In this document: piece after piece, positions 1 to 64,000 of the stretch
How the letters are laid out: every line of letters starts with the position of its first letter
Position numbering within the stretch: the first letter of the stretch is position 1
NCBI RefSeq assembly: GCF_016861975.1
Contig: NZ_BOMB01000025.1
Span: forward strand, 1-64,000
Direction of reading: 5' to 3'
Length of the DNA stretch: 64,000 nt
DNA from: Actinocatenispora rupis
GTDB taxonomy: Bacteria > Actinomycetota > Actinomycetes > Mycobacteriales > Micromonosporaceae
The notes under the pieces: generated by a model
The model's input: the letters and a program-made list of their open reading frames with translations, nothing else
Told to the model about the DNA's origin: nothing
Databases searched by the model: none
Made by a program: the position numbers and the translations under genes

Positions 1-1
1 T

Positions 2-2209
2 GGTCAGGCGCACGTCAAGGGCGTGTCCGGCACCTGGCAGGACCTGACGGAGAACGTCAACCAGCTGGCGTCCACGCTGACCACGCAGCTGCGCGCGATC
101 GCCGAGGTGTCCACGGCCGTGACCCGCGGCGACCTGACCCGTACGGTGGCGGTCGAGGCGATGGGCGAGGTCGCGGAGCTGAAGGACAACATCAACCAGA
201 TGATCGTCACGCTCCGCGACACCACGAAGAAGAACGCGGAACAGGACTGGATGAACTCCAACCTCGCCCGGGTGTCCGCGCTGCTCCAGGGCCAGCGGGA
301 CATCGGCGAGGTCTGCCGCATGATCATGAACGAGGTGACCCCGCTGGTCAACGCGCAGGTCGGCGCGTTCTTCATGCACGACCTGGCGGCCGACGGCACC
401 GCCCGGCTGCGCCTCACCTCGTCGTACGGTTACGTCTCGCCCGGTACCGAGGTGGTGTTCGCGCCCGGCGAGGGGCTGGTCGGTCAGGCGGTCCTGTCCC
501 GCCGCACCATCCGCATCACCGGTACGCCGGAGGGCTACCTGACGGTCCGCTCGGGCCTCGGTACGGCGCCGCCGTCGGACGTGGTGGTGCTGCCGGTGAT
601 CTTCGAGGGCGAGCCGCTGGGCGTCATCGAGTTCGCGTCCTTCGGCACGTTCTCCGACCTGCACCTGACGTTCCTGGACCGGCTGGTCACGACGATCGCC
701 ATCGCGCTCAACACGATCCTCGCCAACCGGCGTACGGAGGAGCTGCTGGCGCAGTCGCAGCGGCTGGCCCGGGAGATGCAGGACCAGTCGGCCGAGCTGC
801 AGCGTACGAACGCGGAGCTGGAGGAGAAGGCGACCGCGCTCGCCGAGCAGAAGCAGAACATCGAGGTCAAGAACCGCGAGATCGAGATGGCGCGGCTGGG
901 CCTGGAGGAGAAGGCACAACAGCTCGCGCGGGCCTCGCAGTACAAGTCGGAGTTCCTGGCGAACATGAGCCACGAGCTGCGTACGCCGCTGAACAGCCTG
1001 CTGCTGCTGGCCCGGATGCTCGCCGACAACCCGGAGCGGAACCTGTCGGAGAAGCAGATCGAGTTCGCCCGCACGATCCACTCGTCCGGCTCCGAACTGC
1101 TGGTGCTGATCAACGACATCCTCGACCTGTCGAAGGTGGAGGCGGGCCGGATGGACGTGCAGCCCGCCGAGGTCCCCGTCGCCGAGGTCACCGGGTACGT
1201 ACGGCAGGCGTTCCGCCCGCAGGTACAGGAGAAGGGGCTGGACCTGGAGGTCGTGGTCGACCCGGCGATCCCGGAACGGCTGATCACCGACGCCCAGCGG
1301 TTGCAGCAGATCCTGCGTAACCTGCTGTCGAACGCGGTGAAGTTCACCGAGCCCGGCGGCCGGGTGTCGCTGACGGTGGCGCCGACGCCGGCCGACACGA
1401 TGTTCGGCGTACCGTCGCTGGACGACGCGGACGAGACGGTGTCGTTCGCGGTGTCGGACACCGGCATCGGCATCCCCGAGGACAAGCTGCAGCTGATCTT
1501 CGACGCGTTCCAGCAGGCGGACGGCACCACGAGCCGGAAGTACGGCGGGACGGGGTTGGGGTTGTCGATCAGCCGGGAGGCGGCGAAGCTGCTCGGCGGC
1601 ATGATCACGGTACGCAGCGAGCCCGGTGAGGGCAGCACCTTCACCCTCACCATCCCCGCCGTACTGCCGGCGGAGACGGCGGCCGCGCTGTCGGCCCGGC
1701 CGTCCGAGCCGTGGAAGCCGGTGTCGGTGCAGGAGGCGGCGAAGGCGCTGGTCCCGATCATGGCGCCGGCGCCGGAGCTGCCCACCGGCGAGCGCAAGGA
1801 GCGCGACTCGGCGCCCGACCTGACCGGCATCCGCGTGCTGATCGTCGACGACGACATCCGCAACGTGTACGCGCTGTCCAGCGCGCTGGAGATGCACGGC
1901 ATGACGGTCGTCTATGCCGACAACGGCTCCGACGGGGTACGGAAGCTGACCGAGGAGGCACCGGTCGATATCGTTCTCATGGACGCGATGATGCCGGAGA
2001 TGGACGGATACGAGACCACCCGCACGATCCGCGAGTCGCCGGAGTTCGCCGACCTGCCGATCGTGTTCCTGACCGCCAAGGCCATGCCTGGCGACCGGGA
2101 CAAGAGTCTCGCCGCCGGAGCCTCCGACTACATCGCGAAGCCGGTGGACCTGGACGAGTTGCTCGACCTGATGGCGTCGTGGCTGCCGAACGCCAAGACG
2201 GATGAGTAA
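2..2209 (+). CDS. Hybrid sensor histidine kinase (HAMP-GAF-HisKA-HATPase-REC), 5' partial
   Basis: The reading frame is open to the left edge, so the N-terminus lies outside the window; what remains starts inside a HAMP repeat. Order seen: HAMP-type repeats to about base 230, a GAF domain (about 270-730), a long coiled coil (about 740-940), a HisKA domain with the H-box MSHELRTPLN (His codon 971-973), an HATPase domain with NAVKFTEPGG and a GTGLGLSIS G-box, then a C-terminal receiver whose phosphoacceptor Asp is codon 1982-1984 in VLMDAMMPEMDG. Multi-HAMP hybrid kinases of this architecture are common in actinomycetes and are probably cytoplasmic or osmosensing-like; the input is not visible. 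The gene ends 49 bases before a response regulator, its likely partner. Function as a hybrid kinase is firm; the signal is unknown. Confidence 0.93.
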   Translation, partial: GQAHVKGVSGTWQDLTENVNQLASTLTTQLRAIAEVSTAVTRGDLTRTVAVEAMGEVAELKDNINQMIVTLRDTTKKNAEQDWMNSNLARVSALLQGQRDIGEVCRMIMNEVTPLVNAQVGAFFMHDLAADGTARLRLTSSYGYVSPGTEVVFAPGEGLVGQAVLSRRTIRITGTPEGYLTVRSGLGTAPPSDVVVLPVIFEGEPLGVIEFASFGTFSDLHLTFLDRLVTTIAIALNTILANRRTEELLAQSQRLAREMQDQSAELQRTNAELEEKATALAEQKQNIEVKNREIEMARLGLEEKAQQLARASQYKSEFLANMSHELRTPLNSLLLLARMLADNPERNLSEKQIEFARTIHSSGSELLVLINDILDLSKVEAGRMDVQPAEVPVAEVTGYVRQAFRPQVQEKGLDLEVVVDPAIPERLITDAQRLQQILRNLLSNAVKFTEPGGRVSLTVAPTPADTMFGVPSLDDADETVSFAVSDTGIGIPEDKLQLIFDAFQQADGTTSRKYGGTGLGLSISREAAKLLGGMITVRSEPGEGSTFTLTIPAVLPAETAAALSARPSEPWKPVSVQEAAKALVPIMAPAPELPTGERKERDSAPDLTGIRVLIVDDDIRNVYALSSALEMHGMTVVYADNGSDGVRKLTEEAPVDIVLMDAMMPEMDGYETTRTIRESPEFADLPIVFLTAKAMPGDRDKSLAAGASDYIAKPVDLDELLDLMASWLPNAKTDE

Positions 2210-2258
2210 CACTCCGGTTACCGGGACCGACGGTGGGAATGAAGGGAAGGACACATAG

Positions 2259-2825
2259 ATGACAGCTCCGCGTCGGGCCCGGGTACTGATGGTCGACGAC
2301 CGCCGGGAGAACCTGGTCGCGCTGGAGGCCATCCTGCAGGGGATGCCGGTCGACCCGATCGCCGTGGGCAGCGGTGAGGAGGCGCTGAAGCGACTGCTCA
2401 GCGAGGACTTCGCGGTCATCCTGCTGGACGCGCAGATGCCCGGGATGGACGGCTTCGAGACGGCCGGGCACATCAAGCAGCGCGAACGTACCCGGCACGT
2501 GCCGATCATCTTCCTCACCGCGGTCGACCGCGACGCGCACCTCGCCTTCCGGGGGTACGCCGCGGGCGCGGTCGACTACATCACCAAGCCCTTCGACCCC
2601 TGGGTACTCCGGGCGAAGGTCAGCGTGTTCGTGGAGCTGTGGCTGAAGAACCAGCAGCTCGCCGAGCAGACGCAGGCCGCGAAGGCGCGCGAGGCCGAGC
2701 TGTCCGCGATCGTCTCGGTCGTCGACCGTGCCGCCGAGACCCTGCGTACCGCCGGGTCGAACGGGCCGGCGACGGAGCAGGCGCTCGCCATCCTCGGCGA
2801 GGCCGACGAGGTACTGGACCGCTGA
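2259..2825 (+). CDS. Response regulator with C-terminal coiled coil
   Basis: A 188-residue protein with an N-terminal receiver domain: acidic pair D13-D14, phosphoacceptor D57 in LLDAQMPGMDG, the conserved Thr in FLTAV and the Lys in TKPF. After residue 130 comes a charged helical stretch of about 55 residues (NQQLAEQTQAAKAREAEL...) and no DNA-binding domain. It is therefore likely to work by protein contacts rather than as a transcription factor. It follows the hybrid kinase by 49 bases, with a purine-rich ribosome site (gaagggaagg) before the ATG, and is probably co-transcribed and phosphorylated by that kinase. Confidence 0.9.
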   Translation: MTAPRRARVLMVDDRRENLVALEAILQGMPVDPIAVGSGEEALKRLLSEDFAVILLDAQMPGMDGFETAGHIKQRERTRHVPIIFLTAVDRDAHLAFRGYAAGAVDYITKPFDPWVLRAKVSVFVELWLKNQQLAEQTQAAKAREAELSAIVSVVDRAAETLRTAGSNGPATEQALAILGEADEVLDR

Positions 2826-2983
2826 CGGGGCACCGGTTCCGCCGGGTGGGCGGGACCGGGCACGTACCGCCGGGACCGGGGTCGCCTAGGGGTGACCCGG
2901 GCCGGGAATCGGGGTGGCTCCCGGATCCGGCGGCGGCACCCCTCGCCATACCGTTGGTCCGACAACGGATCAAGGGGGCGTCG

Positions 2984-3727
2984 GTGCGGATACGGGTGGC
3001 GGTCGTGGCGGGCGGGCTGGCTCTGGCGGGGATGGCGCTGGCCGGTTGCGACGCGAACATCGGCCTCGACGGGGCGACGAAGCACAGCAGCCGCGGTTTC
3101 ACCGCGCCCGGCGACACGCTGACCCTGCTGGTCGACAACGACGTGAAAGTCGTGCCGGGGCCGGCCGGCCGGATCACCGTGAACCGGTGGCTCACCGGCA
3201 AGGCCACGCAGCGCCCGGTCTGGTCGCTGCACGACAAGACCCTGACGCTCAGCGCGCCGTGCACCGGGGTGAACCTCAACTGCGGCTCCCGGTACCAGGT
3301 GGCGGTGCCGGCGGGGACGCGGCTGCGGGTGTCCACGGAGTACGGGGAGGTGTCGGCGCGGGGGCTGACGGCCGGCGTCGAGGTGGACGCGCACCACGGG
3401 GACGTGGACCTGTCGGGCGTGTCCGGCCCGGTGCGCGTGTCGTCGGCGTACGGGGAGGTCCGGGGCGAACGGCTCGGTTCGACGGACGTCCTGGCCCGCA
3501 GCGACAACGGCGACATCCGCCTGGCGTTCCGTACGGTGCCGAAGCGAGTGACGCTGAACTCGACGTTCGGTGACCTGTCGCTGACCGTACCGAGGAGCGA
3601 GTACCGCGTCACGACGCACACGAAGTACGGGGACGTGCGGTCGTCGGTCGCGGACACCGCGACGAGCGGCCGGCAACTGTCCGCGTCGACCGACAACGGT
3701 GACGTGACCGTGCACACCGCCGGGTGA
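2984..3727 (+). CDS. DUF4097-type beta-strand lipoprotein
   Basis: The GTG at 2984 follows a good ribosome site (aaggggg) and opens with a lipoprotein signal peptide whose lipobox LAGC puts the acylated Cys at residue 22. The 247-residue product is predicted to be membrane anchored outside the cell. The body is a regular series of short repeats built around 'YGEV/NGDI/FGDL' turns (for example YGEVSARG, HGDVDLSG, YGEVRGER, NGDIRLAF, YGDVRSSV, NGDVTVHT), typical of the DUF4097/DUF4098 right-handed beta-solenoid family, whose biochemical role is not established. An open frame continues upstream to 2639, but that part overlaps the response regulator and lacks coding character. Confidence 0.8.
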   Translation: MRIRVAVVAGGLALAGMALAGCDANIGLDGATKHSSRGFTAPGDTLTLLVDNDVKVVPGPAGRITVNRWLTGKATQRPVWSLHDKTLTLSAPCTGVNLNCGSRYQVAVPAGTRLRVSTEYGEVSARGLTAGVEVDAHHGDVDLSGVSGPVRVSSAYGEVRGERLGSTDVLARSDNGDIRLAFRTVPKRVTLNSTFGDLSLTVPRSEYRVTTHTKYGDVRSSVADTATSGRQLSASTDNGDVTVHTAG

Positions 3728-3795
3728 CCGTGGGCAGCGTCATGTCGCCGCGGGCGTCGCAGTGATTCGTTTCCCGGACCGCTAGTGTTCACCCG

Positions 3796-4524
3796 ATGAG
3801 CGCCGGACGCGTCTACTCCGCCGTACCGCGGGTGCAGCAGCCCGAAGAGCAGTCGGATCCCGGCACGTACGGGCAGTCCACGCGGGTCGGTGCCCGTCGC
3901 GTACTGGGCGGGCTCGGCCTGGGCGTCGTCCTGCTGGTGCTGGGGCTCGCGATCAAGTCGGGGCCGCTGACCGCCGTCGGCACCGGCGCGGACAGCGCGG
4001 TCGCCGGCCTCCGCAACGGACTGTTCACCCTGGGCGCCAAGGCGGTGACGCTGATCGCGACTCCGGAGATGTGGGCGGTCCTCGGCCTCGTGATCCCCGT
4101 CGTACTGGTGGTCCTGCGCCGGCGCGGCCAGGCCCTGCGCGTCTTCGGCGTCCTCATCGGCACCACCGCCGTGACGTACGTGGCGAAGATGGTCGTCCAG
4201 GAACACCGGCCGCCGAAGCACCTGTGGCTGGAGACGCCGAGCAGCGAGTCGTTCCCCAGCGGGCACACCGCCGCGGCGTGCGCCGTCGCCGTCATGCTGA
4301 TCATCCTCGCCGGGCCGGCCCGCAAACGGGCCATGACGATCGTCGGCGGCATCTTCGTCGCGCTCGTCGCCTCGTCCCGGGTGTACCTGGGGGTGCACTA
4401 CCCGATGGACACCCTGGGTGGCGCGCTGTCCTGCGTCTGCGCCACCGTGTTCCTGTCCGGCCTGGCCCACCTGCCGCCGCTGCGCCGTTGGCTGCTCGTC
4501 CTCGACAACCACTCCCGCCGCTGA
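3796..4524 (+). CDS. PAP2-family membrane phosphatase
   Basis: A 242-residue membrane protein with all three parts of the acid-phosphatase/PAP2 signature: K-x6-RP (KMVVQEHRP), PSGH (FPSGHTAAA) and SR-x5-H-x3-D (SRVYLGVHYPMD). Around five hydrophobic segments surround them. Members dephosphorylate lipid phosphates such as undecaprenyl pyrophosphate or phosphatidic acid on the outer face of the membrane; the substrate here cannot be told. It stands alone, ending 20 bases before the convergent kinase gene. Confidence 0.9.
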   Translation: MSAGRVYSAVPRVQQPEEQSDPGTYGQSTRVGARRVLGGLGLGVVLLVLGLAIKSGPLTAVGTGADSAVAGLRNGLFTLGAKAVTLIATPEMWAVLGLVIPVVLVVLRRRGQALRVFGVLIGTTAVTYVAKMVVQEHRPPKHLWLETPSSESFPSGHTAAACAVAVMLIILAGPARKRAMTIVGGIFVALVASSRVYLGVHYPMDTLGGALSCVCATVFLSGLAHLPPLRRWLLVLDNHSRR

Positions 4525-4544
4525 CCCCTGCGGCGGTGTCGGGG

Positions 4545-6323
4545 CTAGGCGGGGCAGGCGGTGCCGTCGAGGGTGAAGGCGCCCGGTCCGCCCGCCCCGG
4601 TACGTCCCGAGACGGTCAGCCCCACCTCGGCGTCCCCCCGCGCGTTCCAGCTCGCGTTCTGGACCGTGACGGTACGCCCGCGCGTCGTGTACCGGCCGTT
4701 CCACAGTGATGCGATCTTCTGGCCCGGTGGCAGCCGGAAACCGAGCGTCCACCCGGTACGGCTCGGCGTGAAGCGGATCGTCGCGCTGTAGCCCGTGTCC
4801 CACGTGGACCCGATCGTCACGCGCACCCGGCAGCCCTCCGCCACCGGAGTACGGCTCGGCGACGGTGCGGCCGACCGGGTCGCCGAGCGGGACGGCCGGC
4901 TCGGGCGCTCCGTCCCGCGCGACGGTACGAGCCGGTCGGTGACCGGTGTCGCCGTCGTCGGCGCCGGATCCGGCTCCGACCGCAGCAGTACGGCCGCGCC
5001 ACTGCCACCCGCCGCGGCCAGCACCGTCACCGCCCCGAGTACGGCGAGGGTCCGGCGGCGGCCGCGGCGCGCCGGCCGGTGACTCGCCGGTACGACCGGC
5101 AGCTCCCGCGTGACCTCCACGTGGCCGCCCGGAACCGTCGCGTCGGCCGGTACCCGCTGCGCCGCCGCACCCGCGGGCACGGCGCCGTCCGTACCGGGTG
5201 CTGTGTGGTCGACGGACCGAGCGGGTGGCGCCGAACCGTCGACCACGGGCCGGGACGGCGCAGCAGTGTCCTCGACCGCCGGGGGAACCGCTCGGGCGGC
5301 GTCCTCCGGCCGCGCCGTCGTGGCCCCGGCAGGCTGCGGAACCGATCCCTCGACACGGGTCGGCGGCGGCAGCTCCGAAAGCACCGCCGGCTCCGGCGAC
5401 GGCCTGTCGTCCGGCGCCGGTCGTCCGCCCGGCGCCGCCACCTCCGGAGACGGCGGCACGTCCGATGACGCGGTGTCGGAGGGGGACGCGGTGCCGGAGG
5501 GCGACGCGGTGGCGAGGGCGGCGAGGGCGGTGGCGAGTTCGGCGGCGGCGGGCCGGTCCTTGGCGCGTTTGGCGAGGCAGCGCCGGCGCAGCCGGTCCAC
5601 CTCTGGCGGCAGTCCGGGGATGGCCGGGAGCGGCGCGGGCGGCCCGTACCAGTGGGAGAGCGCCACGTCGCCGGTCGTCTCGCCGCCGAACGGGCTGTCG
5701 CCGGTGAGCAGGACGTGCAGCAGGACGCCGAGCGAGTACACGTCGGCGGCGGGTTCGACGGGCAGGCCGGCGAGCCGCTCGGGCGACAGGTACGCGGGGG
5801 TGCCGACGATGGTGTTCTCGCCGGGCTCCGAGTCGGGAGTACCGGCGGCGACGGAGATGCCGAAGTCGACGACCTTGGCGCCGGTATCGGTCAGCAGCAC
5901 GTTGCGTGCGGTGACGTCGCGGTGGACGATGCCGCGTTCGTGCGCGGCGGCGAGCGCGTCGGCGACCTCGCCGGCGAGGCGTACGGCGGTGGGCCAGGGG
6001 AGCGGGCCGGTGCGCAGGCGTTCGGCCAGGGATTCGCCGTCGACCAGCTCCATCACGACGAACGGCAGGACCGTGCCGTCGGGTGTGGTCGTCTCCGCGT
6101 AGTCGAACACGTTGACCACGTGCGGGTGTACGAGCCGGGCGACGGCGCGGGCCTCGGTACGGATCCGGTCGGTGTGCCCGGTGCCGCTCAGCACCTTGAT
6201 CGCGACCGGCCGCTCCAGCACCCGGTCGTACGCCAGCCACACCACGGACATCCCGCCGGCGCCGAGCCGGCGTCGCAGCCGGTACCGGCCGGCGAGGACC
6301 GCGTCGGTACGTACTCCGTTCAC
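4545..6323 (-). CDS. Membrane Ser/Thr protein kinase with extracellular CBM2-like domain
   Basis: Starts at GTG 6323 (VNGVRTDAVLAGRYRLRRRL), giving 592 residues; the open frame further upstream overlaps the phosphatase gene. Kinase domain about 14-275: glycine loop GAGGMSVVW, Lys43 in VAIKVL, catalytic loop HRDVTARN (134-141) and DFG at 153-155. Then a long Pro/Thr/Ala-rich cytoplasmic linker, one membrane helix (TLAVLGAVTVLAAAGGSG), a Ser/Arg/Thr-rich stalk and, at about 495-592, a domain with CRVRVTIGSTWDTGYSA, WNGRY and a final TACPA that reads as a carbohydrate-binding module of family 2. The topology places the kinase inside and the binding module outside, so a polysaccharide ligand is plausible. 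The catalytic loop lacks the Lys usual in Ser/Thr kinases (HRDxKxxN). Confidence 0.88.
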   Translation of the reverse strand: MNGVRTDAVLAGRYRLRRRLGAGGMSVVWLAYDRVLERPVAIKVLSGTGHTDRIRTEARAVARLVHPHVVNVFDYAETTTPDGTVLPFVVMELVDGESLAERLRTGPLPWPTAVRLAGEVADALAAAHERGIVHRDVTARNVLLTDTGAKVVDFGISVAAGTPDSEPGENTIVGTPAYLSPERLAGLPVEPAADVYSLGVLLHVLLTGDSPFGGETTGDVALSHWYGPPAPLPAIPGLPPEVDRLRRRCLAKRAKDRPAAAELATALAALATASPSGTASPSDTASSDVPPSPEVAAPGGRPAPDDRPSPEPAVLSELPPPTRVEGSVPQPAGATTARPEDAARAVPPAVEDTAAPSRPVVDGSAPPARSVDHTAPGTDGAVPAGAAAQRVPADATVPGGHVEVTRELPVVPASHRPARRGRRRTLAVLGAVTVLAAAGGSGAAVLLRSEPDPAPTTATPVTDRLVPSRGTERPSRPSRSATRSAAPSPSRTPVAEGCRVRVTIGSTWDTGYSATIRFTPSRTGWTLGFRLPPGQKIASLWNGRYTTRGRTVTVQNASWNARGDAEVGLTVSGRTGAGGPGAFTLDGTACPA

Positions 6324-6382
6324 GTCGCCGAGTCTGCCGGAACATGCCCCGGTGTCCGACTCCTCATCCGGCGTGTGTCCGG

Positions 6383-8764
6383 TCACACGGTACGGGTGGC
6401 GACGATGACGCAGAGGTCGTCGTCGGGCGCCGACCCGAGCGAGTCGGTGACGTGGTCGACCAGCGCGGTCGGGTCGGCGAGGTCGATGTGTTCGGCGGCG
6501 TGCAGCAGGACGTCGAGCCCGCTCGCCAGCGTCCGGTCCCGCCGTACGACGAGGCCGTCGGTGTAGAGCAGCACCCGGTCGCCGGCGCCCAGGTCGACCG
6601 TCGTCTCCTCGTACGCGATGTCGGGCGCGGCGCCGACCGGCAGCCCGAGCGGCCCGGTGAGCACCGCGGGACGCCCGTCCGGCGCGTACCGCACGGGTGC
6701 GGCCTGGCCGGCCGCCGCCCACTGCAGCACGTGGCCGTCGGGCGAGTAGCGGGCGACGACGAGGGTGGCGAGCTGGCCGCCGGCGAGTTCGCCGACCATC
6801 CGGTTGAGCGCGGTGAGCAGCTCGCCGGGCGCCATCCCGAGCACCGCGTACGCCCGGACGGCGTTGCGCAGCCGGGCCGCCGCGACCGTCGCCGCCAGCC
6901 CGCTGCCGGTCACGTCGCCGACCACCAGGTACGTGCCGGTCCCGGTGGCGAACACGTCGTACCAGTCGCCGGCGACCCGGCCGGTGGACTCCGGCGAACG
7001 ACACAGCCCGGCCACCGCGACGCCCGGGGTGGTGGTCAGCTCGGGGTCGGTCGGCAGCAGCGCGTCCCGCATCGTCTCCGCGGCCCGCGACTCGGCCGCG
7101 AGCCGTTGTCGTTGCGCCGCAAGGGCTTCCTGCGCGCGCCGCAGCTGCGACTCGACCGCGCGTTCGGAGGTGACGTCCTGCACGGTGCCGCGGATCGCCC
7201 ACACCGCACCGTCCGCGTCGAACTCCGGCTCGCCGCTGACCCGCAGCCGCCGCCCGGGCGCGTCGGCCAGCCGGTGCTCCACCGTGAACGCCCGCCCGGC
7301 GAGCAGCGCGCCGCGGATCGCCTCCTGCACCGCGTACCAGTCGTCGTCGTGGACGTACGCCTCGCCGTCGGAGAGCGGCAGCGCGCCCTCCGCCTCGGTA
7401 CGCCCGAACAGCCGGTACAGTTCCGGCGACCAGCGCGCCTCGCCGGTCCGCAGGTTCCACCAGAACGAGCCGATCCGGCCGATCCGCTCCGCCTGGAGCA
7501 GTTGGTCGTACAGCAGGTCCGCGTCGGTACGGGTCCGCCACACGACCAGGACGCTCTCGCCCACCCGCGCCGCGTTCACCTGCGCCACCAGCGAATGCTC
7601 GGTACCGTCGGCCGCCGCGTCCACGGTCACGTCGCCCAGGTGGCACGGCGTCCCGTCGGCGAGCACCTTCGCGAACTCGCCGAGCAGCAGCCGGCTCCCG
7701 GTGTCCGGCAGTACGGCGAGCAGCGTGCGCTCGGTGGCGTCCGGCCCGGCCAGCCCGGTCAGTTCACCCGCCGCCGCCGTGTTCGTGTACTCGTACCGGA
7801 AGTCGACGACCCGGCCCTCGTCGTCCCGGACGGCGGTGAGCAGCGCGGCGGGATCCGGCACGCTGTCGAGTACGGTGCGGACCGGGTCGTCGGCCGCGCC
7901 CGCCAGGTCCGCCGCGGACAGCCGGCCGACCCGCCGCCCGATCGGCTCCGCCAGCGCCACCAGGTACCGGTGCGCGTCGTCGGTCAGCGTGGCCGGCTTC
8001 GCCCAGCCGATCGCGAGTACGCCGACCTGCTCGGCCTCCGGCCGCGACTCCGGCCCCCGGTACGCGGGCAGCGGCACCGCGAGCACCGACCGCAGCGCGG
8101 TGTCGCCGGTGTCGGCCAGCCACACCGTGTCGTGCCGCGCGAACGCGTCGCCGGCCGCGCGCGCCAGCGGCGCCGCGTCGACCGTGCCGTACCCGCCGAC
8201 CGGGGACAGCGCGTCCGCCGGGTCGCGCAGGAGTACGAGGACGGCGTCGGGGTGCGGCCAGCCCGTCGACGCCTCCGCGATCGTCTCGGCGATCTGCGGG
8301 TACTCCCGCGCCGTCGTGATGCGGGCGGCGAGCAGCTGGTGCTGCGCCTGGAGCGCCTCGGCGGCGGGCTCGCGGGCGGGCGGTGCCGGGTGCCGGCGCG
8401 CACCGCTGCGGGCCCGCGCCAGGTACTGCCCCAGCTCGTCGTCGAGGAACGCGCCGTGCTCCGGGTCGGGTGCCGGCGCGGTCGCCCCGACCAGCGCGGC
8501 GGCCACCTCGGCGAGCTTGATGTTCGTCCGCTGCGACAGCCGTACCAGCTGGTCGAAGGCGTCGTCCGGGGTGACGCCCAGCCGTTCCACGAGGACGCCC
8601 TTGGCCTGCTCGATGACCGCGCGGTTACGCATCGCCCGTCGCATACCGGACAGCTCGTCGCGCAGCCGGGCCACCACGCTGGCGAGTGCCTCGGTCGGCT
8701 CCGCCGGTACCTGCTCGTCCGGCGACGGTGCCGGCTCGGCTGCCTGCCCAGCCTGCTTCTTCAC
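6383..8764 (-). CDS. SpoIIE-type PP2C phosphatase with ANTAR, GAF and PAS domains
   Basis: A 793-residue cytoplasmic protein. Residues about 28-90 (MRRAMRNRAVIEQAKGVLVE ... AFDQLVRLSQRTN) match an ANTAR RNA-binding module; then a GAF-like region (about 130-260), two PAS-like regions (about 270-540; WWNLRTGEARWSPELYRLFG is typical of a PAS core) and a C-terminal PP2C/SpoIIE phosphatase (about 570-793) with the metal-binding acidic motifs GDWYDVF, VVGDVTGSG and the terminal DDLCVIV. All metal ligands look intact. Such proteins dephosphorylate anti-sigma-factor antagonists; here the substrate is unknown. It lies 59 bases upstream of the Ser/Thr kinase on the same strand, which suggests an opposed kinase/phosphatase pair. 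Confidence 0.88.
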   Translation of the reverse strand: MKKQAGQAAEPAPSPDEQVPAEPTEALASVVARLRDELSGMRRAMRNRAVIEQAKGVLVERLGVTPDDAFDQLVRLSQRTNIKLAEVAAALVGATAPAPDPEHGAFLDDELGQYLARARSGARRHPAPPAREPAAEALQAQHQLLAARITTAREYPQIAETIAEASTGWPHPDAVLVLLRDPADALSPVGGYGTVDAAPLARAAGDAFARHDTVWLADTGDTALRSVLAVPLPAYRGPESRPEAEQVGVLAIGWAKPATLTDDAHRYLVALAEPIGRRVGRLSAADLAGAADDPVRTVLDSVPDPAALLTAVRDDEGRVVDFRYEYTNTAAAGELTGLAGPDATERTLLAVLPDTGSRLLLGEFAKVLADGTPCHLGDVTVDAAADGTEHSLVAQVNAARVGESVLVVWRTRTDADLLYDQLLQAERIGRIGSFWWNLRTGEARWSPELYRLFGRTEAEGALPLSDGEAYVHDDDWYAVQEAIRGALLAGRAFTVEHRLADAPGRRLRVSGEPEFDADGAVWAIRGTVQDVTSERAVESQLRRAQEALAAQRQRLAAESRAAETMRDALLPTDPELTTTPGVAVAGLCRSPESTGRVAGDWYDVFATGTGTYLVVGDVTGSGLAATVAAARLRNAVRAYAVLGMAPGELLTALNRMVGELAGGQLATLVVARYSPDGHVLQWAAAGQAAPVRYAPDGRPAVLTGPLGLPVGAAPDIAYEETTVDLGAGDRVLLYTDGLVVRRDRTLASGLDVLLHAAEHIDLADPTALVDHVTDSLGSAPDDDLCVIVATRTV

Positions 8765-8914
8765 CTCGGCCGGCCCTCCTGCGTGCGTCGCTCGCGGTGG
8801 AGCGTACCCGCCGCAGGCGGCTGTCAGCGCCCCGGTCCGCGGCGCGCGACGAACCTCGACAGTGCGGAGAAGTCGCTATGGTGGGCCGCAATCGGCCCAG
8901 AAAGGGAGGACGTC

Positions 8915-10207
8915 GTGCGGAGAACATCCGCCCTCGCGCGGCCTGCCCTGTTCGCCGCGGTACTCGGCACGGCGGCGGCGGTCCTGCTGCCCGGGTCCGC
9001 GGCCGCCGCGCCCGACCTGCGCGCGCGCAGCTGGTACCTGGAATCCCTGCACCTCGCGGCCGCGGAGCGGATCGCGACCGGTCGTGGGGTCACCGTCGCG
9101 GTGCTGGACAGCGGCGTCAACGAGATCCCCGAGCTGTCCGGCCGCGTCCTCCCCGGGTACGACCCGGGCGGCGGCGACGGTCGCCGTGACCGCACCGGCC
9201 ACGGTACGAGCATGGCGGCGCTGATCGCCGGCGCCGGCGGCAGCGGAGACCGGCTGCTCGGGGTGGCACCACGGGCGACGATCCTGCCGGTGTACGCGTT
9301 CGGCCAGCCGTTGCCGGTCCCGTCGGCGACGATCGTCCGGCTCGTGCACCACGCGATCGATCACGGCTCGCGCGTCGTCACCATGTCGTTCGCCGCGCCC
9401 GACGCGACACCCGCGTCCGCCGGCTGGAAACGCGACCCCGTCTCGTACGCGGACGCCCACCGCGCGGTGCTCGTCGCCGCCAGCGGCAACCGTACGGAGG
9501 GCATGACCCGCATGGGCCGCCCGGCCGACGTACCGGGGGTCGTGGCGGTGACCGGCCTCGCGCGGGACGGCGGCGCCTGGTCCGGTTCGGTCACCGGCGC
9601 CGCCGCGGCCGTCGCGGCGCCGGCCGAGGCCCTCTCGTTCCCCACCGGCATCCCCGGCAAGGAGACCGGTACGGCCAGCGGTACCAGCGGCGCCGCCGCC
9701 CTCGTCTCCGGCGAGCTGGCCCTGATCATGGCGAAGTACCCGGGGATCTCGTCCGCGGACGCGATCAACCGGCTCGTCCGCACCGCGCGCGACCTCGGCG
9801 CCAGGGGCCGCGACCCGGTGTACGGGTTCGGCGCCGCCGACGCCGCCGCCGCGCTGACCCGGGACGTACCGAAGGCCGGCGGCAACCCGCTGCGGACCGC
9901 GTCGCCGTCGGCCGGGTCCGACTCCGTGGTCCCGGGCGTGTCGACGGTCGTGCTGCTCGCGGGCGTCCTGGTGGCGGCCGTGCTGGTCGCCGCCCTCGTC
10001 CTGATCATCCTCGTGGTACGTGCGCGCCGCCGCCGCGGTCCCGGTGACGGCGGTGGCGGTGGTGGCGGCGGCCCGGGCGGCCCCCCGCCGTACGGTCCCG
10101 GCCCGGGGCCTACCGGGTACGGTGACCCGCCCCAACAGCCACCCGTACCGGCGCAGCCCGCTCGGGTACCGGTCGGTCAGTCGAGCGGCCCGCCCCGCAG
10201 TCCCTGA
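8915..10207 (+). CDS. mycP: Type VII secretion-associated subtilisin-like protease (mycosin), short cysteine-free form
   Basis: GTG 8915 follows AGGGAGG by a few bases; the 430-residue protein starts with a signal peptide ending near AAAAPDLRA. Catalytic triad D65 (VAVLDSGV), H96 (GHGTSM) and S258 (GTSGAAALVSG), oxyanion Asn in AASGN. The C-terminus has one membrane helix (VVLLAGVLVAAVLVAALVLIILV) and a Gly/Pro-rich cytoplasmic tail, the standard mycosin layout with the protease outside. I see no cysteines, so the disulfide of classical mycosins is absent. It converges on the tagged substrate module and is paralogous to the protease at 25197. The open frame to 6344 overlaps the phosphatase and is spurious. 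Confidence 0.92.
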   Translation: MRRTSALARPALFAAVLGTAAAVLLPGSAAAAPDLRARSWYLESLHLAAAERIATGRGVTVAVLDSGVNEIPELSGRVLPGYDPGGGDGRRDRTGHGTSMAALIAGAGGSGDRLLGVAPRATILPVYAFGQPLPVPSATIVRLVHHAIDHGSRVVTMSFAAPDATPASAGWKRDPVSYADAHRAVLVAASGNRTEGMTRMGRPADVPGVVAVTGLARDGGAWSGSVTGAAAAVAAPAEALSFPTGIPGKETGTASGTSGAAALVSGELALIMAKYPGISSADAINRLVRTARDLGARGRDPVYGFGAADAAAALTRDVPKAGGNPLRTASPSAGSDSVVPGVSTVVLLAGVLVAAVLVAALVLIILVVRARRRRGPGDGGGGGGGGPGGPPPYGPGPGPTGYGDPPQQPPVPAQPARVPVGQSSGPPRSP

Positions 10208-10240
10208 CCGGGGCTCCGGTGGCAGCATTCCGGTGACAGC

Positions 10241-10270
10241 GCAGGGGCCGGGGAGTCACCCGGCCCCTGC
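10241..10270. terminator. Hairpin between convergent genes
   Basis: A perfect 12-bp stem, arms GCAGGGGCCGGG and CCCGGCCCCTGC, with a 6-base loop, lies between the stop codons of the mycosin and the tagged substrate gene. There is no T-tract on either side, as usual in very GC-rich actinomycetes. It can serve both strands. Confidence 0.75.
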
Positions 10271-10287
10271 ACCGCGATCCGGTGCGG

Positions 10288-11385
10288 TCAGGCGTCGTCG
10301 CCGCTGGCCCTCGGCCGGCCGCCGAGCACCCCGCTCGCCGCCTCCTCGTCGCCGCCCCAGACCTGCTCGTCCTCCGTCAACCAGGTGCTGTACTCCGCCG
10401 GCTCGTCCTCGCCCCCACCGCGCCGGCCCGGCGCGCCCCGGCCCGACACGCTCGACGTACCGTCCGCGGCGGGGCCGAAGCGGCCGACCCCGGCACCGAC
10501 CCCGCCCGCGCCCTGCGGCGCCGACGCGAGCGCGCTGCCACTTGTGTCACCAGGTACTCCGGCACCGGTCGGCCCGGCACCCGCACCGGCCAGCGCCGTC
10601 GACCCGAGTACGTCGGGGTGGGCTCCGCCGTCGCCGTTGGTACCGCCGCGGTTGCCGTCGCCCGCTTGCGGCCCGTCCGGCCGGCGTACGTCGAAGGTCC
10701 CGTGCCTGTCGTGGCGGTTCGCGGCCGGGTCGGTGGCCGGCACGCCCGACGTCCCGGTGGACGTCGCCGACCGTACGTCCGGGTCGCTGTCGTGCGTGTC
10801 GTCGCCGGGCATGTCGTGGTTCCAGTCCGGCGCGGACCACTGGTGCGCCCCCGTCTGGTACTTCCCGGCCAGCCCCGCGACCAGCGCCACCATCCGGTTC
10901 CTGGCCTGCTCGCGCTGGTGCTTGTCGCGGTTGTGGCCCATCACGCCGCCGATGAGCCCGCCGACCGGGCCGGCGACGACGGCCCCGGCCACGGCGCCAC
11001 CCATGGTGGAGTCGTTGTCGTCGGTCCGGTCGGGGTTCTCGTTCTGCTTCTGCGCCTCGCGCAGGTCCGCCGACAGGTCCGCCATCGTCGTCTGGAACGT
11101 GCCGATGTCCGTGGACAGGTCCTCGGCGAACTGCGACACCAGCGCCATCCGTCGCTGGAACTCGTCGCCCGCCGCGCTCGACCACTGCGCGCCCAACGTG
11201 GCCAGCTCGGTACGCAGGTTGGTGTGCAGGTCGTGGGCGCCCCGTACGATCTTCTTCCACTCCGCGAGCAGGTCGTCGACCTGCTCCGGGTCACCGGCCT
11301 TGAGCCACCTGTACAACTCGTCGTGGCTGTACTTCCCGTACTTCTCGACCAGGTCCTGGTTGTCGACCGGTGGCGGCGCACCCAT
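10288..11385 (-). CDS. Large WXG-like type VII substrate with conserved C-terminal tag (module 1)
   Basis: ATG 11385 shares one base with the stop of the gene before it (TGATG), so translation is probably coupled. The 365-residue protein begins with a helical domain of about 110 residues resembling WXG100/PPE-type helical hairpins, but at the turn it has QWSSAAGDEF rather than W-x-G. A Gly/Ala-rich stretch (VAGAVVAGPVGGLIGGVMGH) and a long Gly/Pro/Asp-rich low-complexity region follow. The C-terminus carries TWLTEDEQVWGGDEEAAS followed by GVLGG. The same tag pattern ends the protein at 24080-25135. By position and shape it is a likely export substrate; no enzymatic domain is recognised. Confidence 0.8.
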   Translation of the reverse strand: MGAPPPVDNQDLVEKYGKYSHDELYRWLKAGDPEQVDDLLAEWKKIVRGAHDLHTNLRTELATLGAQWSSAAGDEFQRRMALVSQFAEDLSTDIGTFQTTMADLSADLREAQKQNENPDRTDDNDSTMGGAVAGAVVAGPVGGLIGGVMGHNRDKHQREQARNRMVALVAGLAGKYQTGAHQWSAPDWNHDMPGDDTHDSDPDVRSATSTGTSGVPATDPAANRHDRHGTFDVRRPDGPQAGDGNRGGTNGDGGAHPDVLGSTALAGAGAGPTGAGVPGDTSGSALASAPQGAGGVGAGVGRFGPAADGTSSVSGRGAPGRRGGGEDEPAEYSTWLTEDEQVWGGDEEAASGVLGGRPRASGDDA

Positions 11386-11747
11386 CAGGACCCCTTCAAC
11401 GCGGTACCGACCGGGCCCATCGTCCGGGCGATGTCCCTGCTGTTCGCGTGGTTGCGCGCCTCCGCCGTCGCGTACGTGTCGAGGATGCTCGTGGTCGCCT
11501 TCCGCGCCGCCTCGACCGCGCTCCGCAAGCGCTGCACGCGGGCGCGGTAGTCCGACACCATCGACGCGTAGTACGACTCGGTGTCGGTGGCGTCGGGGAA
11601 CCCGCCGAGCTTCGGCGGTACGTCGAGCAGCTTGTCGTCGATCGTCTTGAGCATCGACGCGATGGCGCTGTGGTGGTTGTCCAGTGCCGTCGTGAAGTCC
11701 GCCAGCGAGTGCACGTCCACGACGGTCCTGCCGTACTCCGTGGTCAT
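11385..11747 (-). CDS. Small helical partner protein of the tagged substrate (module 1)
   Basis: Read from ATG 11747 (MTTEYGRTVVDVHSLADF), 120 residues, almost entirely predicted helix, without signal peptide or membrane segment. Its tail, EARNHANSRDIARTMG, resembles DRNNASMKDFDTAF in the 147-residue protein at 23626, and both are directly followed by a large tagged WXG-like gene. This suggests a PE/PPE- or EsxA/EsxB-like heterodimer, with this protein as the small half. Stop and next start overlap by one base. The ORF extends upstream to 11843, but those codons precede a natural start and look non-coding. Family name not recognised. Confidence 0.75.
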   Translation of the reverse strand: MTTEYGRTVVDVHSLADFTTALDNHHSAIASMLKTIDDKLLDVPPKLGGFPDATDTESYYASMVSDYRARVQRLRSAVEAARKATTSILDTYATAEARNHANSRDIARTMGPVGTALKGS

Positions 11748-11897
11748 CGAAGAGCCCCGTTCGTCCGCTACGTCTTCGTCGATCCGGATCGGGGCCGCGC
11801 GGCGTGATCGACCCCTGACAGCCGTACACCAGCCTAGGGACACGGCTTCGCATGTCTGTCGGCTCTGTTGCAGAACGTCGGTTGTCGGATGACCGAC

Positions 11898-13334
11898 TCA
11901 GTCGCCGGCCTTCTGCGCGCTCGCGGTCGGCGACGGCGCCGGGGCCGAGGAGAACTTCAGCGCCGCGTCCGGATCCAGCGCCGGCCCGGTCGGCACCAGG
12001 TCGAGCAGCGGCTTCGGCACCGCCACCGGCTTCTTCCCGCCGTACCCCAGCAGGTCGGCGGCCTTCTTCCTGCCCGAGTCGACCAGCGCGTACTTGTGGC
12101 CCTGGTCGGTGACCAGGTAGATCGTGGTGCCGGCGGTGACGCCCGGCTGCGGCTCCTCGCGGACCAGCGCGCCCCGCCCACCCGGTACGACGATGCGGTC
12201 GGCGACCGGTCCGTCGTCGGCCGGGCCGCTCGCCTCCTGCGCGGCGTTCGGGTCGGGGCGGAGCGCGGCCGGCGTCTGCGGGTAGAGCCGGAGCCGGACC
12301 GACCCGCTCGTCCCCTCGTACGCCGCGCACACCGCGGGCTGGCTGCCGCTCGGCGCCGCGATCCTCGGTACGCGCTGCGGAAAGCCGGTCGCCTCGATGG
12401 TGTTCTTGCTGTTCAGGTCGCCGGCGACGGCGCTGGACGGTACGTGCGTCGGCTGCGCCCCGCCGAGCAGCAGCTTCGCGGTCACCTCGTGGATCGACAC
12501 CAGCCCGTCGCGCAGCAGTACGTAGTAGACGCCGCTGCTCTCGAAGACGTCACCGACCTTGTGCTCCGCGCCGTTCACGGTACGGCCCGGCTCGTCCTTG
12601 CCCGGGATGGTCGGCGGGGCCAGGTCCGGGCCGGACGGGATGGCGCTCAGCATCGCCGTGCCCACCACCGAATGGTCGGCGCCGGTCAACCCCAGCGAGG
12701 TCAGCGCCGTCGCGTCGGGCACCTTGAACCGTTCGTCGTGCCACAGCAGGTACGTGGTGCCCTGCGTGTCGCCCTCGGTCACCAGCAGGCCGTCCTGCCC
12801 CGGGCCGGCGCCGCCGGGCAGCGCCCGACCCACCATCAGCTCCGTCGCCAGCGTGCTCGACGAACTCGCGTACTTCGGGGAACTGCACACGATCCACGGC
12901 ATGCCGAGCAGTGCCGACGGGTCGGGAATCGAGTCGGGCGCGCCGACGATCCCGGTCGCCGCACCGCGCGGTACGCCACGCAGCGAACTCGCCGAGACCT
13001 GTTGCGGCGCAACGCTTCCGACGATGAGCCGGGCGGACGCGTAGTTCAGGATCGGGTGCAGCTCACCGCTCTGGTACACGTAGCGGGCGCCGGACTCGCG
13101 CTCGATGACGAACGAGCCCTCCTTCTTCCAGGAGTCGGCGCCGCCCGGACGCAGCACCCCGTAGACCCCGACGCCGGCGAAGACGATCACGCCGACCATG
13201 AGGCTCGCGAACGCCGCGAGCCCCAGCCGGCGCATCGGCAACACGGTGCTTTCCGGCTCGCCCGAGAGCATCGCGCCGACGATCCTCCGGGTGACGAACC
13301 GGTATCCCTGCAGCTGTTCCCGCCGAGTCGGCAT
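11898..13334 (-). CDS. eccB: Type VII secretion protein EccB
   Basis: 478 residues beginning MPTRREQLQGYRFVTRRIVG, the highly conserved EccB N-terminus, followed by a single membrane helix at about 37-60 and a large exported domain with the GSFVIERESGARYVYQSGELHPILNY segment typical of the family. EccB is a core part of the ESX membrane complex, its outer domain forming the periplasmic roof. It reads away from eccE and probably shares a transcript with the substrate module 150 bases downstream. Cysteines are present in the exported domain (for example WIVCSS and PAVCAAY), consistent with a disulfide. Confidence 0.95.
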   Translation of the reverse strand: MPTRREQLQGYRFVTRRIVGAMLSGEPESTVLPMRRLGLAAFASLMVGVIVFAGVGVYGVLRPGGADSWKKEGSFVIERESGARYVYQSGELHPILNYASARLIVGSVAPQQVSASSLRGVPRGAATGIVGAPDSIPDPSALLGMPWIVCSSPKYASSSSTLATELMVGRALPGGAGPGQDGLLVTEGDTQGTTYLLWHDERFKVPDATALTSLGLTGADHSVVGTAMLSAIPSGPDLAPPTIPGKDEPGRTVNGAEHKVGDVFESSGVYYVLLRDGLVSIHEVTAKLLLGGAQPTHVPSSAVAGDLNSKNTIEATGFPQRVPRIAAPSGSQPAVCAAYEGTSGSVRLRLYPQTPAALRPDPNAAQEASGPADDGPVADRIVVPGGRGALVREEPQPGVTAGTTIYLVTDQGHKYALVDSGRKKAADLLGYGGKKPVAVPKPLLDLVPTGPALDPDAALKFSSAPAPSPTASAQKAGD

Positions 13335-13374
13335 TGCGAACTCCCCGTGTGTCGCATTGATGCCAATCCCTGGT

Positions 13375-13391
13375 CGATCGGAGGACGATCG
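13375..13391. promoter_or_regulatory. Candidate operator between eccB and eccE
   Basis: Two CGATCG hexamers lie 11 bp apart, one helical turn, in the 184-bp divergent spacer between eccB and eccE. The spacing suits a dimeric regulator that could control both directions. No binding protein is known from the sequence. Confidence 0.3.
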
Positions 13392-13518
13392 TATGACCGG
13401 CGTGCAACGGTGGCCCGTGCCGGTTTTGTGCCGGCCCTACGATGGGTGGCCGCCGCGGACCGATGCGTACTTGCGGCGTCCGTACTCGGATGTCCTGAAC
13501 GGGGAAGGATGGCGAGGC

Positions 13519-14766
13519 ATGGTGATGACGCAGGCCCCGCCCGCGCGGGCCCGTGCCGCGGTCCGGGTCGACGACGCGGGCGCCGGGGAGGTGCGTTTCG
13601 CCCCGCGCGGCGGCCGGCGCCGGTTCGGCGGCGTGCGGGTCACCCAGTTCGTCCTGGCCGAGCTGGGGCTCGCCGCGCTGGTGATCGCCGCGAACCGGGA
13701 ACCCCGGCCGATCTGGCTGGTCGCGGCCGGCGTCGTCGCGCTGGCGCTGCTGTTCGTGGCGTTCGGGCGCAGCGGCGGCCGCTGGTGGACCGAGTGGATC
13801 ACCCTCCGCCGGCGGTACCGCAGGCGTCGCGGCGCGCTCGGCGGCGCCACCGAGGACGCCCGGCTCGCCGCGCTGCGCCGGCTGGTACCCGAGCTGTCCA
13901 TCCGTACGGTCGAGGACCGGGGCAGCCGCATCGGCATCGGGCAGGACGAGTCCGGCTGGTTCGCCGTCGTCGCCATCGCCCCGCGTACCGGGCTGCGCGG
14001 TGACCCGACGGAGAGCCTGCCGCTGGACGCGCTCGCCCGGGTCCTCGACGAGGGCGGCCTGCGCGTCTCCGTACTCCAGGTCGTCGTGCACAGCATCCCC
14101 GGGCCGGCCGCGCTGCTGGACGACACCGCGCCCGCCGCCCGCTCGTACCGGGAGCTGGCCTCGGGGGACACCGGCGTGGAGCCGATCGACCAGCGGTGCT
14201 GGATCGCGGTCCGGCTCGACCCCGCCGCGGCGTCCGAGGCGGCGGCCACCCGCGGCGGTGGACTCGACGGCGTGCACCGAGCCCTGTGTACCGCGGTCGG
14301 CCGGCTCGGGAAGGCCGTCAGCGGCGCCGGCCTCGACTACGAACTGCTCGACGCGGAGGGTGTCCGCGACGCGCTGGCCCAGTCCTGCGGCGTCACCGGG
14401 TACGTCGACCCCGGCTCGGTCGGCACCATCGGCGAGCAGTGGTCGAGCTGGCGCGCCGGCGGCCTCGCGCACGCGTCCTTCTGGGTACGGTCCTGGCCGC
14501 GGCTGCGCGACGTCAGCGGCGTGCTCGGCCGCCTCGCGCGTACCCCGGCGGTCATGACCAGCGTCGCGCTGACCATGGCACCGCAGGAGGACGGCACCGA
14601 CTTCCGGGTCCTCGTCCGCGTCGCCGCCCAACCCGAACACCTCGCCACCGACTGCCGCGCGCTGCAACGCCTCGCCGGCGTCTCGCGCGCCCGGCTGTTC
14701 CGGCTCAACGGCGAGCAGGCCCCCTCCGTGTACGCCACGGCCCCGAGCGGAGGTGGCCCGCAGTGA
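13519..14766 (+). CDS. eccE: Type VII secretion protein EccE
   Basis: About 415 residues. Near the N-terminus are two adjacent membrane helices (FVLAELGLAALVIAANR and PIWLVAAGVVALALLFVAFG), followed by a basic patch (RRRYRRRRG) and a cytoplasmic domain of about 300 residues with RTVEDRGSRIGIGQDESGWFA, the EccE pattern. EccE sits at the rim of the ESX inner-membrane complex. The start could be ATG 13519 or ATG 13525; GAGG at 13514 favours the second slightly. The stop overlaps the next GTG by four bases (GTGA), so both are translationally coupled. Confidence 0.88.
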   Translation: MVMTQAPPARARAAVRVDDAGAGEVRFAPRGGRRRFGGVRVTQFVLAELGLAALVIAANREPRPIWLVAAGVVALALLFVAFGRSGGRWWTEWITLRRRYRRRRGALGGATEDARLAALRRLVPELSIRTVEDRGSRIGIGQDESGWFAVVAIAPRTGLRGDPTESLPLDALARVLDEGGLRVSVLQVVVHSIPGPAALLDDTAPAARSYRELASGDTGVEPIDQRCWIAVRLDPAAASEAAATRGGGLDGVHRALCTAVGRLGKAVSGAGLDYELLDAEGVRDALAQSCGVTGYVDPGSVGTIGEQWSSWRAGGLAHASFWVRSWPRLRDVSGVLGRLARTPAVMTSVALTMAPQEDGTDFRVLVRVAAQPEHLATDCRALQRLAGVSRARLFRLNGEQAPSVYATAPSGGGPQ

Positions 14767-16919
14767 GCGTGTACGGATCGCGTCGCCCGCCGGAGGATCC
14801 CGACCCGCCCCACGGCCGACACGCGCAGCCCGACGACGAGGACCAGCCGGCGACCGGCGTCGCGTCACCCGCCGACGGGGCCGGCGGCCGTGCCGTGCCA
14901 CCCACCTCGGGCCCGGCACCGCTGATCCCCGGCCTGGCCCCCGGCCCCGGTACTCCCGGCACCACGTACGGGTCCGCCCGGCCACCCGCCGACCCGCCGT
15001 CGAGCCAGGGCACGTCACCCGCCCGGCCGCCGACCGGCTCGTACCCGGCGGTCGGTGGTGGTGCGCCGCGTCCCCCGGACCCACCCGGTACGGGCCAGCC
15101 CGCCGGATCCCGTGGCGCCCGGCAGATGTCAGGCAGCGCTGGCCAACCGACCGCGGGGCGGCCCGGATCCGCGCAGCCGGCCCCGGGCCAACCCGCTCCC
15201 ACCCGGCCGGCTCCGCCCGGATCTGGCTCTGCGCAACAGATTCCGGGTCAACCTGCTGCACCGGGCGGGCCGGCCGCGGGGCAACCTTCCGTCAAGCCCG
15301 GAACTGGGCGCGCGCAACCGATGCCGGGTCAGTACGCCGCCGGCCAACCGATCTCGGGTCAACCTGGCTCGGGTCAACAGCAAGTGCCCGCCCCGCCCGG
15401 ATCTGGCTCTGCGCAGTCGGCCTCGGGCCAACCTGGTACGGGGCAACCGCCCGCGTCAGCCTCCCCCGGATCTGGCTCGGCCTCGGGGCAACCTGGTACC
15501 GGGCAGCCGGTCCAGCCCGCCCCGCCAGGACCTGGCTCCGCACAACGGATCCCGGGGCGACCCGTCGCGGGGCAGCCGGTCCCGAGCCGACCGGCGGCCG
15601 CTCGGCCGTCCATGGCTCAGCCAGGCCCCGGAGAACCGATCCCGGGGCAGGCTGCTCCCGTTCAGCCTGGAGCGGTACAGGCGGGCGCCGGTCGGCCTGG
15701 ATCCGGCCCCGCGCAACCGATCCCGGCCCCACCTGGCCGGCCGAACCCAGGGCAGCCTGCGCTCGGTCAAGCGACCTCAGGGCAGTCCCTCCCCGCCCAG
15801 CCGGGTGCCGGGCAACCAGGTACCGGACCGTCCACGTACGCCGGGCAGGCGACGGGTGGCGTGGCGCCGTGGCCCGGGCGTACGCCAGGCTCGGACGCCC
15901 CCGTCAGCAGCCCGCCGGTGAGTGGGCCGCCGGTCAGCGCGCCACCCCGGAACCCGGTGAGCGGACCGCCGGTGAGCGGCCCACCCGGTACGGCGGGGGT
16001 GCTGGCGCCGATGAGCGCACCGCAGCAGCCGCGACGGCCGGTCCCGACTGGACCGTCCGGCCCGCTGAACGCCGGGGGTACGTCGACCGTGCTGCCGGTG
16101 TCCGGTGCGCCGGTGTCGGGCGCGTCGATGCCGGGCATCGTACGGCCGGGTCAGGCGCAGCCGCCGCTCGGCGCGGGCACCGTGTACGGCGCGGTCGAGC
16201 CGGCCACCCTGCCGGAGCGGTCGCGTCCGCGCCGGCTGCGACCGTTCTCGCCGATGCGGATCGGCATGCACGGCGTGTCCAGGACGGCGTTGCAGCAGAT
16301 CGAGGTGCCGGGGTCGAGCAGCGGCCTGATGTTGGGGCAGGACGGCAACAAGGTCCCGGTGCTGGTCCGGATGTTCCGTGACGAGCCGACCCGGCTGTCG
16401 CTGATCGGTGGGCTGTGGGCGGCCCGCGTGACGGTGTTCCGCGCGCTGGCGATGGGCGCCCGCGTCGTGGTGTTCACCGGTCAGCCGACCGAATGGAAGG
16501 GTTTCGGCCGCTGGGCGACGGGCCGGGACGACCGGGTCGCGGTGATGTCGGGCGAGCGTGCGGTGACGGTGGGCGCGACGGCCACCTCACCCGCCCTCCT
16601 GCTGTACGACGTGGGCTTGAACGGTGCGCAGCAGCCGCCCGCGCTCGGCCCGTGGCAGACGCAGCTCACGGTGTTGCGCCAGCTGACGGCGTACGGGTTT
16701 CCGCCGGTGCAGGCGTCGAACATGGTACTGATGCAGCGGCTCGCGCCGAACGAGGCGCACGCCGCCGCGTCCGTCCTGAAGCTCACCGACGAGACGGTGT
16801 CGCTGCTGCAACTCCTCCGCGACGACATGCTCGCCGTACTCGGTGGCCAGGCCGACCGGTACCTCTGGCTGAACCCTACGCAGATCGAGAACACGCAGTT
16901 CGGCGCCGCGCACCGCTGA
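14763..16919 (+). CDS. Pro/Gly/Gln-rich repeat protein of the type VII operon, C-terminal domain of unknown function
   Basis: 718 residues, coupled to eccE by a GTGA overlap. Residues about 60-475 are low complexity, built from degenerate units such as GQPAPGSGSAQ and GQPGTGQP and later SGPPVSGPP; no membrane helix is present. Residues about 485-718 form a compact, well-behaved domain with LMLGQDGNKVPVLVRMFRDE, RVTVFRALAMGARVVVFTG, LLLYDVGLNG and a terminal LNPTQIENTQFG. I cannot name it. Location in the operon argues for a cytoplasmic accessory of the secretion machine, perhaps EccE- or chaperone-like; that is inference. Confidence 0.8.
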   Translation: MSVYGSRRPPEDPDPPHGRHAQPDDEDQPATGVASPADGAGGRAVPPTSGPAPLIPGLAPGPGTPGTTYGSARPPADPPSSQGTSPARPPTGSYPAVGGGAPRPPDPPGTGQPAGSRGARQMSGSAGQPTAGRPGSAQPAPGQPAPTRPAPPGSGSAQQIPGQPAAPGGPAAGQPSVKPGTGRAQPMPGQYAAGQPISGQPGSGQQQVPAPPGSGSAQSASGQPGTGQPPASASPGSGSASGQPGTGQPVQPAPPGPGSAQRIPGRPVAGQPVPSRPAAARPSMAQPGPGEPIPGQAAPVQPGAVQAGAGRPGSGPAQPIPAPPGRPNPGQPALGQATSGQSLPAQPGAGQPGTGPSTYAGQATGGVAPWPGRTPGSDAPVSSPPVSGPPVSAPPRNPVSGPPVSGPPGTAGVLAPMSAPQQPRRPVPTGPSGPLNAGGTSTVLPVSGAPVSGASMPGIVRPGQAQPPLGAGTVYGAVEPATLPERSRPRRLRPFSPMRIGMHGVSRTALQQIEVPGSSSGLMLGQDGNKVPVLVRMFRDEPTRLSLIGGLWAARVTVFRALAMGARVVVFTGQPTEWKGFGRWATGRDDRVAVMSGERAVTVGATATSPALLLYDVGLNGAQQPPALGPWQTQLTVLRQLTAYGFPPVQASNMVLMQRLAPNEAHAAASVLKLTDETVSLLQLLRDDMLAVLGGQADRYLWLNPTQIENTQFGAAHR
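15213..15749 (+). repeat. Degenerate minisatellite in the Pro/Gly-rich gene
   Basis: Within the low-complexity half of the preceding gene, a 23-bp stretch encoding PPGSGSAQ is repeated exactly at 15213-15235 and 15393-15415, 180 bases apart, with looser copies near 15468 and 15708. Between them the unit GGGTCAACCTG/GGGCAACCTGG recurs. The array keeps the reading frame, so length changes by recombination would be tolerated. Confidence 0.7.
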
Positions 16920-16922
16920 CCG

Positions 16923-16963
16923 ACGACGGTGCTCCTCCGGCCGTACCGGAGGGGCACCGTCGT
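16923..16963. terminator. Hairpin between convergent genes
   Basis: An 18-bp stem with one G-T pair (outer arms ACGACGGTGC / GCACCGTCGT, inner arms CCTCCGG / CCGGAGG) and a 5-base loop lies between the stop of the Pro/Gly-rich gene and the stop of eccD. It probably ends both transcripts. Confidence 0.8.
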
Positions 16964-16967
16964 GCGG

Positions 16968-18365
16968 TCAGCCCTTGATCGAGCGGATGAACGCGTACGC
17001 CCCGCAGATCCACATGGCCAGCGGGATCACCGAGACGATCAGCAGTACCTCGACGATGTCGACGAGCCGGGTCCACACCGGCATGATCCTGGTTTCGGCA
17101 AGGGCGAGTCCGGAGACGAGGCAGACGACGGCGACGACCAGCAGCGCGGGCAGGATCACCAGCAGCCGCAGCGCCGGCCCGACCTCGGTGAACGCGGCGA
17201 CGGCGGTCAGCCCGAGCCCCAGCATCCCCGCGGTCATCAACGGCAGCCGCTGCCAGCCACCGGCGAACGACCGGCACCGGGCCAGGAGTACCAGAGCGAG
17301 GACGCCGAGGAGGACGAGCCGGGGCCAGCCGGTGCCGCCGAACGCGAGGGCCACCTCGGCGCCGAGCCCGACCACGGCGGTGGCGCCGAGCAGGCCGGTG
17401 AGGTGCCGGTCGGCGGCGTCGCTCTGGTGCAGGACGCGGTGCCCGTCGACGGTCTCGGTGTCGGCGCGCAGCTCGTCGGGGCCGGCGGGGATGGTGGGCA
17501 TCGGCAGCCGCCCGAGCCGGAACGCGCACGACGGCAGTACCGGCGTGCACGCCAGCGCGACGGCGCCGACGACGCCGCCCGCCCCGGCCGCGCTGGCGCC
17601 GAACAGCAGGCTGACCAGGCTGCCGACGACGATCGCGACGCCGCAGATGGCGGCGCCGAGGAAGACGTGCGCGTAGTCGGCGACGGCGCTCGCCCCGAGC
17701 ACCGCGTACAGCACGGCGACGGCGCCGGCGAGGAGTACGTGCGGTGCGCGGAGGTCGCCGACGCCGTGGCCGCCGGCGGCGACCAGCAGGCCACCGGTCG
17801 CCCCGTACGTGATGCCGAGGAGGGCGAGGACGAGTCCGGTCTGGCTGTTGGCCAGGGCCCGCGCGGCGACGGTGGCGGCGACCAGCAGCGCGAGCCCGAC
17901 GCCGAGCGCGCCGAGCGCGCCGGGCAGCTGGGGCGGGCCGGCGAGGACCGTCAGGGCGACGCCGAGCAGCAGCGTGCCGACCGCTGAGCCGATGCCGAAC
18001 CGTCGGGTCAGCGACGGTCGCCAGCGCCCGCCGCGGTCCTGCGTCGCGGTGGCGATCGCGTCCACGACGTCGTCGAACACGGCGTCGGGCGCGGACGTGG
18101 CGCGGGGTGTGAAGTAGAGCTGCTCGCCGTCGCGGATGCCGAGCTGGCCGGCGGACCGCGTGCTGTCGATGACCATGCCGCCGAGTCGGGCGAGCACCCA
18201 GCCGCCCTTGGTGGTGCCGTCGTCGGCCAGGTCCTCCCCGGCGTACCGCAGCAGGGTCGGCAGCAGGTCGGCGAGCGGTACGTCCTCGGGGAGGGCCAGG
18301 TCGATGCGCGTCTTCGGGGCGACGACCGTGACCCGGCACAGTCCACTGCCGACGGTGTTGACCAC
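16968..18365 (-). CDS. eccD: Type VII secretion integral membrane protein EccD
   Basis: 465 residues. The first 90 or so (VTVVAPKTRIDLALPEDVPL ... DGEQLYFTPRA) form the YukD/ubiquitin-like domain of EccD; about eleven hydrophobic helices follow from residue 130 on. EccD forms the membrane vestibule of the ESX complex. The start is GTG 18365 with AGGAGG five bases upstream. It reads away from eccC across a 283-bp spacer. The last residues (AYAFIRSIKG) leave no cytoplasmic tail. Confidence 0.93.
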   Translation of the reverse strand: MVNTVGSGLCRVTVVAPKTRIDLALPEDVPLADLLPTLLRYAGEDLADDGTTKGGWVLARLGGMVIDSTRSAGQLGIRDGEQLYFTPRATSAPDAVFDDVVDAIATATQDRGGRWRPSLTRRFGIGSAVGTLLLGVALTVLAGPPQLPGALGALGVGLALLVAATVAARALANSQTGLVLALLGITYGATGGLLVAAGGHGVGDLRAPHVLLAGAVAVLYAVLGASAVADYAHVFLGAAICGVAIVVGSLVSLLFGASAAGAGGVVGAVALACTPVLPSCAFRLGRLPMPTIPAGPDELRADTETVDGHRVLHQSDAADRHLTGLLGATAVVGLGAEVALAFGGTGWPRLVLLGVLALVLLARCRSFAGGWQRLPLMTAGMLGLGLTAVAAFTEVGPALRLLVILPALLVVAVVCLVSGLALAETRIMPVWTRLVDIVEVLLIVSVIPLAMWICGAYAFIRSIKG

Positions 18366-18398
18366 CTCTGCCTCCTCTGAGCCCTCCGGCCGGTTGGC

Positions 18399-18427
18399 GA
18401 ATCAATCCATCATCGCGGCCCGGTCAA
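18399..18427 (-). promoter_or_regulatory. Candidate eccD promoter
   Basis: On the minus strand TTGACC (18427-18422) is followed after 17 bp by TGATTC (18404-18399), about 35 bases before the eccD start. The -35 box is good and the -10 box only moderate. Confidence 0.35.
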
Positions 18428-18514
18428 GGCGTCTTGGTACGGAAGATCCGGTTTCTCGGTGGGTGTCGGCAGTGTGACAGCGAGGTGGCGCGGATTCGAC
18501 AAGATGGGCGACGG

Positions 18515-18535
18515 GCTCGCGAACGATACGCGAGC
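18515..18535. promoter_or_regulatory. Inverted repeat in the eccD-eccC divergent spacer
   Basis: Arms GCTCGCG and CGCGAGC separated by AACGATA lie midway between the divergent eccD and eccC genes. It could be an operator or an RNA hairpin in the eccC leader. No other copy was noticed at the other type VII promoters. Confidence 0.3.
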
Positions 18536-18648
18536 TGTGTCATGTCCCAATTCGGTACGCAGGGGGCCGAAGTGGAACGACCGGTACAGCGGCCACGGCC
18601 GCGCAGGCGACCCGCCACCATCGACAGGGGTACGACCGCGGAGGCGCC

Positions 18649-21600
18649 ATGAGCACCGTGGTGTTCCGCCGCCCGCCCCGGCGTCCCGGGCCCCAGCTGC
18701 CGCGCGGTGAGCTGCTGTTGGAGTCGCCGCCGGAGGTACCGGAGGAGCTGCCCCGCGGTCTCGGCCAGATCCTGATGGTCCTGCCGATGCTCGCCGGCGC
18801 CGGCGCCATGGCCTTCATGTACGCGGGGCGTGGCGGCGGCATGATGACGTACGTCGCGGGTGGCATGTTTGGCGTGTCGATGCTGGGCATGGCGGTGGGC
18901 CAGCTCGGCGGCGGCCGCGGCGACAAGACCGCCGAGCTGAACGCGGAACGCCGCGACTACATGCGTTACCTGGCGCAGATCCGTAAGCGGGTGCGGCGGG
19001 CGTCGGAGGCGCAGCGTGCGGCGCTGACGTGGAAGCACCCGGAGCCGGACGCGCTGTGGTCGATCGCCGCGTCGCGGCGGATGTGGGAGCGTCGGATATC
19101 CGACGACGACTTCGGCGAGATCCGCGTCGCGGTGGGGCCGCAGAAGCTGGCGGTCAAGATCGTCACGCCGGAGACCAAGCCGGTCGAGGACCTCGAACCG
19201 ATGAGCGCGATCGCGTTGCGCCGCTTCGTCCGTACGTTCAACCCGGTGCCGAACCTGCCGACGGCGGTGTCGCTGCGCGCGTTCAGCCGGATCGTGCTGC
19301 GCGGCGACCGGGAGGCGGACCTGGGCGCGGCGCAGTCGTTGCTGTGCCAGGCGGCCACCCTGCACGCGCCCGACGACCTGCGCATCGCGGTGGTCACCCC
19401 GACGGAGAACTTCGCGCTCTGGGACTGGACCAAGTGGCTGCCGCACAACCAGTACCCCCGGCGTACGGACGCGGCGGGTCCGGTGCGGATGGTGTTCGAG
19501 ACGATGGCCGAGCTGGAGGAGCTGCTGGCGGAGGAGATCTCGGCCCGCCCGCGGCACTCGCCCGACGCCAAGCCGCTGACCGACCAACCCCACCTCCTCG
19601 TCGTACTCGACGGCGGCGAGGTCACGGCGGACTGCCAGCTCACCGGCCCCGCCCTGCTCGGTACCACGGTGCTGGACCTGAACGGGACGGTGCCGCGGGA
19701 CGCCGGCCGCTGGCTGCTGTGCCTCGACCTGTGGCCGGACAAGGCGGAGGTGTACCGCGGGGACCGGAGTACGCCGATCGGGCGGCCGGACCACATGAGC
19801 CGCGAGCAGGCCGAGGCGGTCGCCCGGCAGCTCGCGCCGTACCGGATGTCCGCGCAGGCCGGGCCGGAGGACACGCTGGCCACCGCGTACGAGCTGACGG
19901 ACCTGCTGGGGGTGGGCGACGCCGGCGGCTTCGACCCGCACCGGACGTGGCGGCCGAACAAGCCGAACCGCGAGCGGCTGCGCATCCCGCTCGGCCGCGG
20001 CCCGGACGGCGGGCTGGTCGAGCTGGACATCAAGGAGGCGGCGCAGGAGGGCATGGGGCCGCACGGCCTGATCATCGGCGCGACCGGGTCCGGCAAGTCG
20101 GAGCTGCTGCGCACGATCGTGTCCGCGCTGGCCATCGGCCACTCGTCCGAGGAGCTGAACCTCGTCCTCGTCGACTTCAAGGGCGGCGCCACGTTCGCGT
20201 CCCTCGACGTACTGCCGCACACGAGTGCGGTGATCACCAACCTGGAAGACGAGATCGAGCTGGTCGACCGGATGAAGGACGCGCTGGCCGGCGAGATGGT
20301 GCGCCGCCAGGAGCTGCTCCGCGCCGCCGGCAACTACGTCTCCCAGTACGAGTACGAGAAGGCGCGGCGGGCCGGTGAACCGCTGGAACCGTTGCCCGCA
20401 CTGCTGATCATCTGCGACGAGTTCTCCGAACTGCTGGCCGCGAAGCCGGACTTCATCGAGCTGTTCGTGATGATCGGCCGGCTCGGCCGGTCGCTCGCGG
20501 TGCACCTTCTCCTTGCCTCCCAACGGTTGGAGGAGGGCAAGCTGCGCGGACTGGACACGCACCTGTCCTACCGGATCGGGTTGCGGACGTTCTCGGCGGT
20601 CGAGTCGCGGATCGTGCTCGGCGTCCCCGACGCGTACGAGCTGCCCAACGCGCCGGGCCACGGTTACCTCAAGGTCGACACGTCGACGATGCTGCGCTTC
20701 CGCGGCGCGTACGTGTCGGGTCCGTACAAGCAGGGTGCGGCGAAGGAGCGGGAGCAGGCGCTGGTGTCCGGCAAGGTCGTGCGGTTCACGGTGGACCACA
20801 CGCCGGTGCCGGACCTGCCCGAGGAGCACGAGCCGGAGCCGCAGCACGACGAGCAGGGCGGCAAGCAGACCTCCGTACTGGAGGTCATCGCGGACCGGTT
20901 GACCGGCCAGGGCAAGCCGGCGCACCAGGTGTGGCTGCCGCCGCTGTCCGCGCCGCCGCCGCTGTCGGAGCTGCTGCCGGAGCTGATGGTCGACCCGGAG
21001 CGCGGCCTGTGCCCCGCCGGGTCGGACCGGCTCGGCACGCTGACCACCCCGGTCGGCGTCGTCGACAAGCCGTACGAGCAGAAGCGCGACCTGTTCACCG
21101 CGGAGCTGGGCGGCGCCGGCGGCAACGTGATCATCGTGGGCGGCCCGCAGACCGGCAAGAGCACCATGCTGCGGTCGCTGATCTGTTCGCTCGCGCTGAC
21201 CCACACCCCGCGCGAGGCGCAGTTCTTCTGCCTGGACTTCGGCGGCGGCACCCTCACCACCCTCAAGGACCTGCCGCACGTGTCCGGCGTCGCCACCCGC
21301 CGCGAGGCCGAGGCCGTCCGCCGTACGGTCGCCGAGGTGATCGGGGTGCTGGACGCGCGCGAGGCGCGGTTCACCGAGCTGGGCATCGACTCGATCGCCA
21401 CGTACCGGCGGCGGCGCGCGGCGGGCGAGTTCGCCGACGATCCGTTCGGGGACGTGTTCTTGGTCGTGGACGGCTGGGGCACCGTCCGCGAGGACTACGA
21501 CGAGTACGAGCAGAAGCTGGCCAGCCTGGCGCAGCGCGGCCTCGGCTTCGGCGTACACCTGGTGATCACGGCAGCCCGCTGGGCCGAGGTACGGATCAAC

Positions 21601-22608
21601 ATGCGCGACCTGCTCGGTACCCGGTTCGAGCTGAAGCTGGGTGACCCGGCCGAGTCCGAGATCGACCGGCGCTCCGCCGCCAACGTGCCAGCTCGTACGC
21701 CGGGGCGCGGCCTGTCGCCGCAGAAGCTGCACTTCCTGTCCGCGGTACCGCGGATCGACGGGCACGCCACCGACGAGAACCTGTCCGACGGCGTCGCCGA
21801 CCTGGTACGACGGATCCGCGACGGCTGGTCGAAGGACCCCGCGCCGAAGGTACGGCTGCTGCCGCGGATGTTCACGGCGGAGCGGTTCGTCGAGGAGGCG
21901 CCGCAGAGCCGGTCCGGCCTGGTCACGATCGGCCTGGACGAGAGCCAGCTCGCGCCGGTCGCGCTGGACTTCGCGACCGAGCCGCACTTCTTCGCCCTCG
22001 GCGACTCGGAGAGCGGCAAGTCCACGCTGCTGCGGGTCATCGCGAAGCAGCTGGTCGCGAAGTACACACCGGAGCAGGCGCGGATCATCATCGCCGACTA
22101 CCGGCGTTCGCTGCTGGGCGCGATCGGCGGCGACCACCTCCTCGGGTACGCGGCGTCCGGGCAGGCGTTGCAGGAGATGATGGGCTCGGTCGTCGGCTCG
22201 ATGAAACGGCGGCTGCCCGGCCCGGACGTCACGCCCGAGCAGCTCCGGGACCGCAGCTGGTGGAGCGGCCCCGACCTGTACGTACTGGTCGACGACTACG
22301 ACCTGGTCGCCAGCCCGTCCGGCAACCCGATCGCGCCGCTCGCCGAGTTCCTGCCGCAGGCCCGCGACATCGGCCTGCACCTGATCCTCACCCGCCGGTG
22401 CGGCGGCGCCGCCCGCGCCATGTACGAGCAGGTCGTCCAGCGGCTCAAGGAGCTGGACAGTCCGGCGCTGCTGATGTCCGGAAACCGGGAGGAGGGCGCG
22501 CTGTTCGGCAGCCTCAAGCCCAGCCCGCAGCCGCCGGGGCGCGGCACCCTGGTCCGCCGCAGGGAGGGCAACGAGCTGATCCAGCTCGCGTACCTGCCGC
22601 CGTCGTGA
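18649..22608 (+). CDS. eccC: Type VII secretion ATPase EccC (single-chain, three FtsK/SpoIIIE domains)
   Basis: 1319 residues, so EccCa and EccCb are fused as in ESX-3 and most non-mycobacterial systems. Two membrane helices lie near residues 35-85. Three ATPase domains carry intact Walker A motifs: GATGSGKS (K483), GGPQTGKS (K837) and GDSESGKS (K1124). Walker B is complete only in the first ([10 protein letters not shown]); the second and third read VVDGWG and LVDDYD, the usual EccC pattern in which only the first domain is strongly catalytic. It recognises C-terminal signals of WXG100 substrates through the last domain. The WXG100 pair follows 220 bases downstream. Confidence 0.97.
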
Positions 22609-22828
22609 CGCTGCGTCGGCCGGCGCCGGGTGGGGCGACCCGTCCCGCTCGTCAGAAATCCGTATCGGTCGGGCATCTGTCACGGCCCGAGCAGGTTCGG
22701 CCCTCGCGGAGCGTTGCGGGGTTCCGATACCGTTCTTTCCACGTTGGGTATGGCCGTCGGTACACCGGGCATTCGTTCCGGTGCGTCGGCCGGGACACGG
22801 GGTCCTCCAATGCTTTGGGAGGTGGATC

Positions 22829-23146
22829 ATGGGCAACGGGCCCATGCAGGTTGACCACGCGACACTGCACACCGCTGCCAATGACGTCCGGTCGACCCGG
22901 GACGAGATCCAGGGCGACCTGAACAAGCTGGAATCGCTTGTGCAGCAGGACCTTGAGAGTGCCTGGAAGGGCACCGCCGCGGGGTCGTTCCAGACTCTGA
23001 TGCAGCGCTGGCACGAGGACAGCAAGACGCTGATGCAGGCGATGGCCGACATCGCCGACCTGCTCGACAAGTCGGGTACCCAGCACCAGCAGAACGACGA
23101 GAACCAGCAGCAGATGCTGGACAAGATCCATCAGGCGCTGGGCTGA
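22829..23146 (+). CDS. WXG100-family protein (EsxA/EsxB-like), first of pair
   Basis: ATG 22829 follows GGGAGG; 105 residues, two helices with the W-x-G turn at W46-K47-G48 (ESAWKGTAAGSF). The C-terminal tail ends DENQQQMLDKIHQALG, a helical tail of the kind bound by EccC. It forms a bicistron with the next WXG100 gene 20 bases downstream and is presumably secreted with it as a heterodimer. The open frame begins earlier at 22781, but the WXG100 fold starts at MQVDHATL. Confidence 0.93.
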   Translation: MGNGPMQVDHATLHTAANDVRSTRDEIQGDLNKLESLVQQDLESAWKGTAAGSFQTLMQRWHEDSKTLMQAMADIADLLDKSGTQHQQNDENQQQMLDKIHQALG

Positions 23147-23166
23147 CGGGGACGGGGAGTTCGAGC

Positions 23167-23448
23167 ATGTCGATGATCAAGGTTGACCCGCACGTACTGC
23201 AGGAAGCCCACGCGCAGATGAAGTCGATCGCGCAGGGCATGGACAGCAAGCTGGACACGCTGCGTTCCGGCCTGCAGCGGATGGAGTGGGAGGGCAGCGA
23301 CCGCACCGCGTACCAGGAGCACCAGGCCAAGTGGGACAAGGCCGTGACCGACCTCAACGCGGTGCTGAACCAGATCGGCGCCGCGGTCGGCATCGCCAGC
23401 GACAACTACGTCAACACCGAGATGAGCAACAGCAAGCTCTGGGGCTGA
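23167..23448 (+). CDS. WXG100-family protein (EsxA/EsxB-like), second of pair
   Basis: 93 residues with the turn W41-E42-G43 (MEWEGSDRTAYQ) between two helices and a short tail NSKLWG. ATG 23167 is preceded by GGGGACGGGGAG. As the second member of the pair it lacks the longer C-terminal tail of its partner, the usual division in EsxA/EsxB couples. The hairpin after it probably ends or attenuates the transcript. Confidence 0.93.
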   Translation: MSMIKVDPHVLQEAHAQMKSIAQGMDSKLDTLRSGLQRMEWEGSDRTAYQEHQAKWDKAVTDLNAVLNQIGAAVGIASDNYVNTEMSNSKLWG

Positions 23449-23474
23449 CGGCTTCGGGGTGCAGACCACCCATC

Positions 23475-23503
23475 GTGGCCCTGGCCCCTCGGGTCAGGGC
23501 CAC
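23475..23503 (+). terminator. Hairpin after the WXG100 pair
   Basis: A perfect 9-bp stem (GTGGCCCTG / CAGGGCCAC) with an 11-base loop lies 26 bases after the second WXG100 stop and 122 bases before the next gene. Without a T-tract it may reduce rather than stop read-through, so the WXG100 pair could be expressed more than the genes behind it. Confidence 0.6.
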
Positions 23504-23625
23504 AGCCATGTCGGCACCGCGCCGGATCGCTGGTGCCAGCGCAGATCGCCAGGAGACACCGCAGGATTCCCACGGGGGACGAGGTGTGGGGCGCGCACCG
23601 TTCCGCACCGCCGATTGGAGTACTG

Positions 23626-24069
23626 ATGGGACACGACTGGAGTGTCGATCTCGGTAGTACGAAGAAGATCGAGGTCGACACCGAGCATCTGGAGAACATC
23701 ACCAAGTACCTGAAGGTCTTGTCGGACTCGATCAACGACGACCTGCTGCCGTACCTGGACGAGGTCAACCGTGACGTGGCCTTCGGGTACGGCGGGGTCA
23801 AGATGATCCAGGGCGACGGCGGCGGGCAGGCCTCCGCGTTCGGTTCGCCCAACATCGCGACGATCGCCGACCTGGGGAAGAAGGTGGGCGACGCGTACAC
23901 GGCGGTGAAGGAGAGCCTGACGGCGATCGCCGGCGACTTCGACGCCTCCGGCTCGGCGATCTCGTCGATCGCCGAGAAGTACAAGAGCTCGGACGACCGG
24001 AACAACGCGTCGATGAAGGACTTCGACACGGCGTTCAGCGCGGCGAAGTCCAGCGGGACGAACGGGTAG
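23626..24069 (+). CDS. Small helical partner protein of the tagged substrate (module 2)
   Basis: ATG 23626 (MGHDWSVDLGSTKKIEVDTEHL) after TTGGAG; 147 residues, mostly predicted helix, with a Gly-rich loop in the middle (FGYGGVKMIQGDGGGQASAFG). No signal peptide. The tail DRNNASMKDFDTAFSAAKSSG parallels the tail of the 120-residue protein at 11385-11747, and both precede a tagged large protein. A role as the small half of an exported pair is inferred from this arrangement. The frame runs back to 23533, but that part lies in the leader hairpin region and lacks coding character. Confidence 0.78.
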   Translation: MGHDWSVDLGSTKKIEVDTEHLENITKYLKVLSDSINDDLLPYLDEVNRDVAFGYGGVKMIQGDGGGQASAFGSPNIATIADLGKKVGDAYTAVKESLTAIAGDFDASGSAISSIAEKYKSSDDRNNASMKDFDTAFSAAKSSGTNG

Positions 24070-24079
24070 GGGGCGGGTC

Positions 24080-25135
24080 GTGCCGAGTTGGGAAGAGATC
24101 GTCACCGACATCGTCATCTGCAGCAACTACTACGGCATCGACGACGCCGCGACCGGCTGGAGCGCCATCTTCCGCCACATGGGTACGCTGCGCGACGACG
24201 TCGACCGGCTCGCCAAGGAGAGCAAGCCGTGGAAGGGCCAGGCGGCCGACGACTTCCGCAAGCACCTGAAGAAGTGCTCCGACGCGCTGGAGGACCTCGA
24301 CACCAACCACCGCAAGATCGTCCATGCGCTGGAGGGTGCGAGCGAACACCTGAGTACGGCGGTGAACAAGATTCCGATCCCGGCCTGGATGATCCACAAG
24401 GTCGAGGACGCGCAGGCGGCGTACGCGAAGGGCATGTCGGTGCCCGGCTTCTCGCCCGGCTCCTTCGCGCAGGAGGCGCTGGCGATCGACGGCGACCTCG
24501 TGTCGGGGATCCCCGGCGTCAAGGATCTGGCCGGCTGGGTGGGCGGCAAGGAGGACACGGCGCAGGCCGCGTACAACCAGCTGATCAGCGACTACAACGG
24601 GGACATCCAGGCGGTGCCCGCGGGGACGAAGTCCAACCCCGGCGCGGTCGACAAGGACGACGACTACGGCGACACGCCGACGGGTGGCGGCGGTGGCGGA
24701 CACGTACCGCCGACCGGAACGGGGACGCCGCCGCACACCAGGACGCCGACCAGCCCGACGCCGAAACCGCCGCACACCACCGATCCGAGTACGCCGTGGA
24801 AGGACCCGTCGGCGGACTATCCCGGCGGCGACCCGAGCGGTGGCGGCGCCGGATCGGGCCTGGCGGGCGCGGGCGGTGGACCGCTCGGTGCGGGTACCGG
24901 TGGTGGCGGGCTGGGCGGTGGCACCCGGGGTGTACCGCCGCTGGGGCCGACGGCGGATCCGGCCGCCGATGCGGCACGTGCCGGCGCCGGCGGTGCCGCC
25001 GGAATGATGGGCCGCGGTATGGGCCGGGGTGGCCACGGCGAGGGCGAGGGTGACGAGCACGAGACCTGGCTGACCGAGGACGAGGATCCCTGGGGCGCCG
25101 ACGGCGACGCCAACCCGTCGGTACTCGGTTCCTGA
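24080..25135 (+). CDS. Large WXG-like type VII substrate with conserved C-terminal tag (module 2)
   Basis: GTG 24080, ten bases after its partner gene; 351 residues. The N-terminal 150 residues are helical with a true W-x-G turn (KPWKGQAADDFRKHL), followed by a second helical segment, then Gly/Pro/Thr-rich low complexity and the tail TWLTEDEDPWGADGDANP plus SVLGS. The tag matches that of the protein at 10288-11385 (TWLTEDE-x2-WG-x-D-x6-VLG). It lies 61 bases ahead of a mycosin, so module 2 has the order partner, substrate, protease on one strand. Likely an exported substrate; no enzyme domain seen. Confidence 0.83.
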   Translation: MPSWEEIVTDIVICSNYYGIDDAATGWSAIFRHMGTLRDDVDRLAKESKPWKGQAADDFRKHLKKCSDALEDLDTNHRKIVHALEGASEHLSTAVNKIPIPAWMIHKVEDAQAAYAKGMSVPGFSPGSFAQEALAIDGDLVSGIPGVKDLAGWVGGKEDTAQAAYNQLISDYNGDIQAVPAGTKSNPGAVDKDDDYGDTPTGGGGGGHVPPTGTGTPPHTRTPTSPTPKPPHTTDPSTPWKDPSADYPGGDPSGGGAGSGLAGAGGGPLGAGTGGGGLGGGTRGVPPLGPTADPAADAARAGAGGAAGMMGRGMGRGGHGEGEGDEHETWLTEDEDPWGADGDANPSVLGS

Positions 25136-25196
25136 TCGCGCACTTCGTCGTCGTCCGGGCGGGGGCACGCTCGGGCGACAGGAGGAGATGGCTTCC

Positions 25197-26528
25197 GTGC
25201 GACGTTTCCGGACCCGCCCCGCGGGCCGCACCCACTCCCGCCGCCGGCCGGTACTCGTGCTGGCGGCCACCGCGACGGCCGCCGTGCTGGGCGTCCTCGC
25301 CGTGCCGGGGCCCGCCCTCGCCATCGACGTACGGGCGGGGCAGTGGCAGCTCGACGCGCTGCACATCGACCGGGCGCAGCAGCTGAGCCGGGGTTCCGGG
25401 GTCACCGTCGCGGTCGTCGACAGCGGCGTCGACGCGTCGCATCCCGACCTGTCCGGGCAGATCCTTTCCGGTACGGCGATCGGCGGCGGCAAGGGCGGCG
25501 CGAACGACGGCCGTACCGACGCCGCCGGGCACGGTACCCACATGGCCGGTGACATCGCCGCGAAGGGCGGCGGCCGGGAGCACGCGCTGGGCATCGCGCC
25601 GGGCGCGAAGATCCTTCCGGTCCGGGTGTTTTCCACCGGGACCGCCGAGCCGAGCGACATCGCCGCCGGGATCCGTTGGGCGGTCGACCACCACGCGAGG
25701 ATCGTCAACGTCTCGCTGAGCGCCAACGGCACGGCGCCGTCCGGCCTCGTCGACGCCATCGGGTACGCGATGCGCAAGGGCGCGGTCGTCGTGGCCGGTG
25801 CGGGAAACCTGAGCAACGGCCAGGACGGCGTGGGCTATCCGGCGAACGTACCGGGTGTGGTCGCGGTGTCCGGCACGACACGGGGCGGGGCGTTCTGGTC
25901 CGGGTCGGTCGGCGGTCCGCCCGTCGCGCTGGCCGCACCCGCCGACGGTGTGGTGTCGACCGGGTCGAAGGCGGCCGGCAACCGCACCGGGTACACGAGG
26001 GACGAGGGCACCAGCGACGCGGCCGCGTTCGTGTCGGGTGCGGCCGCCCTGGTGTGGTCGAAGTACCCGAGCCTCAGCGCGCCGGACGTGATCGAGCGGC
26101 TGATCAGGACCGCCGACGACGCCGGCCCGAGCGGCCGCGACACGCAGTACGGGTTCGGGCGGCTCGACGTCGTGAAAGCCTTGACCGCCAAGGGAATCCC
26201 ACACGTCGGCCGCAACCCGCTGCTGGCCGGCGGCACGGGTTCCGGCGCGGCCACCCCGGACGGCGGCAGGACCCTGGTACTCAAGGACCGCACCGGCACG
26301 TACCTCACGTACGGCGGGATCTTCTGCGGGGTCGGCGTACTCGTCGTGGTCCTCGTGGTGGTGATGGTGGTCGTCTCCGGCCGCCGCCGGCGCCGGCGCG
26401 CGCAACCGCCGGCCGGTCCACCACCGGGCGCCTTCCCTGACCCCGGCCGACCCGTCCCGCCGTACGCGCCGCCGCCCGGATACCCGGGCGCGCCACCGCC
26501 GCAACATCCCCCGAACCCGCCGCACTGA
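25197..26528 (+). CDS. mycP: Type VII secretion-associated mycosin, short form (module 2)
   Basis: I choose GTG 25197 because the GGAGG at 25181 is spaced correctly for it, while ATG 25188 lies only two bases from it; the protein then starts VRRFRTRP, like the paralogue at 8915. 443 residues: signal peptide ending PGPALAIDV, triad D75 (VAVVDSGVD), H112 (GHGTHMAG), S273 (GTSDAAAFVSG), oxyanion Asn in GAGN, one membrane helix near the end (with the only cysteine) and a Pro-rich tail. It belongs with the substrate pair directly upstream. Confidence 0.93.
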   Translation: MRRFRTRPAGRTHSRRRPVLVLAATATAAVLGVLAVPGPALAIDVRAGQWQLDALHIDRAQQLSRGSGVTVAVVDSGVDASHPDLSGQILSGTAIGGGKGGANDGRTDAAGHGTHMAGDIAAKGGGREHALGIAPGAKILPVRVFSTGTAEPSDIAAGIRWAVDHHARIVNVSLSANGTAPSGLVDAIGYAMRKGAVVVAGAGNLSNGQDGVGYPANVPGVVAVSGTTRGGAFWSGSVGGPPVALAAPADGVVSTGSKAAGNRTGYTRDEGTSDAAAFVSGAAALVWSKYPSLSAPDVIERLIRTADDAGPSGRDTQYGFGRLDVVKALTAKGIPHVGRNPLLAGGTGSGAATPDGGRTLVLKDRTGTYLTYGGIFCGVGVLVVVLVVVMVVVSGRRRRRRAQPPAGPPPGAFPDPGRPVPPYAPPPGYPGAPPPQHPPNPPH

Positions 26529-26724
26529 CCCGCGGCCCTTGGCGGGTCTCACGCCGACGACGTCGAGGACGCGCAGGGCACGGATGCGTGACCCCGCGCC
26601 CTCGTCGGCACGGACCCCTCCGGTACGCCCGGCTGATCGGAACGGTGCCGTCCCGATGGTGCTGGTGTCCGCGCTGGCGCGGCCGATCCGTACGCGGACG
26701 CTGACCGTCCACTGTGGACCCGTT

Positions 26725-26757
26725 ACGGGCCGCTCGGCGTCACGCCGGGCGGCCCGT
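26725..26757. terminator. Hairpin between two convergent mycosin genes
   Basis: A stem of 9 bp (ACGGGCCGC / GCGGCCCGT), a G-T pair and 5 more bp (CGGCG / CGCCG) around a TCA loop lies in the 283-bp spacer between the convergent proteases. A GTCCACTGTGGAC palindrome lies just before it at 26707-26719. Confidence 0.75.
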
Positions 26758-26811
26758 GGTCACGCGTACGCCAGATCCGTTGGGGTACAAGGGAATCGGC
26801 ATCTGCGGCGG

Positions 26812-28317
26812 TCAGCCGCGACCGCCGCTCGGGAGTGCACGCGCCCCGCCGGGGAGTGCGCGGGGTGTGCCGGCGAAACCGCCCTGGCCAGTACGTGAAC
26901 CGCCGGGCCCGCTCGGCGTGTTGCTGCGGGAACTCGGCGCGGTGACGGCAACCGGCCTGCCGTCGTCGGGTGCCGCGGGCCGCCGGCCGGTCGGGCGGTC
27001 CGCGCCGTCCGGTACGAACGCCGCCCGTCCCGCGCGCCAGTCGCGACGCCGACCGCGCGGGACGACCCGGGAACCGATCAGCGCCAGTACGGCGAGGGCG
27101 AGGAGTGCCGCGGCGGTGATGCCGGCGGCGAGCTTCACGGTGCGCAGCGGGTCGGCGCGGGTCCGCGGGTCGGCCATCGACCTGTCGCCGGACCCGGCCG
27201 GCGCCGCCCCCGCGTCGTCCTTGAGCGTCGCCGTGAGCGCCCGGTACGGGTTGACCACGCCGTATCCGACGGTCGCGTTCCAGCCCTGCGGCGGGTGGTC
27301 GGCGGTGCGGAGGATGCGCTCGCGCACCTGCTCCGCACTGAGCTTCGGCTCGTACGCCCGGATCAGCGCGGCGACACCCGCCACGTACGGCGTGGCGAAG
27401 CTGGTGCCGGCCGGGAAGGTGATGAAGCCGCCGCCGGCGGGCGCCGGCCCGTCGATGTCCTTGCCGGGACCGGCCAGTTCCAGATAGTTCCCGGTACTGG
27501 AGGAGCCGACGTGGCCGCCCTTCTCGTCGATGCCGCCCACGGCGAGCACGCCGGGCAGCGCCGCCGGGTACTGCGCCTCGCCGTTGGCGTCGGTGTTGCC
27601 CTCGTTGCCGGCGGCGGCGACCAGCACCACGTCGTGCGCCAGCGCGTACTTCACCGCGCTGCGCAGCGCGTCGGTCGGCACCGTCGTCAGCGACATGTTG
27701 ACGACCCTGGCGCCGGCGTCGGTGGCGCGCCGGATCGCGTCGGCGATGTACCCCGGCGTGGCGTCGCTGCCCTTCTGATCGTTCACCAGCACCCGGTACG
27801 GCAGGATCTCGGCGTCCGGCGCCACCCCGTAGAACGGGGTGCCGGTGTCGTCGCGGCCGGCGATGATGCCCGCGACCACGGTGCCGTGTCCGTACTGGTC
27901 GCAGGTGCCGTTGCCGTCGGCGAGGTAGTCGTGACCGCCCTCGTACACCGCGTTCTTGAGGACGACGTTGTCGGGGGAGACGCCGGAGTCGATGACGGCG
28001 ACCTTGACGCCCTGGCCGCGGCTGAGCGGCCACGCGCGCTGCGGCTGGACCCGGTCGAGCCCCCACGGCGTCCGCTGGAGGGGGTTGTCGTGCGTGGCGC
28101 CGGCCGGTACGTGGCAGCTCTGCTGCGCGGCGACGGTGCCGCTGCCGGTGGCGACGTGGTGCTTCTTCGGCGCCGCGGCGGCCGGCACCGCCACCGCCAC
28201 CGCCACCGCCACCGCCGCGAGCGTGACGACGAGCCCTGCGGCGACACCCGCCCGGACCAGGGCAACCCGGATACTCGACCCGTTCGGCACGAAAGAAAGA
28301 CTAGTCGAGCGCCGCAC
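26812..28317 (-). CDS. mycP: Mycosin (MycP), long cysteine-containing form
   Basis: 501 residues from GTG 28317: signal helix (VAVAVAVAVPAAAAP), then the classical mycosin N-terminal extension that wraps the active-site cleft, triad D110 (VAVIDSGVS), H144 (YGHGTVVAG) and S306 (GTSFATPYVAG), a membrane helix (VKLAAGITAAALLALAVLALIG) and a Pro/Gly-rich cytoplasmic tail. C68 (QQSCHVP) and C139 (NGTCDQYGHG) fit the conserved mycosin disulfide. This is therefore closest to the structural MycP that caps ESX complexes, unlike the two shorter enzymes. No strong ribosome site is seen; GTG 28290 is a possible alternative start. Confidence 0.92.
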   Translation of the reverse strand: MRRSTSLSFVPNGSSIRVALVRAGVAAGLVVTLAAVAVAVAVAVPAAAAPKKHHVATGSGTVAAQQSCHVPAGATHDNPLQRTPWGLDRVQPQRAWPLSRGQGVKVAVIDSGVSPDNVVLKNAVYEGGHDYLADGNGTCDQYGHGTVVAGIIAGRDDTGTPFYGVAPDAEILPYRVLVNDQKGSDATPGYIADAIRRATDAGARVVNMSLTTVPTDALRSAVKYALAHDVVLVAAAGNEGNTDANGEAQYPAALPGVLAVGGIDEKGGHVGSSSTGNYLELAGPGKDIDGPAPAGGGFITFPAGTSFATPYVAGVAALIRAYEPKLSAEQVRERILRTADHPPQGWNATVGYGVVNPYRALTATLKDDAGAAPAGSGDRSMADPRTRADPLRTVKLAAGITAAALLALAVLALIGSRVVPRGRRRDWRAGRAAFVPDGADRPTGRRPAAPDDGRPVAVTAPSSRSNTPSGPGGSRTGQGGFAGTPRALPGGARALPSGGRG

Positions 28318-28432
28318 CCCGGGCAGTGACGGAATGACGACGAGAGGTCGTGCCCGGGATCGAGGAGTACCGATCTTGGTGCGCTCTTGTAGGTTGGATC
28401 CGCTGCATGAGCTGACCGGCGGGAGGTGTGTC

Positions 28433-28792
28433 GTGCGGGACGGTTACTACGCGAGCTGGCGGGACCAGGAGTACGAGGCGAGCCCGGACGGCGACCGTGT
28501 TCGGCTCTACAGCGGCGGTCCCGTCGCCGGCTTCGAACAGATCGGCGCCGAGCGATACCTGCGGGTCGTGCCGCGGACCGACGTCGCCGAGCTGACGTAC
28601 GTGACGAGCCGGTGCACGTGGCGCGGCCAGCCGTTCCAGGTGATCGGCGAGCACGGGCAGTGGCTCCGGCTGGAGTACCTGGGCGAGCTGCCGGCGCCGT
28701 CCGACCTCGGCCTCGCGGCGTACGACCGGGACGTCCACCAGGTGTGGGCGCGGCGCGCCGAGATCGGCGAGATCAGCGAGCAGCGCGGCTGA
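28433..28792 (+). CDS. Conserved hypothetical protein beside the type VII locus
   Basis: 119 residues from GTG 28433 with GGGAGG eight bases upstream. The sequence (VRDGYYASWRDQEYEASPDG ... TYVTSRCTWRGQPFQVIGEH ... WARRAEIGEISEQRG) is acidic, soluble and without signal peptide or known motif. It is divergent from the long mycosin and lies 92 bases before the SseB-like gene. Small proteins of this look occur beside type VII genes in other actinomycetes to my recollection, but no function is known to me. The longer frame running upstream to 27956 overlaps mycP and is not coding. Confidence 0.72.
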   Translation: MRDGYYASWRDQEYEASPDGDRVRLYSGGPVAGFEQIGAERYLRVVPRTDVAELTYVTSRCTWRGQPFQVIGEHGQWLRLEYLGELPAPSDLGLAAYDRDVHQVWARRAEIGEISEQRG

Positions 28793-28884
28793 CGACGCGC
28801 CCGTGCCCGGGTAGACCCGGACCGGTACGTTGACCAGCGGCGCGGTGTCCGAACCCCGTGTGTCGAGGCGGCAAGGAGGCGAGC

Positions 28885-31365
28885 ATGGCCGACGGCTGGG
28901 AGCCGGCGAACGATCTCGAACAGCAACTGTTCGACGCCATGCAGCGCGGTGAGCAGGACCGGTACTTCCAGGTGCTCGGGGCGACCGACCTGCTCCTCCC
29001 GATCCCGATGGACGCCAACGGCGCGCCCAACCCCACCGGCTGGGCCACCTGGGCGTACGAGGGGCGCACCTACCTGCTCGCGTTCACCTCGCGCGAGGCG
29101 ATGACCTCCACCCTCGGGCAGTACGCGGGGGAGTTCCGCACGGCGCGGCTCGGTGAGATCTCCGCCCGCTGGCCGGACCAGTCGTGGTGGCTCGCCATCG
29201 ACTTCGGCCTGCCGATCGCCGGCTACCTCCCGGCGAACTTCGTGAGTCAGATCACCGGCGTACCGGCGGGGCAGTCGGCGGACCAGGCGCCGCCGGACGA
29301 GACGCCGGCGGCCGACCCGCCCGCGCAGCCCGCCGACCCGTCCGCGTGGGCGCCGGCGGCCGAGCAGCCCGCCGCCGACACCACCGACGCGGTACCGGAG
29401 CAGGGCGTCGCGGACCAGCCCGCCGCGAGCGAGCCCGGCCCGGCGCCCGGGCAGAACGGCGAGTTCCAGCCGGCGAACGAGGCGGAGGAGGCGCTGCTGC
29501 GCTCCGCCGCGGCCGGCGACCGGAAGACGTTCATGGACGCGCTGCTCGCGGCGTACACGCTGATCCCGGTGCCACCGGGGGTGACCACCCAGCCCGCCGT
29601 CACCGACCCGTCGTTCCCGTGGCCGAGCATCGACCGCGGCGGATACGTGCAGGTCCCCATCTTCACCTCCACCGAACGCATGCGCGAACGCGTCGGCGAC
29701 GCGCCGTACGCGGTGGCGCCGTTCGTCCTCGTACTGGAGAACTGGCCGCACCGCGACTGGTCGCTCGCCCTCAACCCGGACACCCCGATCGGCGCGACCC
29801 TCGACGGCGAACGCATCGGCGAACTCGCCGACTGGGCCCGCCAGACCCAGCTCGCCGAACGACTCGGCGTCCGCGTACCGGCCGTGGTGCCCGCCGAGCC
29901 CGACGCCGCGCCGGTCGCCGACGCGGACCCGTCGGTCGCCGATGCGGACCCGTCGGTGGAGCCGGCCGAGCCCGCCGCGGCGACGTCCGCCGAGCCCGCG
30001 ACATCGGGGGACGGTGAGCAGGCGGCCTCCGCCGATCCGGTACCGGACGGGCAGGTCGACGAGGCGGTGCCCACCGCCGATCAGGCCACCGCTACGGGCG
30101 GGGCCACGTTGGACCAGCCGGCGCGTTCCGTGGCTGCGGACGGCGCGGCCGACGGGCAGGCTGCGGTCGACGAGCCGGTGGCCGACGTCGCCGCCGACGG
30201 TACGGACGTTGCCGAGTCGAACGGTGGCCAGCCCGTCGCCGACACGGCCCCGGCGGACGACGCGCATTCCGCCGACGATGCGCCGGCACCGGGCGACGGG
30301 TCGGACGACCGCGTATCGGCTGAAGACGCGGCAGGCACGCAGGCCGAGGCCGCCGATTCCGCGACGCCGGATTCCGCGGAGCTGGCGACTCCGGTCGAGA
30401 CGACGAATCCCGTCACCGTCGAGGAGGCCGCACCGTCCGAGCAGGCGGCCCCCGAGGCGGTGGCTACCTCCGCGGACGAGACCGACCCGGACGCGGGCAC
30501 CGAGACGACCACCGGCTCCGACGACGCCACGAGCCGTGACGACGCCGCAGGTACCGAGGACGCTGCGGGTTCCGAGGACGCCGTAGGTTCCGACGAGACC
30601 GCAGGTACCGAGGCCGCTGCGGGCACCGACGAGGCCGCGGGTTCCGAGGACGCCGCGAGTCGTGACGAGGCCGCGGGTTCCGATGAGGCCGCGGGTTCTG
30701 ACGACAGTGTTGATTCGGGCGTCGGCGCCGGGACTGACGCGACCGCTGGTTCCGACGACGCCGCTGGCTCCGGTGAGGATTCTGGTGCCGCCGCCGGCGC
30801 CGGTCCCAACGACGGCGCTGACGCCGATGCGGGCGCTGGTACCGGCGAAGGCGCCGGTGCGGCGGAGGGCGTGAGTCCGGCTGCGGCGGTCGGCGCGGAC
30901 GCGGCGCCGGTCGTCGACGACGAGGAGACGCCGGAGTGGCCGCCGCGGCCGAAGCCGGACCCGACGCCCGAGCCGCTGCCCGCGCTGACGTTCCCGGCGA
31001 TGTTGCAGAAGCCGGTGCCGGACGACCAGGTCGCGTTCTACCTGGAGCGGCACTTCGACCGCGTCGGCGGGTACGTGCACCGTGTCGCGGACGGTCCGGT
31101 GCGTGCCGCCGATCTGCGCACGGCGGTGCTGCTCGGTGGTGAGGACGAGCCGGTGCACGCGATCCGGTGGAACGTCGAGTCCGGGCGGCTGTTGCCGCAG
31201 CTGGGCGTGCTGCGTTCACCGACCGACCCGGAGCTGGTCGAGTACCGGATCGCGACGACGCGGCTGCCGCACGGCGCGGAGCTGTACCGGATCGACGCGG
31301 AGGGTACGACGACGGTGTTGGCCGTGTTCAACGCCGACCACCACCGCTGGCACCCGCTGACCTGA
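28885..31365 (+). CDS. SseB-like repeat protein with long acidic low-complexity region
   Basis: ATG 28885 after AAGGAGG; 826 residues, cytoplasmic by sequence. Two SseB-type N-terminal domains at about 1-125 (LEQQLFDAMQRGEQDRYFQVL ... LLLPI) and 194-324 (AEEALLRSAAAGDRKTFMDAL ... LIPVPP). Residues about 335-685 are Asp/Glu/Ala/Thr-rich and contain an exact six-residue periodicity. A C-terminal domain from about 690 (FPAMLQKPVPDDQVAFYLER ... HHRWHPLT) is again well folded in appearance. SseB-like domains are known from secretion-system accessory proteins, and the position suggests a type VII role such as chaperone or regulator, which is inference. I do not recognise the C-terminal domain. Confidence 0.82.
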   Translation: MADGWEPANDLEQQLFDAMQRGEQDRYFQVLGATDLLLPIPMDANGAPNPTGWATWAYEGRTYLLAFTSREAMTSTLGQYAGEFRTARLGEISARWPDQSWWLAIDFGLPIAGYLPANFVSQITGVPAGQSADQAPPDETPAADPPAQPADPSAWAPAAEQPAADTTDAVPEQGVADQPAASEPGPAPGQNGEFQPANEAEEALLRSAAAGDRKTFMDALLAAYTLIPVPPGVTTQPAVTDPSFPWPSIDRGGYVQVPIFTSTERMRERVGDAPYAVAPFVLVLENWPHRDWSLALNPDTPIGATLDGERIGELADWARQTQLAERLGVRVPAVVPAEPDAAPVADADPSVADADPSVEPAEPAAATSAEPATSGDGEQAASADPVPDGQVDEAVPTADQATATGGATLDQPARSVAADGAADGQAAVDEPVADVAADGTDVAESNGGQPVADTAPADDAHSADDAPAPGDGSDDRVSAEDAAGTQAEAADSATPDSAELATPVETTNPVTVEEAAPSEQAAPEAVATSADETDPDAGTETTTGSDDATSRDDAAGTEDAAGSEDAVGSDETAGTEAAAGTDEAAGSEDAASRDEAAGSDEAAGSDDSVDSGVGAGTDATAGSDDAAGSGEDSGAAAGAGPNDGADADAGAGTGEGAGAAEGVSPAAAVGADAAPVVDDEETPEWPPRPKPDPTPEPLPALTFPAMLQKPVPDDQVAFYLERHFDRVGGYVHRVADGPVRAADLRTAVLLGGEDEPVHAIRWNVESGRLLPQLGVLRSPTDPELVEYRIATTRLPHGAELYRIDAEGTTTVLAVFNADHHRWHPLT
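30520..30717 (+). repeat. 18-bp in-frame minisatellite (11 units)
   Basis: Eleven consecutive 18-bp units encode variants of the hexapeptide DEAAGS (DDATSR, DDAAGT, EDAAGS, EDAVGS, DETAGT, EAAAGT, DEAAGS, EDAASR, DEAAGS, DEAAGS, DDSVDS). The array lies in the acidic region of the SseB-like gene and changes in copy number would keep the frame. Confidence 0.85.
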
Positions 31366-31675
31366 ACCTGCCGGCGAGTCCGCCGGCGCACGGTGTCGGG
31401 CGACGACCGCTGCCGGTCACCTGAGCCGGTGGGCGGTGTCCGGCGGCGCATGGTGTCGACGCGGAGCGTCTGCCGGCAACCGGTGGCCGGACCCGCGTTC
31501 GGCCGCACACTGACCGCGTCGTACCTGGTGACCGTCGTCAACCAGCCGCACAGGACCGCCGGCGCGAACCGTCGACCACCGGGGACGACCTACCGCTGCC
31601 GCGGCGGCCATGTGACCCGAGCCTGTTGGCGCTGGTACCGGTCCGACGCGCGATGTCCGCCCGAGCCGGGGCTAA
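31366..31675. other. Intergenic stretch with an imperfect 60-bp tandem repeat
   Basis: The 310 bases between the SseB-like gene and the hydrolase contain no convincing ORF or RNA gene. Bases 31379-31438 and 31439-31498 are an imperfect tandem duplication (both start TCCGNCGGCGCAYGGTGTCG and share TGCCGG near base 41). It marks the edge of the type VII region. Confidence 0.5.
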
Positions 31676-32593
31676 TTACTCCTTGATCCAGCGGAGGATT
31701 TCGCCGGTGACCAGGTCGGGGACCTCCTGCTGGGGGAAGTGGCCGACCCGGTCGACGAGGCGCCACTCGTACCGGGCGGCGACGTAGCGGCCGGAGCCCT
31801 GCGCGGTGCGGGGCAGCATGCCGGTGTCGTCGCCGCCGTGGAGTTGCAGGGTGGGGCTGGTGATGGGCTGCTGCATCAGTTTCACGAAGCGCCGGCCGCT
31901 GGGGCGCAGCGCGCCGCGGAACACCCAGCGGTACGCCTCCAGCGCGCAGAACGCGGCGGGCGGGATCTGGATCGCGTCGCGGCAGTGCCGCGCGTACTCG
32001 GCGAACTCGGCGCTGGTGCGCCACGGCCCGGCCCAGTCGGCGAGCAGTTCGCCGGCGATGGCGGCGTCGTCGCGAGTGAGGACGTGCTCGTACCGGGGGA
32101 CCTGGAACTTCAGCAGGTGGCGGCTGGCGGAGAGCTGCCCGCGCGGGTCGGAGAACAGTCCGGTACGCAGGCGCAGCGGGTGGGCGGCGTCGAGCACGAC
32201 GAGCCGGCGGACGCGTGGCGGGTGGAAGGCGGCGGTCATCCAGGCGAGCAGCCCGCCGAGGTCGTGGCCGACGAGGACGGCGTCGCGCTCGCCGAGGGCG
32301 CGGATGAGCCCGTCAACGTCCGCCGACATCGTGTACCCGTCGTATCCGCGGGGTGGCTTGTCGCTCGCGCCGTACCCGCGGAGGTCGACGGCGACGGCCC
32401 GGTAGCCGGCGTCGGCGAGGGCGGGAAGCTGGTGGCGCCAGCCGTACCAGGTCTCGGGGAAGCCGTGCAGGAACAGCACGAGCGGTCCGGCGCCGGCCTC
32501 GACGACGTGGAACCGGCTGCCGTTGGCCCCGACGAACCGGTGGGTCCACGGCCCGTCGACCAGTACGCAGCTTTCATCGGGCGGGGCGACCAT
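31676..32593 (-). CDS. Alpha/beta hydrolase, epoxide-hydrolase type
   Basis: 305 residues from ATG 32593. The oxyanion-hole motif HGFPETWYGW and the nucleophile elbow GHDLGG, with Asp rather than Ser, mark the epoxide hydrolase/haloalkane dehalogenase branch; the catalytic His is most likely in DRVGHFPQQE near the C-terminus. No signal peptide, so cytoplasmic. Substrate unknown. It lies downstream of nhaA on the same strand with a 35-base gap. Confidence 0.88.
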   Translation of the reverse strand: MVAPPDESCVLVDGPWTHRFVGANGSRFHVVEAGAGPLVLFLHGFPETWYGWRHQLPALADAGYRAVAVDLRGYGASDKPPRGYDGYTMSADVDGLIRALGERDAVLVGHDLGGLLAWMTAAFHPPRVRRLVVLDAAHPLRLRTGLFSDPRGQLSASRHLLKFQVPRYEHVLTRDDAAIAGELLADWAGPWRTSAEFAEYARHCRDAIQIPPAAFCALEAYRWVFRGALRPSGRRFVKLMQQPITSPTLQLHGGDDTGMLPRTAQGSGRYVAARYEWRLVDRVGHFPQQEVPDLVTGEILRWIKE

Positions 32594-32628
32594 GCGTCCA
32601 GGGTAGGCGCCGGCCCCTGAGAGAACGG

Positions 32629-33864
32629 TCAGGACCGGGCCCGGTGGGCGCGGACACGTCGCCGGAGCAGCGCGGCGGCCAGCAGCGAGGCGATCAGCGA
32701 ACCGGTCAGTACGGCCGCCTTGATGCGGCCGGCCTCGGCGCCGACCCCGAAGGACAGTTCGGCGATCAGCAGGCTGACGGTGAAGCCACACCCGGCGAGT
32801 ACGCTCACCGCGGCCAGGTCGCGCCGGTGCATCCCGGCGGGCAGCCGCGCCAGCCGGAGACGGGTGGCGAGCCCGGCGCCGCCGAGTACGCCGAGGGTCT
32901 TGCCGACGACGAGCCCGGCGACGACCGCCCACGCGACCCGGTCCGTGGCGAACGCCCGCAGCGCGGCCGGCGACAGCGCGACCCCGGCGGCGAAGAACGC
33001 GAACAGCGGTACGCAGAACCCGGCGCTGACCGGCTGTAACCGGTGCTCCAGCCGTTCGGCGGGTGACGCGGACTCGCCGGGATCCGGGCGTACCCGGGTG
33101 AGCAGGCCGATCGCGACGCCGGCGAGGGTGGCGTGGATGCCCGAGGCGTGCAGCAGCGCCCACGCCAACACCCCGAGCACCAGGTACGCCGGCCACAGTC
33201 GGTGCGGGCGCCGGCCGCGGATCCGCAGCCGCTGGAGCCCCGCGTACCCGAGGAGGGCGGCGACCGCGCCGAGCAGCGGGAGTACGGCGAGGTGGGCGGT
33301 GAACAGGACGGCGATGAGCAGGATCGCGCCGAGGTCGTCGACGACGGCGAGCGACAGCAGGAACACCCGTACGCTCGGCGGCAGCGCACTCGCCGTGATC
33401 GCGAGTACGGCCAGGGCGAAGGCGATGTCGGTGGCGACCGGAACCGCCCAGGCGTCGCCGATGCCCGGGGCGCCCGCGCCGACCGCGAGCGCCACCAGAA
33501 CCGGCACGACCATCCCGCCGACCGCGGCGAACACCGGCAGCAGCGCCTGCCGTACGGTGCGCAGTTCGCCGACGACGAGTTCGCGTTTCAGTTCCAGGCC
33601 GGCGACCACGAAGAACAGCGTGAGCAGCCCGTCGGTCGCCCACGCGCCGACGGACAGGTGCAGGTGCAGTGCGGCGGGCCCGACCTCCGCGTCCCGCACC
33701 ATCCGGTACGCCCCGGCGAACGGCCCGTTCGCGGCGACCAGCGCGGCGGCCGTCGCGCCGAGCAGGATCATCCCGCCGATCGTCTCGGTACGGAGGAAGC
33801 CGGCCACCGTGGCGGCCGCCGTACGGGTGCGGGCGATGGGAGCGGGACGGTCACCTCGGGTCAC
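32629..33864 (-). CDS. nhaA: Na+/H+ antiporter NhaA
   Basis: 411 residues with about eleven to twelve membrane helices. The ion-binding region is intact: VPVATDIAFALAVL holds the first essential Asp and SLAVVDDLGAI the pair equivalent to D163-D164 of E. coli NhaA. It exchanges external protons for internal sodium at alkaline pH. GTG 33864 has AGGAG upstream. The N-terminal cytoplasmic extension is short. Confidence 0.95.
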   Translation of the reverse strand: MTRGDRPAPIARTRTAAATVAGFLRTETIGGMILLGATAAALVAANGPFAGAYRMVRDAEVGPAALHLHLSVGAWATDGLLTLFFVVAGLELKRELVVGELRTVRQALLPVFAAVGGMVVPVLVALAVGAGAPGIGDAWAVPVATDIAFALAVLAITASALPPSVRVFLLSLAVVDDLGAILLIAVLFTAHLAVLPLLGAVAALLGYAGLQRLRIRGRRPHRLWPAYLVLGVLAWALLHASGIHATLAGVAIGLLTRVRPDPGESASPAERLEHRLQPVSAGFCVPLFAFFAAGVALSPAALRAFATDRVAWAVVAGLVVGKTLGVLGGAGLATRLRLARLPAGMHRRDLAAVSVLAGCGFTVSLLIAELSFGVGAEAGRIKAAVLTGSLIASLLAAALLRRRVRAHRARS

Positions 33865-33947
33865 GGACGGTCTCCTGGGCTGTGGGGTCGGGTCGACGCG
33901 TGCCGACCCGACTTCCCGGCGCTCCCAGGCGCCAACCCTACCGGCCG

Positions 33948-34586
33948 CTAGCTGCTCAGAAAGCTCAGAACGGCCATAACGCGACGGTGATCCGAGTCGC
34001 TGGGCGCCAGGCCGAGCTTGCCGAAGATGTTCGAGATGTGCTTCTCGACGGCACCCTCGGTGACCACCAGCGCCCGGGCGATCGCCGTGTTCGTGCGGCC
34101 CTCGGCCATCAGCCGCAGCACGTCCCGCTCGCGCGGCGTCAACGTACGCACCGGGTCCTTGCGGGACACGAACAGCTGCGACACGACCTCCGGGTCGAGC
34201 ACCGTGCCGCCGCCGGCGACCCGGACCAGTCCGTCCAGGAACTCGTCCACGTCCGCGACCCGGTCCTTCAACAGGTATCCCACCGCGCCGACCCGGTCCG
34301 CGAGCAGGTCGTCCGCGTACGAGACCTCGACGTACTGGGAGAGGACGAGGATCGGGGTGCCAGGCACCGTACGCCGGGCCTCGATCGCGGCGCGCAGCCC
34401 CTCGTCGGTGTGGCTGGGCGGCATCCGGACGTCGACGATCGACACGTCGGGGCGGTGCTCGGTGATCGCGGTGACCAGCGACGGGCCGTCACCGACGGCG
34501 GCGACGACCTCGTGCCCGGCCTCGGTGACGAGCCGGACGATGCCCTCGCGCAGCAGTACGGAATCGTCGGCGACTACGACCCGCAT
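33948..34586 (-). CDS. LuxR-family (NarL-type) response regulator
   Basis: 212 residues: receiver domain with D7-D8 and phosphoacceptor D52 (SIVDVRMPP), Lys in LLKDR, then a C-terminal LuxR helix-turn-helix (LTPRERDVLRLMAEGRTNTAIARAL ... VEKHISNIFGKL). ATG 34586 lies inside the end of the kinase gene (13-base overlap), so the two are coupled. Targets unknown. Confidence 0.95.
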   Translation of the reverse strand: MRVVVADDSVLLREGIVRLVTEAGHEVVAAVGDGPSLVTAITEHRPDVSIVDVRMPPSHTDEGLRAAIEARRTVPGTPILVLSQYVEVSYADDLLADRVGAVGYLLKDRVADVDEFLDGLVRVAGGGTVLDPEVVSQLFVSRKDPVRTLTPRERDVLRLMAEGRTNTAIARALVVTEGAVEKHISNIFGKLGLAPSDSDHRRVMAVLSFLSS

Positions 34587-35866
34587 GGCAGCTCCGCGGT
34601 CAGGACGGTCGGGCCGCCCTCGGGACTGTCCAGGTCGAACCGGCCGTCCGCGGCGCGGACCCGGTCGGCGAGGCCGGCGAGGCCGTGGCCCTTGGCGGAG
34701 TGGGCGCCACCCACCCCGTTGTCGGAGATCGTCACGTAGACCACACTGCCATCCCCGGTCACCCGGACCCGGCACCAGGTGGCGCGGCTGTGCTTCGCCA
34801 CGTTCGTCAGGGCCTCGGCGACCAGGAAGTACGCGGTGTTCTCGACGGTGGTGGGCAGCCGGTCCGGCGAGGGCAGGTCGACCTCCAGCTCGGTCTGCAC
34901 CGTGCAGCGGCCGGTGACGGCGGCCAGCGCGGCGGCCAGCCCGCGGTCGGCGAGGATCGGTGGGGCGATGCCGCGGGACAGCGCGCGCAACTCGTCCAGC
35001 GTCTCCCGGGTCTGCTCGATCGCCTCGGCCAGCAGCGGCGCCGCGGCCTCCGGATCCGTACGCATCCGGCGCTGCGCGAGGCTCAGGTCCATGGTGAGCC
35101 GGACCAGCCGCTGCTGCGGCCCGTCGTGGATGTCGCGCTCCAGCCTGCGCAGCGCGGACGCCTCGGCGGAGCGCGCCGCCTCGCGGCTCTCGGTCAGCTC
35201 CTCGACCCGCTCCTGCAGCGCGGTGACCCGCTCCCGGGTCAGCAGCATCCGCGCGAACCCGGCCCGCATCAGCGCCATCCCTCGTACCACGAAAGGTGCA
35301 CTGACCAGGAACAACAGCCCCACCGCGGTGTTGACCGCCACGACGTTGCCGTACGTGTGCTGGAGGCCCATCAGGTCCGACAACCCCTGCTCGTACGGCA
35401 GGACGGCCCACTCCCACGCGAAGTTCAGCGTGTACCCGAGGCCGACGGCCCACCAGGTCACCGTGACCGAGAACGCGACCACCGCCGGTACGAGGGTGAA
35501 GACGCCCCAGAGCAGGTCGGCCCAGCTCTGCCCCTCGGTCAGCGGGATCAGCACGCGGCGCAGCCCGGTCCGCTTCGTGCGGTCCTTGTACCGCGGGACG
35601 GTGATCGGTCGGCGCAGCACCCGGTTGATCTGCCGGCGCTCCAGGTTGGCGAACGCCCGCGCGACGAACATGCCGCCGATCAGGACGAAGATGCCGCCCA
35701 TGGTGACGGCGGTGCCGACGCCGACGCAGAACATCGCCAGGACGACCACGAAGCTGGCGATCGACAGCGGCAGGCCGAGCAGGCAGTAGCCGGTGTCGAC
35801 ACCGAGCTGGTTGAGCAGGCTCCGCTGCCGCGGGTGGCGGTCGGCGGCGGGTACGGCGGTCGTCAT
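34574..35866 (-). CDS. Sensor histidine kinase (HisKA_3 type) with sensor membrane domain
   Basis: 430 residues from ATG 35866. The N-terminal half has four to five membrane helices in an arrangement like the actinobacterial 'sensor domain' (YCLLGLPLSIASFVVVLAMF, VTMGGIFVLIGGMFVARAF and a later pair). The HisKA_3 dimerisation helix carries LERDIHDGPQQRLVRL with the phosphoacceptor His, and the ATPase domain ends ISDNGVGG ... GHGLAGLADRV. It phosphorylates the LuxR regulator encoded 3' to and overlapping it. The signal is probably membrane or cell-envelope related, by analogy only. Confidence 0.93.
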   Translation of the reverse strand: MTTAVPAADRHPRQRSLLNQLGVDTGYCLLGLPLSIASFVVVLAMFCVGVGTAVTMGGIFVLIGGMFVARAFANLERRQINRVLRRPITVPRYKDRTKRTGLRRVLIPLTEGQSWADLLWGVFTLVPAVVAFSVTVTWWAVGLGYTLNFAWEWAVLPYEQGLSDLMGLQHTYGNVVAVNTAVGLLFLVSAPFVVRGMALMRAGFARMLLTRERVTALQERVEELTESREAARSAEASALRRLERDIHDGPQQRLVRLTMDLSLAQRRMRTDPEAAAPLLAEAIEQTRETLDELRALSRGIAPPILADRGLAAALAAVTGRCTVQTELEVDLPSPDRLPTTVENTAYFLVAEALTNVAKHSRATWCRVRVTGDGSVVYVTISDNGVGGAHSAKGHGLAGLADRVRAADGRFDLDSPEGGPTVLTAELPCGS

Positions 35867-36246
35867 GCCTCGACGGTATGGCCCCGCGTACGACACGCCC
35901 ATGCGGCGTGCCGGCCAAGCACGGGTGGGGCCAGCCCCAGTACGCGCGCCTGCGGTCGGTACGCGTGGCCCACGCCACTCGGCGGCGGATTGTGGGGTTT
36001 GGAACCTGGGGCCGGAAACCTGCCGTACGAGGCCCCGCCGTTCGCGGTGTTCGTGACGGCCGTGTCACCGATTGTCAAGATCGCGATTTGTGCGTGCGTT
36101 CACAAACGCATACGCTGACCACACGGCGCGGCTCCTACCACACCGGGCAGACCGGCGTACGAGCCAGTCCGACGACCCGCCTGACCTGCAAGATCATTGG
36201 CTGGCTCGTGGGCGGGTGCCGAAGATATCGTCGTTTCGAGAGTCAG
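35867..36246. other. Divergent control region between the kinase gene and rex
   Basis: 380 bases without a gene. The right half contains the Rex operator and a matching promoter, followed by a leader of about 125 bases before rex. I see no other structure; the left third may hold the kinase promoter. Confidence 0.6.
36088..36116 (+). promoter_or_regulatory. Rex operator overlapping the rex-hem promoter
   Basis: TTGTGCGTGCGTTCACAA at 36088-36105 matches the actinobacterial Rex operator (TTGTGAANNNNTTCACAA) except at two positions. Its first hexamer TTGTGC also fits a -35 box, and TACGCT at 36111-36116 a -10 box at the standard 17-bp spacing. Rex bound here would cover the -35 region, so the operon should be repressed at low NADH/NAD+ and released when NADH accumulates. 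Confidence 0.88.
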
Positions 36247-36972
36247 ATGAGTCAGCAGCGAACCGACAGCTCGGCGAGCCCGGCGTTCCCGGATCTCCCA
36301 GAGGCCACCGTCGCCCGCCTCCCCGAGTACCTGCGCGCCCTGCACACGCTTGCCGAGCAGGGCCACGACACGGTGTCCAGCGAAGGGCTGGCCGCCGCCG
36401 CCGGGGTGAACTCGGCCAAGCTGCGCAAGGACCTCTCCCACCTCGGGTCGTACGGCACGCGTGGCGTCGGGTACGACGTGGCCCTGCTGATCACCCAGAT
36501 CGAGGCGGTCCTCGGACTGTCCCAGCACCGTACGGTCGCGCTGGTCGGCATCGGTAACCTCGGTCACGCGCTCGCCGGGTACGGCGGGTTCGCCAGCCGT
36601 GGGTTCTCCGTCGCCGCGCTGTTCGACGCCGAACGCGCGCAGGTCGGCGAGCGGATCGGCGACCTGGTGGTCCGGCACATCGACGAGCTGGCCGAGGTCG
36701 TCGCCGCCGAGGGCATCTCGATCGGCGTGATCACCACCCCGGTGCATGCCGCGCAGCACGTCGCCGACCGGTTGGTCGCCGCCGGCGTCACCAGCATCCT
36801 GAACTTCGCGCCCTGCGTCCTCGCCGTACCGCCCGGGGTGGACGTCCGCAAGGTGGACCTGGCGGTGGAGATGCAGATCCTGTCGTTCCACGAGCACCGC
36901 AAGGCGCTCACGGCACTGCCCGTCCCGCGGCCAGCACCCAACGGCCGGGCAGGGGAGGCGATCGGCACGTGA
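36247..36972 (+). CDS. rex: Redox-sensing transcriptional repressor Rex
   Basis: 241 residues from ATG 36247. N-terminal winged helix (TVSSEGLAAAAGVNSAKLRKDL, then LGSYGTRGVGY) binds the operator; the C-terminal Rossmann domain has GIGNLGHALAGY for NADH/NAD+. In Streptomyces Rex represses respiratory genes and its own rex-hemACD operon, and the same order is seen here. The stop overlaps the hemA GTG by four bases. The open frame upstream to 35878 crosses the operator and is not part of the gene. Confidence 0.97.
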   Translation: MSQQRTDSSASPAFPDLPEATVARLPEYLRALHTLAEQGHDTVSSEGLAAAAGVNSAKLRKDLSHLGSYGTRGVGYDVALLITQIEAVLGLSQHRTVALVGIGNLGHALAGYGGFASRGFSVAALFDAERAQVGERIGDLVVRHIDELAEVVAAEGISIGVITTPVHAAQHVADRLVAAGVTSILNFAPCVLAVPPGVDVRKVDLAVEMQILSFHEHRKALTALPVPRPAPNGRAGEAIGT

Positions 36973-38339
36973 ACCTGCTCGTCGTCGGCATGTCGCACCG
37001 GACCGCACCGGTCGACCTGCTGGAGAAGCTGGCCGTACCGGGGGGCGAACTCCCGGACCTGCTGCACCGGCTGCTGGCCCGGCCGTACCTGTCGGAGGCC
37101 GTGGTGCTGTCCACCTGCAACCGCGTCGAGGTGTACGCGGCGGTCTCCGCGTTCCACGGCGCGCTGGCGGACATCGGCGGCGAGCTGGCCGCCCGCTCCG
37201 GGTACGACGTGGCCGCCCTGGCCGAGCACCTGTACGTGCACTACGACGACGAGGCCGTCCGGCACACGTTCCGGGTGGCGGCCGGGCTCGACTCGATGGT
37301 GGTCGGCGAGGCGCAGATCCTCGGGCAGCTGCGCGACGCGTACACGGTGGCGCGGGACGCGGAGGCGCCGGGCCGGCTGCTGCACGAGCTGCTCCAGCAG
37401 GCGCTGCGGGTCGGCAAGCGGGTGCACAGCGAGACCGGCATCGACCGGGCCGGGCAGAACGTCGTGACCGCCGCGCTCGACCTCGGCGCCCGGCAGGTCG
37501 GCGGCGCCGCCCCGGCCTGGCTCGCCGAGAAGAACGCGCTGGTCGTCGGCGCGGGCGCGATGGGCGCGCTGTCCGCCGCGACGCTGAGCCGGCACGGCGT
37601 GGCCGACCTGGTGATCGCGAACCGCGGGGTGGACCGCGCGGCGCGGGTCGCCACCAACCACGGCGGCCGCCCGACCGGGCTGTCCGACCTGGTCGGCGAG
37701 CTGGCCGCGGCCGACCTGGTGGTCTCCGCGACCGCCTCGCACGGGCACGTACTGACCGCCGACCTGGTGGCCGCGGCGACCGCGGAGCGCGCCGGGCGTC
37801 CGCTGCTGGTGCTCGACCTGGCCGTACCGCGGGACGTCGAGGCCGGGGTGGCCGAGCTGCCCGGTGTGGTCGTGGTGGACATCGAACAGCTCGGTTCGTC
37901 GTTGGACCCGTCGGGCGGTACCGGCCCGGCGCCGTTCGCGGCCGAGGGCTCGGTACCTGCCGCGGAGCGGATCGTCGCCGACGAGCTGGACACCTTCCTC
38001 GGCTTCCTGCGCAGTGCGAACGTGGCGCCCACGGTCGCCGCGCTGCGGGGCCGGGCGGAGGACGTGGTCAGCGTCGAGCTGCGCCGGCTGGCGCAGCGCC
38101 GGCCGGAGCTGACCGACGCGCAGCGCGCCGACATAGCCCGAACCGTGCACCGGGTGGTACAACGCCTGTTGCACCAACCGACCGTACGGGTGCGTGAGCT
38201 GGCGGCGGAGCCGGGCGGTGACCGGTACGCGGCGGTGCTGCGCGAGCTGTTCGGCCTGGACGTCGCCGAGGGGGCGGCGGCCGAGGCGATCCGGGTGGCG
38301 CCCACCGAGAACACGCCGACCGAAGGCAGGGAGAAGTGA
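36969..38339 (+). CDS. hemA: Glutamyl-tRNA reductase
   Basis: 456 residues starting MNLLVVGMSHRTAPVDLLEKL. The catalytic Cys50 lies in LSTCNRVEVY. A Rossmann domain (ALVVGAGAMGALSA) for NADPH and a C-terminal dimerisation helix follow. It reduces glutamyl-tRNA to glutamate-1-semialdehyde, the first committed step of C5 haem synthesis; its partner HemL is encoded at 56401. Start and stop are coupled to neighbours by GTGA overlaps. Confidence 0.98.
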   Translation: MNLLVVGMSHRTAPVDLLEKLAVPGGELPDLLHRLLARPYLSEAVVLSTCNRVEVYAAVSAFHGALADIGGELAARSGYDVAALAEHLYVHYDDEAVRHTFRVAAGLDSMVVGEAQILGQLRDAYTVARDAEAPGRLLHELLQQALRVGKRVHSETGIDRAGQNVVTAALDLGARQVGGAAPAWLAEKNALVVGAGAMGALSAATLSRHGVADLVIANRGVDRAARVATNHGGRPTGLSDLVGELAAADLVVSATASHGHVLTADLVAAATAERAGRPLLVLDLAVPRDVEAGVAELPGVVVVDIEQLGSSLDPSGGTGPAPFAAEGSVPAAERIVADELDTFLGFLRSANVAPTVAALRGRAEDVVSVELRRLAQRRPELTDAQRADIARTVHRVVQRLLHQPTVRVRELAAEPGGDRYAAVLRELFGLDVAEGAAAEAIRVAPTENTPTEGREK

Positions 38340-39259
38340 CCGCCACTATGGCCCGACCGGTACGTCTGGGCACCCGCGGCAGCAAGCTCGCCGTGGCCCA
38401 GTCCGGTACCGTCGCCGACGCGCTGCGCTCGGTCATCGACCGGCCGGTGGAGCTGATCGAGGTCGTCACGCCGGGCGACCGGTCCAGCGCGCCGGTGCGG
38501 CGGCTCGGCGTGGGTGTGTTCGTGTCCGCGTTGCGCGACGCGTTGGCCGCGGGCGAGATCGACGTGGCCGTGCACTCGTACAAGGACCTGCCGACGGCGC
38601 CGGCCGAGGGCCTGACGATCGCCGCCGTACCGCCGCGGGCCGACGCCCGGGACGTGCTCGTCTCCGCGAGCGGGCTGCCGTTGGCGGAGCTGCCGGCCGG
38701 CGCCCGCGTCGGCACCGGCGCGCCGCGGCGGATGGCCCAGCTCAACGCGCTCGGCGCCGACCTGACCTGCGTACCGATCCGCGGCAACGTGGACACCCGG
38801 CTGCGCAAGCTGACCGCCGGTGAGCTGGACGCCGTCGTCCTCGCCGCCGCCGGTCTGCAACGCCTCGGCCGCATCGCCGAGGCCACCGAGTTTCTCGACC
38901 CCGACCTGGTACTCCCGGCTCCGGCGCAGGGCGCGCTGGCCGTCGAGTGCCGTACCACCGACGCCGAGCTGGTCTCGGCGCTCGCCACGCTGGACGATGC
39001 GTCGACCCGCGCGGCGGTACGTGCCGAACGTGCCCTGCTCGCGGCCCTGGAGGCCGGTTGCAGCGCGCCCGTCGGCGGGTACGCGACGGTGGCGGACGGG
39101 GCAGTTTTCCTGCGCGGTGCCGTGGCCACGGTCGACGGGAGCACGTCGATCCGCCGCTCCGGTACCGGAACGCTCGCCGACGCCGAGTCGGTCGGCCGGC
39201 GGCTTGCCGCCGAGCTGCTCGACGCTGGCGCTGATTCCCTGTTGGAGAGTGCACGATGA
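38336..39259 (+). CDS. hemC: Hydroxymethylbilane synthase (porphobilinogen deaminase)
   Basis: 307 residues. Typical N-terminus LGTRGSKLAVAQS, substrate loop HSYKDLPT, and the dipyrromethane-binding Cys242 in EAGCSAPVGGYA. It polymerises four porphobilinogens into hydroxymethylbilane. GTG 38336 overlaps the hemA stop; the ATG at 38348 (MARPVRLGTRGS) is a possible alternative start. Confidence 0.98.
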   Translation: MTATMARPVRLGTRGSKLAVAQSGTVADALRSVIDRPVELIEVVTPGDRSSAPVRRLGVGVFVSALRDALAAGEIDVAVHSYKDLPTAPAEGLTIAAVPPRADARDVLVSASGLPLAELPAGARVGTGAPRRMAQLNALGADLTCVPIRGNVDTRLRKLTAGELDAVVLAAAGLQRLGRIAEATEFLDPDLVLPAPAQGALAVECRTTDAELVSALATLDDASTRAAVRAERALLAALEAGCSAPVGGYATVADGAVFLRGAVATVDGSTSIRRSGTGTLADAESVGRRLAAELLDAGADSLLESAR

Positions 39260-40845
39260 CCCGCGCGCGTAAGTCCGTCGGCCGCATCACCGTGGTGGGG
39301 GCCGGTCCCGGCGACCCGGGGCTGCTCACCCGGCGTGCCGTCGAGGCGGTGGCCGCCGCCGACCACGTGGTCTACGACCGGTCGGTGCCCGAGGTGTTGC
39401 TGACCGCGGTTCTCGCGGAGGCCGGCGAGCAGTTGGAGCGCAGCCCCGCGGAGGGCGCGCCCGGCGACATCGCCAAGGTGCTGCTGTCCGCGGCCCGGTC
39501 GGGCCTGTCGGCGGTACGCCTGGTGGCCGGCGACCCGTACGGGCACGACTCGGTGGTGAAGGAGATCCAGGCGATCTCCCGGACCAACGTGCCGTTCGAG
39601 GTGGTGCCCGGGGTGAGCCACGCCTCGGCGGTGTCGAGCTACGCGGGCATGCCGCCCGGCCCGGTGCGTACCGAGGTGGACGCCGACGACGTGGTGAACC
39701 TGGACTTCGACGCGGTCGCCGCGGCGCTGGGCAAGGGCCCGCAGTCGTCGCTGGCGCTGACCGTCGACGCCGGCTCCCTCGCCCAGGTACGGGACGGGTT
39801 GCTCGCCGCGGGTGTCGACGGCGCCATGCCGGTCGCGGTGACGGGCGACGGCACCGGCGAGACGCAGTACACGACGTCGTCCACTGTGGACAGTTTCGTG
39901 GAGGCGGCGCTGGGCTTCGGTGGCCCGGTGGTGCTGACGCTCGGTTCCGGTGTGCCGCAGCGCGACAAGCTCGGCTGGTGGGAGAACCGCCCGCTGTACG
40001 GCTGGAAGGTCCTCGTCCCGCGGACGAAGGAGCAGGCCGGCGCGATGTCCGCCCGCCTCCGGGTGTACGGCGCGATCCCGTGCGAGGTGCCGACGATCGC
40101 CGTCGAGCCCCCGCGTACGCCGGCGCAGATGGAGCGCGCGATCAAGGGCCTCGTCGACGGCCGGTACGCGTGGATCGTGTTCACGTCGACCAACGCGGTG
40201 CGCGCCGTGTGGGAGAAGTTCGCGGAGCACGGGCTCGACGCGCGGCACTTCGGCGGCGTCAAGATCGCCTGCATCGGCGACGCGACGGCCGAGGCGGTGC
40301 GCGCGTTCGGCATCCAGCCCGAGCTGGTACCGAGCGGCGAGCAGTCGTCGGACGGGCTGCTCGCCGACTTCGCCCCGTACGACGACATCCTCGACCCGGT
40401 CGGCCGGGTGCTGCTGCCGCGCGCCGACATCGCGACCGAGACGCTGGCCGCGGGGCTGACCGAGCGCGGCTGGGAGGTCGACGACGTCACCGCGTACCGG
40501 ACGGTGCGGGCGGCGCCGCCGCCGGCCGAGATCCGCGACGCGATCAAGTCCGGCGGGTTCGACGCCGTGCTGTTCACGTCCTCCTCGACCGTACGGAACC
40601 TGGTCGGCATCGCCGGCAAGCCGCACACCCGTACGGTGGTGGCCTGCATCGGGCCGAAGACGGCCGAGACCGCCGTCGAGTTCGGCCTGCGGGTGGACGT
40701 GCAGCCCGAGCACGCGTCGATCCTCGACGAGGTCGAGGCGCTCGCGGCGTACGCGGTGGAGCTGAAGGAGAAGCTCGCGCAGATGCCGCCGAAGCAGCGC
40801 CGCGGTTCCAAGGTGCAGGGCCCCACCGCCCTCCGCTTCCGCTGA
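39256..40845 (+). CDS. hemD: Fused uroporphyrinogen-III methyltransferase-like / uroporphyrinogen-III synthase
   Basis: 529 residues, ATG overlapping the hemC stop (ATGA). Residues about 8-245 have the tetrapyrrole methylase fold with VGAGPGDPGLLT and VPGVSHASAVSSYAGMP, but the usual GDPFVFGRG loop is VAGDPYGHDSVV and the YDRLV motif is YDRSV, so methyltransferase activity is uncertain. Residues about 258-510 are uroporphyrinogen-III synthase (LVPRTKEQAG, FTSTNAVRAVWEKF, FTSSSTVRNLVG). The fusion is common in actinomycetes, where it supplies the haem and possibly the sirohaem/cobalamin branch. Confidence 0.95.
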   Translation: MTRARKSVGRITVVGAGPGDPGLLTRRAVEAVAAADHVVYDRSVPEVLLTAVLAEAGEQLERSPAEGAPGDIAKVLLSAARSGLSAVRLVAGDPYGHDSVVKEIQAISRTNVPFEVVPGVSHASAVSSYAGMPPGPVRTEVDADDVVNLDFDAVAAALGKGPQSSLALTVDAGSLAQVRDGLLAAGVDGAMPVAVTGDGTGETQYTTSSTVDSFVEAALGFGGPVVLTLGSGVPQRDKLGWWENRPLYGWKVLVPRTKEQAGAMSARLRVYGAIPCEVPTIAVEPPRTPAQMERAIKGLVDGRYAWIVFTSTNAVRAVWEKFAEHGLDARHFGGVKIACIGDATAEAVRAFGIQPELVPSGEQSSDGLLADFAPYDDILDPVGRVLLPRADIATETLAAGLTERGWEVDDVTAYRTVRAAPPPAEIRDAIKSGGFDAVLFTSSSTVRNLVGIAGKPHTRTVVACIGPKTAETAVEFGLRVDVQPEHASILDEVEALAAYAVELKEKLAQMPPKQRRGSKVQGPTALRFR

Positions 40846-40855
40846 CCGGCCCGGC

Positions 40856-40886
40856 CCGGGGCCCCCGCGACCGCTCCGGGCCCCGG
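40856..40886 (+). terminator. Hairpin in the hemD-hemB gap
   Basis: CCGGGGCCC (40856-40864) pairs with GGGCCCCGG (40878-40886) around a 13-base loop, 11 bases after hemD and about 60 before hemB. It could partly separate hemB from the Rex-controlled transcript. Confidence 0.45.
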
Positions 40887-40944
40887 CCGCCACACTCGGC
40901 CTGGACGATGTCCAGACCTCGCTGTCGATGACGTGAGGAGACCG

Positions 40945-41928
40945 ATGATGTACCCCGACGTGCGGCCCAGGCGGCTGCGTACGACGCCGGCGATGCGGCG
41001 GCTCGTGGCCGAGACCGTCGTACGGCCGGCGGACCTGATCCTGCCGCTGTTCGTCCGGGAGGGTCTGGACGAGCCGAGGCCGGTCCCGTCGATGCCCGGG
41101 GTCGTGCAGCACACCCGGGACTCGCTGCGCAAGGCGGTGACCGAGGCGGCGCACGCCGGGCTCGGCGGCGTGATGCTGTACGGGATCCCGTTGCGGAAGG
41201 ACGAGGTCGGCTCGGGCGGCACGGACCCGGACGGCATCCTCAACGTCGCGCTCCGCGACGTGGCGCACGAGGTCGGCGACGCCACCGTCATCATGTCGGA
41301 CCTGTGCCTGGACGAGTTCACCTCGCACGGCCACTGCGGTGTGCTCGCCGCGGACGGCACCGTCGACAACGACGCCACCCTCGCCCGGTACGCGGAGATG
41401 GCGGTGGTGCAGGCGGACGCCGGGGTGCACCTGGTCGGGCCGAGCGGCATGATGGACGGCCAGGTCGGCGTCGTACGGGAGGCGCTGGACGAGGCCGGCC
41501 ACACCGACGTCGGCATCCTCGCGTACGCGGCGAAGTACGCGTCGGCGTTCTTCGGGCCGTTCCGGGACGCGGTCGAGTCGTCGCTGGAGGGCGACCGCCG
41601 CACGTACCAGCAGGATCCGGCGAACCTGCACGAGGCGCTGCGCGAGGTGGAGCTGGACGTCGCCGAGGGCGCCGACCTGGTGATGGTCAAGCCGGCCCTG
41701 CCGTACCTGGACGTGGTCGCCGCGGTGCGGGCCGCCGTGCACGTGCCGGTCGCCGCCTACCAGGTCTCCGGCGAGTACGCGATGGCCGAGGCCGCGTTCG
41801 TGAACGGCTGGCTCGACCGCGACCGTACGATCCTCGAAACGCTGACGTCGATCCGCCGCGCCGGTGCCCAGCAGATCCTCACGTACTGGGCGCTTGAGGC
41901 CGCCGCACTGCTCCGCGCCGCGTACTGA
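40945..41928 (+). CDS. hemB: Delta-aminolevulinic acid dehydratase (porphobilinogen synthase)
   Basis: 327 residues from ATG 40945 (ATG 40948 also possible; GAGGAG just upstream). Active-site lysines lie in [14 protein letters not shown] and [12 protein letters not shown]. The metal-site segment reads [14 protein letters not shown]: the first and third Cys of the zinc site are kept and the middle one is Asp, so this is a mixed zinc-type site. The enzyme condenses two aminolevulinates into porphobilinogen. It is the last gene of the rex-hem cluster, 99 bases after hemD. Confidence 0.97.
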
Positions 41929-41942
41929 CGAGGTCCGTGCCG

Positions 41943-42491
41943 TCAGGCCATCGCGGCGTGCAGTGCCGTGATCGTCTGGCGGCCGGTGGGCGTGGTGAAG
42001 TCCCGGACCATGTCGCTGACCAGGCTCGGCACCGACGTGATCCGCCCGCCCGCCGCCTCGATCTGCCGGTACGCGGCGTCTTCGGTGCGGTGGGACAGGC
42101 CGCCGCTCACGTCGGCGAGTACCTGGACGTCGAGGCCGGCGGCGAGCGCGTCGAGCGCGGTGTGCAGGACGACGATCTCGCTGGTGACGCCGCCGATCAC
42201 GAGGGTGCGCCGGTGGTGGCCGAGCATCGTCTCGCGCAGGGTCGGGTCGTCCCAGCAGGCCGGCGTACCGCGGAGGTGTGGCGCGCCGAGGTGTCGCAAC
42301 TCGCCGATGATCGCCGGGCCGCCGGGCCGTGGTGCGGCGGCGAGCGTCACGGGTACGTCGAGCAGCCCGCAGACGGTGGCGAGTGCGGTGGCGGAGCGGC
42401 GGATCGTGCCGGGGTCGTTGGTGACGCTCAGCGGCAGGATGTCCTCCTGGAGTTCGGCGAGCAGTACCTGGACGGTGGTGTGGTCGAGCAT
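41943..42491 (-). CDS. Isochorismatase/cysteine-hydrolase-fold protein lacking catalytic residues
   Basis: 182 residues from ATG 42491. The fold is recognisable: N-terminal strand VQVLLAELQEDIL, the GGVTSEIVVLHTALDALAAG segment with the family's cis-peptide region, and a C-terminal helix. In active members the N-terminal strand carries the catalytic Asp (DxQxDF) and the later segment the nucleophile Cys (TxxCVxxT). Here these positions read Glu and Ile/Val, so the classical hydrolase chemistry should be lost. It may bind a ligand or act structurally. It is divergent from a MarR gene 49 bases away. Confidence 0.78.
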   Translation of the reverse strand: MLDHTTVQVLLAELQEDILPLSVTNDPGTIRRSATALATVCGLLDVPVTLAAAPRPGGPAIIGELRHLGAPHLRGTPACWDDPTLRETMLGHHRRTLVIGGVTSEIVVLHTALDALAAGLDVQVLADVSGGLSHRTEDAAYRQIEAAGGRITSVPSLVSDMVRDFTTPTGRQTITALHAAMA

Positions 42492-42504
42492 GGTTTCCTC
42501 CGTG

Positions 42505-42527
42505 AATCGTTCACGCTGTGAATGATT
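42505..42527. promoter_or_regulatory. MarR-type operator between divergent genes
   Basis: Arms AATCGTTCAC and GTGAATGATT, separated by GCT, form a 23-bp inverted repeat with 9 of 10 matching pairs, centred in the 49-bp gap between the isochorismatase-like gene and the MarR gene. Size, symmetry and location are those of a MarR dimer site that controls both directions. Confidence 0.85.
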
Positions 42528-42540
42528 TCGCGACGGTAGC

Positions 42541-42999
42541 ATGCGGGACATGAGCGACGTCAAGGGCGCAGCGCTGTTCACCACCACGGCGTTCCGGCTC
42601 GGTACCGTCGGCGCGGTCGTCAGCGACCGGTTCGCCGCGCGCATCGCCGACCACGACGTCAAGCCCAAACACGTCGGCCTGCTCGCCGCCCTCACCACCG
42701 CGCCCGCCGCCTCGCAGCTCGACCTGGCGCGGCTCATGGGCATCGCCCCCAGCCTCGTCGTACGGCTCGCCGACCACCTGGAGGACCTCGGCGCCGTCGA
42801 ACGCGTACGGGATCCCGGCGACCGGCGGCGGCAGGCGCTCCGCCTCACCGACCGGGGCCGCGACCTGCTCGCCACCTGCGCCGACATCTCCCGGTCCCTC
42901 GACCGGGACCTGTTGGCCGGGCTGTCCGCCGCCGACCGCGCCGCGCTGCGTACCGCCCTCGCGACCGTCGCCGACAACCTCGACCTGCCCACCGGCTGA
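42541..42999 (+). CDS. MarR-family transcriptional regulator
   Basis: 152 residues (ATG 42541; ATG 42550 is an alternative). Winged-helix core KPKHVGLLAALTTAPAASQL ... LVVRLADHLEDLGAVERVRDPGDRRRQALRLTDRGRDL is typical MarR, between N- and C-terminal dimerisation helices. It probably represses itself and the divergent gene through the inverted repeat; the ligand is unknown. Confidence 0.92.
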   Translation: MRDMSDVKGAALFTTTAFRLGTVGAVVSDRFAARIADHDVKPKHVGLLAALTTAPAASQLDLARLMGIAPSLVVRLADHLEDLGAVERVRDPGDRRRQALRLTDRGRDLLATCADISRSLDRDLLAGLSAADRAALRTALATVADNLDLPTG

Positions 43000-43232
43000 C
43001 CCCGCCCCGCTCGCCCCGCGCTGCCATGACGAGCGCTTTCCGGTACGCCCGCGCAAGGAGACGCCCGGAGGCCCGCAGCATCACGTACTCCCAGGCCGTC
43101 GCGCCGGTGGAGCCGGACCAGCGACTGGTACGGGCACTGCACCCGGCGCTCGTCGTACTCCTCGGGCCGGCAACGCGGCGACGCGCCGGGCGAAGCGTCG
43201 GCGACCCTGATGTGTCGCCCGACGGGGGTGGG

Positions 43233-44243
43233 TCAGGCGGTGCGGAGGTTGCGGGGGAGTGACGTCAGCGGCGCCTCGTACTCGCACCACAGGTGGTCGG
43301 GGCGGAAGCCGAGGACCGCGTTGACCCGGAGCATCGGCTCGTCCTCGACCGCCTGCCAGGTCTGCACCTCGCGTACCTGCGGCTCGGCGGCGCGCAGGTC
43401 GGCGAGCATCCGCGCCTTCATCGCGAGGCCGAGCCCGTACCCGCGATGCGCGGGCACCACGATCGTGTCGTACTGGTCGGCGCGTTGCGGGCGGTGCGCC
43501 GGGATGACGAGTTCGGTGAGGCCGGCGACCTCGCCGCTGGCGGTGTGCAGCGCGACCGCGACGTACGGTCGGAGGCCGCGGGCCCGCAGCGTGCGCAGGC
43601 TGTCGCGGAGCCGGTCGGCCTCGAAACCCGGGTTCCATTCGACGTCGGCGACGGGGGTGTGCCGGATGACGAGCTTCGCGTCCGCGTACGACGCGAGCAG
43701 CTCGTCGGGCGGGCCACCCGGGTAGTTCTCGATGTGGTAGCCGGCGCCGATCCGGCCGGCGAGCCCGCCGATCCGGTCCCAGTCCACTGTGGACAGATCG
43801 AGCAGGCTGCTCTCCTCGACCACCGTACGGGCGAAGCCGCGCGCGGCGTAGAACTCCGCGGTGGGCGTGCCCTCGACGACCTCGGCGGTGACGGACTGCC
43901 GGTGCTGCGCGGCGGCGTGCTCGGCGGCGGTGGCCAGCAGCTCCCGCCCCACCCCGGTACGCCGGTGCGCCGGATCGGTGAACAGCTCGATGACGGCCGT
44001 GCCGCTCAGGTCGTACCCGAGGAGCAGCTCGCCGACGTACCCGACGAGTTCGCCGTCCACCTCGGCGATCCACGCGGCCCGGCGCTCGCCCGGCATCGCC
44101 ACCGACAGGTACTCCCGGAGCCGGTCGTGGCGCCACAGCGGCTCGCCGGGAAGGTCGGCGGCGAGGACCGCGTTGAACACCCGCAGCCAGGCGTCGATCT
44201 CCCGGTCCGGCGCGGTCGCCGGGTTCCACTCTCTGATCCGCAC
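43233..44243 (-). CDS. Tandem GNAT N-acetyltransferase
   Basis: 336 residues from GTG 44243 with two GNAT folds. The first (about 10-150) has the acetyl-CoA loop TDPAHRRTGVGRELL; the second (about 165-330) has VVPAHRGYGLGLAMKARML. Both pyrophosphate loops look functional, R/Q-x-x-G-x-G/A like. Double-GNAT proteins of this kind are frequent in actinomycetes and related to mycothiol synthase in layout, but the sequence is not close enough to call it that. Cytoplasmic, substrate unknown. Confidence 0.87.
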   Translation of the reverse strand: MRIREWNPATAPDREIDAWLRVFNAVLAADLPGEPLWRHDRLREYLSVAMPGERRAAWIAEVDGELVGYVGELLLGYDLSGTAVIELFTDPAHRRTGVGRELLATAAEHAAAQHRQSVTAEVVEGTPTAEFYAARGFARTVVEESSLLDLSTVDWDRIGGLAGRIGAGYHIENYPGGPPDELLASYADAKLVIRHTPVADVEWNPGFEADRLRDSLRTLRARGLRPYVAVALHTASGEVAGLTELVIPAHRPQRADQYDTIVVPAHRGYGLGLAMKARMLADLRAAEPQVREVQTWQAVEDEPMLRVNAVLGFRPDHLWCEYEAPLTSLPRNLRTA

Positions 44244-44349
44244 CAGTCCTGCCTACCCGTTCGTCGAGGGCCGGTGCGAGAGGGAACGCATTCCTCGGGC
44301 TACCGGGGCTATTCGGACATTATGCCACGAATCGCAGGCTCGTGGCGGC

Positions 44350-45219
44350 TCATGATCCCTTCGAGGCGTACCCGTACGCGTCGGCCGCGGCGTACACGTC
44401 CGAGGCGTACTTGTCGAGGTTGTTGTACGAGTGGATCGCCTGCCACCAGCCGGCTCCGGTGGCCAGGTCGTGCCCGTCGGCGCACAGGTACCGCGCGGCG
44501 GACAGGGCCGCGTCGTTGATGTTCTGCGGGTCCGCGGTGCCGTCGCCGTCCGCGTCCGTCCCCCAGCGCGCCCAGGTGCCCGGCAGGAACTGCATCGGCC
44601 CGACCGCCCGGTCGTACGTGGTGTCCTGGTCGAGCCGGCCCTGGTCGGTGTCCCGGATGACCTTGTTGTCGTGCGTACCGTCCAGCGCCGGGCCGTAGAT
44701 CGCCGGCTCCGCCTCGCCCTTGTCGCTCAGGCTCGACCCGCCGTGCGTGCCGTGGTTCGACTCGATCTTGCCGATCCCGGCCAGCGTCGTCCAGCTCAGG
44801 TTGCAGGCCGGCGTCGTCTGCTGCGTGACCACCTGCGCGTACCCGTACGCCTGGAGCGCCACCGTGGAGATGCCCAGCCGGGACAGCCCGCCCGCCCACG
44901 CGGTCAGCGTGCCCGGACCCGACGTCGACGCCGGCCCCGGCGACCTGCTCGTCGACGGCGTCGGGCTCGGTACGGTCATCGGACCGCCACCGGGCACCCC
45001 GCCGTCCGACGGCGACGGTACGGGTTTGCCGGCGTCCGCCGTGTCCCGGCGTGGCGTGTCGCCCTGCGCGGCGAGCGCGGGCACGACGTACCCACCGACG
45101 GTGCCGACGGCACCGAGCACCGCCAGTGCGGCGACGCTGGTCAGGCCCAGGCGGGCGGCCGGGCGGCGCCAGCCGGGCCAGCGGAGGAACCGGGCCGATG
45201 GGATAGGGAGCCTTACCAC
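44350..45219 (-). CDS. Secreted lytic transglycosylase-like protein
   Basis: 289 residues from GTG 45219. A basic N-terminus and one membrane/signal helix (LGLTSVAALAVLGAVGTVGGYVVP) precede a Pro/Ser/Thr linker and a C-terminal goose-lysozyme/SLT-like domain: catalytic Glu in GKIESNHG, then RAVGPMQFLPGTWARWG and AALSAARYLCADG. A DGDGTADPQNINDA stretch resembles a calcium-binding loop. It cleaves peptidoglycan glycan chains; a role in cell-wall remodelling is likely. Two cysteines (ACNLS, LCADG) could pair outside the cell. Confidence 0.88.
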   Translation of the reverse strand: MVRLPIPSARFLRWPGWRRPAARLGLTSVAALAVLGAVGTVGGYVVPALAAQGDTPRRDTADAGKPVPSPSDGGVPGGGPMTVPSPTPSTSRSPGPASTSGPGTLTAWAGGLSRLGISTVALQAYGYAQVVTQQTTPACNLSWTTLAGIGKIESNHGTHGGSSLSDKGEAEPAIYGPALDGTHDNKVIRDTDQGRLDQDTTYDRAVGPMQFLPGTWARWGTDADGDGTADPQNINDAALSAARYLCADGHDLATGAGWWQAIHSYNNLDKYASDVYAAADAYGYASKGS

Positions 45220-45305
45220 GCGTCGAGTATGTCGGGTCGGACCGGATCGGCTCAACCGGTAGAGTCGACCCGATTCACCCGAGCAGAGGAAAGGACGTGC
45301 GCCCG

Positions 45306-45521
45306 ATGCCCCGGTACGAGTACCGCTGCCGCGAGTGCCGCCGCACGTTCGAGCTGGACCGGCCGATGGCGGACTCCGCCGCACCCGCCCCCTGCCCCGG
45401 TGGTCATACCGACACGGTGAAGCTGCTGTCCACGATCGCCCTCGCCCGGGGCGGCGCCGGTGCCGCGGCCCCTGCCGGCGGCGGTGGCTGCTGCGGCGGC
45501 GCCTGCGGTTGCGCCACCTGA
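45306..45521 (+). CDS. FmdB-family zinc ribbon protein
   Basis: 71 residues. MPRYEYRCRECRRTFE is the standard FmdB opening with a CxxC knuckle; a further PCPGGH provides the other ligands, and the Gly-rich tail ends in a cysteine cluster (GGCCGGACGC), normal for actinobacterial members. GTG 45297 with GAGGA six bases upstream is also possible, but conservation of the N-terminus favours ATG 45306. Function of the family is poorly defined; it is a putative regulatory protein. Confidence 0.82.
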   Translation: MPRYEYRCRECRRTFELDRPMADSAAPAPCPGGHTDTVKLLSTIALARGGAGAAAPAGGGGCCGGACGCAT

Positions 45522-46072
45522 CGCCCGCCCACGGCGTCTCCCCTCGACCTCGATCCGCACCTCGAACTCCCCCGCCCGCGCCCTTGCGCATCGTTCGTAC
45601 TGGCCGGGTGGCTCGGAGCATCGGTAGCGCCGTGGTTCCCTGATGCGTCCGGTCCCCGAGCGCTGCCGGCCGCGCGTGCCCGAATCCCTGCGCGCCGCCC
45701 GTCTGTCCCCGCGCGTGTCCGGAGTCGCCGCGTGCTGCCGGCCACGTGGCTGGCCACGAAGGGCTCCCGGCTGTGCGGTGCTCGGAGTCCACACATGGTT
45801 GGACGCGCGGTGCCCGCTGTCCCGGCCGCGAGTGCGGCGCCCAGTGGCTGGCCGCGGGGCGTACCGGTGGGGTTGAACGGGTGTCTCGGGGTGCTTGTCC
45901 GATAGGGCAGGGAACTGGTGATTGACGGTGGAAGATCAACATATTAAGGTCCACGGACTATAAAGAAAGTTTCCTAAAAGTTGCGATCCGTCGTACGGAA
46001 CGCAGCTCGGTTGCGACAGATCGCGCGGCGTACCCCAGGCCGCGTTCGCCCCCACTCCCGCAAGGAGGATCT
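45522..46072. other. Long gene-free stretch before the chitinase block
   Basis: 551 bases. The first 400 show no ORF with coding character, no tRNA and no clear repeat. The last 140 become markedly AT-richer than the rest of the window and hold the chitinase promoter. The size suggests a control region or a decayed gene. Confidence 0.5.
45936..45982 (+). promoter_or_regulatory. Chitinase promoter with AAAGTT direct repeat
   Basis: TCAACA at 45936 and TATAAA at 45959, 17 bp apart, form a good promoter. Directly behind the -10 box is GAAAGTTTC (45965-45973, near palindrome), and AAAGTT occurs at 45966 and 45977, 11 bp apart on the same helix face. The element overlaps the expected start point and looks like a repressor site. 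It is not the DasR consensus as I remember it. Confidence 0.55.
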
Positions 46073-49000
46073 GTGCACAGACCGATCAGAGCGCTCGGCG
46101 TGGCCGTCGCCGGCCTGCTCGTCGCGGGCGTCACCACCACGGCCGCGTACGCGGCGCGCACCCCGGACCTCGCCGCCGCGGCGGCCCTCCCCACGAACTG
46201 GTACGCCGCGGCGCCGTACCTGATGCCGGCGGACAACAATCCGCCCGACCCCACCGAGATCATGGACGCGACCGGGCAGAAGGCGTTCCAGCTCGCGTTC
46301 ATCCTGTCCGACGGCGGGTGCAACCCGGCGTGGGACGGCAAGACCCCGCTCGACCAGGCGACCAGTATCGACACCGCGATCAACGCGATCCGCGGCAAGG
46401 GTGGCGACGTCTCGGTCTCCGTCGGCGGCTACAACGGGACGAAGCTCGGCCAGGTGTGCGGTGACGCCGCGTCCACCGCGGCGGCGTACCAGAAGGTGGT
46501 GTCGAAGTACGGGCTGCACGCGATCGACTTCGACCTGGAGGAGCCGGAGTACGAGAACACGGCGGCGATCGCGAACGAGCTGGGCGCCGCGAAGATCCTG
46601 CAGCAGAACAACTCCGGGCTGTACGTGTCGGTCACGATGCCGGGCACGTCGGCCGGCACCGGCTGGTTCGGTACGCAGCTGCTGGACCAGGCGAAGTCGA
46701 TCGGCTTCACCCCGTCGAACTTCTCGATCATGCCGTTCGACGGCGGGTTCTCGGGCGGCGGTGCGAGCCAGACCGCGGCGCTGGAGGCGTTCCACGGGCT
46801 GCTGGAGCAGCACATGGGCTGGGACTCGGCCTTCGCGTACCAGCACGAGGGCGTGTCGGGGATGAACGGCCGCACCGACGCGGCGGAGTACTTCCGGCAG
46901 GCGGACTTCCAGACGGTGCTGGACTACGCGCTGGCGCACCAGCTCGGCCGCTACACGTACTGGTCGGCGAACCGGGACCGGGAGTGCGATCCGCCGGAGA
47001 ACCAGCAGCTGTCCGGCGAGTGTTCCAGTGTGGCGCAACAGAAGTGGGAGTTCACCACGTACACCACGGCGTTCGCGAACCGGACGACCGTGGTGGACCC
47101 GCCGACCGGCGGTGGCGGCGGCGGTACGGATCCGGGTACCTGCCCGGCGAAGTCGTGGGACTCGTCGGTGGCGTACGTCGGCGGGGACGCGGTGACGTAC
47201 GGCGGGCACGGGTGGACGGCGAAGTGGTGGACGCAGGGCGACGTGCCCGGCAACAACGCGCAGGACGTGTGGACCGACAACGGCGCCTGCACCGCGTCGA
47301 CGGCCTCGACGGCGTCGGGCAGCGCGACCGCGTCGTCCGGCGGCACCGTCACGGTCGTGTCGAGCCCGGCGGCGACGTCGGGCACTGCAACACCGGCGGG
47401 CACGGCGGCACCGGCGTACGAAAGCGTTGCGGCGCATGGGAAAGCGGCGACGGCGTGCCCGGCGGCGTGGGACTCGACGAAGGCGTACGTGGGTGGCGAC
47501 ACCGTGTCGTACGGCGGGCACGGGTGGACGGCGAAGTGGTGGACGCAGGGCGACGTGCCGGGCAACAACGCGCAGGACGTGTGGACGGACGACGGCGCGT
47601 GCGGCGGCACCGGTACGACGGCGCCGGGTGCGCCGACCGGTCTGACGAGTACGGCCGTCGGGTCGAGTTCGGTGTCGTTGCGCTGGACGGCGCCGAGCGG
47701 CGCGGTGGACAGCTACAACGTCTACCGGGACGGTACGAAGGTCGCGTCGGGTTCGGCGACGTCCGCGACCCTGGGCGGGCTGACCGCGAACACCGCGTAC
47801 AGCTTCCAGGTGAGCGCGGTGAACGCGGCGGGTGAGAGCCCGAAGTCGGACGCGCTGTCGGTGACGACGGCGGCCGGCGGCGGGTCGGACGGCGGGGATT
47901 CGGGCTACATCAACGGATCCGGCGCCGGCGACAAGAAGATCATCTACTTCGACCAGTGGTCGATCTACCAGAACGCCTACTACCTCAAGGATCTGGACAA
48001 GTACGCGGACGACATCGACGTCATCAACTACGACTTCGAGAACATCGACCCGACGAACCTGACGTGCTTCGAGACGACGAAGGCGACCACGCCCGACCCG
48101 GGTGGCGAGAGCGACCCGAACGCCGGTGACGGCGCGGGCGACCAGTTCGCCGACTACGAGAAGACGTACGACGCGTCGACCAGTGTGGACGGTCAGGCGG
48201 ACGCGTGGGGCCAGCCGATCGCCGGCAACTTCAACCAGATCAGGAAGCTGAAGGCCAGGCACCCCAACCTGAAGGTGCTCCTGACCATCGGCGGCTGGAC
48301 CTACTCCAAGTACTTCTCGGACGCGGCGGCGACGAGCACGTCGCGGCAGAAGTTCGTCGGCTCCTGCCTGGACATGTTCATCAAGGGCAACCTGCCCACC
48401 TCGCCCGGCGGGTACGGCGGCGCCGGGACGGCCAAGGGGCTGTTCGACGGCATCGACGTCGACTGGGAGTACCCGGGGTCGGACGGCGGGCACGTCGGCA
48501 ACCACTACAGCGCGAACGACACGGCGAACTTCACCGCGCTGCTCGCCGAGTTCCGGTCGGAACTGGACGCGCAGGGTACGGCGGACGGCAAGCACTACCT
48601 GCTCACCTCGGCGCTGCCGGGTGGCCAGGACAAGCTGAACAAGATCCAGACCGACAAGATCGGCCAGTACCTCGACTACGGCAACGCCATGACGTACGAC
48701 ATGCACGGGGCGTGGGACGCGACCGGGCCGACGAACCTCCAGGATCCGCTGTTCCCGTCGGCGGACGACCCGTCGACGCCGGTACCGGGCGGCACCCAGC
48801 AGTACGACGCGGACACGATCCTCAAGGCGTACACGGTGGGCGACCCGATGTACGGGATCCCCGGCGGGTTCCCGGCCGAGAAGCTCACCCTCGGCATCCC
48901 CATGTACTACCGCGGCTGGACCGGCGTGCCGGCCGGCGCGGCGAACGGGGAGTACGGCACGGCGACCGGGCCGTCGGCGCCGCAGGCACTGTCCGGCAAC

Positions 49001-49453
49001 GTGCCCGGAGTGGCGCTGCAGAAGGAACTCGCGTCGCTCGGCATGTTCCCCGGCAAGGAGTTCTACGACCCGGTACGCATGGCCGGCTGGTACTACGACG
49101 GGTCGACGTTCTACGCCGGCAGCACGCCACAGTCCATTGTGGACCATGTGGCGTACGCGAAGTGCAACGGTCTCGGCGGCATGATGATCTTCTCCGCGTA
49201 CGACGAGGCGGCGGCGAGCCAGCCGCTGCTGGAGAAGATCCTTTCCGAGGCGGACAAGGGAAAGCCGGCCGACTGCTCGAAGTACGCGACGGACACGTGG
49301 GGCACGTACGGCCCGCCGACGGTCGCCGCGCACGTCGGCAACGGTGCCCAGGCCACACCCGACCGTGACGGTACGGGCCGGGGCGCGGGCTCGGGCGCGC
49401 CGCCCGCTGCCGTGACCGGACCGCGCGACATCCGGCCGGGCAACCGGCGGTAG
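46073..49453 (+). CDS. Secreted chitinase with two GH18 catalytic domains
   Basis: GTG 46073 after AAGGAGG; 1126 residues. Signal peptide cleaved near AYA-A (27/28). Domains: an N-terminal GH18 domain (about 36-345) with I-D-F-D-L-E, catalytic E156; CBM5/12 chitin-binding domain (355-403; WDSSVAYVGGD ... KWWTQGD); linker; a second, nearly identical CBM5/12 (461-508); fibronectin III (about 520-600); a C-terminal GH18 domain (about 620-1075) with SIGGWTYSK and DGIDVDWEYPG, catalytic E799. The two catalytic domains belong to different GH18 subgroups, the first short and ChiC/ChiD-like, the second a large ChiA-like one. Predicted to degrade crystalline chitin outside the cell. Confidence 0.95.
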   Translation: MHRPIRALGVAVAGLLVAGVTTTAAYAARTPDLAAAAALPTNWYAAAPYLMPADNNPPDPTEIMDATGQKAFQLAFILSDGGCNPAWDGKTPLDQATSIDTAINAIRGKGGDVSVSVGGYNGTKLGQVCGDAASTAAAYQKVVSKYGLHAIDFDLEEPEYENTAAIANELGAAKILQQNNSGLYVSVTMPGTSAGTGWFGTQLLDQAKSIGFTPSNFSIMPFDGGFSGGGASQTAALEAFHGLLEQHMGWDSAFAYQHEGVSGMNGRTDAAEYFRQADFQTVLDYALAHQLGRYTYWSANRDRECDPPENQQLSGECSSVAQQKWEFTTYTTAFANRTTVVDPPTGGGGGGTDPGTCPAKSWDSSVAYVGGDAVTYGGHGWTAKWWTQGDVPGNNAQDVWTDNGACTASTASTASGSATASSGGTVTVVSSPAATSGTATPAGTAAPAYESVAAHGKAATACPAAWDSTKAYVGGDTVSYGGHGWTAKWWTQGDVPGNNAQDVWTDDGACGGTGTTAPGAPTGLTSTAVGSSSVSLRWTAPSGAVDSYNVYRDGTKVASGSATSATLGGLTANTAYSFQVSAVNAAGESPKSDALSVTTAAGGGSDGGDSGYINGSGAGDKKIIYFDQWSIYQNAYYLKDLDKYADDIDVINYDFENIDPTNLTCFETTKATTPDPGGESDPNAGDGAGDQFADYEKTYDASTSVDGQADAWGQPIAGNFNQIRKLKARHPNLKVLLTIGGWTYSKYFSDAAATSTSRQKFVGSCLDMFIKGNLPTSPGGYGGAGTAKGLFDGIDVDWEYPGSDGGHVGNHYSANDTANFTALLAEFRSELDAQGTADGKHYLLTSALPGGQDKLNKIQTDKIGQYLDYGNAMTYDMHGAWDATGPTNLQDPLFPSADDPSTPVPGGTQQYDADTILKAYTVGDPMYGIPGGFPAEKLTLGIPMYYRGWTGVPAGAANGEYGTATGPSAPQALSGNVPGVALQKELASLGMFPGKEFYDPVRMAGWYYDGSTFYAGSTPQSIVDHVAYAKCNGLGGMMIFSAYDEAAASQPLLEKILSEADKGKPADCSKYATDTWGTYGPPTVAAHVGNGAQATPDRDGTGRGAGSGAPPAAVTGPRDIRPGNRR
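47198..47274 (+). repeat. CBM5/12 direct repeat, copy 1
   Basis: 77 bases encoding YGGHGWTAKWWTQGDVPG and onward, repeated at 47510-47586 with one mismatch (GTGCCCGG against GTGCCGGG). The copies are 312 bases apart, i.e. 104 codons in frame. Confidence 0.92.
47510..47586 (+). repeat. CBM5/12 direct repeat, copy 2
   Basis: Second copy of the 77-base repeat at 47198-47274. A single third-position change distinguishes them, which points to recent duplication or continuing gene conversion. Confidence 0.92.
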
Positions 49454-49558
49454 CCCACCGTCCACAGTGGACATTGCTCCCCTCCATGGTCGGCGCCCCG
49501 CCGGAGGTCCCCCCGGTCCGGCGGGGCGCCGCCCGCTACGTCCGAACGGAGAGAACCG

Positions 49559-51001
49559 TTGAGACGCACCAGGATCCTCGCCGTCGCGGCCGGCGCGCTG
49601 CTCGCCGCCGGCCTGCTCGCCGCGCCCGCCGCCGCCGCGCCCGCACCCGCCGCCACCTGTACCGCGGCGGCGTGGAGCGCCAGCGCCGTGTACCAGGGCG
49701 GCGACACCGCCACGTACGGCGGGCACCAGTGGACCGCGAAGTGGTGGACGCAGGGCGAGACGCCCGGCGCAGCCGACTGGGGCCCGTGGCGGGACGACGG
49801 CGGCTGCGCCGGCGGCAGTACCGCGCCGGCCGCGCCGACCGGGCTGACCGCCGGCACCGTCACCGCCAGTACGGTGGCGTTGAGCTGGACCGCGCCGTCC
49901 GGCACCGTGCAGGGCTACCACGTGTACTCCGACGGCAGCCAGGTCGCCACCGTCACCGGCACCTCGACGACGGTCACCGGGCTCACCGCGGCCACCGCGT
50001 ACGACTTCACCGTCTCGGCGTACAACGCGGTGGGCGAGTCGCCGCGCTCCGCCGCGCTGCCGGTCACCACGAGTTCCGGCGGCAGCGTCCCGCCCGGCAG
50101 CGGTGACCTGCCCAAACACGTCCTCACCGGGTACTGGCAGAACTTCTACAACGGCGCCAAGGCGCTGCGGCTGTCCGACGTGCCCACCACGTACGACCTG
50201 ATCGCGGTGGCGTTCGCGGACGCGGACCCGTCGAAGCCGGGCGCGGTCACGTTCGGCGTCGACTCGGGGCTGTCCGCGCAGCTCGGCGGGTACACGGCGG
50301 CGGACTTCACCGCCGACGTGGCGACCGCGCACGACCGCGGCCAGAAGGTCATCCTGTCCGTCGGCGGGCAGAACGGCACCATCAGCGTCGCCGACTCCAC
50401 CGCCGCCACCAACTTCGCCGACAGCGTCACCGCGCTGATGCGGCAGTACGGCTTCGACGGGGTCGACATCGACCTGGAGAACGGCGTCAACGCGACGTAC
50501 CTGGCGCAGGCGCTGCACCGGATCGCGTCCGCCGGCGGCACCGGCACGATCATCACGATGGCGCCGCAGACCATCGACATGCAGTCCACCGGCATGGAGT
50601 ACTTCAAGCTCGCGCTCGCCGCGAAGGACGTCCTGACGATCAACAACATGCAGTACTACAACTCCGGCTCGATGAACGGCTGCGACGGCAAGGTCTACAG
50701 CCAGGGCACGGAGGACTTCCTGACCGCGCTGGCGTGCATCCAGTTGCAGGGCGGGCTCGACGCGAGCCAGGTCGGGCTCGGGCTGCCGGCGTCCGGATCG
50801 GCGGCGGGCGGCGGATACCAGTCGCCGTCGGCGGTGAACGACGCCCTCGACTGCCTCGCCACCGGTACGCACTGCGGATCGTTCACGCCGCCGTCGCACT
50901 GGTCCGTACGCGGGGCCATGACCTGGTCGATCAACTGGGACGCCAGCAAGGGCTACGCGTTCGCGAACACCGTCGCCCCGCACCTCGACACGCTGCCCTA
51001 G
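49559..51001 (+). CDS. Secreted chitinase, CBM5/12-FnIII-GH18
   Basis: TTG 49559 after GGAGAG; 480 residues. Signal peptide MRRTRILAVAAGALLAAG ... AAAA; CBM5/12 at about 38-82 (WSASAVYQGGD ... KWWTQGE), fibronectin III at about 85-175, GH18 at about 185-480 with SVGGQNG and DGVDIDLEN, catalytic E307. The GH18 domain is of the compact ChiC/ChiD type. It follows the first chitinase by 105 bases, with a GTCCACAGTGGAC palindrome between them, and the next chitinase follows within 8 bases. Confidence 0.94.
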   Translation: MRRTRILAVAAGALLAAGLLAAPAAAAPAPAATCTAAAWSASAVYQGGDTATYGGHQWTAKWWTQGETPGAADWGPWRDDGGCAGGSTAPAAPTGLTAGTVTASTVALSWTAPSGTVQGYHVYSDGSQVATVTGTSTTVTGLTAATAYDFTVSAYNAVGESPRSAALPVTTSSGGSVPPGSGDLPKHVLTGYWQNFYNGAKALRLSDVPTTYDLIAVAFADADPSKPGAVTFGVDSGLSAQLGGYTAADFTADVATAHDRGQKVILSVGGQNGTISVADSTAATNFADSVTALMRQYGFDGVDIDLENGVNATYLAQALHRIASAGGTGTIITMAPQTIDMQSTGMEYFKLALAAKDVLTINNMQYYNSGSMNGCDGKVYSQGTEDFLTALACIQLQGGLDASQVGLGLPASGSAAGGGYQSPSAVNDALDCLATGTHCGSFTPPSHWSVRGAMTWSINWDASKGYAFANTVAPHLDTLP

Positions 51002-51009
51002 GAGACGAC

Positions 51010-52125
51010 ATGAGACGCCTCGGCGTACTGCTGGCTTCGGTCGCTCTCGCGGCGGGAACCGTTGCCAGCCAAGCAACTCCGCCCGCCTCGGCGGCCACGC
51101 GAGCGGCGCTCCCGGCGCACGCGCTCGTCGGGTACCTGCACGCCAGCTTCGCCAACGGCTCCGGGTACGTACCAGTCAGCGAGGTACCCGACTCGTGGGA
51201 CGTGATCGACCTGGCGTTCGGCGAGTCGGCGTCCGCGACGTCCGGGCAGATCGAGTTCACCCGGTGCCCCGCCACCGAGTGCCCGAACCGGGAGAGCGAC
51301 GCCGACTTCCTCGCCGGTATCGACGCGAAACGCGCCGCGGGCAAGAAGGTGCTGCTGTCGATCGGCGGCGCCAACGGCGAGGTACGGCTGACCACGACCG
51401 CCGCGCGCGACGCGTTCGTCGACTCGGTGTCGGCGATCGTGGACCGCTGGCACCTCGACGGCATCGACCTCGACTTCGAGAACCAGTCGCTGTCCCTCGA
51501 CGCCGGCGACACCGACTTCACCAAGCCGACCACCCCGTCGATCGTCAACCTGATCTCGGCCGTACGCACGCTGAAGTCCAAGTACGGCAACGGTTTCGTG
51601 CTCACCGCCGCGCCCGAGACGTTCTTCGTGCAGCTCGGCTACCAGCACTACGGACCGGGTCCGTCCGGCGCGCAGGACCCGCGGTCCGGTGCCTGGCTCC
51701 CCGTCCTGTACGCGCTGCGCGACGACCTCACCCTGCTCACCGTGCAGGACTACAACTCCGGCCCGATCATGGGCCTGGACGACCAGTACCACACGATGGG
51801 TGGGGCGGACTTCCACATCGCCATGACCGACATGCTGCTCGCCGGGTTCCCGGTCGCCGGCGACACCACGACGGTGTTCCCCGCGCTGCGGCCCGACCAG
51901 ATCGCGATCGGCGCGCCCGCCACCGCCAACGCCGGCAACGGCTACGTGCCGCCCGCCACCCTGGACGAGGCGCTCGACTGCCTCACCAAGGGCACCTCGT
52001 GCGGCGGGTACCAACCTCGCGGCGGCGCGCACCCCGACCTGCGCGGCCTGATGGCCTGGTCCATCAACTGGGACCTGTACGGCGGCGGCGAGTTCGCCGG
52101 CAACTTCGACACGTACTTCGGCTGA
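51010..52125 (+). CDS. Secreted single-domain GH18 chitinase
   Basis: ATG 51010, eight bases after the previous stop and behind AGGAGA; 371 residues. Signal peptide to about residue 29, then directly the catalytic domain with LSIGGANG and DGIDLDFEN (E157). There is no binding module, so it probably acts on soluble or already loosened chitin. Two cysteine pairs (RCPATEC, DCLTKGTSC) may be disulfides. Probably co-transcribed with the second chitinase. Confidence 0.93.
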   Translation: MRRLGVLLASVALAAGTVASQATPPASAATRAALPAHALVGYLHASFANGSGYVPVSEVPDSWDVIDLAFGESASATSGQIEFTRCPATECPNRESDADFLAGIDAKRAAGKKVLLSIGGANGEVRLTTTAARDAFVDSVSAIVDRWHLDGIDLDFENQSLSLDAGDTDFTKPTTPSIVNLISAVRTLKSKYGNGFVLTAAPETFFVQLGYQHYGPGPSGAQDPRSGAWLPVLYALRDDLTLLTVQDYNSGPIMGLDDQYHTMGGADFHIAMTDMLLAGFPVAGDTTTVFPALRPDQIAIGAPATANAGNGYVPPATLDEALDCLTKGTSCGGYQPRGGAHPDLRGLMAWSINWDLYGGGEFAGNFDTYFG

Positions 52126-52130
52126 GTCGC

Positions 52131-52159
52131 GGTGGTGCCGGCAGCGTGCCGGCACCACC
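52131..52159. terminator. Hairpin after the chitinase block
   Basis: A perfect 13-bp stem (GGTGGTGCCGGCA / TGCCGGCACCACC) with the loop GCG lies six bases after the third chitinase and nine before the stop of the convergent protease gene. It serves as a bidirectional terminator. Confidence 0.85.
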
Positions 52160-52167
52160 CGCCCGCG

Positions 52168-53217
52168 TCACTGCTCGCCGAGCGTGACCTGGACCTTCTG
52201 GCTCGAACCGTTCCGGTCGACGGTCACCTCGACGGTGTCCCCCGGCTTGTGCGCGGCCAGCGCCGTCGTCAGGTCGGTCACGTCCGTCACCTGGGTACCG
52301 CCGACGTTGGTGATCACGTCGCCGGCCCGGATGCCCGCCTTCGCGGCCGGGCCGTTGGCCGTCACCGACACGACGAGCGCGCCGGCCGGCTGGTAGTTCT
52401 CGTCCACCGCCGGCCGTACGGTCACGCCCAGCGCGGCGCGGCCGGAGTTGGTGACCTTGCCGTCCTTGATGATCTGGTCGGCGATGCGCTTCACCATGTT
52501 GCTGGACAACGCGAACCCGATCCCCGGCGCCGCGCCACCCTGCTCCTGGTTTGTCGCCGCGAGCGTCGGTACGCCGACGACCTTGCTGTTCAGGTCGACG
52601 AGCGCGCCGCCGCTGTTGCCGGGGTTGATCGCGGCGGACGTCTGCACCATGTCGGTGATCGTGGTCGCCGGGGCGGTCTCCGTACGAGGCTCCTGCACCG
52701 TACGGCCGACCGCGGAGACGATCCCGTTCGTCACCGAACCGGAGAGGCCGAGCGGGCTGCCCATGGCCAGTACCTCCTGGCCGACCCGCAGATCACCCGA
52801 GTCGCCGAACGTCGCCGGCGTGACGTTCGACGAGTCGGACAGCTTGATCACCGCGATGTCGTTCGGCGGGTAGCTCGCCACCAGCTTCGCCGCCAGCGGC
52901 GTCTTGCTCGTCGCCGTCGTCACCTCGAACGACGTCGCGTCGCCCACCACGTGCGCGTTGGTGACGATGTCACCCTTGTCGTCGTACACCACGCCCGAGC
53001 CGAGGCCGCTCGACGTGTTGATCTGCACCACCGACTTCAACACGTTGGCGACGACCTTCTCGTACGCGGCGCTCCCGCCACCGGTCGCGCCGCCGTTCGT
53101 GGCGGTGGCCGAACCGGTCGCCTTCGGGGATCCGCCACCGCCGCCGGTGCAGCCGGCGACCAGCGCGGTGACCAGGATCGCGGGCACCGCGAATGACACG
53201 AAACGCTTCGCTGACAT
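52168..53217 (-). CDS. HtrA/DegP-like serine protease, lipoprotein with PDZ domain
   Basis: 349 residues. Lipoprotein signal with lipobox LVAGC (Cys23) and a Gly/Ser linker; trypsin-like domain with His in VTNAHVVG, Asp in NDIAVIKL and Ser in NPGNSGGALV; a C-terminal PDZ domain (GALVVSVTANGPAAKAGIRAGD). It is anchored outside the membrane and probably removes damaged exported proteins. Unlike many actinobacterial HtrA proteins it has no cytoplasmic domain and membrane helix but a lipid anchor. Confidence 0.94.
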   Translation of the reverse strand: MSAKRFVSFAVPAILVTALVAGCTGGGGGSPKATGSATATNGGATGGGSAAYEKVVANVLKSVVQINTSSGLGSGVVYDDKGDIVTNAHVVGDATSFEVTTATSKTPLAAKLVASYPPNDIAVIKLSDSSNVTPATFGDSGDLRVGQEVLAMGSPLGLSGSVTNGIVSAVGRTVQEPRTETAPATTITDMVQTSAAINPGNSGGALVDLNSKVVGVPTLAATNQEQGGAAPGIGFALSSNMVKRIADQIIKDGKVTNSGRAALGVTVRPAVDENYQPAGALVVSVTANGPAAKAGIRAGDVITNVGGTQVTDVTDLTTALAAHKPGDTVEVTVDRNGSSQKVQVTLGEQ

Positions 53218-53303
53218 TCCTGTGTGCTACCAGCCGGATGCGGTGGCCGGGCGCGTTTGCCGATTCCACCGCCGGCCCGCGGACTAGGTTGGATACTGCG
53301 AGG

Positions 53304-53924
53304 TCAGTCGGTCCACTCGGCGAGATGCGGCGCCTCCGCCGCGATCGTGGTACGGCCGCCGTGGCCGGTGTGCACCGTGGTCTGCGGCGGCAACGTCAGC
53401 AGCCGGGTACCGATGGACCGGATGATCGTGTCGAAGTCCCCGTACGGTCCCTCGCTCGCGCCGGGGCCGCCCGCCACCAGCGTGTCGCCGGTGAAGACCG
53501 CGCCGAGCCCGGGCGCGTGGAAGCAGCAACTGCCGGGCGTGTGGCCGGGAGTGTGCAGTACCCAGAGGTCGACGCCGGCGACGGTGAGGGACTCGCCGTC
53601 GGCCAGTTCGGCGTGCGGCGGCCGGTCCGGATGCACCCGGTCCCACAGCACGCGGTCGTCGGGGTGCAGCAGGACGGGCGCGTCCACCAGACCGGCGAGT
53701 TCGACGGCGGCGCCGACGTGGTCGCTGTGCCCGTGCGTACACGCGATGGCGACGACGTCCCGGCCGCCGACCAGCGCGGCGATCGCCTCCGCGTCGTGCG
53801 GCGCGTCGACGATCAGGCACTCCCGCTCGTCGCCGATCAGCCACACGTTGTTGTCGACCTGCCAGCGCGCGTCGTCCACCTCGAACAGCCCAGACGTGAC
53901 GATCTGTTCGATCCGGGTCGGCAT
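53304..53924 (-). CDS. Metallo-beta-lactamase-fold hydrolase (glyoxalase II-like)
   Basis: 206 residues from ATG 53924. The metal motif THGHSDHVGAA (HxHxDH) is intact; further ligands lie in HTPGHTPGS and in HTGHGGRT. Short MBL hydrolases of this type resemble hydroxyacylglutathione hydrolase or mycothiol-thioester hydrolases; the substrate cannot be told. It is 86 bases upstream of the HtrA-like gene on the same strand. Confidence 0.9.
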   Translation of the reverse strand: MPTRIEQIVTSGLFEVDDARWQVDNNVWLIGDERECLIVDAPHDAEAIAALVGGRDVVAIACTHGHSDHVGAAVELAGLVDAPVLLHPDDRVLWDRVHPDRPPHAELADGESLTVAGVDLWVLHTPGHTPGSCCFHAPGLGAVFTGDTLVAGGPGASEGPYGDFDTIIRSIGTRLLTLPPQTTVHTGHGGRTTIAAEAPHLAEWTD

Positions 53925-54498
53925 CTTCTCTCCCTGCTAGGGCATGTCCCGTGCGGCGCACCCGGCCGTCCCGGTACTCACCGGCGTGTCGCCGGCCGGA
54001 CCGGACCCGCCGGCCGGCGTCGTACCGGAGGTGGCGGGGGTGGTGGGAACGGACCTGGCGGGCGTGGCCGGACGGCGCCGGGCACGGCGGACCGGACGCC
54101 CGGTGGAGCGGCGGGATCCCGCGCCGCGGCCGGGCCGGGCGGCGATGATGGGGTCGGACGACGCACGGTCGGCCCGTACATCCGCCCTGGTGGCGGTGAA
54201 GGCACACGGGACGGCCGGCACGTACCCGATCGTCGCGTGCGGATGGACCTGACGCAATGACCGTCCGACCCGTCTTCGGCCGTGTCGGCCCGGCGGACCG
54301 CGACGACGCGGGAGACTCCCGGACAGTGCCCGGACACGCAACTCGTGCAGGGGGGCCTCGTTGCGTACACCGATCGGTCGTGAGATCAACTGTGGGGGCA
54401 GGAGGTACTGGGCTCGTCGGTCCGGCCGCGGCCGGCCCGGACCGCCGCCGGTCACCGGTATCTCGGAGCACGGCCATTGCCGAGCAGCGGAGACGACG
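53925..54498. other. Gene-free stretch before the cyclase-STAND gene
   Basis: 574 bases. A 102-codon plus-strand frame (53944-54252) exists but is Pro/Gly/Arg-rich without motif, signal or ribosome site, so I treat it as chance. No RNA gene or strong hairpin is seen. The region may hold the divergent promoters of the MBL and cyclase genes. Confidence 0.45.
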
Positions 54499-56205
54499 AT
54501 GAGGCACGAGAGCCTGCCCAGCGGTCTGGTCACCTTCCTGTTCACCGACATCGAGGGGTCGACCCGGCTGGCGCACGCGCTCGGCCCGGCGTACCGCGAC
54601 GTGTTGGCCGACCACCGGCGGCTGCTGCGCGCCTGCCTGTGTGACGCCGGCGGCGCCGAACTGCTGACCGAGGGCGACTCGTTCTTCGCCGTGTTCGCCG
54701 ACGCGGACGCCGCCGTACGCGCCTGCGTGCGCGCGCAGCGAGCGCTCGCCGCACACCGCTGGCCGGACGAGACCGCCCGCCCCCGCGTACGGATGGGTCT
54801 GCACTCCGGGCACGCCGAACCGCGGGACGGCGAGTACGCCAGCGTCGAGGTGCACCGGGCCGCCCGGGTCGCCGCCGCCGCGGCCGGTGACCAGGTGCTG
54901 TGCTCGGCGGCCACCGCCCGCCTGATCGGCCCGGAAGGGCTCGTCGACCTCGGCCTGCACCGGCTGCGCGGCTTCGACGACCGGACCCGGATCTTCCAGG
55001 TCACCGCCGCCGGGCTGGCCCGCGACTTCCCGCCGGTACGCACCGCGGACGACCGCTGCCACAACCTGCCGCAGCCGCTGACCCGGTTCGTCGGCCGCGC
55101 GTCGGACCGGCTGGAAGTGGCGCTGCTGCTGCGCGAACACCGGCTGGTGACGCTGTGGGGCACCGGCGGGGTCGGCAAGACCCGGCTCGCCGTCCAGGTC
55201 GCCCACGACCTCCTCCCCGGTACTCCCGGCGCACAGCCCCGGTATCCGGACGGCGTGTGGTTCGTCGACCTGGCCGCCGCGCCCGGTGGTGACCCGGCCG
55301 CCGCGGTGGCACGGAGCCTCGGCGTACGCCCCGGTGCGGGGCAGTCGGTGACCGACGCGCTCACCGAACACCTCCTCGGCCGGGAGTGCCTGCTGCTGCT
55401 GGACACCTGCGAACCGCGGCGCGGCGCGGTGGCGACGCTGGTGTCCGCGGTGCTCGCCGCCTGCCCGGGGCTGCGGGTGCTGGCCACCAGCCGGGTGCCG
55501 CTGGGTCCGCCGGGCGAGGTGGTCTGGCGGCTCGCGCCGTCCGCGACCGAGGCCGCCGCACTGCTCACCGACCGGCTCGGCACGGCGGCAGGCACCGCCC
55601 CCACCCGCCAGGTACTCGGGGGCGTGCCGCTCGGGCGGCTCACCGGTGCACCGACCGCGACCGGGGTGGACCGGCTCGCCCGCTCCCTGGGCGGGCTGCC
55701 GCTCGCGGTGGAACTGGCCCTGCCCCGACTGCGGGTGATGCCGCCCCGGCTGCTGGCCGAGCGGCTGACCGCGCCGGACGCCGACCCGGACGCGCTGCTC
55801 GCCGGGCCGGGCGGGACCGCGTCGGGTGGCCCGACGCCGGCGCGGCACGCGAGCCTGGCGGTGAGCCTGGACTGGTCGTACCGACTGTTGGAGTGGCCGG
55901 CGGCGCGGCTGCTGCGGTCGCTGGCGGCGTGGCCGGGCCGGTTCGACCTGGCGGCGGTGGAGTGGCTGGCCGGCGAGTGGCTGGACCCGGCAGCGACCTG
56001 CACGGCCCTGGCCGAACTGGTGGACGCCTCCCTGGTCGAGGCGGAGCTGACGGAGGACAGCGCGGGATATCGCCTGCCGGACCCGGTGCGGTGGGCGGCC
56101 CGCCGGCTCGCGGCGGAGAGCGGCGAACTGACGGCGACCCGGGACCGCTACCGCGGGTGGCTGCCGGCGCCGCGCACGCTCGGCGAACCGGTCGCGGCGC
56201 GTTGA
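54499..56205 (+). CDS. Class III nucleotide cyclase-like / STAND ATPase regulator
   Basis: 568 residues from ATG 54499. N-terminal class III cyclase domain (about 8-170) with FLFTDIEGSTRL and EGDSFFAVFADA, both metal Asp present. Then an NB-ARC/STAND ATPase with Walker A GTGGVGKTRL, LLLLDTCE as Walker B and LRVLATSRVPL as sensor; a winged-helix-like part follows to the end. Proteins of this design usually carry an additional C-terminal TPR sensor or LuxR/BTAD DNA-binding domain; this one stops without either. Cyclic-AMP formation and ATP-driven switching are plausible; targets unknown. Confidence 0.85.
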   Translation: MRHESLPSGLVTFLFTDIEGSTRLAHALGPAYRDVLADHRRLLRACLCDAGGAELLTEGDSFFAVFADADAAVRACVRAQRALAAHRWPDETARPRVRMGLHSGHAEPRDGEYASVEVHRAARVAAAAAGDQVLCSAATARLIGPEGLVDLGLHRLRGFDDRTRIFQVTAAGLARDFPPVRTADDRCHNLPQPLTRFVGRASDRLEVALLLREHRLVTLWGTGGVGKTRLAVQVAHDLLPGTPGAQPRYPDGVWFVDLAAAPGGDPAAAVARSLGVRPGAGQSVTDALTEHLLGRECLLLLDTCEPRRGAVATLVSAVLAACPGLRVLATSRVPLGPPGEVVWRLAPSATEAAALLTDRLGTAAGTAPTRQVLGGVPLGRLTGAPTATGVDRLARSLGGLPLAVELALPRLRVMPPRLLAERLTAPDADPDALLAGPGGTASGGPTPARHASLAVSLDWSYRLLEWPAARLLRSLAAWPGRFDLAAVEWLAGEWLDPAATCTALAELVDASLVEAELTEDSAGYRLPDPVRWAARRLAAESGELTATRDRYRGWLPAPRTLGEPVAAR

Positions 56206-56279
56206 CCGCATCCCGCACGCTCACCCGATGTGTCGGTGTCATCCCGCAATGATGCGCCGGCGTACCGTCCCGGGCGGAG

Positions 56280-56324
56280 TTGTCCACAGGGGCGCGTACG
56301 GGTCCGGGCAGGGGCTGTGGACAA
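56280..56324. promoter_or_regulatory. Inverted pair of DnaA-box-like sites upstream of hemL
   Basis: TTGTCCACAG (56280-56289) and CTGTGGACAA (56315-56324) are exact inverted copies 25 bases apart. TTGTCCACA is the consensus DnaA box of high-GC actinomycetes. They lie 77 bases before the hemL start. They may bind DnaA, or simply form an RNA hairpin in the hemL leader. Confidence 0.6.
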
Positions 56325-56400
56325 CGCGTCGTGTGAGGTCGGCGGCCCGTACCGGGGGTCTCCGACAAGACGTAGAAGCACCTGCCACAATGACGAGGTT

Positions 56401-57834
56401 GTGACCTCACCGAACTCGACGGCAGGCGCCGGGTACCCGAGCGACGCCCCCGTTTCCCAGGCCCTGTTCGACCGCGCCCGCACCGTCGTGCCGGGCGGGG
56501 TGAACTCACCCGTCCGCGCGTTCCAGGCCGTCGGCGGCACGCCGCGGTTCATGGTCCGGGGCGACGGACCCTACCTGTACGACGCCGACGGCCGGCAGTA
56601 CGTGGATCTGGTGTGCTCCTGGGGTCCGCTGATCCTGGGGCACGCGCACCCCGCCGTCGTCGAGGCGGTCACCGCGGCCGCCGCCCGCGGCACCTCCTTC
56701 GGTACGCCGACGCCCGGTGAGGTGGACCTCGCCGAGGAACTCGTCGCGCGTACGGCGGTGGAGCAGGTGCGGCTGGTCAACTCGGGCACCGAGGCGACCA
56801 TGTCGGCGATCCGGCTGGCGCGCGGCGCGACCGGGCGGGCCCGCGTGATCAAGTTCGCCGGCTGCTATCACGGGCACGTGGACGCGCTGCTCGCCGCGGC
56901 CGGTTCCGGGGTGGCGACGCTCGCCGAGGCGGCCGAGCGCGCCCGTGCCGCCGCGTCGGCTCCGGAACCGCTCCGCTCCTCGGTCGCTGGCGCTCCCTAC
57001 GATGCTCACGAACCCGTCGCCGCCGAGTCCGCCGTACCCGACTCGCCGGGGGTGACGGGGGCGGAGGCGGCGGACACGATCGTGCTGCCGTACAACGACG
57101 TGGCGGCGGTGGAGGCGGCGTTCGCGGCCGATCCGGACGGGATCGCCTGCGTGATCACCGAGGCGGCGGCCGGCAACATGGGCGTGGTCGCGCCGCGCGA
57201 CGGCTTCAACGCGCGGCTCGCCGAGATCGCCCACCGGTACGGTGCGCTGCTGATCCTGGACGAGGTGATGACGGGGTTCCGGGCGGCCCGCGGCGGTTGG
57301 TCCGAGCTGGACCCGGTCGATGCCGACCTGTACACGTTCGGCAAGGTGATGGGCGGCGGTCTGCCGGCCGCGGCGTTCGGCGGGCGGGCCGACGTGATGG
57401 CGCAGCTCGCCCCGACCGGCCCCGTCTACCAGGCGGGCACGCTGTCCGGCAATCCGCTGGCCTGCGCCGCCGGCCTGGCCACCCTGCTCGGCTGCACGCC
57501 CGAGCTGTACCAGCGGCTCGACGCGACCGCGCACACCGTCGCCGACCTGGCGGACAAGGCGCTGACCGAGGCGGGCGTGCCGCACCGGGTGTCGTTCGCG
57601 GGCACGATGTTCTCGGTCTTCTTCACCGACGCCGACGTGCGGGACTTCGCCGGCGCGAAGCAGCAGCACACCGCCGCGTACGCGGCGTTCTTCCACGCCA
57701 TGCTGGAGCGCGGGGTCTACCTGCCGCCCAGCGCCTTCGAGGTCTGGTTCGTGTCCGGCGCGCACGACGCGGCGGCACTCGACCGGATCGCCGACGCCCT
57801 GCCGTACGCGGCGCGTGCCGCCGCGGCGGTCTGA
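56401..57834 (+). CDS. hemL: Glutamate-1-semialdehyde 2,1-aminomutase
   Basis: 477 residues from GTG 56401. A class III aminotransferase with [13 protein letters not shown], the PLP-Lys315 in [16 protein letters not shown] and LDEVMTGFR. It converts glutamate-1-semialdehyde, the HemA product, into 5-aminolevulinate. The protein is about 40 residues longer than normal: between SGVATL and PDSPGVTG there is an extra stretch (about residues 175-212) with the sequence [18 protein letters not shown] at its centre. This lies on the surface loop before the conserved TIVLPYND and probably does not hurt activity. The open frame extends to 56230 but crosses the DnaA-box pair. Confidence 0.96.
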
Positions 57835-57844
57835 GGAGCCGATC

Positions 57845-58492
57845 ATGTCGCTGACCACCACGGTGCACGTGCTCCGGCACGGCGAGGTGTTCAACCCGGA
57901 GAAGATCCTGTACGGCCGGCTCCCCGGCTACCGGCTCTCCGACCGGGGCGTACGGATGGCGGAGGTGGTGGCCGCCGCGCTCGCCGGCCGGGACGTGACG
58001 TACCTGGTGGCCAGCCCGTTGGAACGGGCGCAGCAGACCGCGGCACCGATCGGCGCGACGTTCGGGCTGGACACCGACACCGACGAGCGGCTCATCGAGT
58101 CGGGCAACTGGTTCGAGGGCAAGCGGTTCGGGGTCGGCGACGGCGCGTTGAAGAACCCGTCGGTGTGGCCGAAGCTGCGCAACCCGTTCCGGCCGTCCTG
58201 GGGCGAGCCGTACGTGGAGATCGCCCGGCGGATGACGGCGGCGCTGCACGACGCGCGCGACCGCGCCGCCGGGCACGAGGCGGTGTGCGTCTCGCACCAG
58301 TCGCCGATCTGGCTGCTCCGGCGGTACGCGGAGGGCCGGAAGCTGTGGCACGACCCGCGGAAGCGGCAGTGCTCGCTGGCCAGCCTCACCTCGTTCCACT
58401 TCGACGGCGAGCGCCTGTCCGGCATCTCGTACTCGGAGCCCGCGGCGGACATCGTCGCCGACTCGCCGGTCGCCGCCGAGCACGGTGCCTGA
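57845..58492 (+). CDS. Histidine phosphatase (phosphoglycerate mutase-like)
   Basis: 215 residues from ATG 57845 with GAGGAG upstream. The catalytic LRHGE motif (His in VHVLRHGEVFNP), the ASPLERAQQT segment and the second His in VSHQSPIWLL are all present. This member is regularly found between hemL and the cytochrome c maturation genes in actinomycetes, which hints at a role in that pathway, but the substrate is unknown. Confidence 0.92.
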   Translation: MSLTTTVHVLRHGEVFNPEKILYGRLPGYRLSDRGVRMAEVVAAALAGRDVTYLVASPLERAQQTAAPIGATFGLDTDTDERLIESGNWFEGKRFGVGDGALKNPSVWPKLRNPFRPSWGEPYVEIARRMTAALHDARDRAAGHEAVCVSHQSPIWLLRRYAEGRKLWHDPRKRQCSLASLTSFHFDGERLSGISYSEPAADIVADSPVAAEHGA

Positions 58493-58493
58493 C

Positions 58494-59066
58494 ATGCGCA
58501 GGTTCCTGGTACTGCTGGCCGTCGCGGGGATCGCGTTGGCCGGCTGCTCCACCGGCAACGACGCCGTCGACCAGAACTCCGGCGGCCAGAACCGGTACGT
58601 GGCGGGCAACGGCGAGTCGCAGACGTTCGCGCCGAAGGACCGCACGCCGGGGCCGACGGTGACCGGCGACCTGCTCGACGGCGGAAGGTTCGACCTCCGC
58701 TCGCTGCGCGGCCACGTCGTCGTCGTGAACTACTGGGCGTCCTGGTGCAACCCGTGCGCCGCCGAGGCTCCCGACCTGGAGAAGGTGTACCGGCAGACGG
58801 AGGGCGACGGCGTCCGGTTCGTCGGGGTGAACATCCGCGACCAGAAGGACCAGGCGCGGGCGTTCGTGAAGGGCCGGGGCATGACGTACCCGAGCCTGTT
58901 CGACCCGCCGGGGCGGGTGGCGCTGTCGTTCCGGCAGGTGCCGCCGAACACGATCCCCGCGACGATCATCCTGGACAAGCAGGGCCGGGTCGCCGTCGTA
59001 CTGCGGCGTGCGGTGCTCGCCACCGAGCTGGCGCCGATGGTCGACAAGGTGGTCCGGGGCCAGTGA
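58494..59066 (+). CDS. resA: Thiol-disulfide oxidoreductase of ResA/TlpA type, lipoprotein
   Basis: 190 residues from ATG 58494, directly after the stop of the phosphatase gene. Lipobox LAGC (Cys18), then a thioredoxin fold with WASWCNPCAAEAPDL, the TlpA/ResA active site, and the cis-Pro loop NTIPATIIL. It keeps the haem-binding cysteines of apocytochrome c reduced outside the membrane, receiving electrons from CcdA. The stop overlaps the ccdA GTG by four bases. Confidence 0.93.
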   Translation: MRRFLVLLAVAGIALAGCSTGNDAVDQNSGGQNRYVAGNGESQTFAPKDRTPGPTVTGDLLDGGRFDLRSLRGHVVVVNYWASWCNPCAAEAPDLEKVYRQTEGDGVRFVGVNIRDQKDQARAFVKGRGMTYPSLFDPPGRVALSFRQVPPNTIPATIILDKQGRVAVVLRRAVLATELAPMVDKVVRGQ

Positions 59067-59869
59067 ACGGCACCGGCTTCGCGCACGCCGCCACCTCCGG
59101 ACCGCTGCTGGTGGCCCTGGTGGTGAGCCTGATCGCGGGGCTGGTCAGCTTCCTGTCGCCGTGCGTCCTGCCCCTCGTCCCCGGCTACGTCTCGTACGTG
59201 ACGGGTCTGGCGGGGGCGGACCTGGACGCCGCCCTCGGTACCGATCCGAAGGGGCGGGCGGTGGCGTCGTCCGGCGCGTCGCGTACCCGGGTGCGGGGTC
59301 GGATCCTGGCGGGCAGCCTGCTGTTCGTCGCCGGGTTCACGGTGGTGTTCGTGGTGTCCGGCGTGGTGGTGGCCGGGATCGGGCACGCGCTGCTGTCGCA
59401 CCGGCTGCTGGTCGAGCGGATCGTCGGGATCCTCGTGATCGTGCTGGGGCTGGGTTTCCTGGGGCTGATCCCGGGGCTGTCCCGGGAGGCGCGGGTGCAC
59501 CGGATGCCGGCGACGGGGCTGGTCGGTGCGCCGCTGCTGGGCGCGGTGTTCGCGCTGGGCTGGACGCCGTGCGTGGGCCCGACCCTCGGTGCGGTACTCA
59601 GCCTCGCGACGGTGCAGGGCTCGGTGGGCCGCGGCGTCCTGCTCGCCGTGGCGTACTGCGTGGGCCTGGGGTTGCCGTTCCTGGCCTTCGGGCTGGGTTT
59701 CCGCCGGTTGCTGACGGTGTTCGCGGTGATCCGGAGGCACAGCGTGTGGGTGACCCGGGTCGGCGGGGTCCTGCTGATCCTGGTGGGTCTGGCGCTCGCC
59801 ACGGGCGCCTGGGACAGCTTCACGATCTGGCTGCAGGCCGAGGTCGGCGCCGGGAAGGTTGCGGTATGA
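59063..59869 (+). CDS. ccdA: Cytochrome c biogenesis protein CcdA
   Basis: 268 residues, six membrane helices, with the redox cysteines in SFLSPCVLPLVPGYVSY and LGWTPCVGPTLGA. It moves reducing equivalents from cytoplasmic thioredoxin to ResA. GTG 59063 overlaps the resA stop. The ATGA at its end starts the tiny ORF that follows. Confidence 0.95.
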   Translation: MNGTGFAHAATSGPLLVALVVSLIAGLVSFLSPCVLPLVPGYVSYVTGLAGADLDAALGTDPKGRAVASSGASRTRVRGRILAGSLLFVAGFTVVFVVSGVVVAGIGHALLSHRLLVERIVGILVIVLGLGFLGLIPGLSREARVHRMPATGLVGAPLLGAVFALGWTPCVGPTLGAVLSLATVQGSVGRGVLLAVAYCVGLGLPFLAFGLGFRRLLTVFAVIRRHSVWVTRVGGVLLILVGLALATGAWDSFTIWLQAEVGAGKVAV

Positions 59870-59973
59870 GCACCGCGGACGCGATCCGCCCCCACGATGC
59901 AGCCGCGCGTGGTGTCGCCACGACCGCTGCCGCGCGTCGCGGGGCCGGTACCGGAACGGCGGAGGTGGCATGA
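59866..59973 (+). CDS. Tiny ORF coupled between ccdA and resB
   Basis: 35 codons (MSTADAIRPHDAAARGVATT...) whose ATG overlaps the ccdA stop (ATGA) and whose TGA overlaps the resB start (ATGA). The peptide is Ala/Arg-rich without a membrane segment. It could be a leader whose translation delivers ribosomes to resB, or a small protein; conservation is needed to decide. Coding status uncertain. Confidence 0.45.
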   Translation: MSTADAIRPHDAAARGVATTAAARRGAGTGTAEVA

Positions 59974-61757
59974 GCGAGACAGGCGACCGCGGACGTACCG
60001 ACGGGGACGGTCCGGTGCTCGCCGACGACCCGTCGACCGACGACACCACCGACCGGGCGACCGACGGCGCGGCTGCCGGCGCGCGGCCGGTACTGGAGGA
60101 GGCCGGGCGCGAGGACGAGAACGCGCTGTCCAGCCGCCCGGACGCCGCCGCGGCCCGGCGCGTCGCCGGCAACGGCGTGCTAGCCACCGGCCGCCGCTGG
60201 TGGCGCCAGCTGACCTCGATGCGTACCGCGCTGCTGTTGCTGTTCCTGCTCGCCGTGGCCGCCGCGCCCGGTTCGCTGCTGCCGCAACGCAACCTGAACG
60301 CGGACAAGGTCGACACGTACTTCACGCAGCATCCGACGCTGGCCCCGGCCATGGACAAGGCCGGCCTGTTCGACGTGTACTCGTCGCCCTGGTTCGCGGC
60401 GATCTACCTGCTGCTGTTCGTGTCGCTGATCGGCTGCCTGACGCCGCGGATCCGGGTACACCTGCGCGCCCTGCGCCGCACCCCGCCGGACGCGCCGCGG
60501 GCGTTGCGCCGGCTGCGCGTGCACACCGAGTACGCGAGCGGCAGCGGGGCGGCGGACGCGGCGGAGGTGGCGCGGAAGGCGTTGCGCGGCAGGCGGTTCC
60601 GTACGGTGACCCGCCGGCACGACGACGGTACGGTCACGGTCAGCGCGGAGAAGGGCTTCCTGCGCGAGACCGGCAACCTGCTGTTCCACTTCTCGCTGGT
60701 GGCGCTGCTGGTCGGGGTCGCCGTCGGCGCGGGGTACGGCTGGCACGGTGGGCGGCTGCTGATGGCGGGCAAGGACAACGCCTTCTGCAACAACCTCCAG
60801 CAGTACGACGAGTACAGCCTGGGGTCGCGGGTGTCGGGCGGTGACCTGCCGCCGTTCTGCGTGACGCTGGATCGGTTCCACGCGAAGTTCCAGGACAACG
60901 GCCAGCCCCTCGCCTACTCCGCCGACGTGACGTACTCGCCGGACGGCGGCTCCGGCGGCAAGCGGTACAAGCTGGAGGTCAACCACCCGCTGCGGGTCGA
61001 CGGCGCCTCCGTGTACCTGGTCGGCAACGGCTACTCGCCGGTCTTCCGCTACACCGACCGGTACGGGCAGACGCAGACGGTCGTCTCCCCGTTCATCCCC
61101 AGCGACAGCAACTTCACCAGCGACGGTGTGGCGATCTTCCCGGACGCGAACATCGACCCGAAGACCGGCAAGCGCAACGTCGACCTGCAGATGGCGTTCC
61201 AGGGCGTGTTCTTCCCGACCGTCTCCAAGCAGGGCGGGCACGGGTCCACGTTCCCCGGGCTGCGCGACCCGGCCGTGCTGCTCTTCGCGTACCGCGGGAA
61301 CACGGGCACCGACGCGGGCGTCCCGCACTCGGTCTACTCGCTCGACCAGAGCCAGATCCAGAACAAGCAGCTCAGGCAGATCGGGAAGAACCCGAAGCTG
61401 CTGCGGCCCAGTACGAAGTGCACGGCGCAGAGCTGCTGGAAGCTGGACGACGGGACGACCGTCCAGTTCGTCGGCGTGCAGCGGTGGGCGACGATCCAGG
61501 TCCGGCACGACCCGGGCGAGCGGATCGTGCTCGTCGCCGGCGTCGCGCTGCTGCTCGGCCTGATGGGGTCGCTGACGATCCGCCGCCGCCGGATCTGGTT
61601 CCGCTTCACCCCGGACGGCTCGGGCAGCACGGTCAGCGCCGGTGGCCTGGCCCGCACCGAGTACGCCGGGTTCCGCGCCGAGTTCGACCGGATCGTCGAT
61701 GCCGCGGGCGGCCCGGCGCGCCCACCGGACTCCGGTACACCCCGAGGGAAGGACTGA
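59970..61757 (+). CDS. resB: Cytochrome c biogenesis protein ResB
   Basis: 595 residues from ATG 59970 behind GCGGAGG. A disordered acidic N-terminus of about 70 residues precedes the ResB body: helices at WRQLTSMRTALLLLFLLAVA, SPWFAAIYLLLFVSLIGCL and LLFHFSLVALLVGVAVGAG, a large exported domain, and a last helix (IVLVAGVALLLGLMGSL). With CcsB it forms the haem export/attachment complex of System II. The start is read from the ribosome site; TTG 59859 in the same frame is less likely. Confidence 0.95.
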   Translation: MSETGDRGRTDGDGPVLADDPSTDDTTDRATDGAAAGARPVLEEAGREDENALSSRPDAAAARRVAGNGVLATGRRWWRQLTSMRTALLLLFLLAVAAAPGSLLPQRNLNADKVDTYFTQHPTLAPAMDKAGLFDVYSSPWFAAIYLLLFVSLIGCLTPRIRVHLRALRRTPPDAPRALRRLRVHTEYASGSGAADAAEVARKALRGRRFRTVTRRHDDGTVTVSAEKGFLRETGNLLFHFSLVALLVGVAVGAGYGWHGGRLLMAGKDNAFCNNLQQYDEYSLGSRVSGGDLPPFCVTLDRFHAKFQDNGQPLAYSADVTYSPDGGSGGKRYKLEVNHPLRVDGASVYLVGNGYSPVFRYTDRYGQTQTVVSPFIPSDSNFTSDGVAIFPDANIDPKTGKRNVDLQMAFQGVFFPTVSKQGGHGSTFPGLRDPAVLLFAYRGNTGTDAGVPHSVYSLDQSQIQNKQLRQIGKNPKLLRPSTKCTAQSCWKLDDGTTVQFVGVQRWATIQVRHDPGERIVLVAGVALLLGLMGSLTIRRRRIWFRFTPDGSGSTVSAGGLARTEYAGFRAEFDRIVDAAGGPARPPDSGTPRGKD

Positions 61758-61762
61758 CGATC

Positions 61763-62773
61763 GTGTACTCCTCGATCTCCGACGGCCTGATGGTGGCCGC
61801 GGTCCTCGGCTACATGCTGGCGATGATCGGCTACGCGGTCGAGTACGCGTTCGGCCGGCAGGGTGTCGTCGCCCGGATCGCGGCCCGGAAGCCGCGCGCC
61901 AGCAGGGTTCTGGTGACCGCCGGTGGTGACGAGGTCGTCGAGACGGCGGCCGACGACACCGGCGACGACGACGAGCCGCACCGGCCGATCGACGCCGGGC
62001 GCGCCGCGTTCATCGGCCGGATCGCGCTGGTCGTGCAGACCCTGGCCGCCGCGGCGCACACCGCCTGCCTGGTGTTCCGTGCGCTCGCGGCGCACCGCGT
62101 GCCGTGGGGCAACATGTACGAGTACGTGCTGACGGCGTGCCTGATCGCCACGGTGGCCTGGCTGGTCGTCGCGTGGCGGCGGCCGGCGGTGCGGCACCTC
62201 GGGCTGTTCGTGTCGCTGGTGGTCGCGATCCTGCTCTGCGTCGACGCCGCCAAGCTGTACGCCACGGCCGGCCCGCTGGTGCCCGCGCTCAACTCGTACT
62301 GGCTGGTCATCCACGTGTCGGCGATGACGGTGGCGTCCGGCATCTTCCTGGTGGGCTTCGTGACGGTCGCGCTGTACCTGATCCAGGAGCGGCGCGAGGC
62401 GTGGCTGGCCGCGGACCGGCCGCTGCGCTTCCCGCTGACCCTCGGCGACCGGCTCCCCGCGTCGGAAACGTTGGAGCGACTGGGTTTCCGCATCCACGCC
62501 CTCGGGTTCCCGATCTGGACGTTCGGCATCATGTGCGGCGCGATCTGGGCCGAGCACGCCTGGGGCCGCTACTGGGGCTGGGATCCGAAGGAGACCTGGT
62601 CGTTCATCGCCTGGGTGGTCTACGCCGCGTACCTGCACGCCCGCGCCACGCCGAGCATCCGCGGCCGCTGGTCGAGCTGGATCGCGATGCTGGGCTGGGC
62701 GGTCATGCTGGTCAACCTGTTCGGCGTCAACCTGGTCGTCTCCGGCCTCCACTCGTACGCCGGGGTCGGCTGA
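61763..62773 (+). CDS. ccsB: Cytochrome c biogenesis protein CcsB (ResC)
   Basis: 336 residues from GTG 61763, five bases after resB. Eight membrane helices and the haem-handling WWD-type motif AWGRYWGWDPKETWS; conserved His residues in NSYWLVIHVSAM and SGLHSY probably ligate haem. An acidic insertion (ETAADDTGDDDEPHRP) lies after the first helix. It completes the resA-ccdA-resB-ccsB operon. Confidence 0.96.
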   Translation: MYSSISDGLMVAAVLGYMLAMIGYAVEYAFGRQGVVARIAARKPRASRVLVTAGGDEVVETAADDTGDDDEPHRPIDAGRAAFIGRIALVVQTLAAAAHTACLVFRALAAHRVPWGNMYEYVLTACLIATVAWLVVAWRRPAVRHLGLFVSLVVAILLCVDAAKLYATAGPLVPALNSYWLVIHVSAMTVASGIFLVGFVTVALYLIQERREAWLAADRPLRFPLTLGDRLPASETLERLGFRIHALGFPIWTFGIMCGAIWAEHAWGRYWGWDPKETWSFIAWVVYAAYLHARATPSIRGRWSSWIAMLGWAVMLVNLFGVNLVVSGLHSYAGVG

Positions 62774-62790
62774 GCCGCACCCGTACGACG

Positions 62791-62812
62791 GGGGCCCCGG
62801 CGCCGGGGCCCC
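62791..62812. terminator. Hairpin between convergent genes
   Basis: A perfect 22-base palindrome (GGGGCCCCGG-CG-CCGGGGCCCC) lies 17 bases after ccsB and 10 before the convergent esterase-like gene, and acts most likely as a bidirectional terminator. Confidence 0.75.
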
Positions 62813-62822
62813 GCGTCGCGGG

Positions 62823-64000
62823 TCAGCGGACGTGCACGGTCACCGTGGTCGTCCGGGTCGGCGCGACCGAACCGTCCACATCGGACAGATCGACCGCCAG
62901 GTACTCGCCGTCGTCCTGCGTACCGTCCGGCAACGTCTTGGCGTGCAACCGGAACGGCGCGCTGTCGGTACTGACGCCGTCCAGGCCGAAGTCGCTGTCG
63001 TTGCTGATCACCAGCGTGTGCCCGCGTACGGCGACGCCCTCGACCTTGTCGTGGCCGAAGAAGTACCCGCGCGGGTCGAGGCCGGTGACGAGCTTCGCGA
63101 GATCCAGGGCCAGGTCGCTGCCGGCGGCGGTGACGTGCGCGCCGGCCAGGATCGTACGGGCGTCGGCGGTGTCGGCGCGGCCGACGAGGCGTTCGAGCGT
63201 GCCACCGGCGACGACCAGCCCGCGGTCCGGATCGTACGTGGCGCCCGGGACGCGGGCGGCCGGGCCGATGTCGGTGGCGTGCCTGACATCCACCGCGTAC
63301 AGCCGCTTGAACGCGCCGGGCTCCATGTTCCCGTCCCGCTCGTCCACCAGGAACCTCGTGGCCGACAGCGCGGTGATCTCGCTGACCGCGGTGCCGTTGT
63401 CGCCCGGGTCGTGCAGCAGGTACGGGTACTCGTGCGTGGCGCCGCTGCGCAGGTCGTACGTGACGATGCGGACCAGCGCGACGTTCTTCACCTTCTCCGT
63501 CAGGTCGTCCTGGTGCAGCGCGGACTGCATGACGCCGACGAGGGTCCGGCCGTCCGGCGTGACCGTCAGCCCCTCCATGCCCTTGTTCGGCTCCCGGTGC
63601 CGCAGCTCCCCGGGCAGCGTCCCGTCGTACGGCGAGAGTCGGCCGAGCTGCCGGCCGTCCGCGGCGAAGTGCGTGACGAACGGCCCGTACTCGTCCGACA
63701 CCCAGAACGTGCCGTCCTTCGCCGCGACCAGACCCTCCGGGTCGTAGCCGTACGGCGAGGCGGGCAGCGGCTTCCCGTCGAGGCCGGTGATCGTCTCGCC
63801 GGTCGACGCCTGCGTGTTCACCTGCCCGTTGTACGGCGTGCCGTCCGCCGCGCGCAGCGTGATCGTACGGACCAGCGTCGCCGTGCCGTGCGCCAGCCGG
63901 AAGCGGCCGATCGACGGCGCGAAGCCCGGCAGCGGCTCGATCTTCGTACCGTCCGGCCCGTCCACGTTCGGCCCGCGGTCGGTCAGCCCGTAGTACTCGT
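62823..64000 (-). CDS. Phytase-like esterase family protein, 5' partial
   Basis: The frame is open to the right edge (EYYGLTDRGPN is readable before the first possible GTG at 63965), so the N-terminus with the expected signal peptide is outside. The 390-odd residues seen have the blade-like repeats of the 'esterase-like activity of phytase' family: LTDRGPN, DPEGLVAAKDGTFWVSDEYGP, NKGMEGLTVTPDG, DKVEGVAV, VISNDSDFGLDG. Members are usually secreted; the true substrate is seldom known. Confidence 0.88.
   Translation of the reverse strand, partial: EYYGLTDRGPNVDGPDGTKIEPLPGFAPSIGRFRLAHGTATLVRTITLRAADGTPYNGQVNTQASTGETITGLDGKPLPASPYGYDPEGLVAAKDGTFWVSDEYGPFVTHFAADGRQLGRLSPYDGTLPGELRHREPNKGMEGLTVTPDGRTLVGVMQSALHQDDLTEKVKNVALVRIVTYDLRSGATHEYPYLLHDPGDNGTAVSEITALSATRFLVDERDGNMEPGAFKRLYAVDVRHATDIGPAARVPGATYDPDRGLVVAGGTLERLVGRADTADARTILAGAHVTAAGSDLALDLAKLVTGLDPRGYFFGHDKVEGVAVRGHTLVISNDSDFGLDGVSTDSAPFRLHAKTLPDGTQDDGEYLAVDLSDVDGSVAPTRTTTVTVHVR

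Follow-up and report, generated by a model that had tools for sequence, protein, structure and literature searches.

What does a CBM2 domain, a fold familiar from secreted cellulases, do at the end of a membrane Ser/Thr kinase, and what is to be made of a catalytic loop with Thr in the usual Lys position? Both questions are raised by one gene in a 64,000-nucleotide stretch of Actinocatenispora rupis contig NZ_BOMB01000025.1 (Micromonosporaceae; a soil-type actinobacterium), referred to here as the window. As far as its sequence and a structural model can tell, the product is most likely a polysaccharide-responsive membrane Ser/Thr sensor kinase, a reading in which our confidence is about evenly balanced.

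Domain layout and the CBM2 fold

Table 1. Positions in the window of the kinase gene, its parts and the adjoining phosphatase gene
Feature	Position	Strand	Remarks
Membrane Ser/Thr kinase gene	4545..6323	(-)	592 aa, GTG start, stop included; orthologue in 3/3 other genus genomes
Protein kinase domain, residues 14-263	5535..6284	(-)	Pfam Pkinase, 134.6 bits
Catalytic loop HRDVTARN, residues 134-141 (H134-R-D-V-T138-A-R140-N141)	5901..5924	(-)	Thr138 in usual Lys position
Ala/Pro-rich juxtamembrane linker, residues 264-425	5049..5534	(-)	mean identity to orthologues about 0.18
Predicted single transmembrane helix, residues about 426-446, after RRGRRR	4986..5048	(-)	hydropathy
Pro/Thr/Ser/Arg-rich outer linker, residues 453-495	4839..4967	(-)	
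CBM2 domain, residues 498-590	4554..4832	(-)	W508, W541, W559 (surface strip), W525 (core), C498/C590
ANTAR-PAS-SpoIIE-type phosphatase gene, upstream of kinase, 59 bp gap	6383..8764	(-)	order kept in 4/4 genus genomes

A Pfam scan of the protein placed the kinase domain well above its cut-off of 31.7 bits (Table 1) and matched the C-terminal domain to CBM_2 (53.5 bits against a cut-off of 24, E 3e-14). Between them lies the only hydrophobic stretch of the protein, flanked by linkers that are Pro-rich and weakly conserved. Given the basic run that precedes this stretch, the positive-inside rule predicts that the kinase lies inside and the CBM2 outside.

The fold of the C-terminal domain was modelled from the window's sequence and 53 related domains (mean pLDDT 87.5, pTM 0.78). 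The best Foldseek match to this model is the C. fimi CBM2a structure 6qfs (E 8e-9), and a structural aligner returned Z scores of 13.4 to 3ndy_E and 13.1 to 6qfs_A, compared with values near 8 for unrelated Ig-like folds, so that profile score and fold both assign the domain to the CBM2a type. When aligned with the CBM2a of C. fimi Cex, W508, W541 and W559 correspond to W17, W54 and W72, and Gly511 is the counterpart of the Gly that adjoins the first Trp of the strip; the A. rupis domain thus carries the whole three-Trp strip together with its Gly. According to excerpts of PMC5935602, the strip forms the flat face of CBM2a that binds cellulose, and the Gly holds the first Trp in the orientation for cellulose and not for xylan. 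The fold, the N- and C-terminal Cys pair, the core Trp and the three surface Trp are all shared with the CBM2a domains of secreted cellulases such as Cex (1exg/6qfs), which are joined to a hydrolase, whereas the A. rupis domain is joined to a kinase.

An earlier note on this DNA had read the C-terminal end of the membrane Ser/Thr kinase as a CBM2-like module, to be checked for three surface aromatics, and this part of its interpretation stands: Pfam, structure comparison and the orthologues of three congeners agree on the module, the predicted fold is closest to solved CBM2a domains, and the aromatics are the three Trp named above. With curated cut-offs, the CBM2a fold and syntenic orthologues in three congeners, the identification of a kinase-CBM2 protein is far above chance. 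The direct sensing of polysaccharide that the note had suggested is plausible. The part of that interpretation which dealt with the specificity of the catalytic loop did not fare as well, as described below.

A single CBM_2 match in each genus genome

To get a view of the domain at close range, we compared A. rupis with three other genomes of the genus (G001, G002 and G003), each of which has a syntenic orthologue of the kinase. Mean identity to these orthologues is 0.78 in the kinase domain and 0.42 in the CBM, where 62 of 97 positions vary within the genus. Despite this divergence, all four members keep W541 and W559, along with the core W525 and both Cys, and the invariance of the two surface Trp counts in favor of a sensor. 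The replacement of W508 by Gln in all three orthologues, which leaves a strip of WWW or QWW in the genus, counts against it.

A profile search found exactly one CBM_2 match in each of the four genomes, compared with 1, 6, 13, 39, 61 and 69 in six other genomes of the family. The sole match in A. rupis is that of the kinase; when the window's CBM was compared with G001-G003, its one match in each fell on the kinase orthologue, which is presumably also where the lone profile match lies. GH6 cellulases were found in none of the 4 genus genomes and in 10/10 other family genomes; the search, which had given no match in any of 14 named controls, was repeated with the family genomes as positive controls. 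As the genus genomes are 96-97% complete, one such absence could be a gap, but gaps are a less likely cause when all four genomes agree. A single CBM_2 per genome in the absence of GH6 fits a kept, non-enzymatic role for the CBM2 of the kinase, and the module may serve polysaccharide sensing by the cell. At the same time, without GH6 a use for sensing environmental cellulose is not evident, which counts against the sensor reading. LPMO_10 genes occur in 3/4 genus genomes and GH18 chitinase-type genes in 4/4, which puts chitin on at least an equal footing with cellulose as candidate ligand. In the window itself, two adjoining ORFs (45926-50998, plus strand) are of the GH18 chitinase type and also carry fn3 and CBM_5_12 domains, and in G001, G002 and G003 the distance between the kinase and GH18 genes is roughly 35-62 kb.

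We propose that the CBM2, lying outside the membrane, would bind a beta-1,4-linked polysaccharide, either a cellulose-like glucan or chitin, of the environment or of the cell's own envelope. Binding would concentrate or rearrange kinase monomers, leading to autophosphorylation and a signal passed inside, with the adjacent SpoIIE-type phosphatase as a putative opposing partner. The position of that gene makes it a possible partner of the kinase. A PAP2 gene, a hybrid histidine kinase and a type VII secretion locus also lie beside the kinase in 4/4 genus genomes. In the window, the secretion locus spans 8990-22605 and encodes an S8 protease (mycosin-like), WXG100, EccB, EccE, EccD and an FtsK/SpoIIIE ATPase.

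The same genomic evidence can be read in another way, with the CBM2 as a tether that localises the kinase at a glycan of the cell's own envelope or hyphal tip, and not as a sensor of environmental polysaccharide. The single CBM_2 match and the missing GH6 in all four genomes give no evident sign of cellulose foraging, and the Pro/Thr/Ser-rich outer linker, with its length of about 40 residues, could reach through some of the wall. Tethering is equally compatible with sensing, however, and the sugar polymer of the envelope is itself only putative; we consider this alternative somewhat unlikely.

Stripped CBM2 domains across the family

Upon extending the comparison with an iterated profile, we found a CBM2-like domain in 72 of the best 80 of 453 confirmed kinase loci, the remaining 8 having other kinds of C-termini. 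All genera represented in these 80 are, we take it, Micromonosporaceae, and the kinase-CBM2 architecture is, on this count, widespread in the family. Pfam CBM_2 recognises 54/54 of the members scanned, the window's protein included. As in A. rupis, the parts follow in the same order, the kinases being 50-60% identical and most having the loop Thr. Unlike A. rupis, these relatives have lost the aromatic strip: among the 72 non-genus ectodomains from the best 80 of 453 loci, Trp occupies the first, second and third strip positions in 0, 1 and 0 cases, with the core Trp present in 72/72. They also differ in gene neighbourhood, as comparison of their loci revealed none shared outside the genus. 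Since relatives in other genera keep the CBM2 without its strip, cellulose binding is not the general reason for the upkeep of this architecture. We found no published name for these kinases, and the family is as defined in the present analysis.

Several of these loci have features of their own. In the L030-type kinases, from Actinoplanes and relatives, the strip is lost and Trp occurs at two other positions (15/36 and 19/36 rows), possibly a different binding face. Four loci (L033, L095, L098 and L101) have a second, weaker CBM2-like match ahead of the C-terminal one. In Phytohabitans flavus (L044:5827-7463), the kinase and the CBM2-like part are encoded in two frames that overlap, due to a frameshift or a sequencing error. 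Rugosimonospora africana (L104:4562-6825) has two kinase-like ORFs on opposite strands, overlapping as stop-to-stop frames; the CBM2-like domain at the end of one of them has Trp at the second strip position.

A tree of CBM domains groups those of the genus with CBM2 of non-kinase proteins (support 82/91 and 90/78), apart from the stripped kinase CBMs. A single clade of all kinase CBMs is nevertheless compatible with the data, at p-AU 0.21, or 0.125 without the face columns. The non-kinase proteins were taken as found, secretion status not being a criterion, and because they were chosen by similarity to the window's CBM, their aromatic counts of 32/32 are biased upward. Either the genus kept an ancestral CBM2 face that the others erased, or its CBM2 was exchanged; the tree leans toward the latter, in which the genus kinase would have taken a fresh CBM2 from an enzyme.

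These relatives also suggest an alternative in which the A. rupis ectodomain, like that of the Actinoplanes-type kinases, has been re-tooled or serves structure alone; it would have no polysaccharide role, and its Trp would be leftovers. The full strip is missing from 72/72 non-genus ectodomains among the best 80 of 453 loci, and the first Trp has been lost in the genus orthologues. Against this, two surface Trp have stayed invariant within the genus in a domain that varies at most of its positions, and the genus CBMs fall with non-kinase CBM2 in the tree, with which one kinase clade is still compatible at the p-AU values given above. We therefore regard a purely structural or re-tooled domain in A. 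rupis as unlikely. Possible, and put forward tentatively, is a two-part account in which the genus has a cellulose- or chitin-responsive Ser/Thr kinase with its only CBM2 as receptor in the absence of GH6, and in the family at large erasure of the cellulose face has re-tooled the CBM2 fold into a set of receptor ectodomains that bind new ligands.

The catalytic loop

The earlier note had pointed out that the loop lacks the Lys of HRDxKxxN and that the other catalytic residues are intact. Both observations were borne out: the Lys position is Thr138, and the Gly-rich loop, K43, E57, D136, N141, D153-F-G and D194 are all present. The protein passes the Pfam cut-off and has the VAIK Lys, helix-C Glu, HRD Asp, Asn and DFG Asp of a Hanks-type kinase; the Lys that it lacks is typical of such kinases and was not taken as defining. 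The note had gone on to liken the loop to the HRDLAARN of tyrosine kinases and to suggest altered specificity. Indeed, T138 and R140 together give a superficial resemblance, but the Arg is not kept, as the genus orthologues read HRDVTAAN in 3/3. Thr is also common in the family: the kinase tree has 88 rows, made up of 82 relatives, 4 genus members and 2 outgroups, and at the Lys position 67 of them have Thr, 20 Lys and 1 Ala. Finally, the P+1 loop is GTPAYLSPE, a form that marks Ser/Thr kinases. On these three grounds a tyrosine-like specificity was discarded, and altered specificity is unsupported.

Within the A. rupis genome, where 24 of 27 Pkinase matches were aligned and 3 left out, Lys is found in 19/24 kinase-like rows, the others being one Ser, one Thr (this kinase), one Asn and two in which the motif is broken. 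A single clade of Thr rows, and with it a single origin of the Thr loop, was rejected when the loop columns were masked (p-AU 0.009), so the site has changed at least twice; one gain with a reversion in Phytohabitans is inseparable from two gains on the weak backbone of this tree (bootstrap 38 to 97). The Thr, common as it is to many relatives, is probably not special, and as far as can be judged from sequence it probably leaves the kinase active on Ser/Thr.

Published accounts of this position differ. The kinase superfamily motif xxHxDxxxxNxx does without that Lys (PMC1821047), while PMC4702295 states that all EPKs have a catalytic-loop Arg or Lys, argued to be necessary for protein kinase activity. 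The Thr-loop family is an exception to the rule in that text or employs another group; no compensating basic residue was noticed among the kinase motifs examined. A search of the open-licence literature for the loop strings found no paper. That the Lys-less loop makes this a tyrosine or dual-specificity kinase, or a pseudokinase, is very improbable: the stated need for Arg or Lys and the likeness to HRDLAARN favor it, but the prevalence of Thr in rows that are not one clade, the Arg missing from the orthologues, the Ser/Thr-type P+1 loop, the intact DFG, VAIK and Glu motifs and the superfamily motif all stand against it.

Known sensors and the place of this kinase

The best PDB sequence relatives of the kinase domain are PknA (E 1e-47) and PknB. 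Like these PASTA kinases, the A. rupis protein joins a domain of the same kinase family, by one transmembrane helix, to a C-terminal outer ectodomain, theirs being thought to bind a wall component. Unlike them, its ectodomain is one CBM2 without PASTA, and its catalytic Lys has become Thr. The NCBIfam Stk1/PASTA model reaches 254.1 bits against a cut-off of 450, with the match confined to residues 8-278, and a Pfam scan of the 592-aa kinase found no PASTA repeats; membership among the PASTA kinases (Stk1/PknB) was rejected on these grounds. The RsgI anti-sigma factors of Clostridium thermocellum, described as biomass sensors in parts of PMC4711584, offer a second comparison. They likewise have a C-terminal CBM outside, a membrane segment and a cytoplasmic signalling part, a likeness that speaks for the sensor reading, but are not kinases: their ectodomains are CBM3, PA14 or GH10, and their output is an anti-sigma domain. 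The A. rupis kinase belongs to neither group.

We found no paper on kinases with CBM2 in the open-licence literature, from which it does not follow that they are unpublished; a word search of two surveys, PMC2877116 and PMC1262709, found no 'cellulose'.

For actinobacterial kinases in general, these results are a caution that HRDxT loops are no sign of tyrosine-kinase character. With the strip intact or nearly so in the genus and erased in its relatives, pairs of such domains would show cleanly whether the kinase ectodomain is a carbohydrate receptor. What PASTA kinases read is peptidoglycan of the cell itself, and if the sensor reading is true, a kinase ectodomain that reads insoluble polysaccharide directly would extend that principle.

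Follow-up and report, generated by a model that had tools for sequence, protein, structure and literature searches.

The window (the whole stretch of DNA analysed, 64,000 nucleotides) lies on contig C25 of the genome of the soil actinomycete Actinocatenispora rupis (7.83 Mb, 81 contigs) and carries a type VII secretion (T7) locus, the features of which are collected in Table 1. One core, comprising EccB, EccE, EccD, a single-chain EccC, and a WXG100 pair, had been proposed in a first-pass annotation, and the Pfam matches bear this out. EccC contains three P-loop motifs (found by eye), and its closest named relative is that of Actinocatenispora comari (88%). The Pro-rich protein designated prp had no match in Pfam or NCBIfam profiles. 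The gene order eccB-eccE-prp-eccD-eccC-esx-esx is also found in other Micromonosporaceae genera, again with a partner/substrate pair linked to eccB. The joint presence of EccB, EccC, EccD, the WXG100 pair, and a mycosin identifies the locus as an ESX-4-like T7SSa. EccA, which the annotation had reported as absent from the window, was likewise not detected there by profile search, and no match above the curated cut-off was obtained genome-wide; AAA-domain matches on other contigs reached about half of the EccA cut-off, one of them near another EccC on contig C43. As ESX-4 clusters normally lack EccA (PMC11217815), its absence is unremarkable. A search for EspG returned zero matches in this genome and likewise in the control genomes, and thus had no working control. 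The A. rupis genome contains several EccC loci.

Table 1. Features of the type VII secretion locus in the window
Gene or feature	Positions	Strand	Description	Match or remark
mycL	8915-10207	+	Left short mycosin, subtilase	Peptidase_S8, 4.4e-36
subL	10288-11376	-	Left WXG-like long protein	Tail TWLTEDEQVWGG..VLGG
Tail pattern of subL	10357-10383	-	TWLTEDEQVWGG	
helL	11385-11747	-	Left small helical partner	YATAE (YxxxD/E) signal
eccB	11898-13334	-	EccB	Pfam, 9e-103
eccE	13420-14766	+	EccE, approximate start	Pfam, 1e-21
prp	14766-16919	+	Pro-rich protein, conserved C-terminal domain	Beside eccE in related cores
eccD	16968-18365	-	EccD, YukD and TM domain	Pfam
eccC	18649-22608	+	EccC, one chain, three FtsK/SpoIIIE stretches	Pfam
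esx, first	22829-23146	+	WXG100 protein 1	Pfam/NCBIfam profiles
esx, second	23167-23448	+	WXG100 protein 2	Pfam/NCBIfam profiles
helR	23626-24069	+	Right small helical partner	YKSSD (YxxxD/E)
subR	24080-25135	+	Right WXG/PPE-like long protein, WKG turn	Tail TWLTEDEDPWGA..SVLG
Tail pattern of subR	25067-25093	+	TWLTEDEDPWGA	
mycR	25188-26528	+	Right short mycosin	Starts 53 bp behind subR
mycC	26812-28317	-	Third mycosin, structural class	N-terminal extension, Cys68/Cys139
SseB-domain gene	28858-31365	+	SseB-domain protein	Adjoins mycC

The core is flanked by two sets, each consisting of a helical protein, a WXG-like protein, and a short mycosin, and the gene content agrees with the earlier annotation in this respect. 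All three left genes are present where the annotation had placed them, but its description of a single left side hid the orientation of mycL, which is convergent with subL (stops at 10207 and 10288). MycL has an N-terminal hydrophobic segment, a C-terminal TM segment, and zero cysteines. The short mycosins had both been described as cysteine-free, which holds for MycL but not for MycR, where one cysteine (residue 380) lies inside the TM segment.

The helical partners were aligned with their counterparts from A. comari, Dactylosporangium, and Rhizocola. The YxxxD/E motif was found in 8/8 of these proteins, which share little beyond the invariant Tyr, the Asp/Glu four residues later, and an invariant Asn. 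This motif is a general T7 export signal according to Daleke et al. 2012, as cited in PMC11217815. The long proteins consist of a putative WXG-like hairpin, a low-complexity Gly/Pro-rich linker, and the tail. Their hairpin scored below the curated cut-offs of the Pfam/NCBIfam WXG100 profiles, and the WKG turn is invariant in three right-module homologues. An AlphaFold model of the SubR N-terminus, built from three sequences, reached a pLDDT of 53 overall and 70-85 in the hairpin, which is its only usable part; the weak Foldseek matches of this low-confidence model to PPE41 (top, E 0.13) and PPE4 are a hint only. A PE or PPE Pfam domain was found in none of the four module proteins (HelL, SubL, HelR, and SubR). 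The helical partner and the long protein would probably form a heterodimer of the PE/PPE or EspC kind.

The Asp/His/Ser motifs are kept in all three mycosins of the window, as observed in an alignment with MycP references, and a PDB sequence search with the mycosins matched mostly subtilisins. The third mycosin, said earlier to carry the cysteine pair of classical MycP, does have two cysteines (68 and 139) at the corresponding positions of that alignment. In MycC, as in the references, one Cys sits in an N-terminal extension and the other precedes the catalytic His; MycL and MycR lack both the extension and the Cys pair. A motif search outside Streptomycetaceae found both Cys positions in 18/21 structural-class and 0/56 accessory-class proteins; the accessory mycosins of Streptomyces possess other cysteines. 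With the NCBIfam profile T7SS_mycosin (TIGR03921; curated cut-off 278.75), MycC scored 309.4 and the short mycosins 260.7 and 210.6. This cut-off was rejected as a separator of the two classes, as an orphan mycosin of the accessory clade on contig C27 passes it with a score of 318. The C27 orphan belongs to a sub-clade of accessory mycosins found behind eccC.

Two phylogenies were computed, a quick one with 117 mycosins and a careful one with 51, the latter including three mycobacterial plasmid MycP (L289-L291). Both placed MycC, together with similar core-linked mycosins, apart from a large group holding MycL and MycR. In the careful tree, this two-way split had a support of 100/99, and the mycobacterial plasmid MycP fell on the MycC side. 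The two short mycosins lie on the same side of the split, a grouping that had been fixed beforehand as the check on their proposed relationship. They are not sisters, however, and the two modules are separate members of a large family. A local duplication was considered and rejected, MycL and MycR being about 47% identical and falling into separate regions of the accessory clade. Almost all complete cores of the ESX lineage of the window have a mycC-class gene. The tree grouping, the extension and Cys pair, the TIGR03921 score, and the core linkage support the predicted assignment of MycC to the structural class, as the annotation had suggested.

Triads of this type are not confined to the window. 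Three more with a similar tail occur in the same genome (one on contig C40 and two on C12, at 205 kb and at 8 kb), further ones in Actinocatenispora congeners, and others across Micromonosporaceae. The mycosin usually starts within the substrate gene or a few tens of bases from it, and co-directional pairs mostly show an overlap or gap of -66 to +62 bp. Streptomyces loci encode a WXG-like protein with the tail PDYLEEDEETW..PPVID; an accessory mycosin comes next, near the core, with the tagged gene mostly 9-37 bp upstream of it. A separate structural mycosin is also present in several of them. Among 38 mycosins fetched by similarity alone and classified partly by eye, about 23 were paired with a substrate-like gene, 8 were linked to the eccC/eccD genes of a different ESX lineage, and 7 were orphans; mycosins without a substrate include those of L145, L151, L152, L297, and L300. 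The nearest neighbors of mycosin and substrate agreed in 22/31 modules, compared with 1.1 expected by re-pairing. When re-pairing was restricted to modules within each Actinocatenispora genome, the correlation (rho 0.73) was reached in 1 of 5000 trials. The mycosin and its neighboring substrate thus covary beyond genome relatedness, although linkage alone can account for such coupled inheritance. The proposal that short mycosins are module-specific is consistent with this co-inheritance; it is weakened by a left pairing specific to one genus and by a tail that does not mark the substrates of short mycosins.

The two long proteins do end in the same C-terminal tag (TWLTEDEQVWGG in SubL and TWLTEDEDPWGA in SubR), as previously noted, and the reversed patterns used as a control gave 1 and 0 matches in the whole genome. 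An accessory mycosin lies within 300 bp of 2/23 eccB-linked tagged genes, both from Actinocatenispora; for the other 21 there is none within 1 kb, and in 18 cases the fetched locus contains no mycosin. Among 39 other tagged genes, which include a few tags doubtful by eye (such as L121, L122, and L138), an accessory mycosin was present within 300 bp in 13 and within 1 kb in 17, a structural mycosin within 1 kb in 6, and no mycosin in the fetched stretch in 13. Some tagged genes have a structural mycosin beside them (L093 and L096), and for others (L104, L107, and L110) there is none of either class within about 10 kb. The tag was therefore not upheld as a mark of short-mycosin substrates: the predicted co-occurrence of the two recurs in Micromonosporaceae and in Streptomyces, but the tag is distributed more widely than the short mycosins.

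Many T7-substrate-like proteins end in variants of the tail (WLxEDxxxW, YLxEDEETW, or PWExxEGV..DPGPxIG), and C-terminal signals of WXG100 proteins that bind ATPase pockets of EccC are known (PMC11217815). The tail is probably a general T7-substrate tail rather than a protease tag. A wider explanation, to which we give slightly less than an even chance, is that it signals T7 export in general, or docking to EccC, and is unrelated to mycosins, the short mycosins being co-inherited for another reason. The tagged proteins located far from any mycosin and the eccB-linked genes agree with this explanation. Against it, the helical partner already has a canonical YxxxD/E, and tail type tracks the mycosin tree, three types requiring only the minimum of two changes, though linkage or taxonomy can explain this and the Streptomyces tail type is confounded with taxonomy in the comparison.

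The two sets of the window differ in their history. Between A. rupis and its congeners, identity is 74-92% for the core, 60-67% for the left triad, and 61% for the third mycosin. The corresponding values for the right triad are 27% (partner), 31-35% (substrate N-terminus), and 47-50% (mycosin), and the esx genes flanking it are 85-92% identical. The right triad has diverged between congeners as a whole, which is most simply read as replacement. The left substrate pair is eccB-linked in other genera, where it has no neighboring mycosin, and its pairing with a mycosin was found only in Actinocatenispora. The left module thus combines an old substrate pair, linked to eccB, with a mycosin added in one genus. 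A decayed core in another genome (G011) still has mycL, eccE, prp, and the two esx genes, and lacks eccC, the substrates, and mycR.

The best reading of these observations is that an old class of accessory mycosins has been inherited with putatively exported PPE-like pairs. We favor, with moderate confidence, the interpretation of the window as an ESX-4-like locus with one structural and two accessory mycosins, in which PPE-like pairs would be exported and then trimmed by the accessory mycosins. The gene content, the conservation of the triads, the two mycosin lineages, the coupled inheritance, and the YxxxD/E of the eight partners were observed directly; the formation of dimers, their export through this core and not through one of the other EccC loci, and proteolysis are inferred. 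In such a mechanism, the helical partner would provide the YxxxD/E export signal, and the long protein the WXG hairpin, the linker, and the acidic-aromatic tail. EccC would recognize the dimer through YxxxD/E, and the dimer would be exported through an EccB/C/D/E channel capped by MycC. The accessory mycosins, which lack the capping extension and are presumably anchored at the outer side of the membrane, could there meet the exported long protein and trim it, most plausibly in the linker (or the tail), by analogy with MycP1, which processes EspB (PMC5082899). Several observations count against this mechanism: mycL is convergent with its substrate gene, not co-transcribed with it, the left pair lacks a mycosin in other genera, and G011 keeps mycL though the substrate has been lost. 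In addition, the protease activity of MycP5 has no known substrate and is dispensable for secretion (PMC5082899). A more far-reaching version is tentative and somewhat less likely than not: the old second class, devoid of the capping extension, would consist of dedicated maturation proteases, carried in cassettes with one PPE-like pair each, in dispersed loci serving a shared ESX core, and with a tail or linker matched to the mycosin.

The short mycosins could instead be alternative structural caps that take the place of the main mycosin, or are mixed with it, so that the channel suits particular substrates, with protease activity being secondary. The essential role of the mycobacterial mycosin is structural and does not need its protease activity (PMC5082899, PMC8131196). 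In a different ESX lineage (L293, L299, L302, L304, and L308), a sub-clade of accessory-clade mycosins immediately follows eccC, so neither membership of this clade nor the absence of the Cys pair is by itself proof of a non-structural role. Other accessory mycosins are located within the core, flanked by eccB/prp on one side and eccD on the other (G006, G024, G023, and L163). We nevertheless consider alternative caps unlikely. The contacts between MycP5 subunits in the ESX-5 cap are made mainly via loop 1 and the N-terminal extension (PMC8131196), and, lacking this extension, the short mycosins would be poorly suited to a MycP5-like cap. Moreover, most accessory mycosins are found in dispersed loci without ecc genes, and the cores of the window's lineage nearly always have a mycC-class gene of their own. 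A lineage-specific build-up of subtilases near substrate genes, with no specific pairing of enzyme and substrate, would fit the orphan mycosins and the genus-specific left pairing, but it is improbable in view of the recurrent gene order and spacing and of a covariation that persists after re-pairing within genomes.

The reading of accessory mycosins inherited with PPE-like pairs can be placed beside known systems. The locus resembles the ESX-4-type T7SS of non-mycobacterial actinomycetes in its eccB, single-chain eccC, eccD, mycP, and WXG100 pair and in having no eccA (PMC4791881, PMC11217815); it differs in also having eccE, a partner/substrate pair linked to eccB, and two additional mycosins that come with substrates. 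The three mycosins share with mycobacterial MycP the subtilase fold, the catalytic motifs, and a C-terminal TM segment, but only MycC also shares the extension and the Cys pair, and MycL and MycR fall on the other side of the well-supported split. The module proteins are similar to PE/PPE and EspB/EspC substrates in combining a YxxxD/E helical partner with a long protein bearing a putative WXG-like hairpin, and unlike them in the missing PE/PPE Pfam match, the acidic-aromatic tail, and a mycosin of their own. Multiple mycP genes have been described in Micromonospora lupini, where two belong to the core cluster and another to an esxA-esxB-mycP cluster apart from it (PMC4182475), and in Streptomyces pratensis, where the mycosin Sfla_1620 lies beside Sfla_1621, a highly divergent pair (PMC4239341). 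The passages on these two loci contain no second mycosin class, tail, or dispersed triad family, and no description of such a class or of the triads was found in the open-licence literature searched.

The purpose of mycosin proteolysis has been in question, given that the mycosin is structurally essential, its activity is dispensable, and no MycP5 substrate is known (PMC5082899). If the reading is correct, a mycosin class that retains the catalytic triad and lacks the capping extension would be a natural separation of the protease from the structural function. The inheritance of one candidate substrate per accessory mycosin would then supply named substrates and a handle on what such proteases cut. 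As for the SseB-domain protein next to mycC, its relatives also adjoin mycosins in other loci.

Long tagged proteins, whose tail here reads ..TWLTEDDDVWG..DPYA, were also observed at loci L104, L105, L107, L108, L110, L112, and L124, all in small-genome genera of Micromonosporaceae. Neither a mycosin nor an ecc gene was found within ~10 kb of them, and these proteins are apparently stand-alone type VII substrates with the same tail.

In other genera, the core itself is interrupted by an accessory mycosin, sited between eccB/prp and eccD, and eccE was not detected in such cores of genomes G006 and G024. The Pro-rich protein, prp, which has no match in Pfam or NCBIfam, is present at many cores of the window's ESX lineage, as well as at a second ESX in the same genome.

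Features of the window and of related loci
Feature	Locus	Position	Remark
Core-inserted accessory mycosin	L163	7298-8461	
Core-inserted accessory mycosin	L135	13846-16155	
Core-inserted accessory mycosin	L090	10964-12148	
Core-inserted accessory mycosin	L126	1207-2931	
prp	Window	14766-16919	Long, Pro-rich, conserved C-terminal domain; adjoins eccE
prp relative	L013	6704-7780	
SseB-domain protein	Window	28858-31365	Neighbour of mycC, the structural mycosin

Relatives of the SseB-domain protein adjoin mycosins in other genomes too (L240, L292, and L298), one of these mycosins being an orphan, and it is possibly a type VII-linked protein so far unrecognised. A decayed version of the window's core was observed in an Actinocatenispora congener (L292, G011:C1:1844001-1864000), retaining mycL, eccE, prp, esx1, esx2, and the SseB protein; eccB, eccC, eccD, the substrates, mycR, and mycC were not detected in this stretch.

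The genome holding the window (G000) carries at least five further EccC loci, on contigs C48, C24, C49, C36, and C43. The C48 core has its own tagged protein, linked to eccB, and a mycC-class mycosin ~27 kb off; two congeners show a comparable distance of 37-46 kb. On C43, an EccA-like AAA match lies near eccC.
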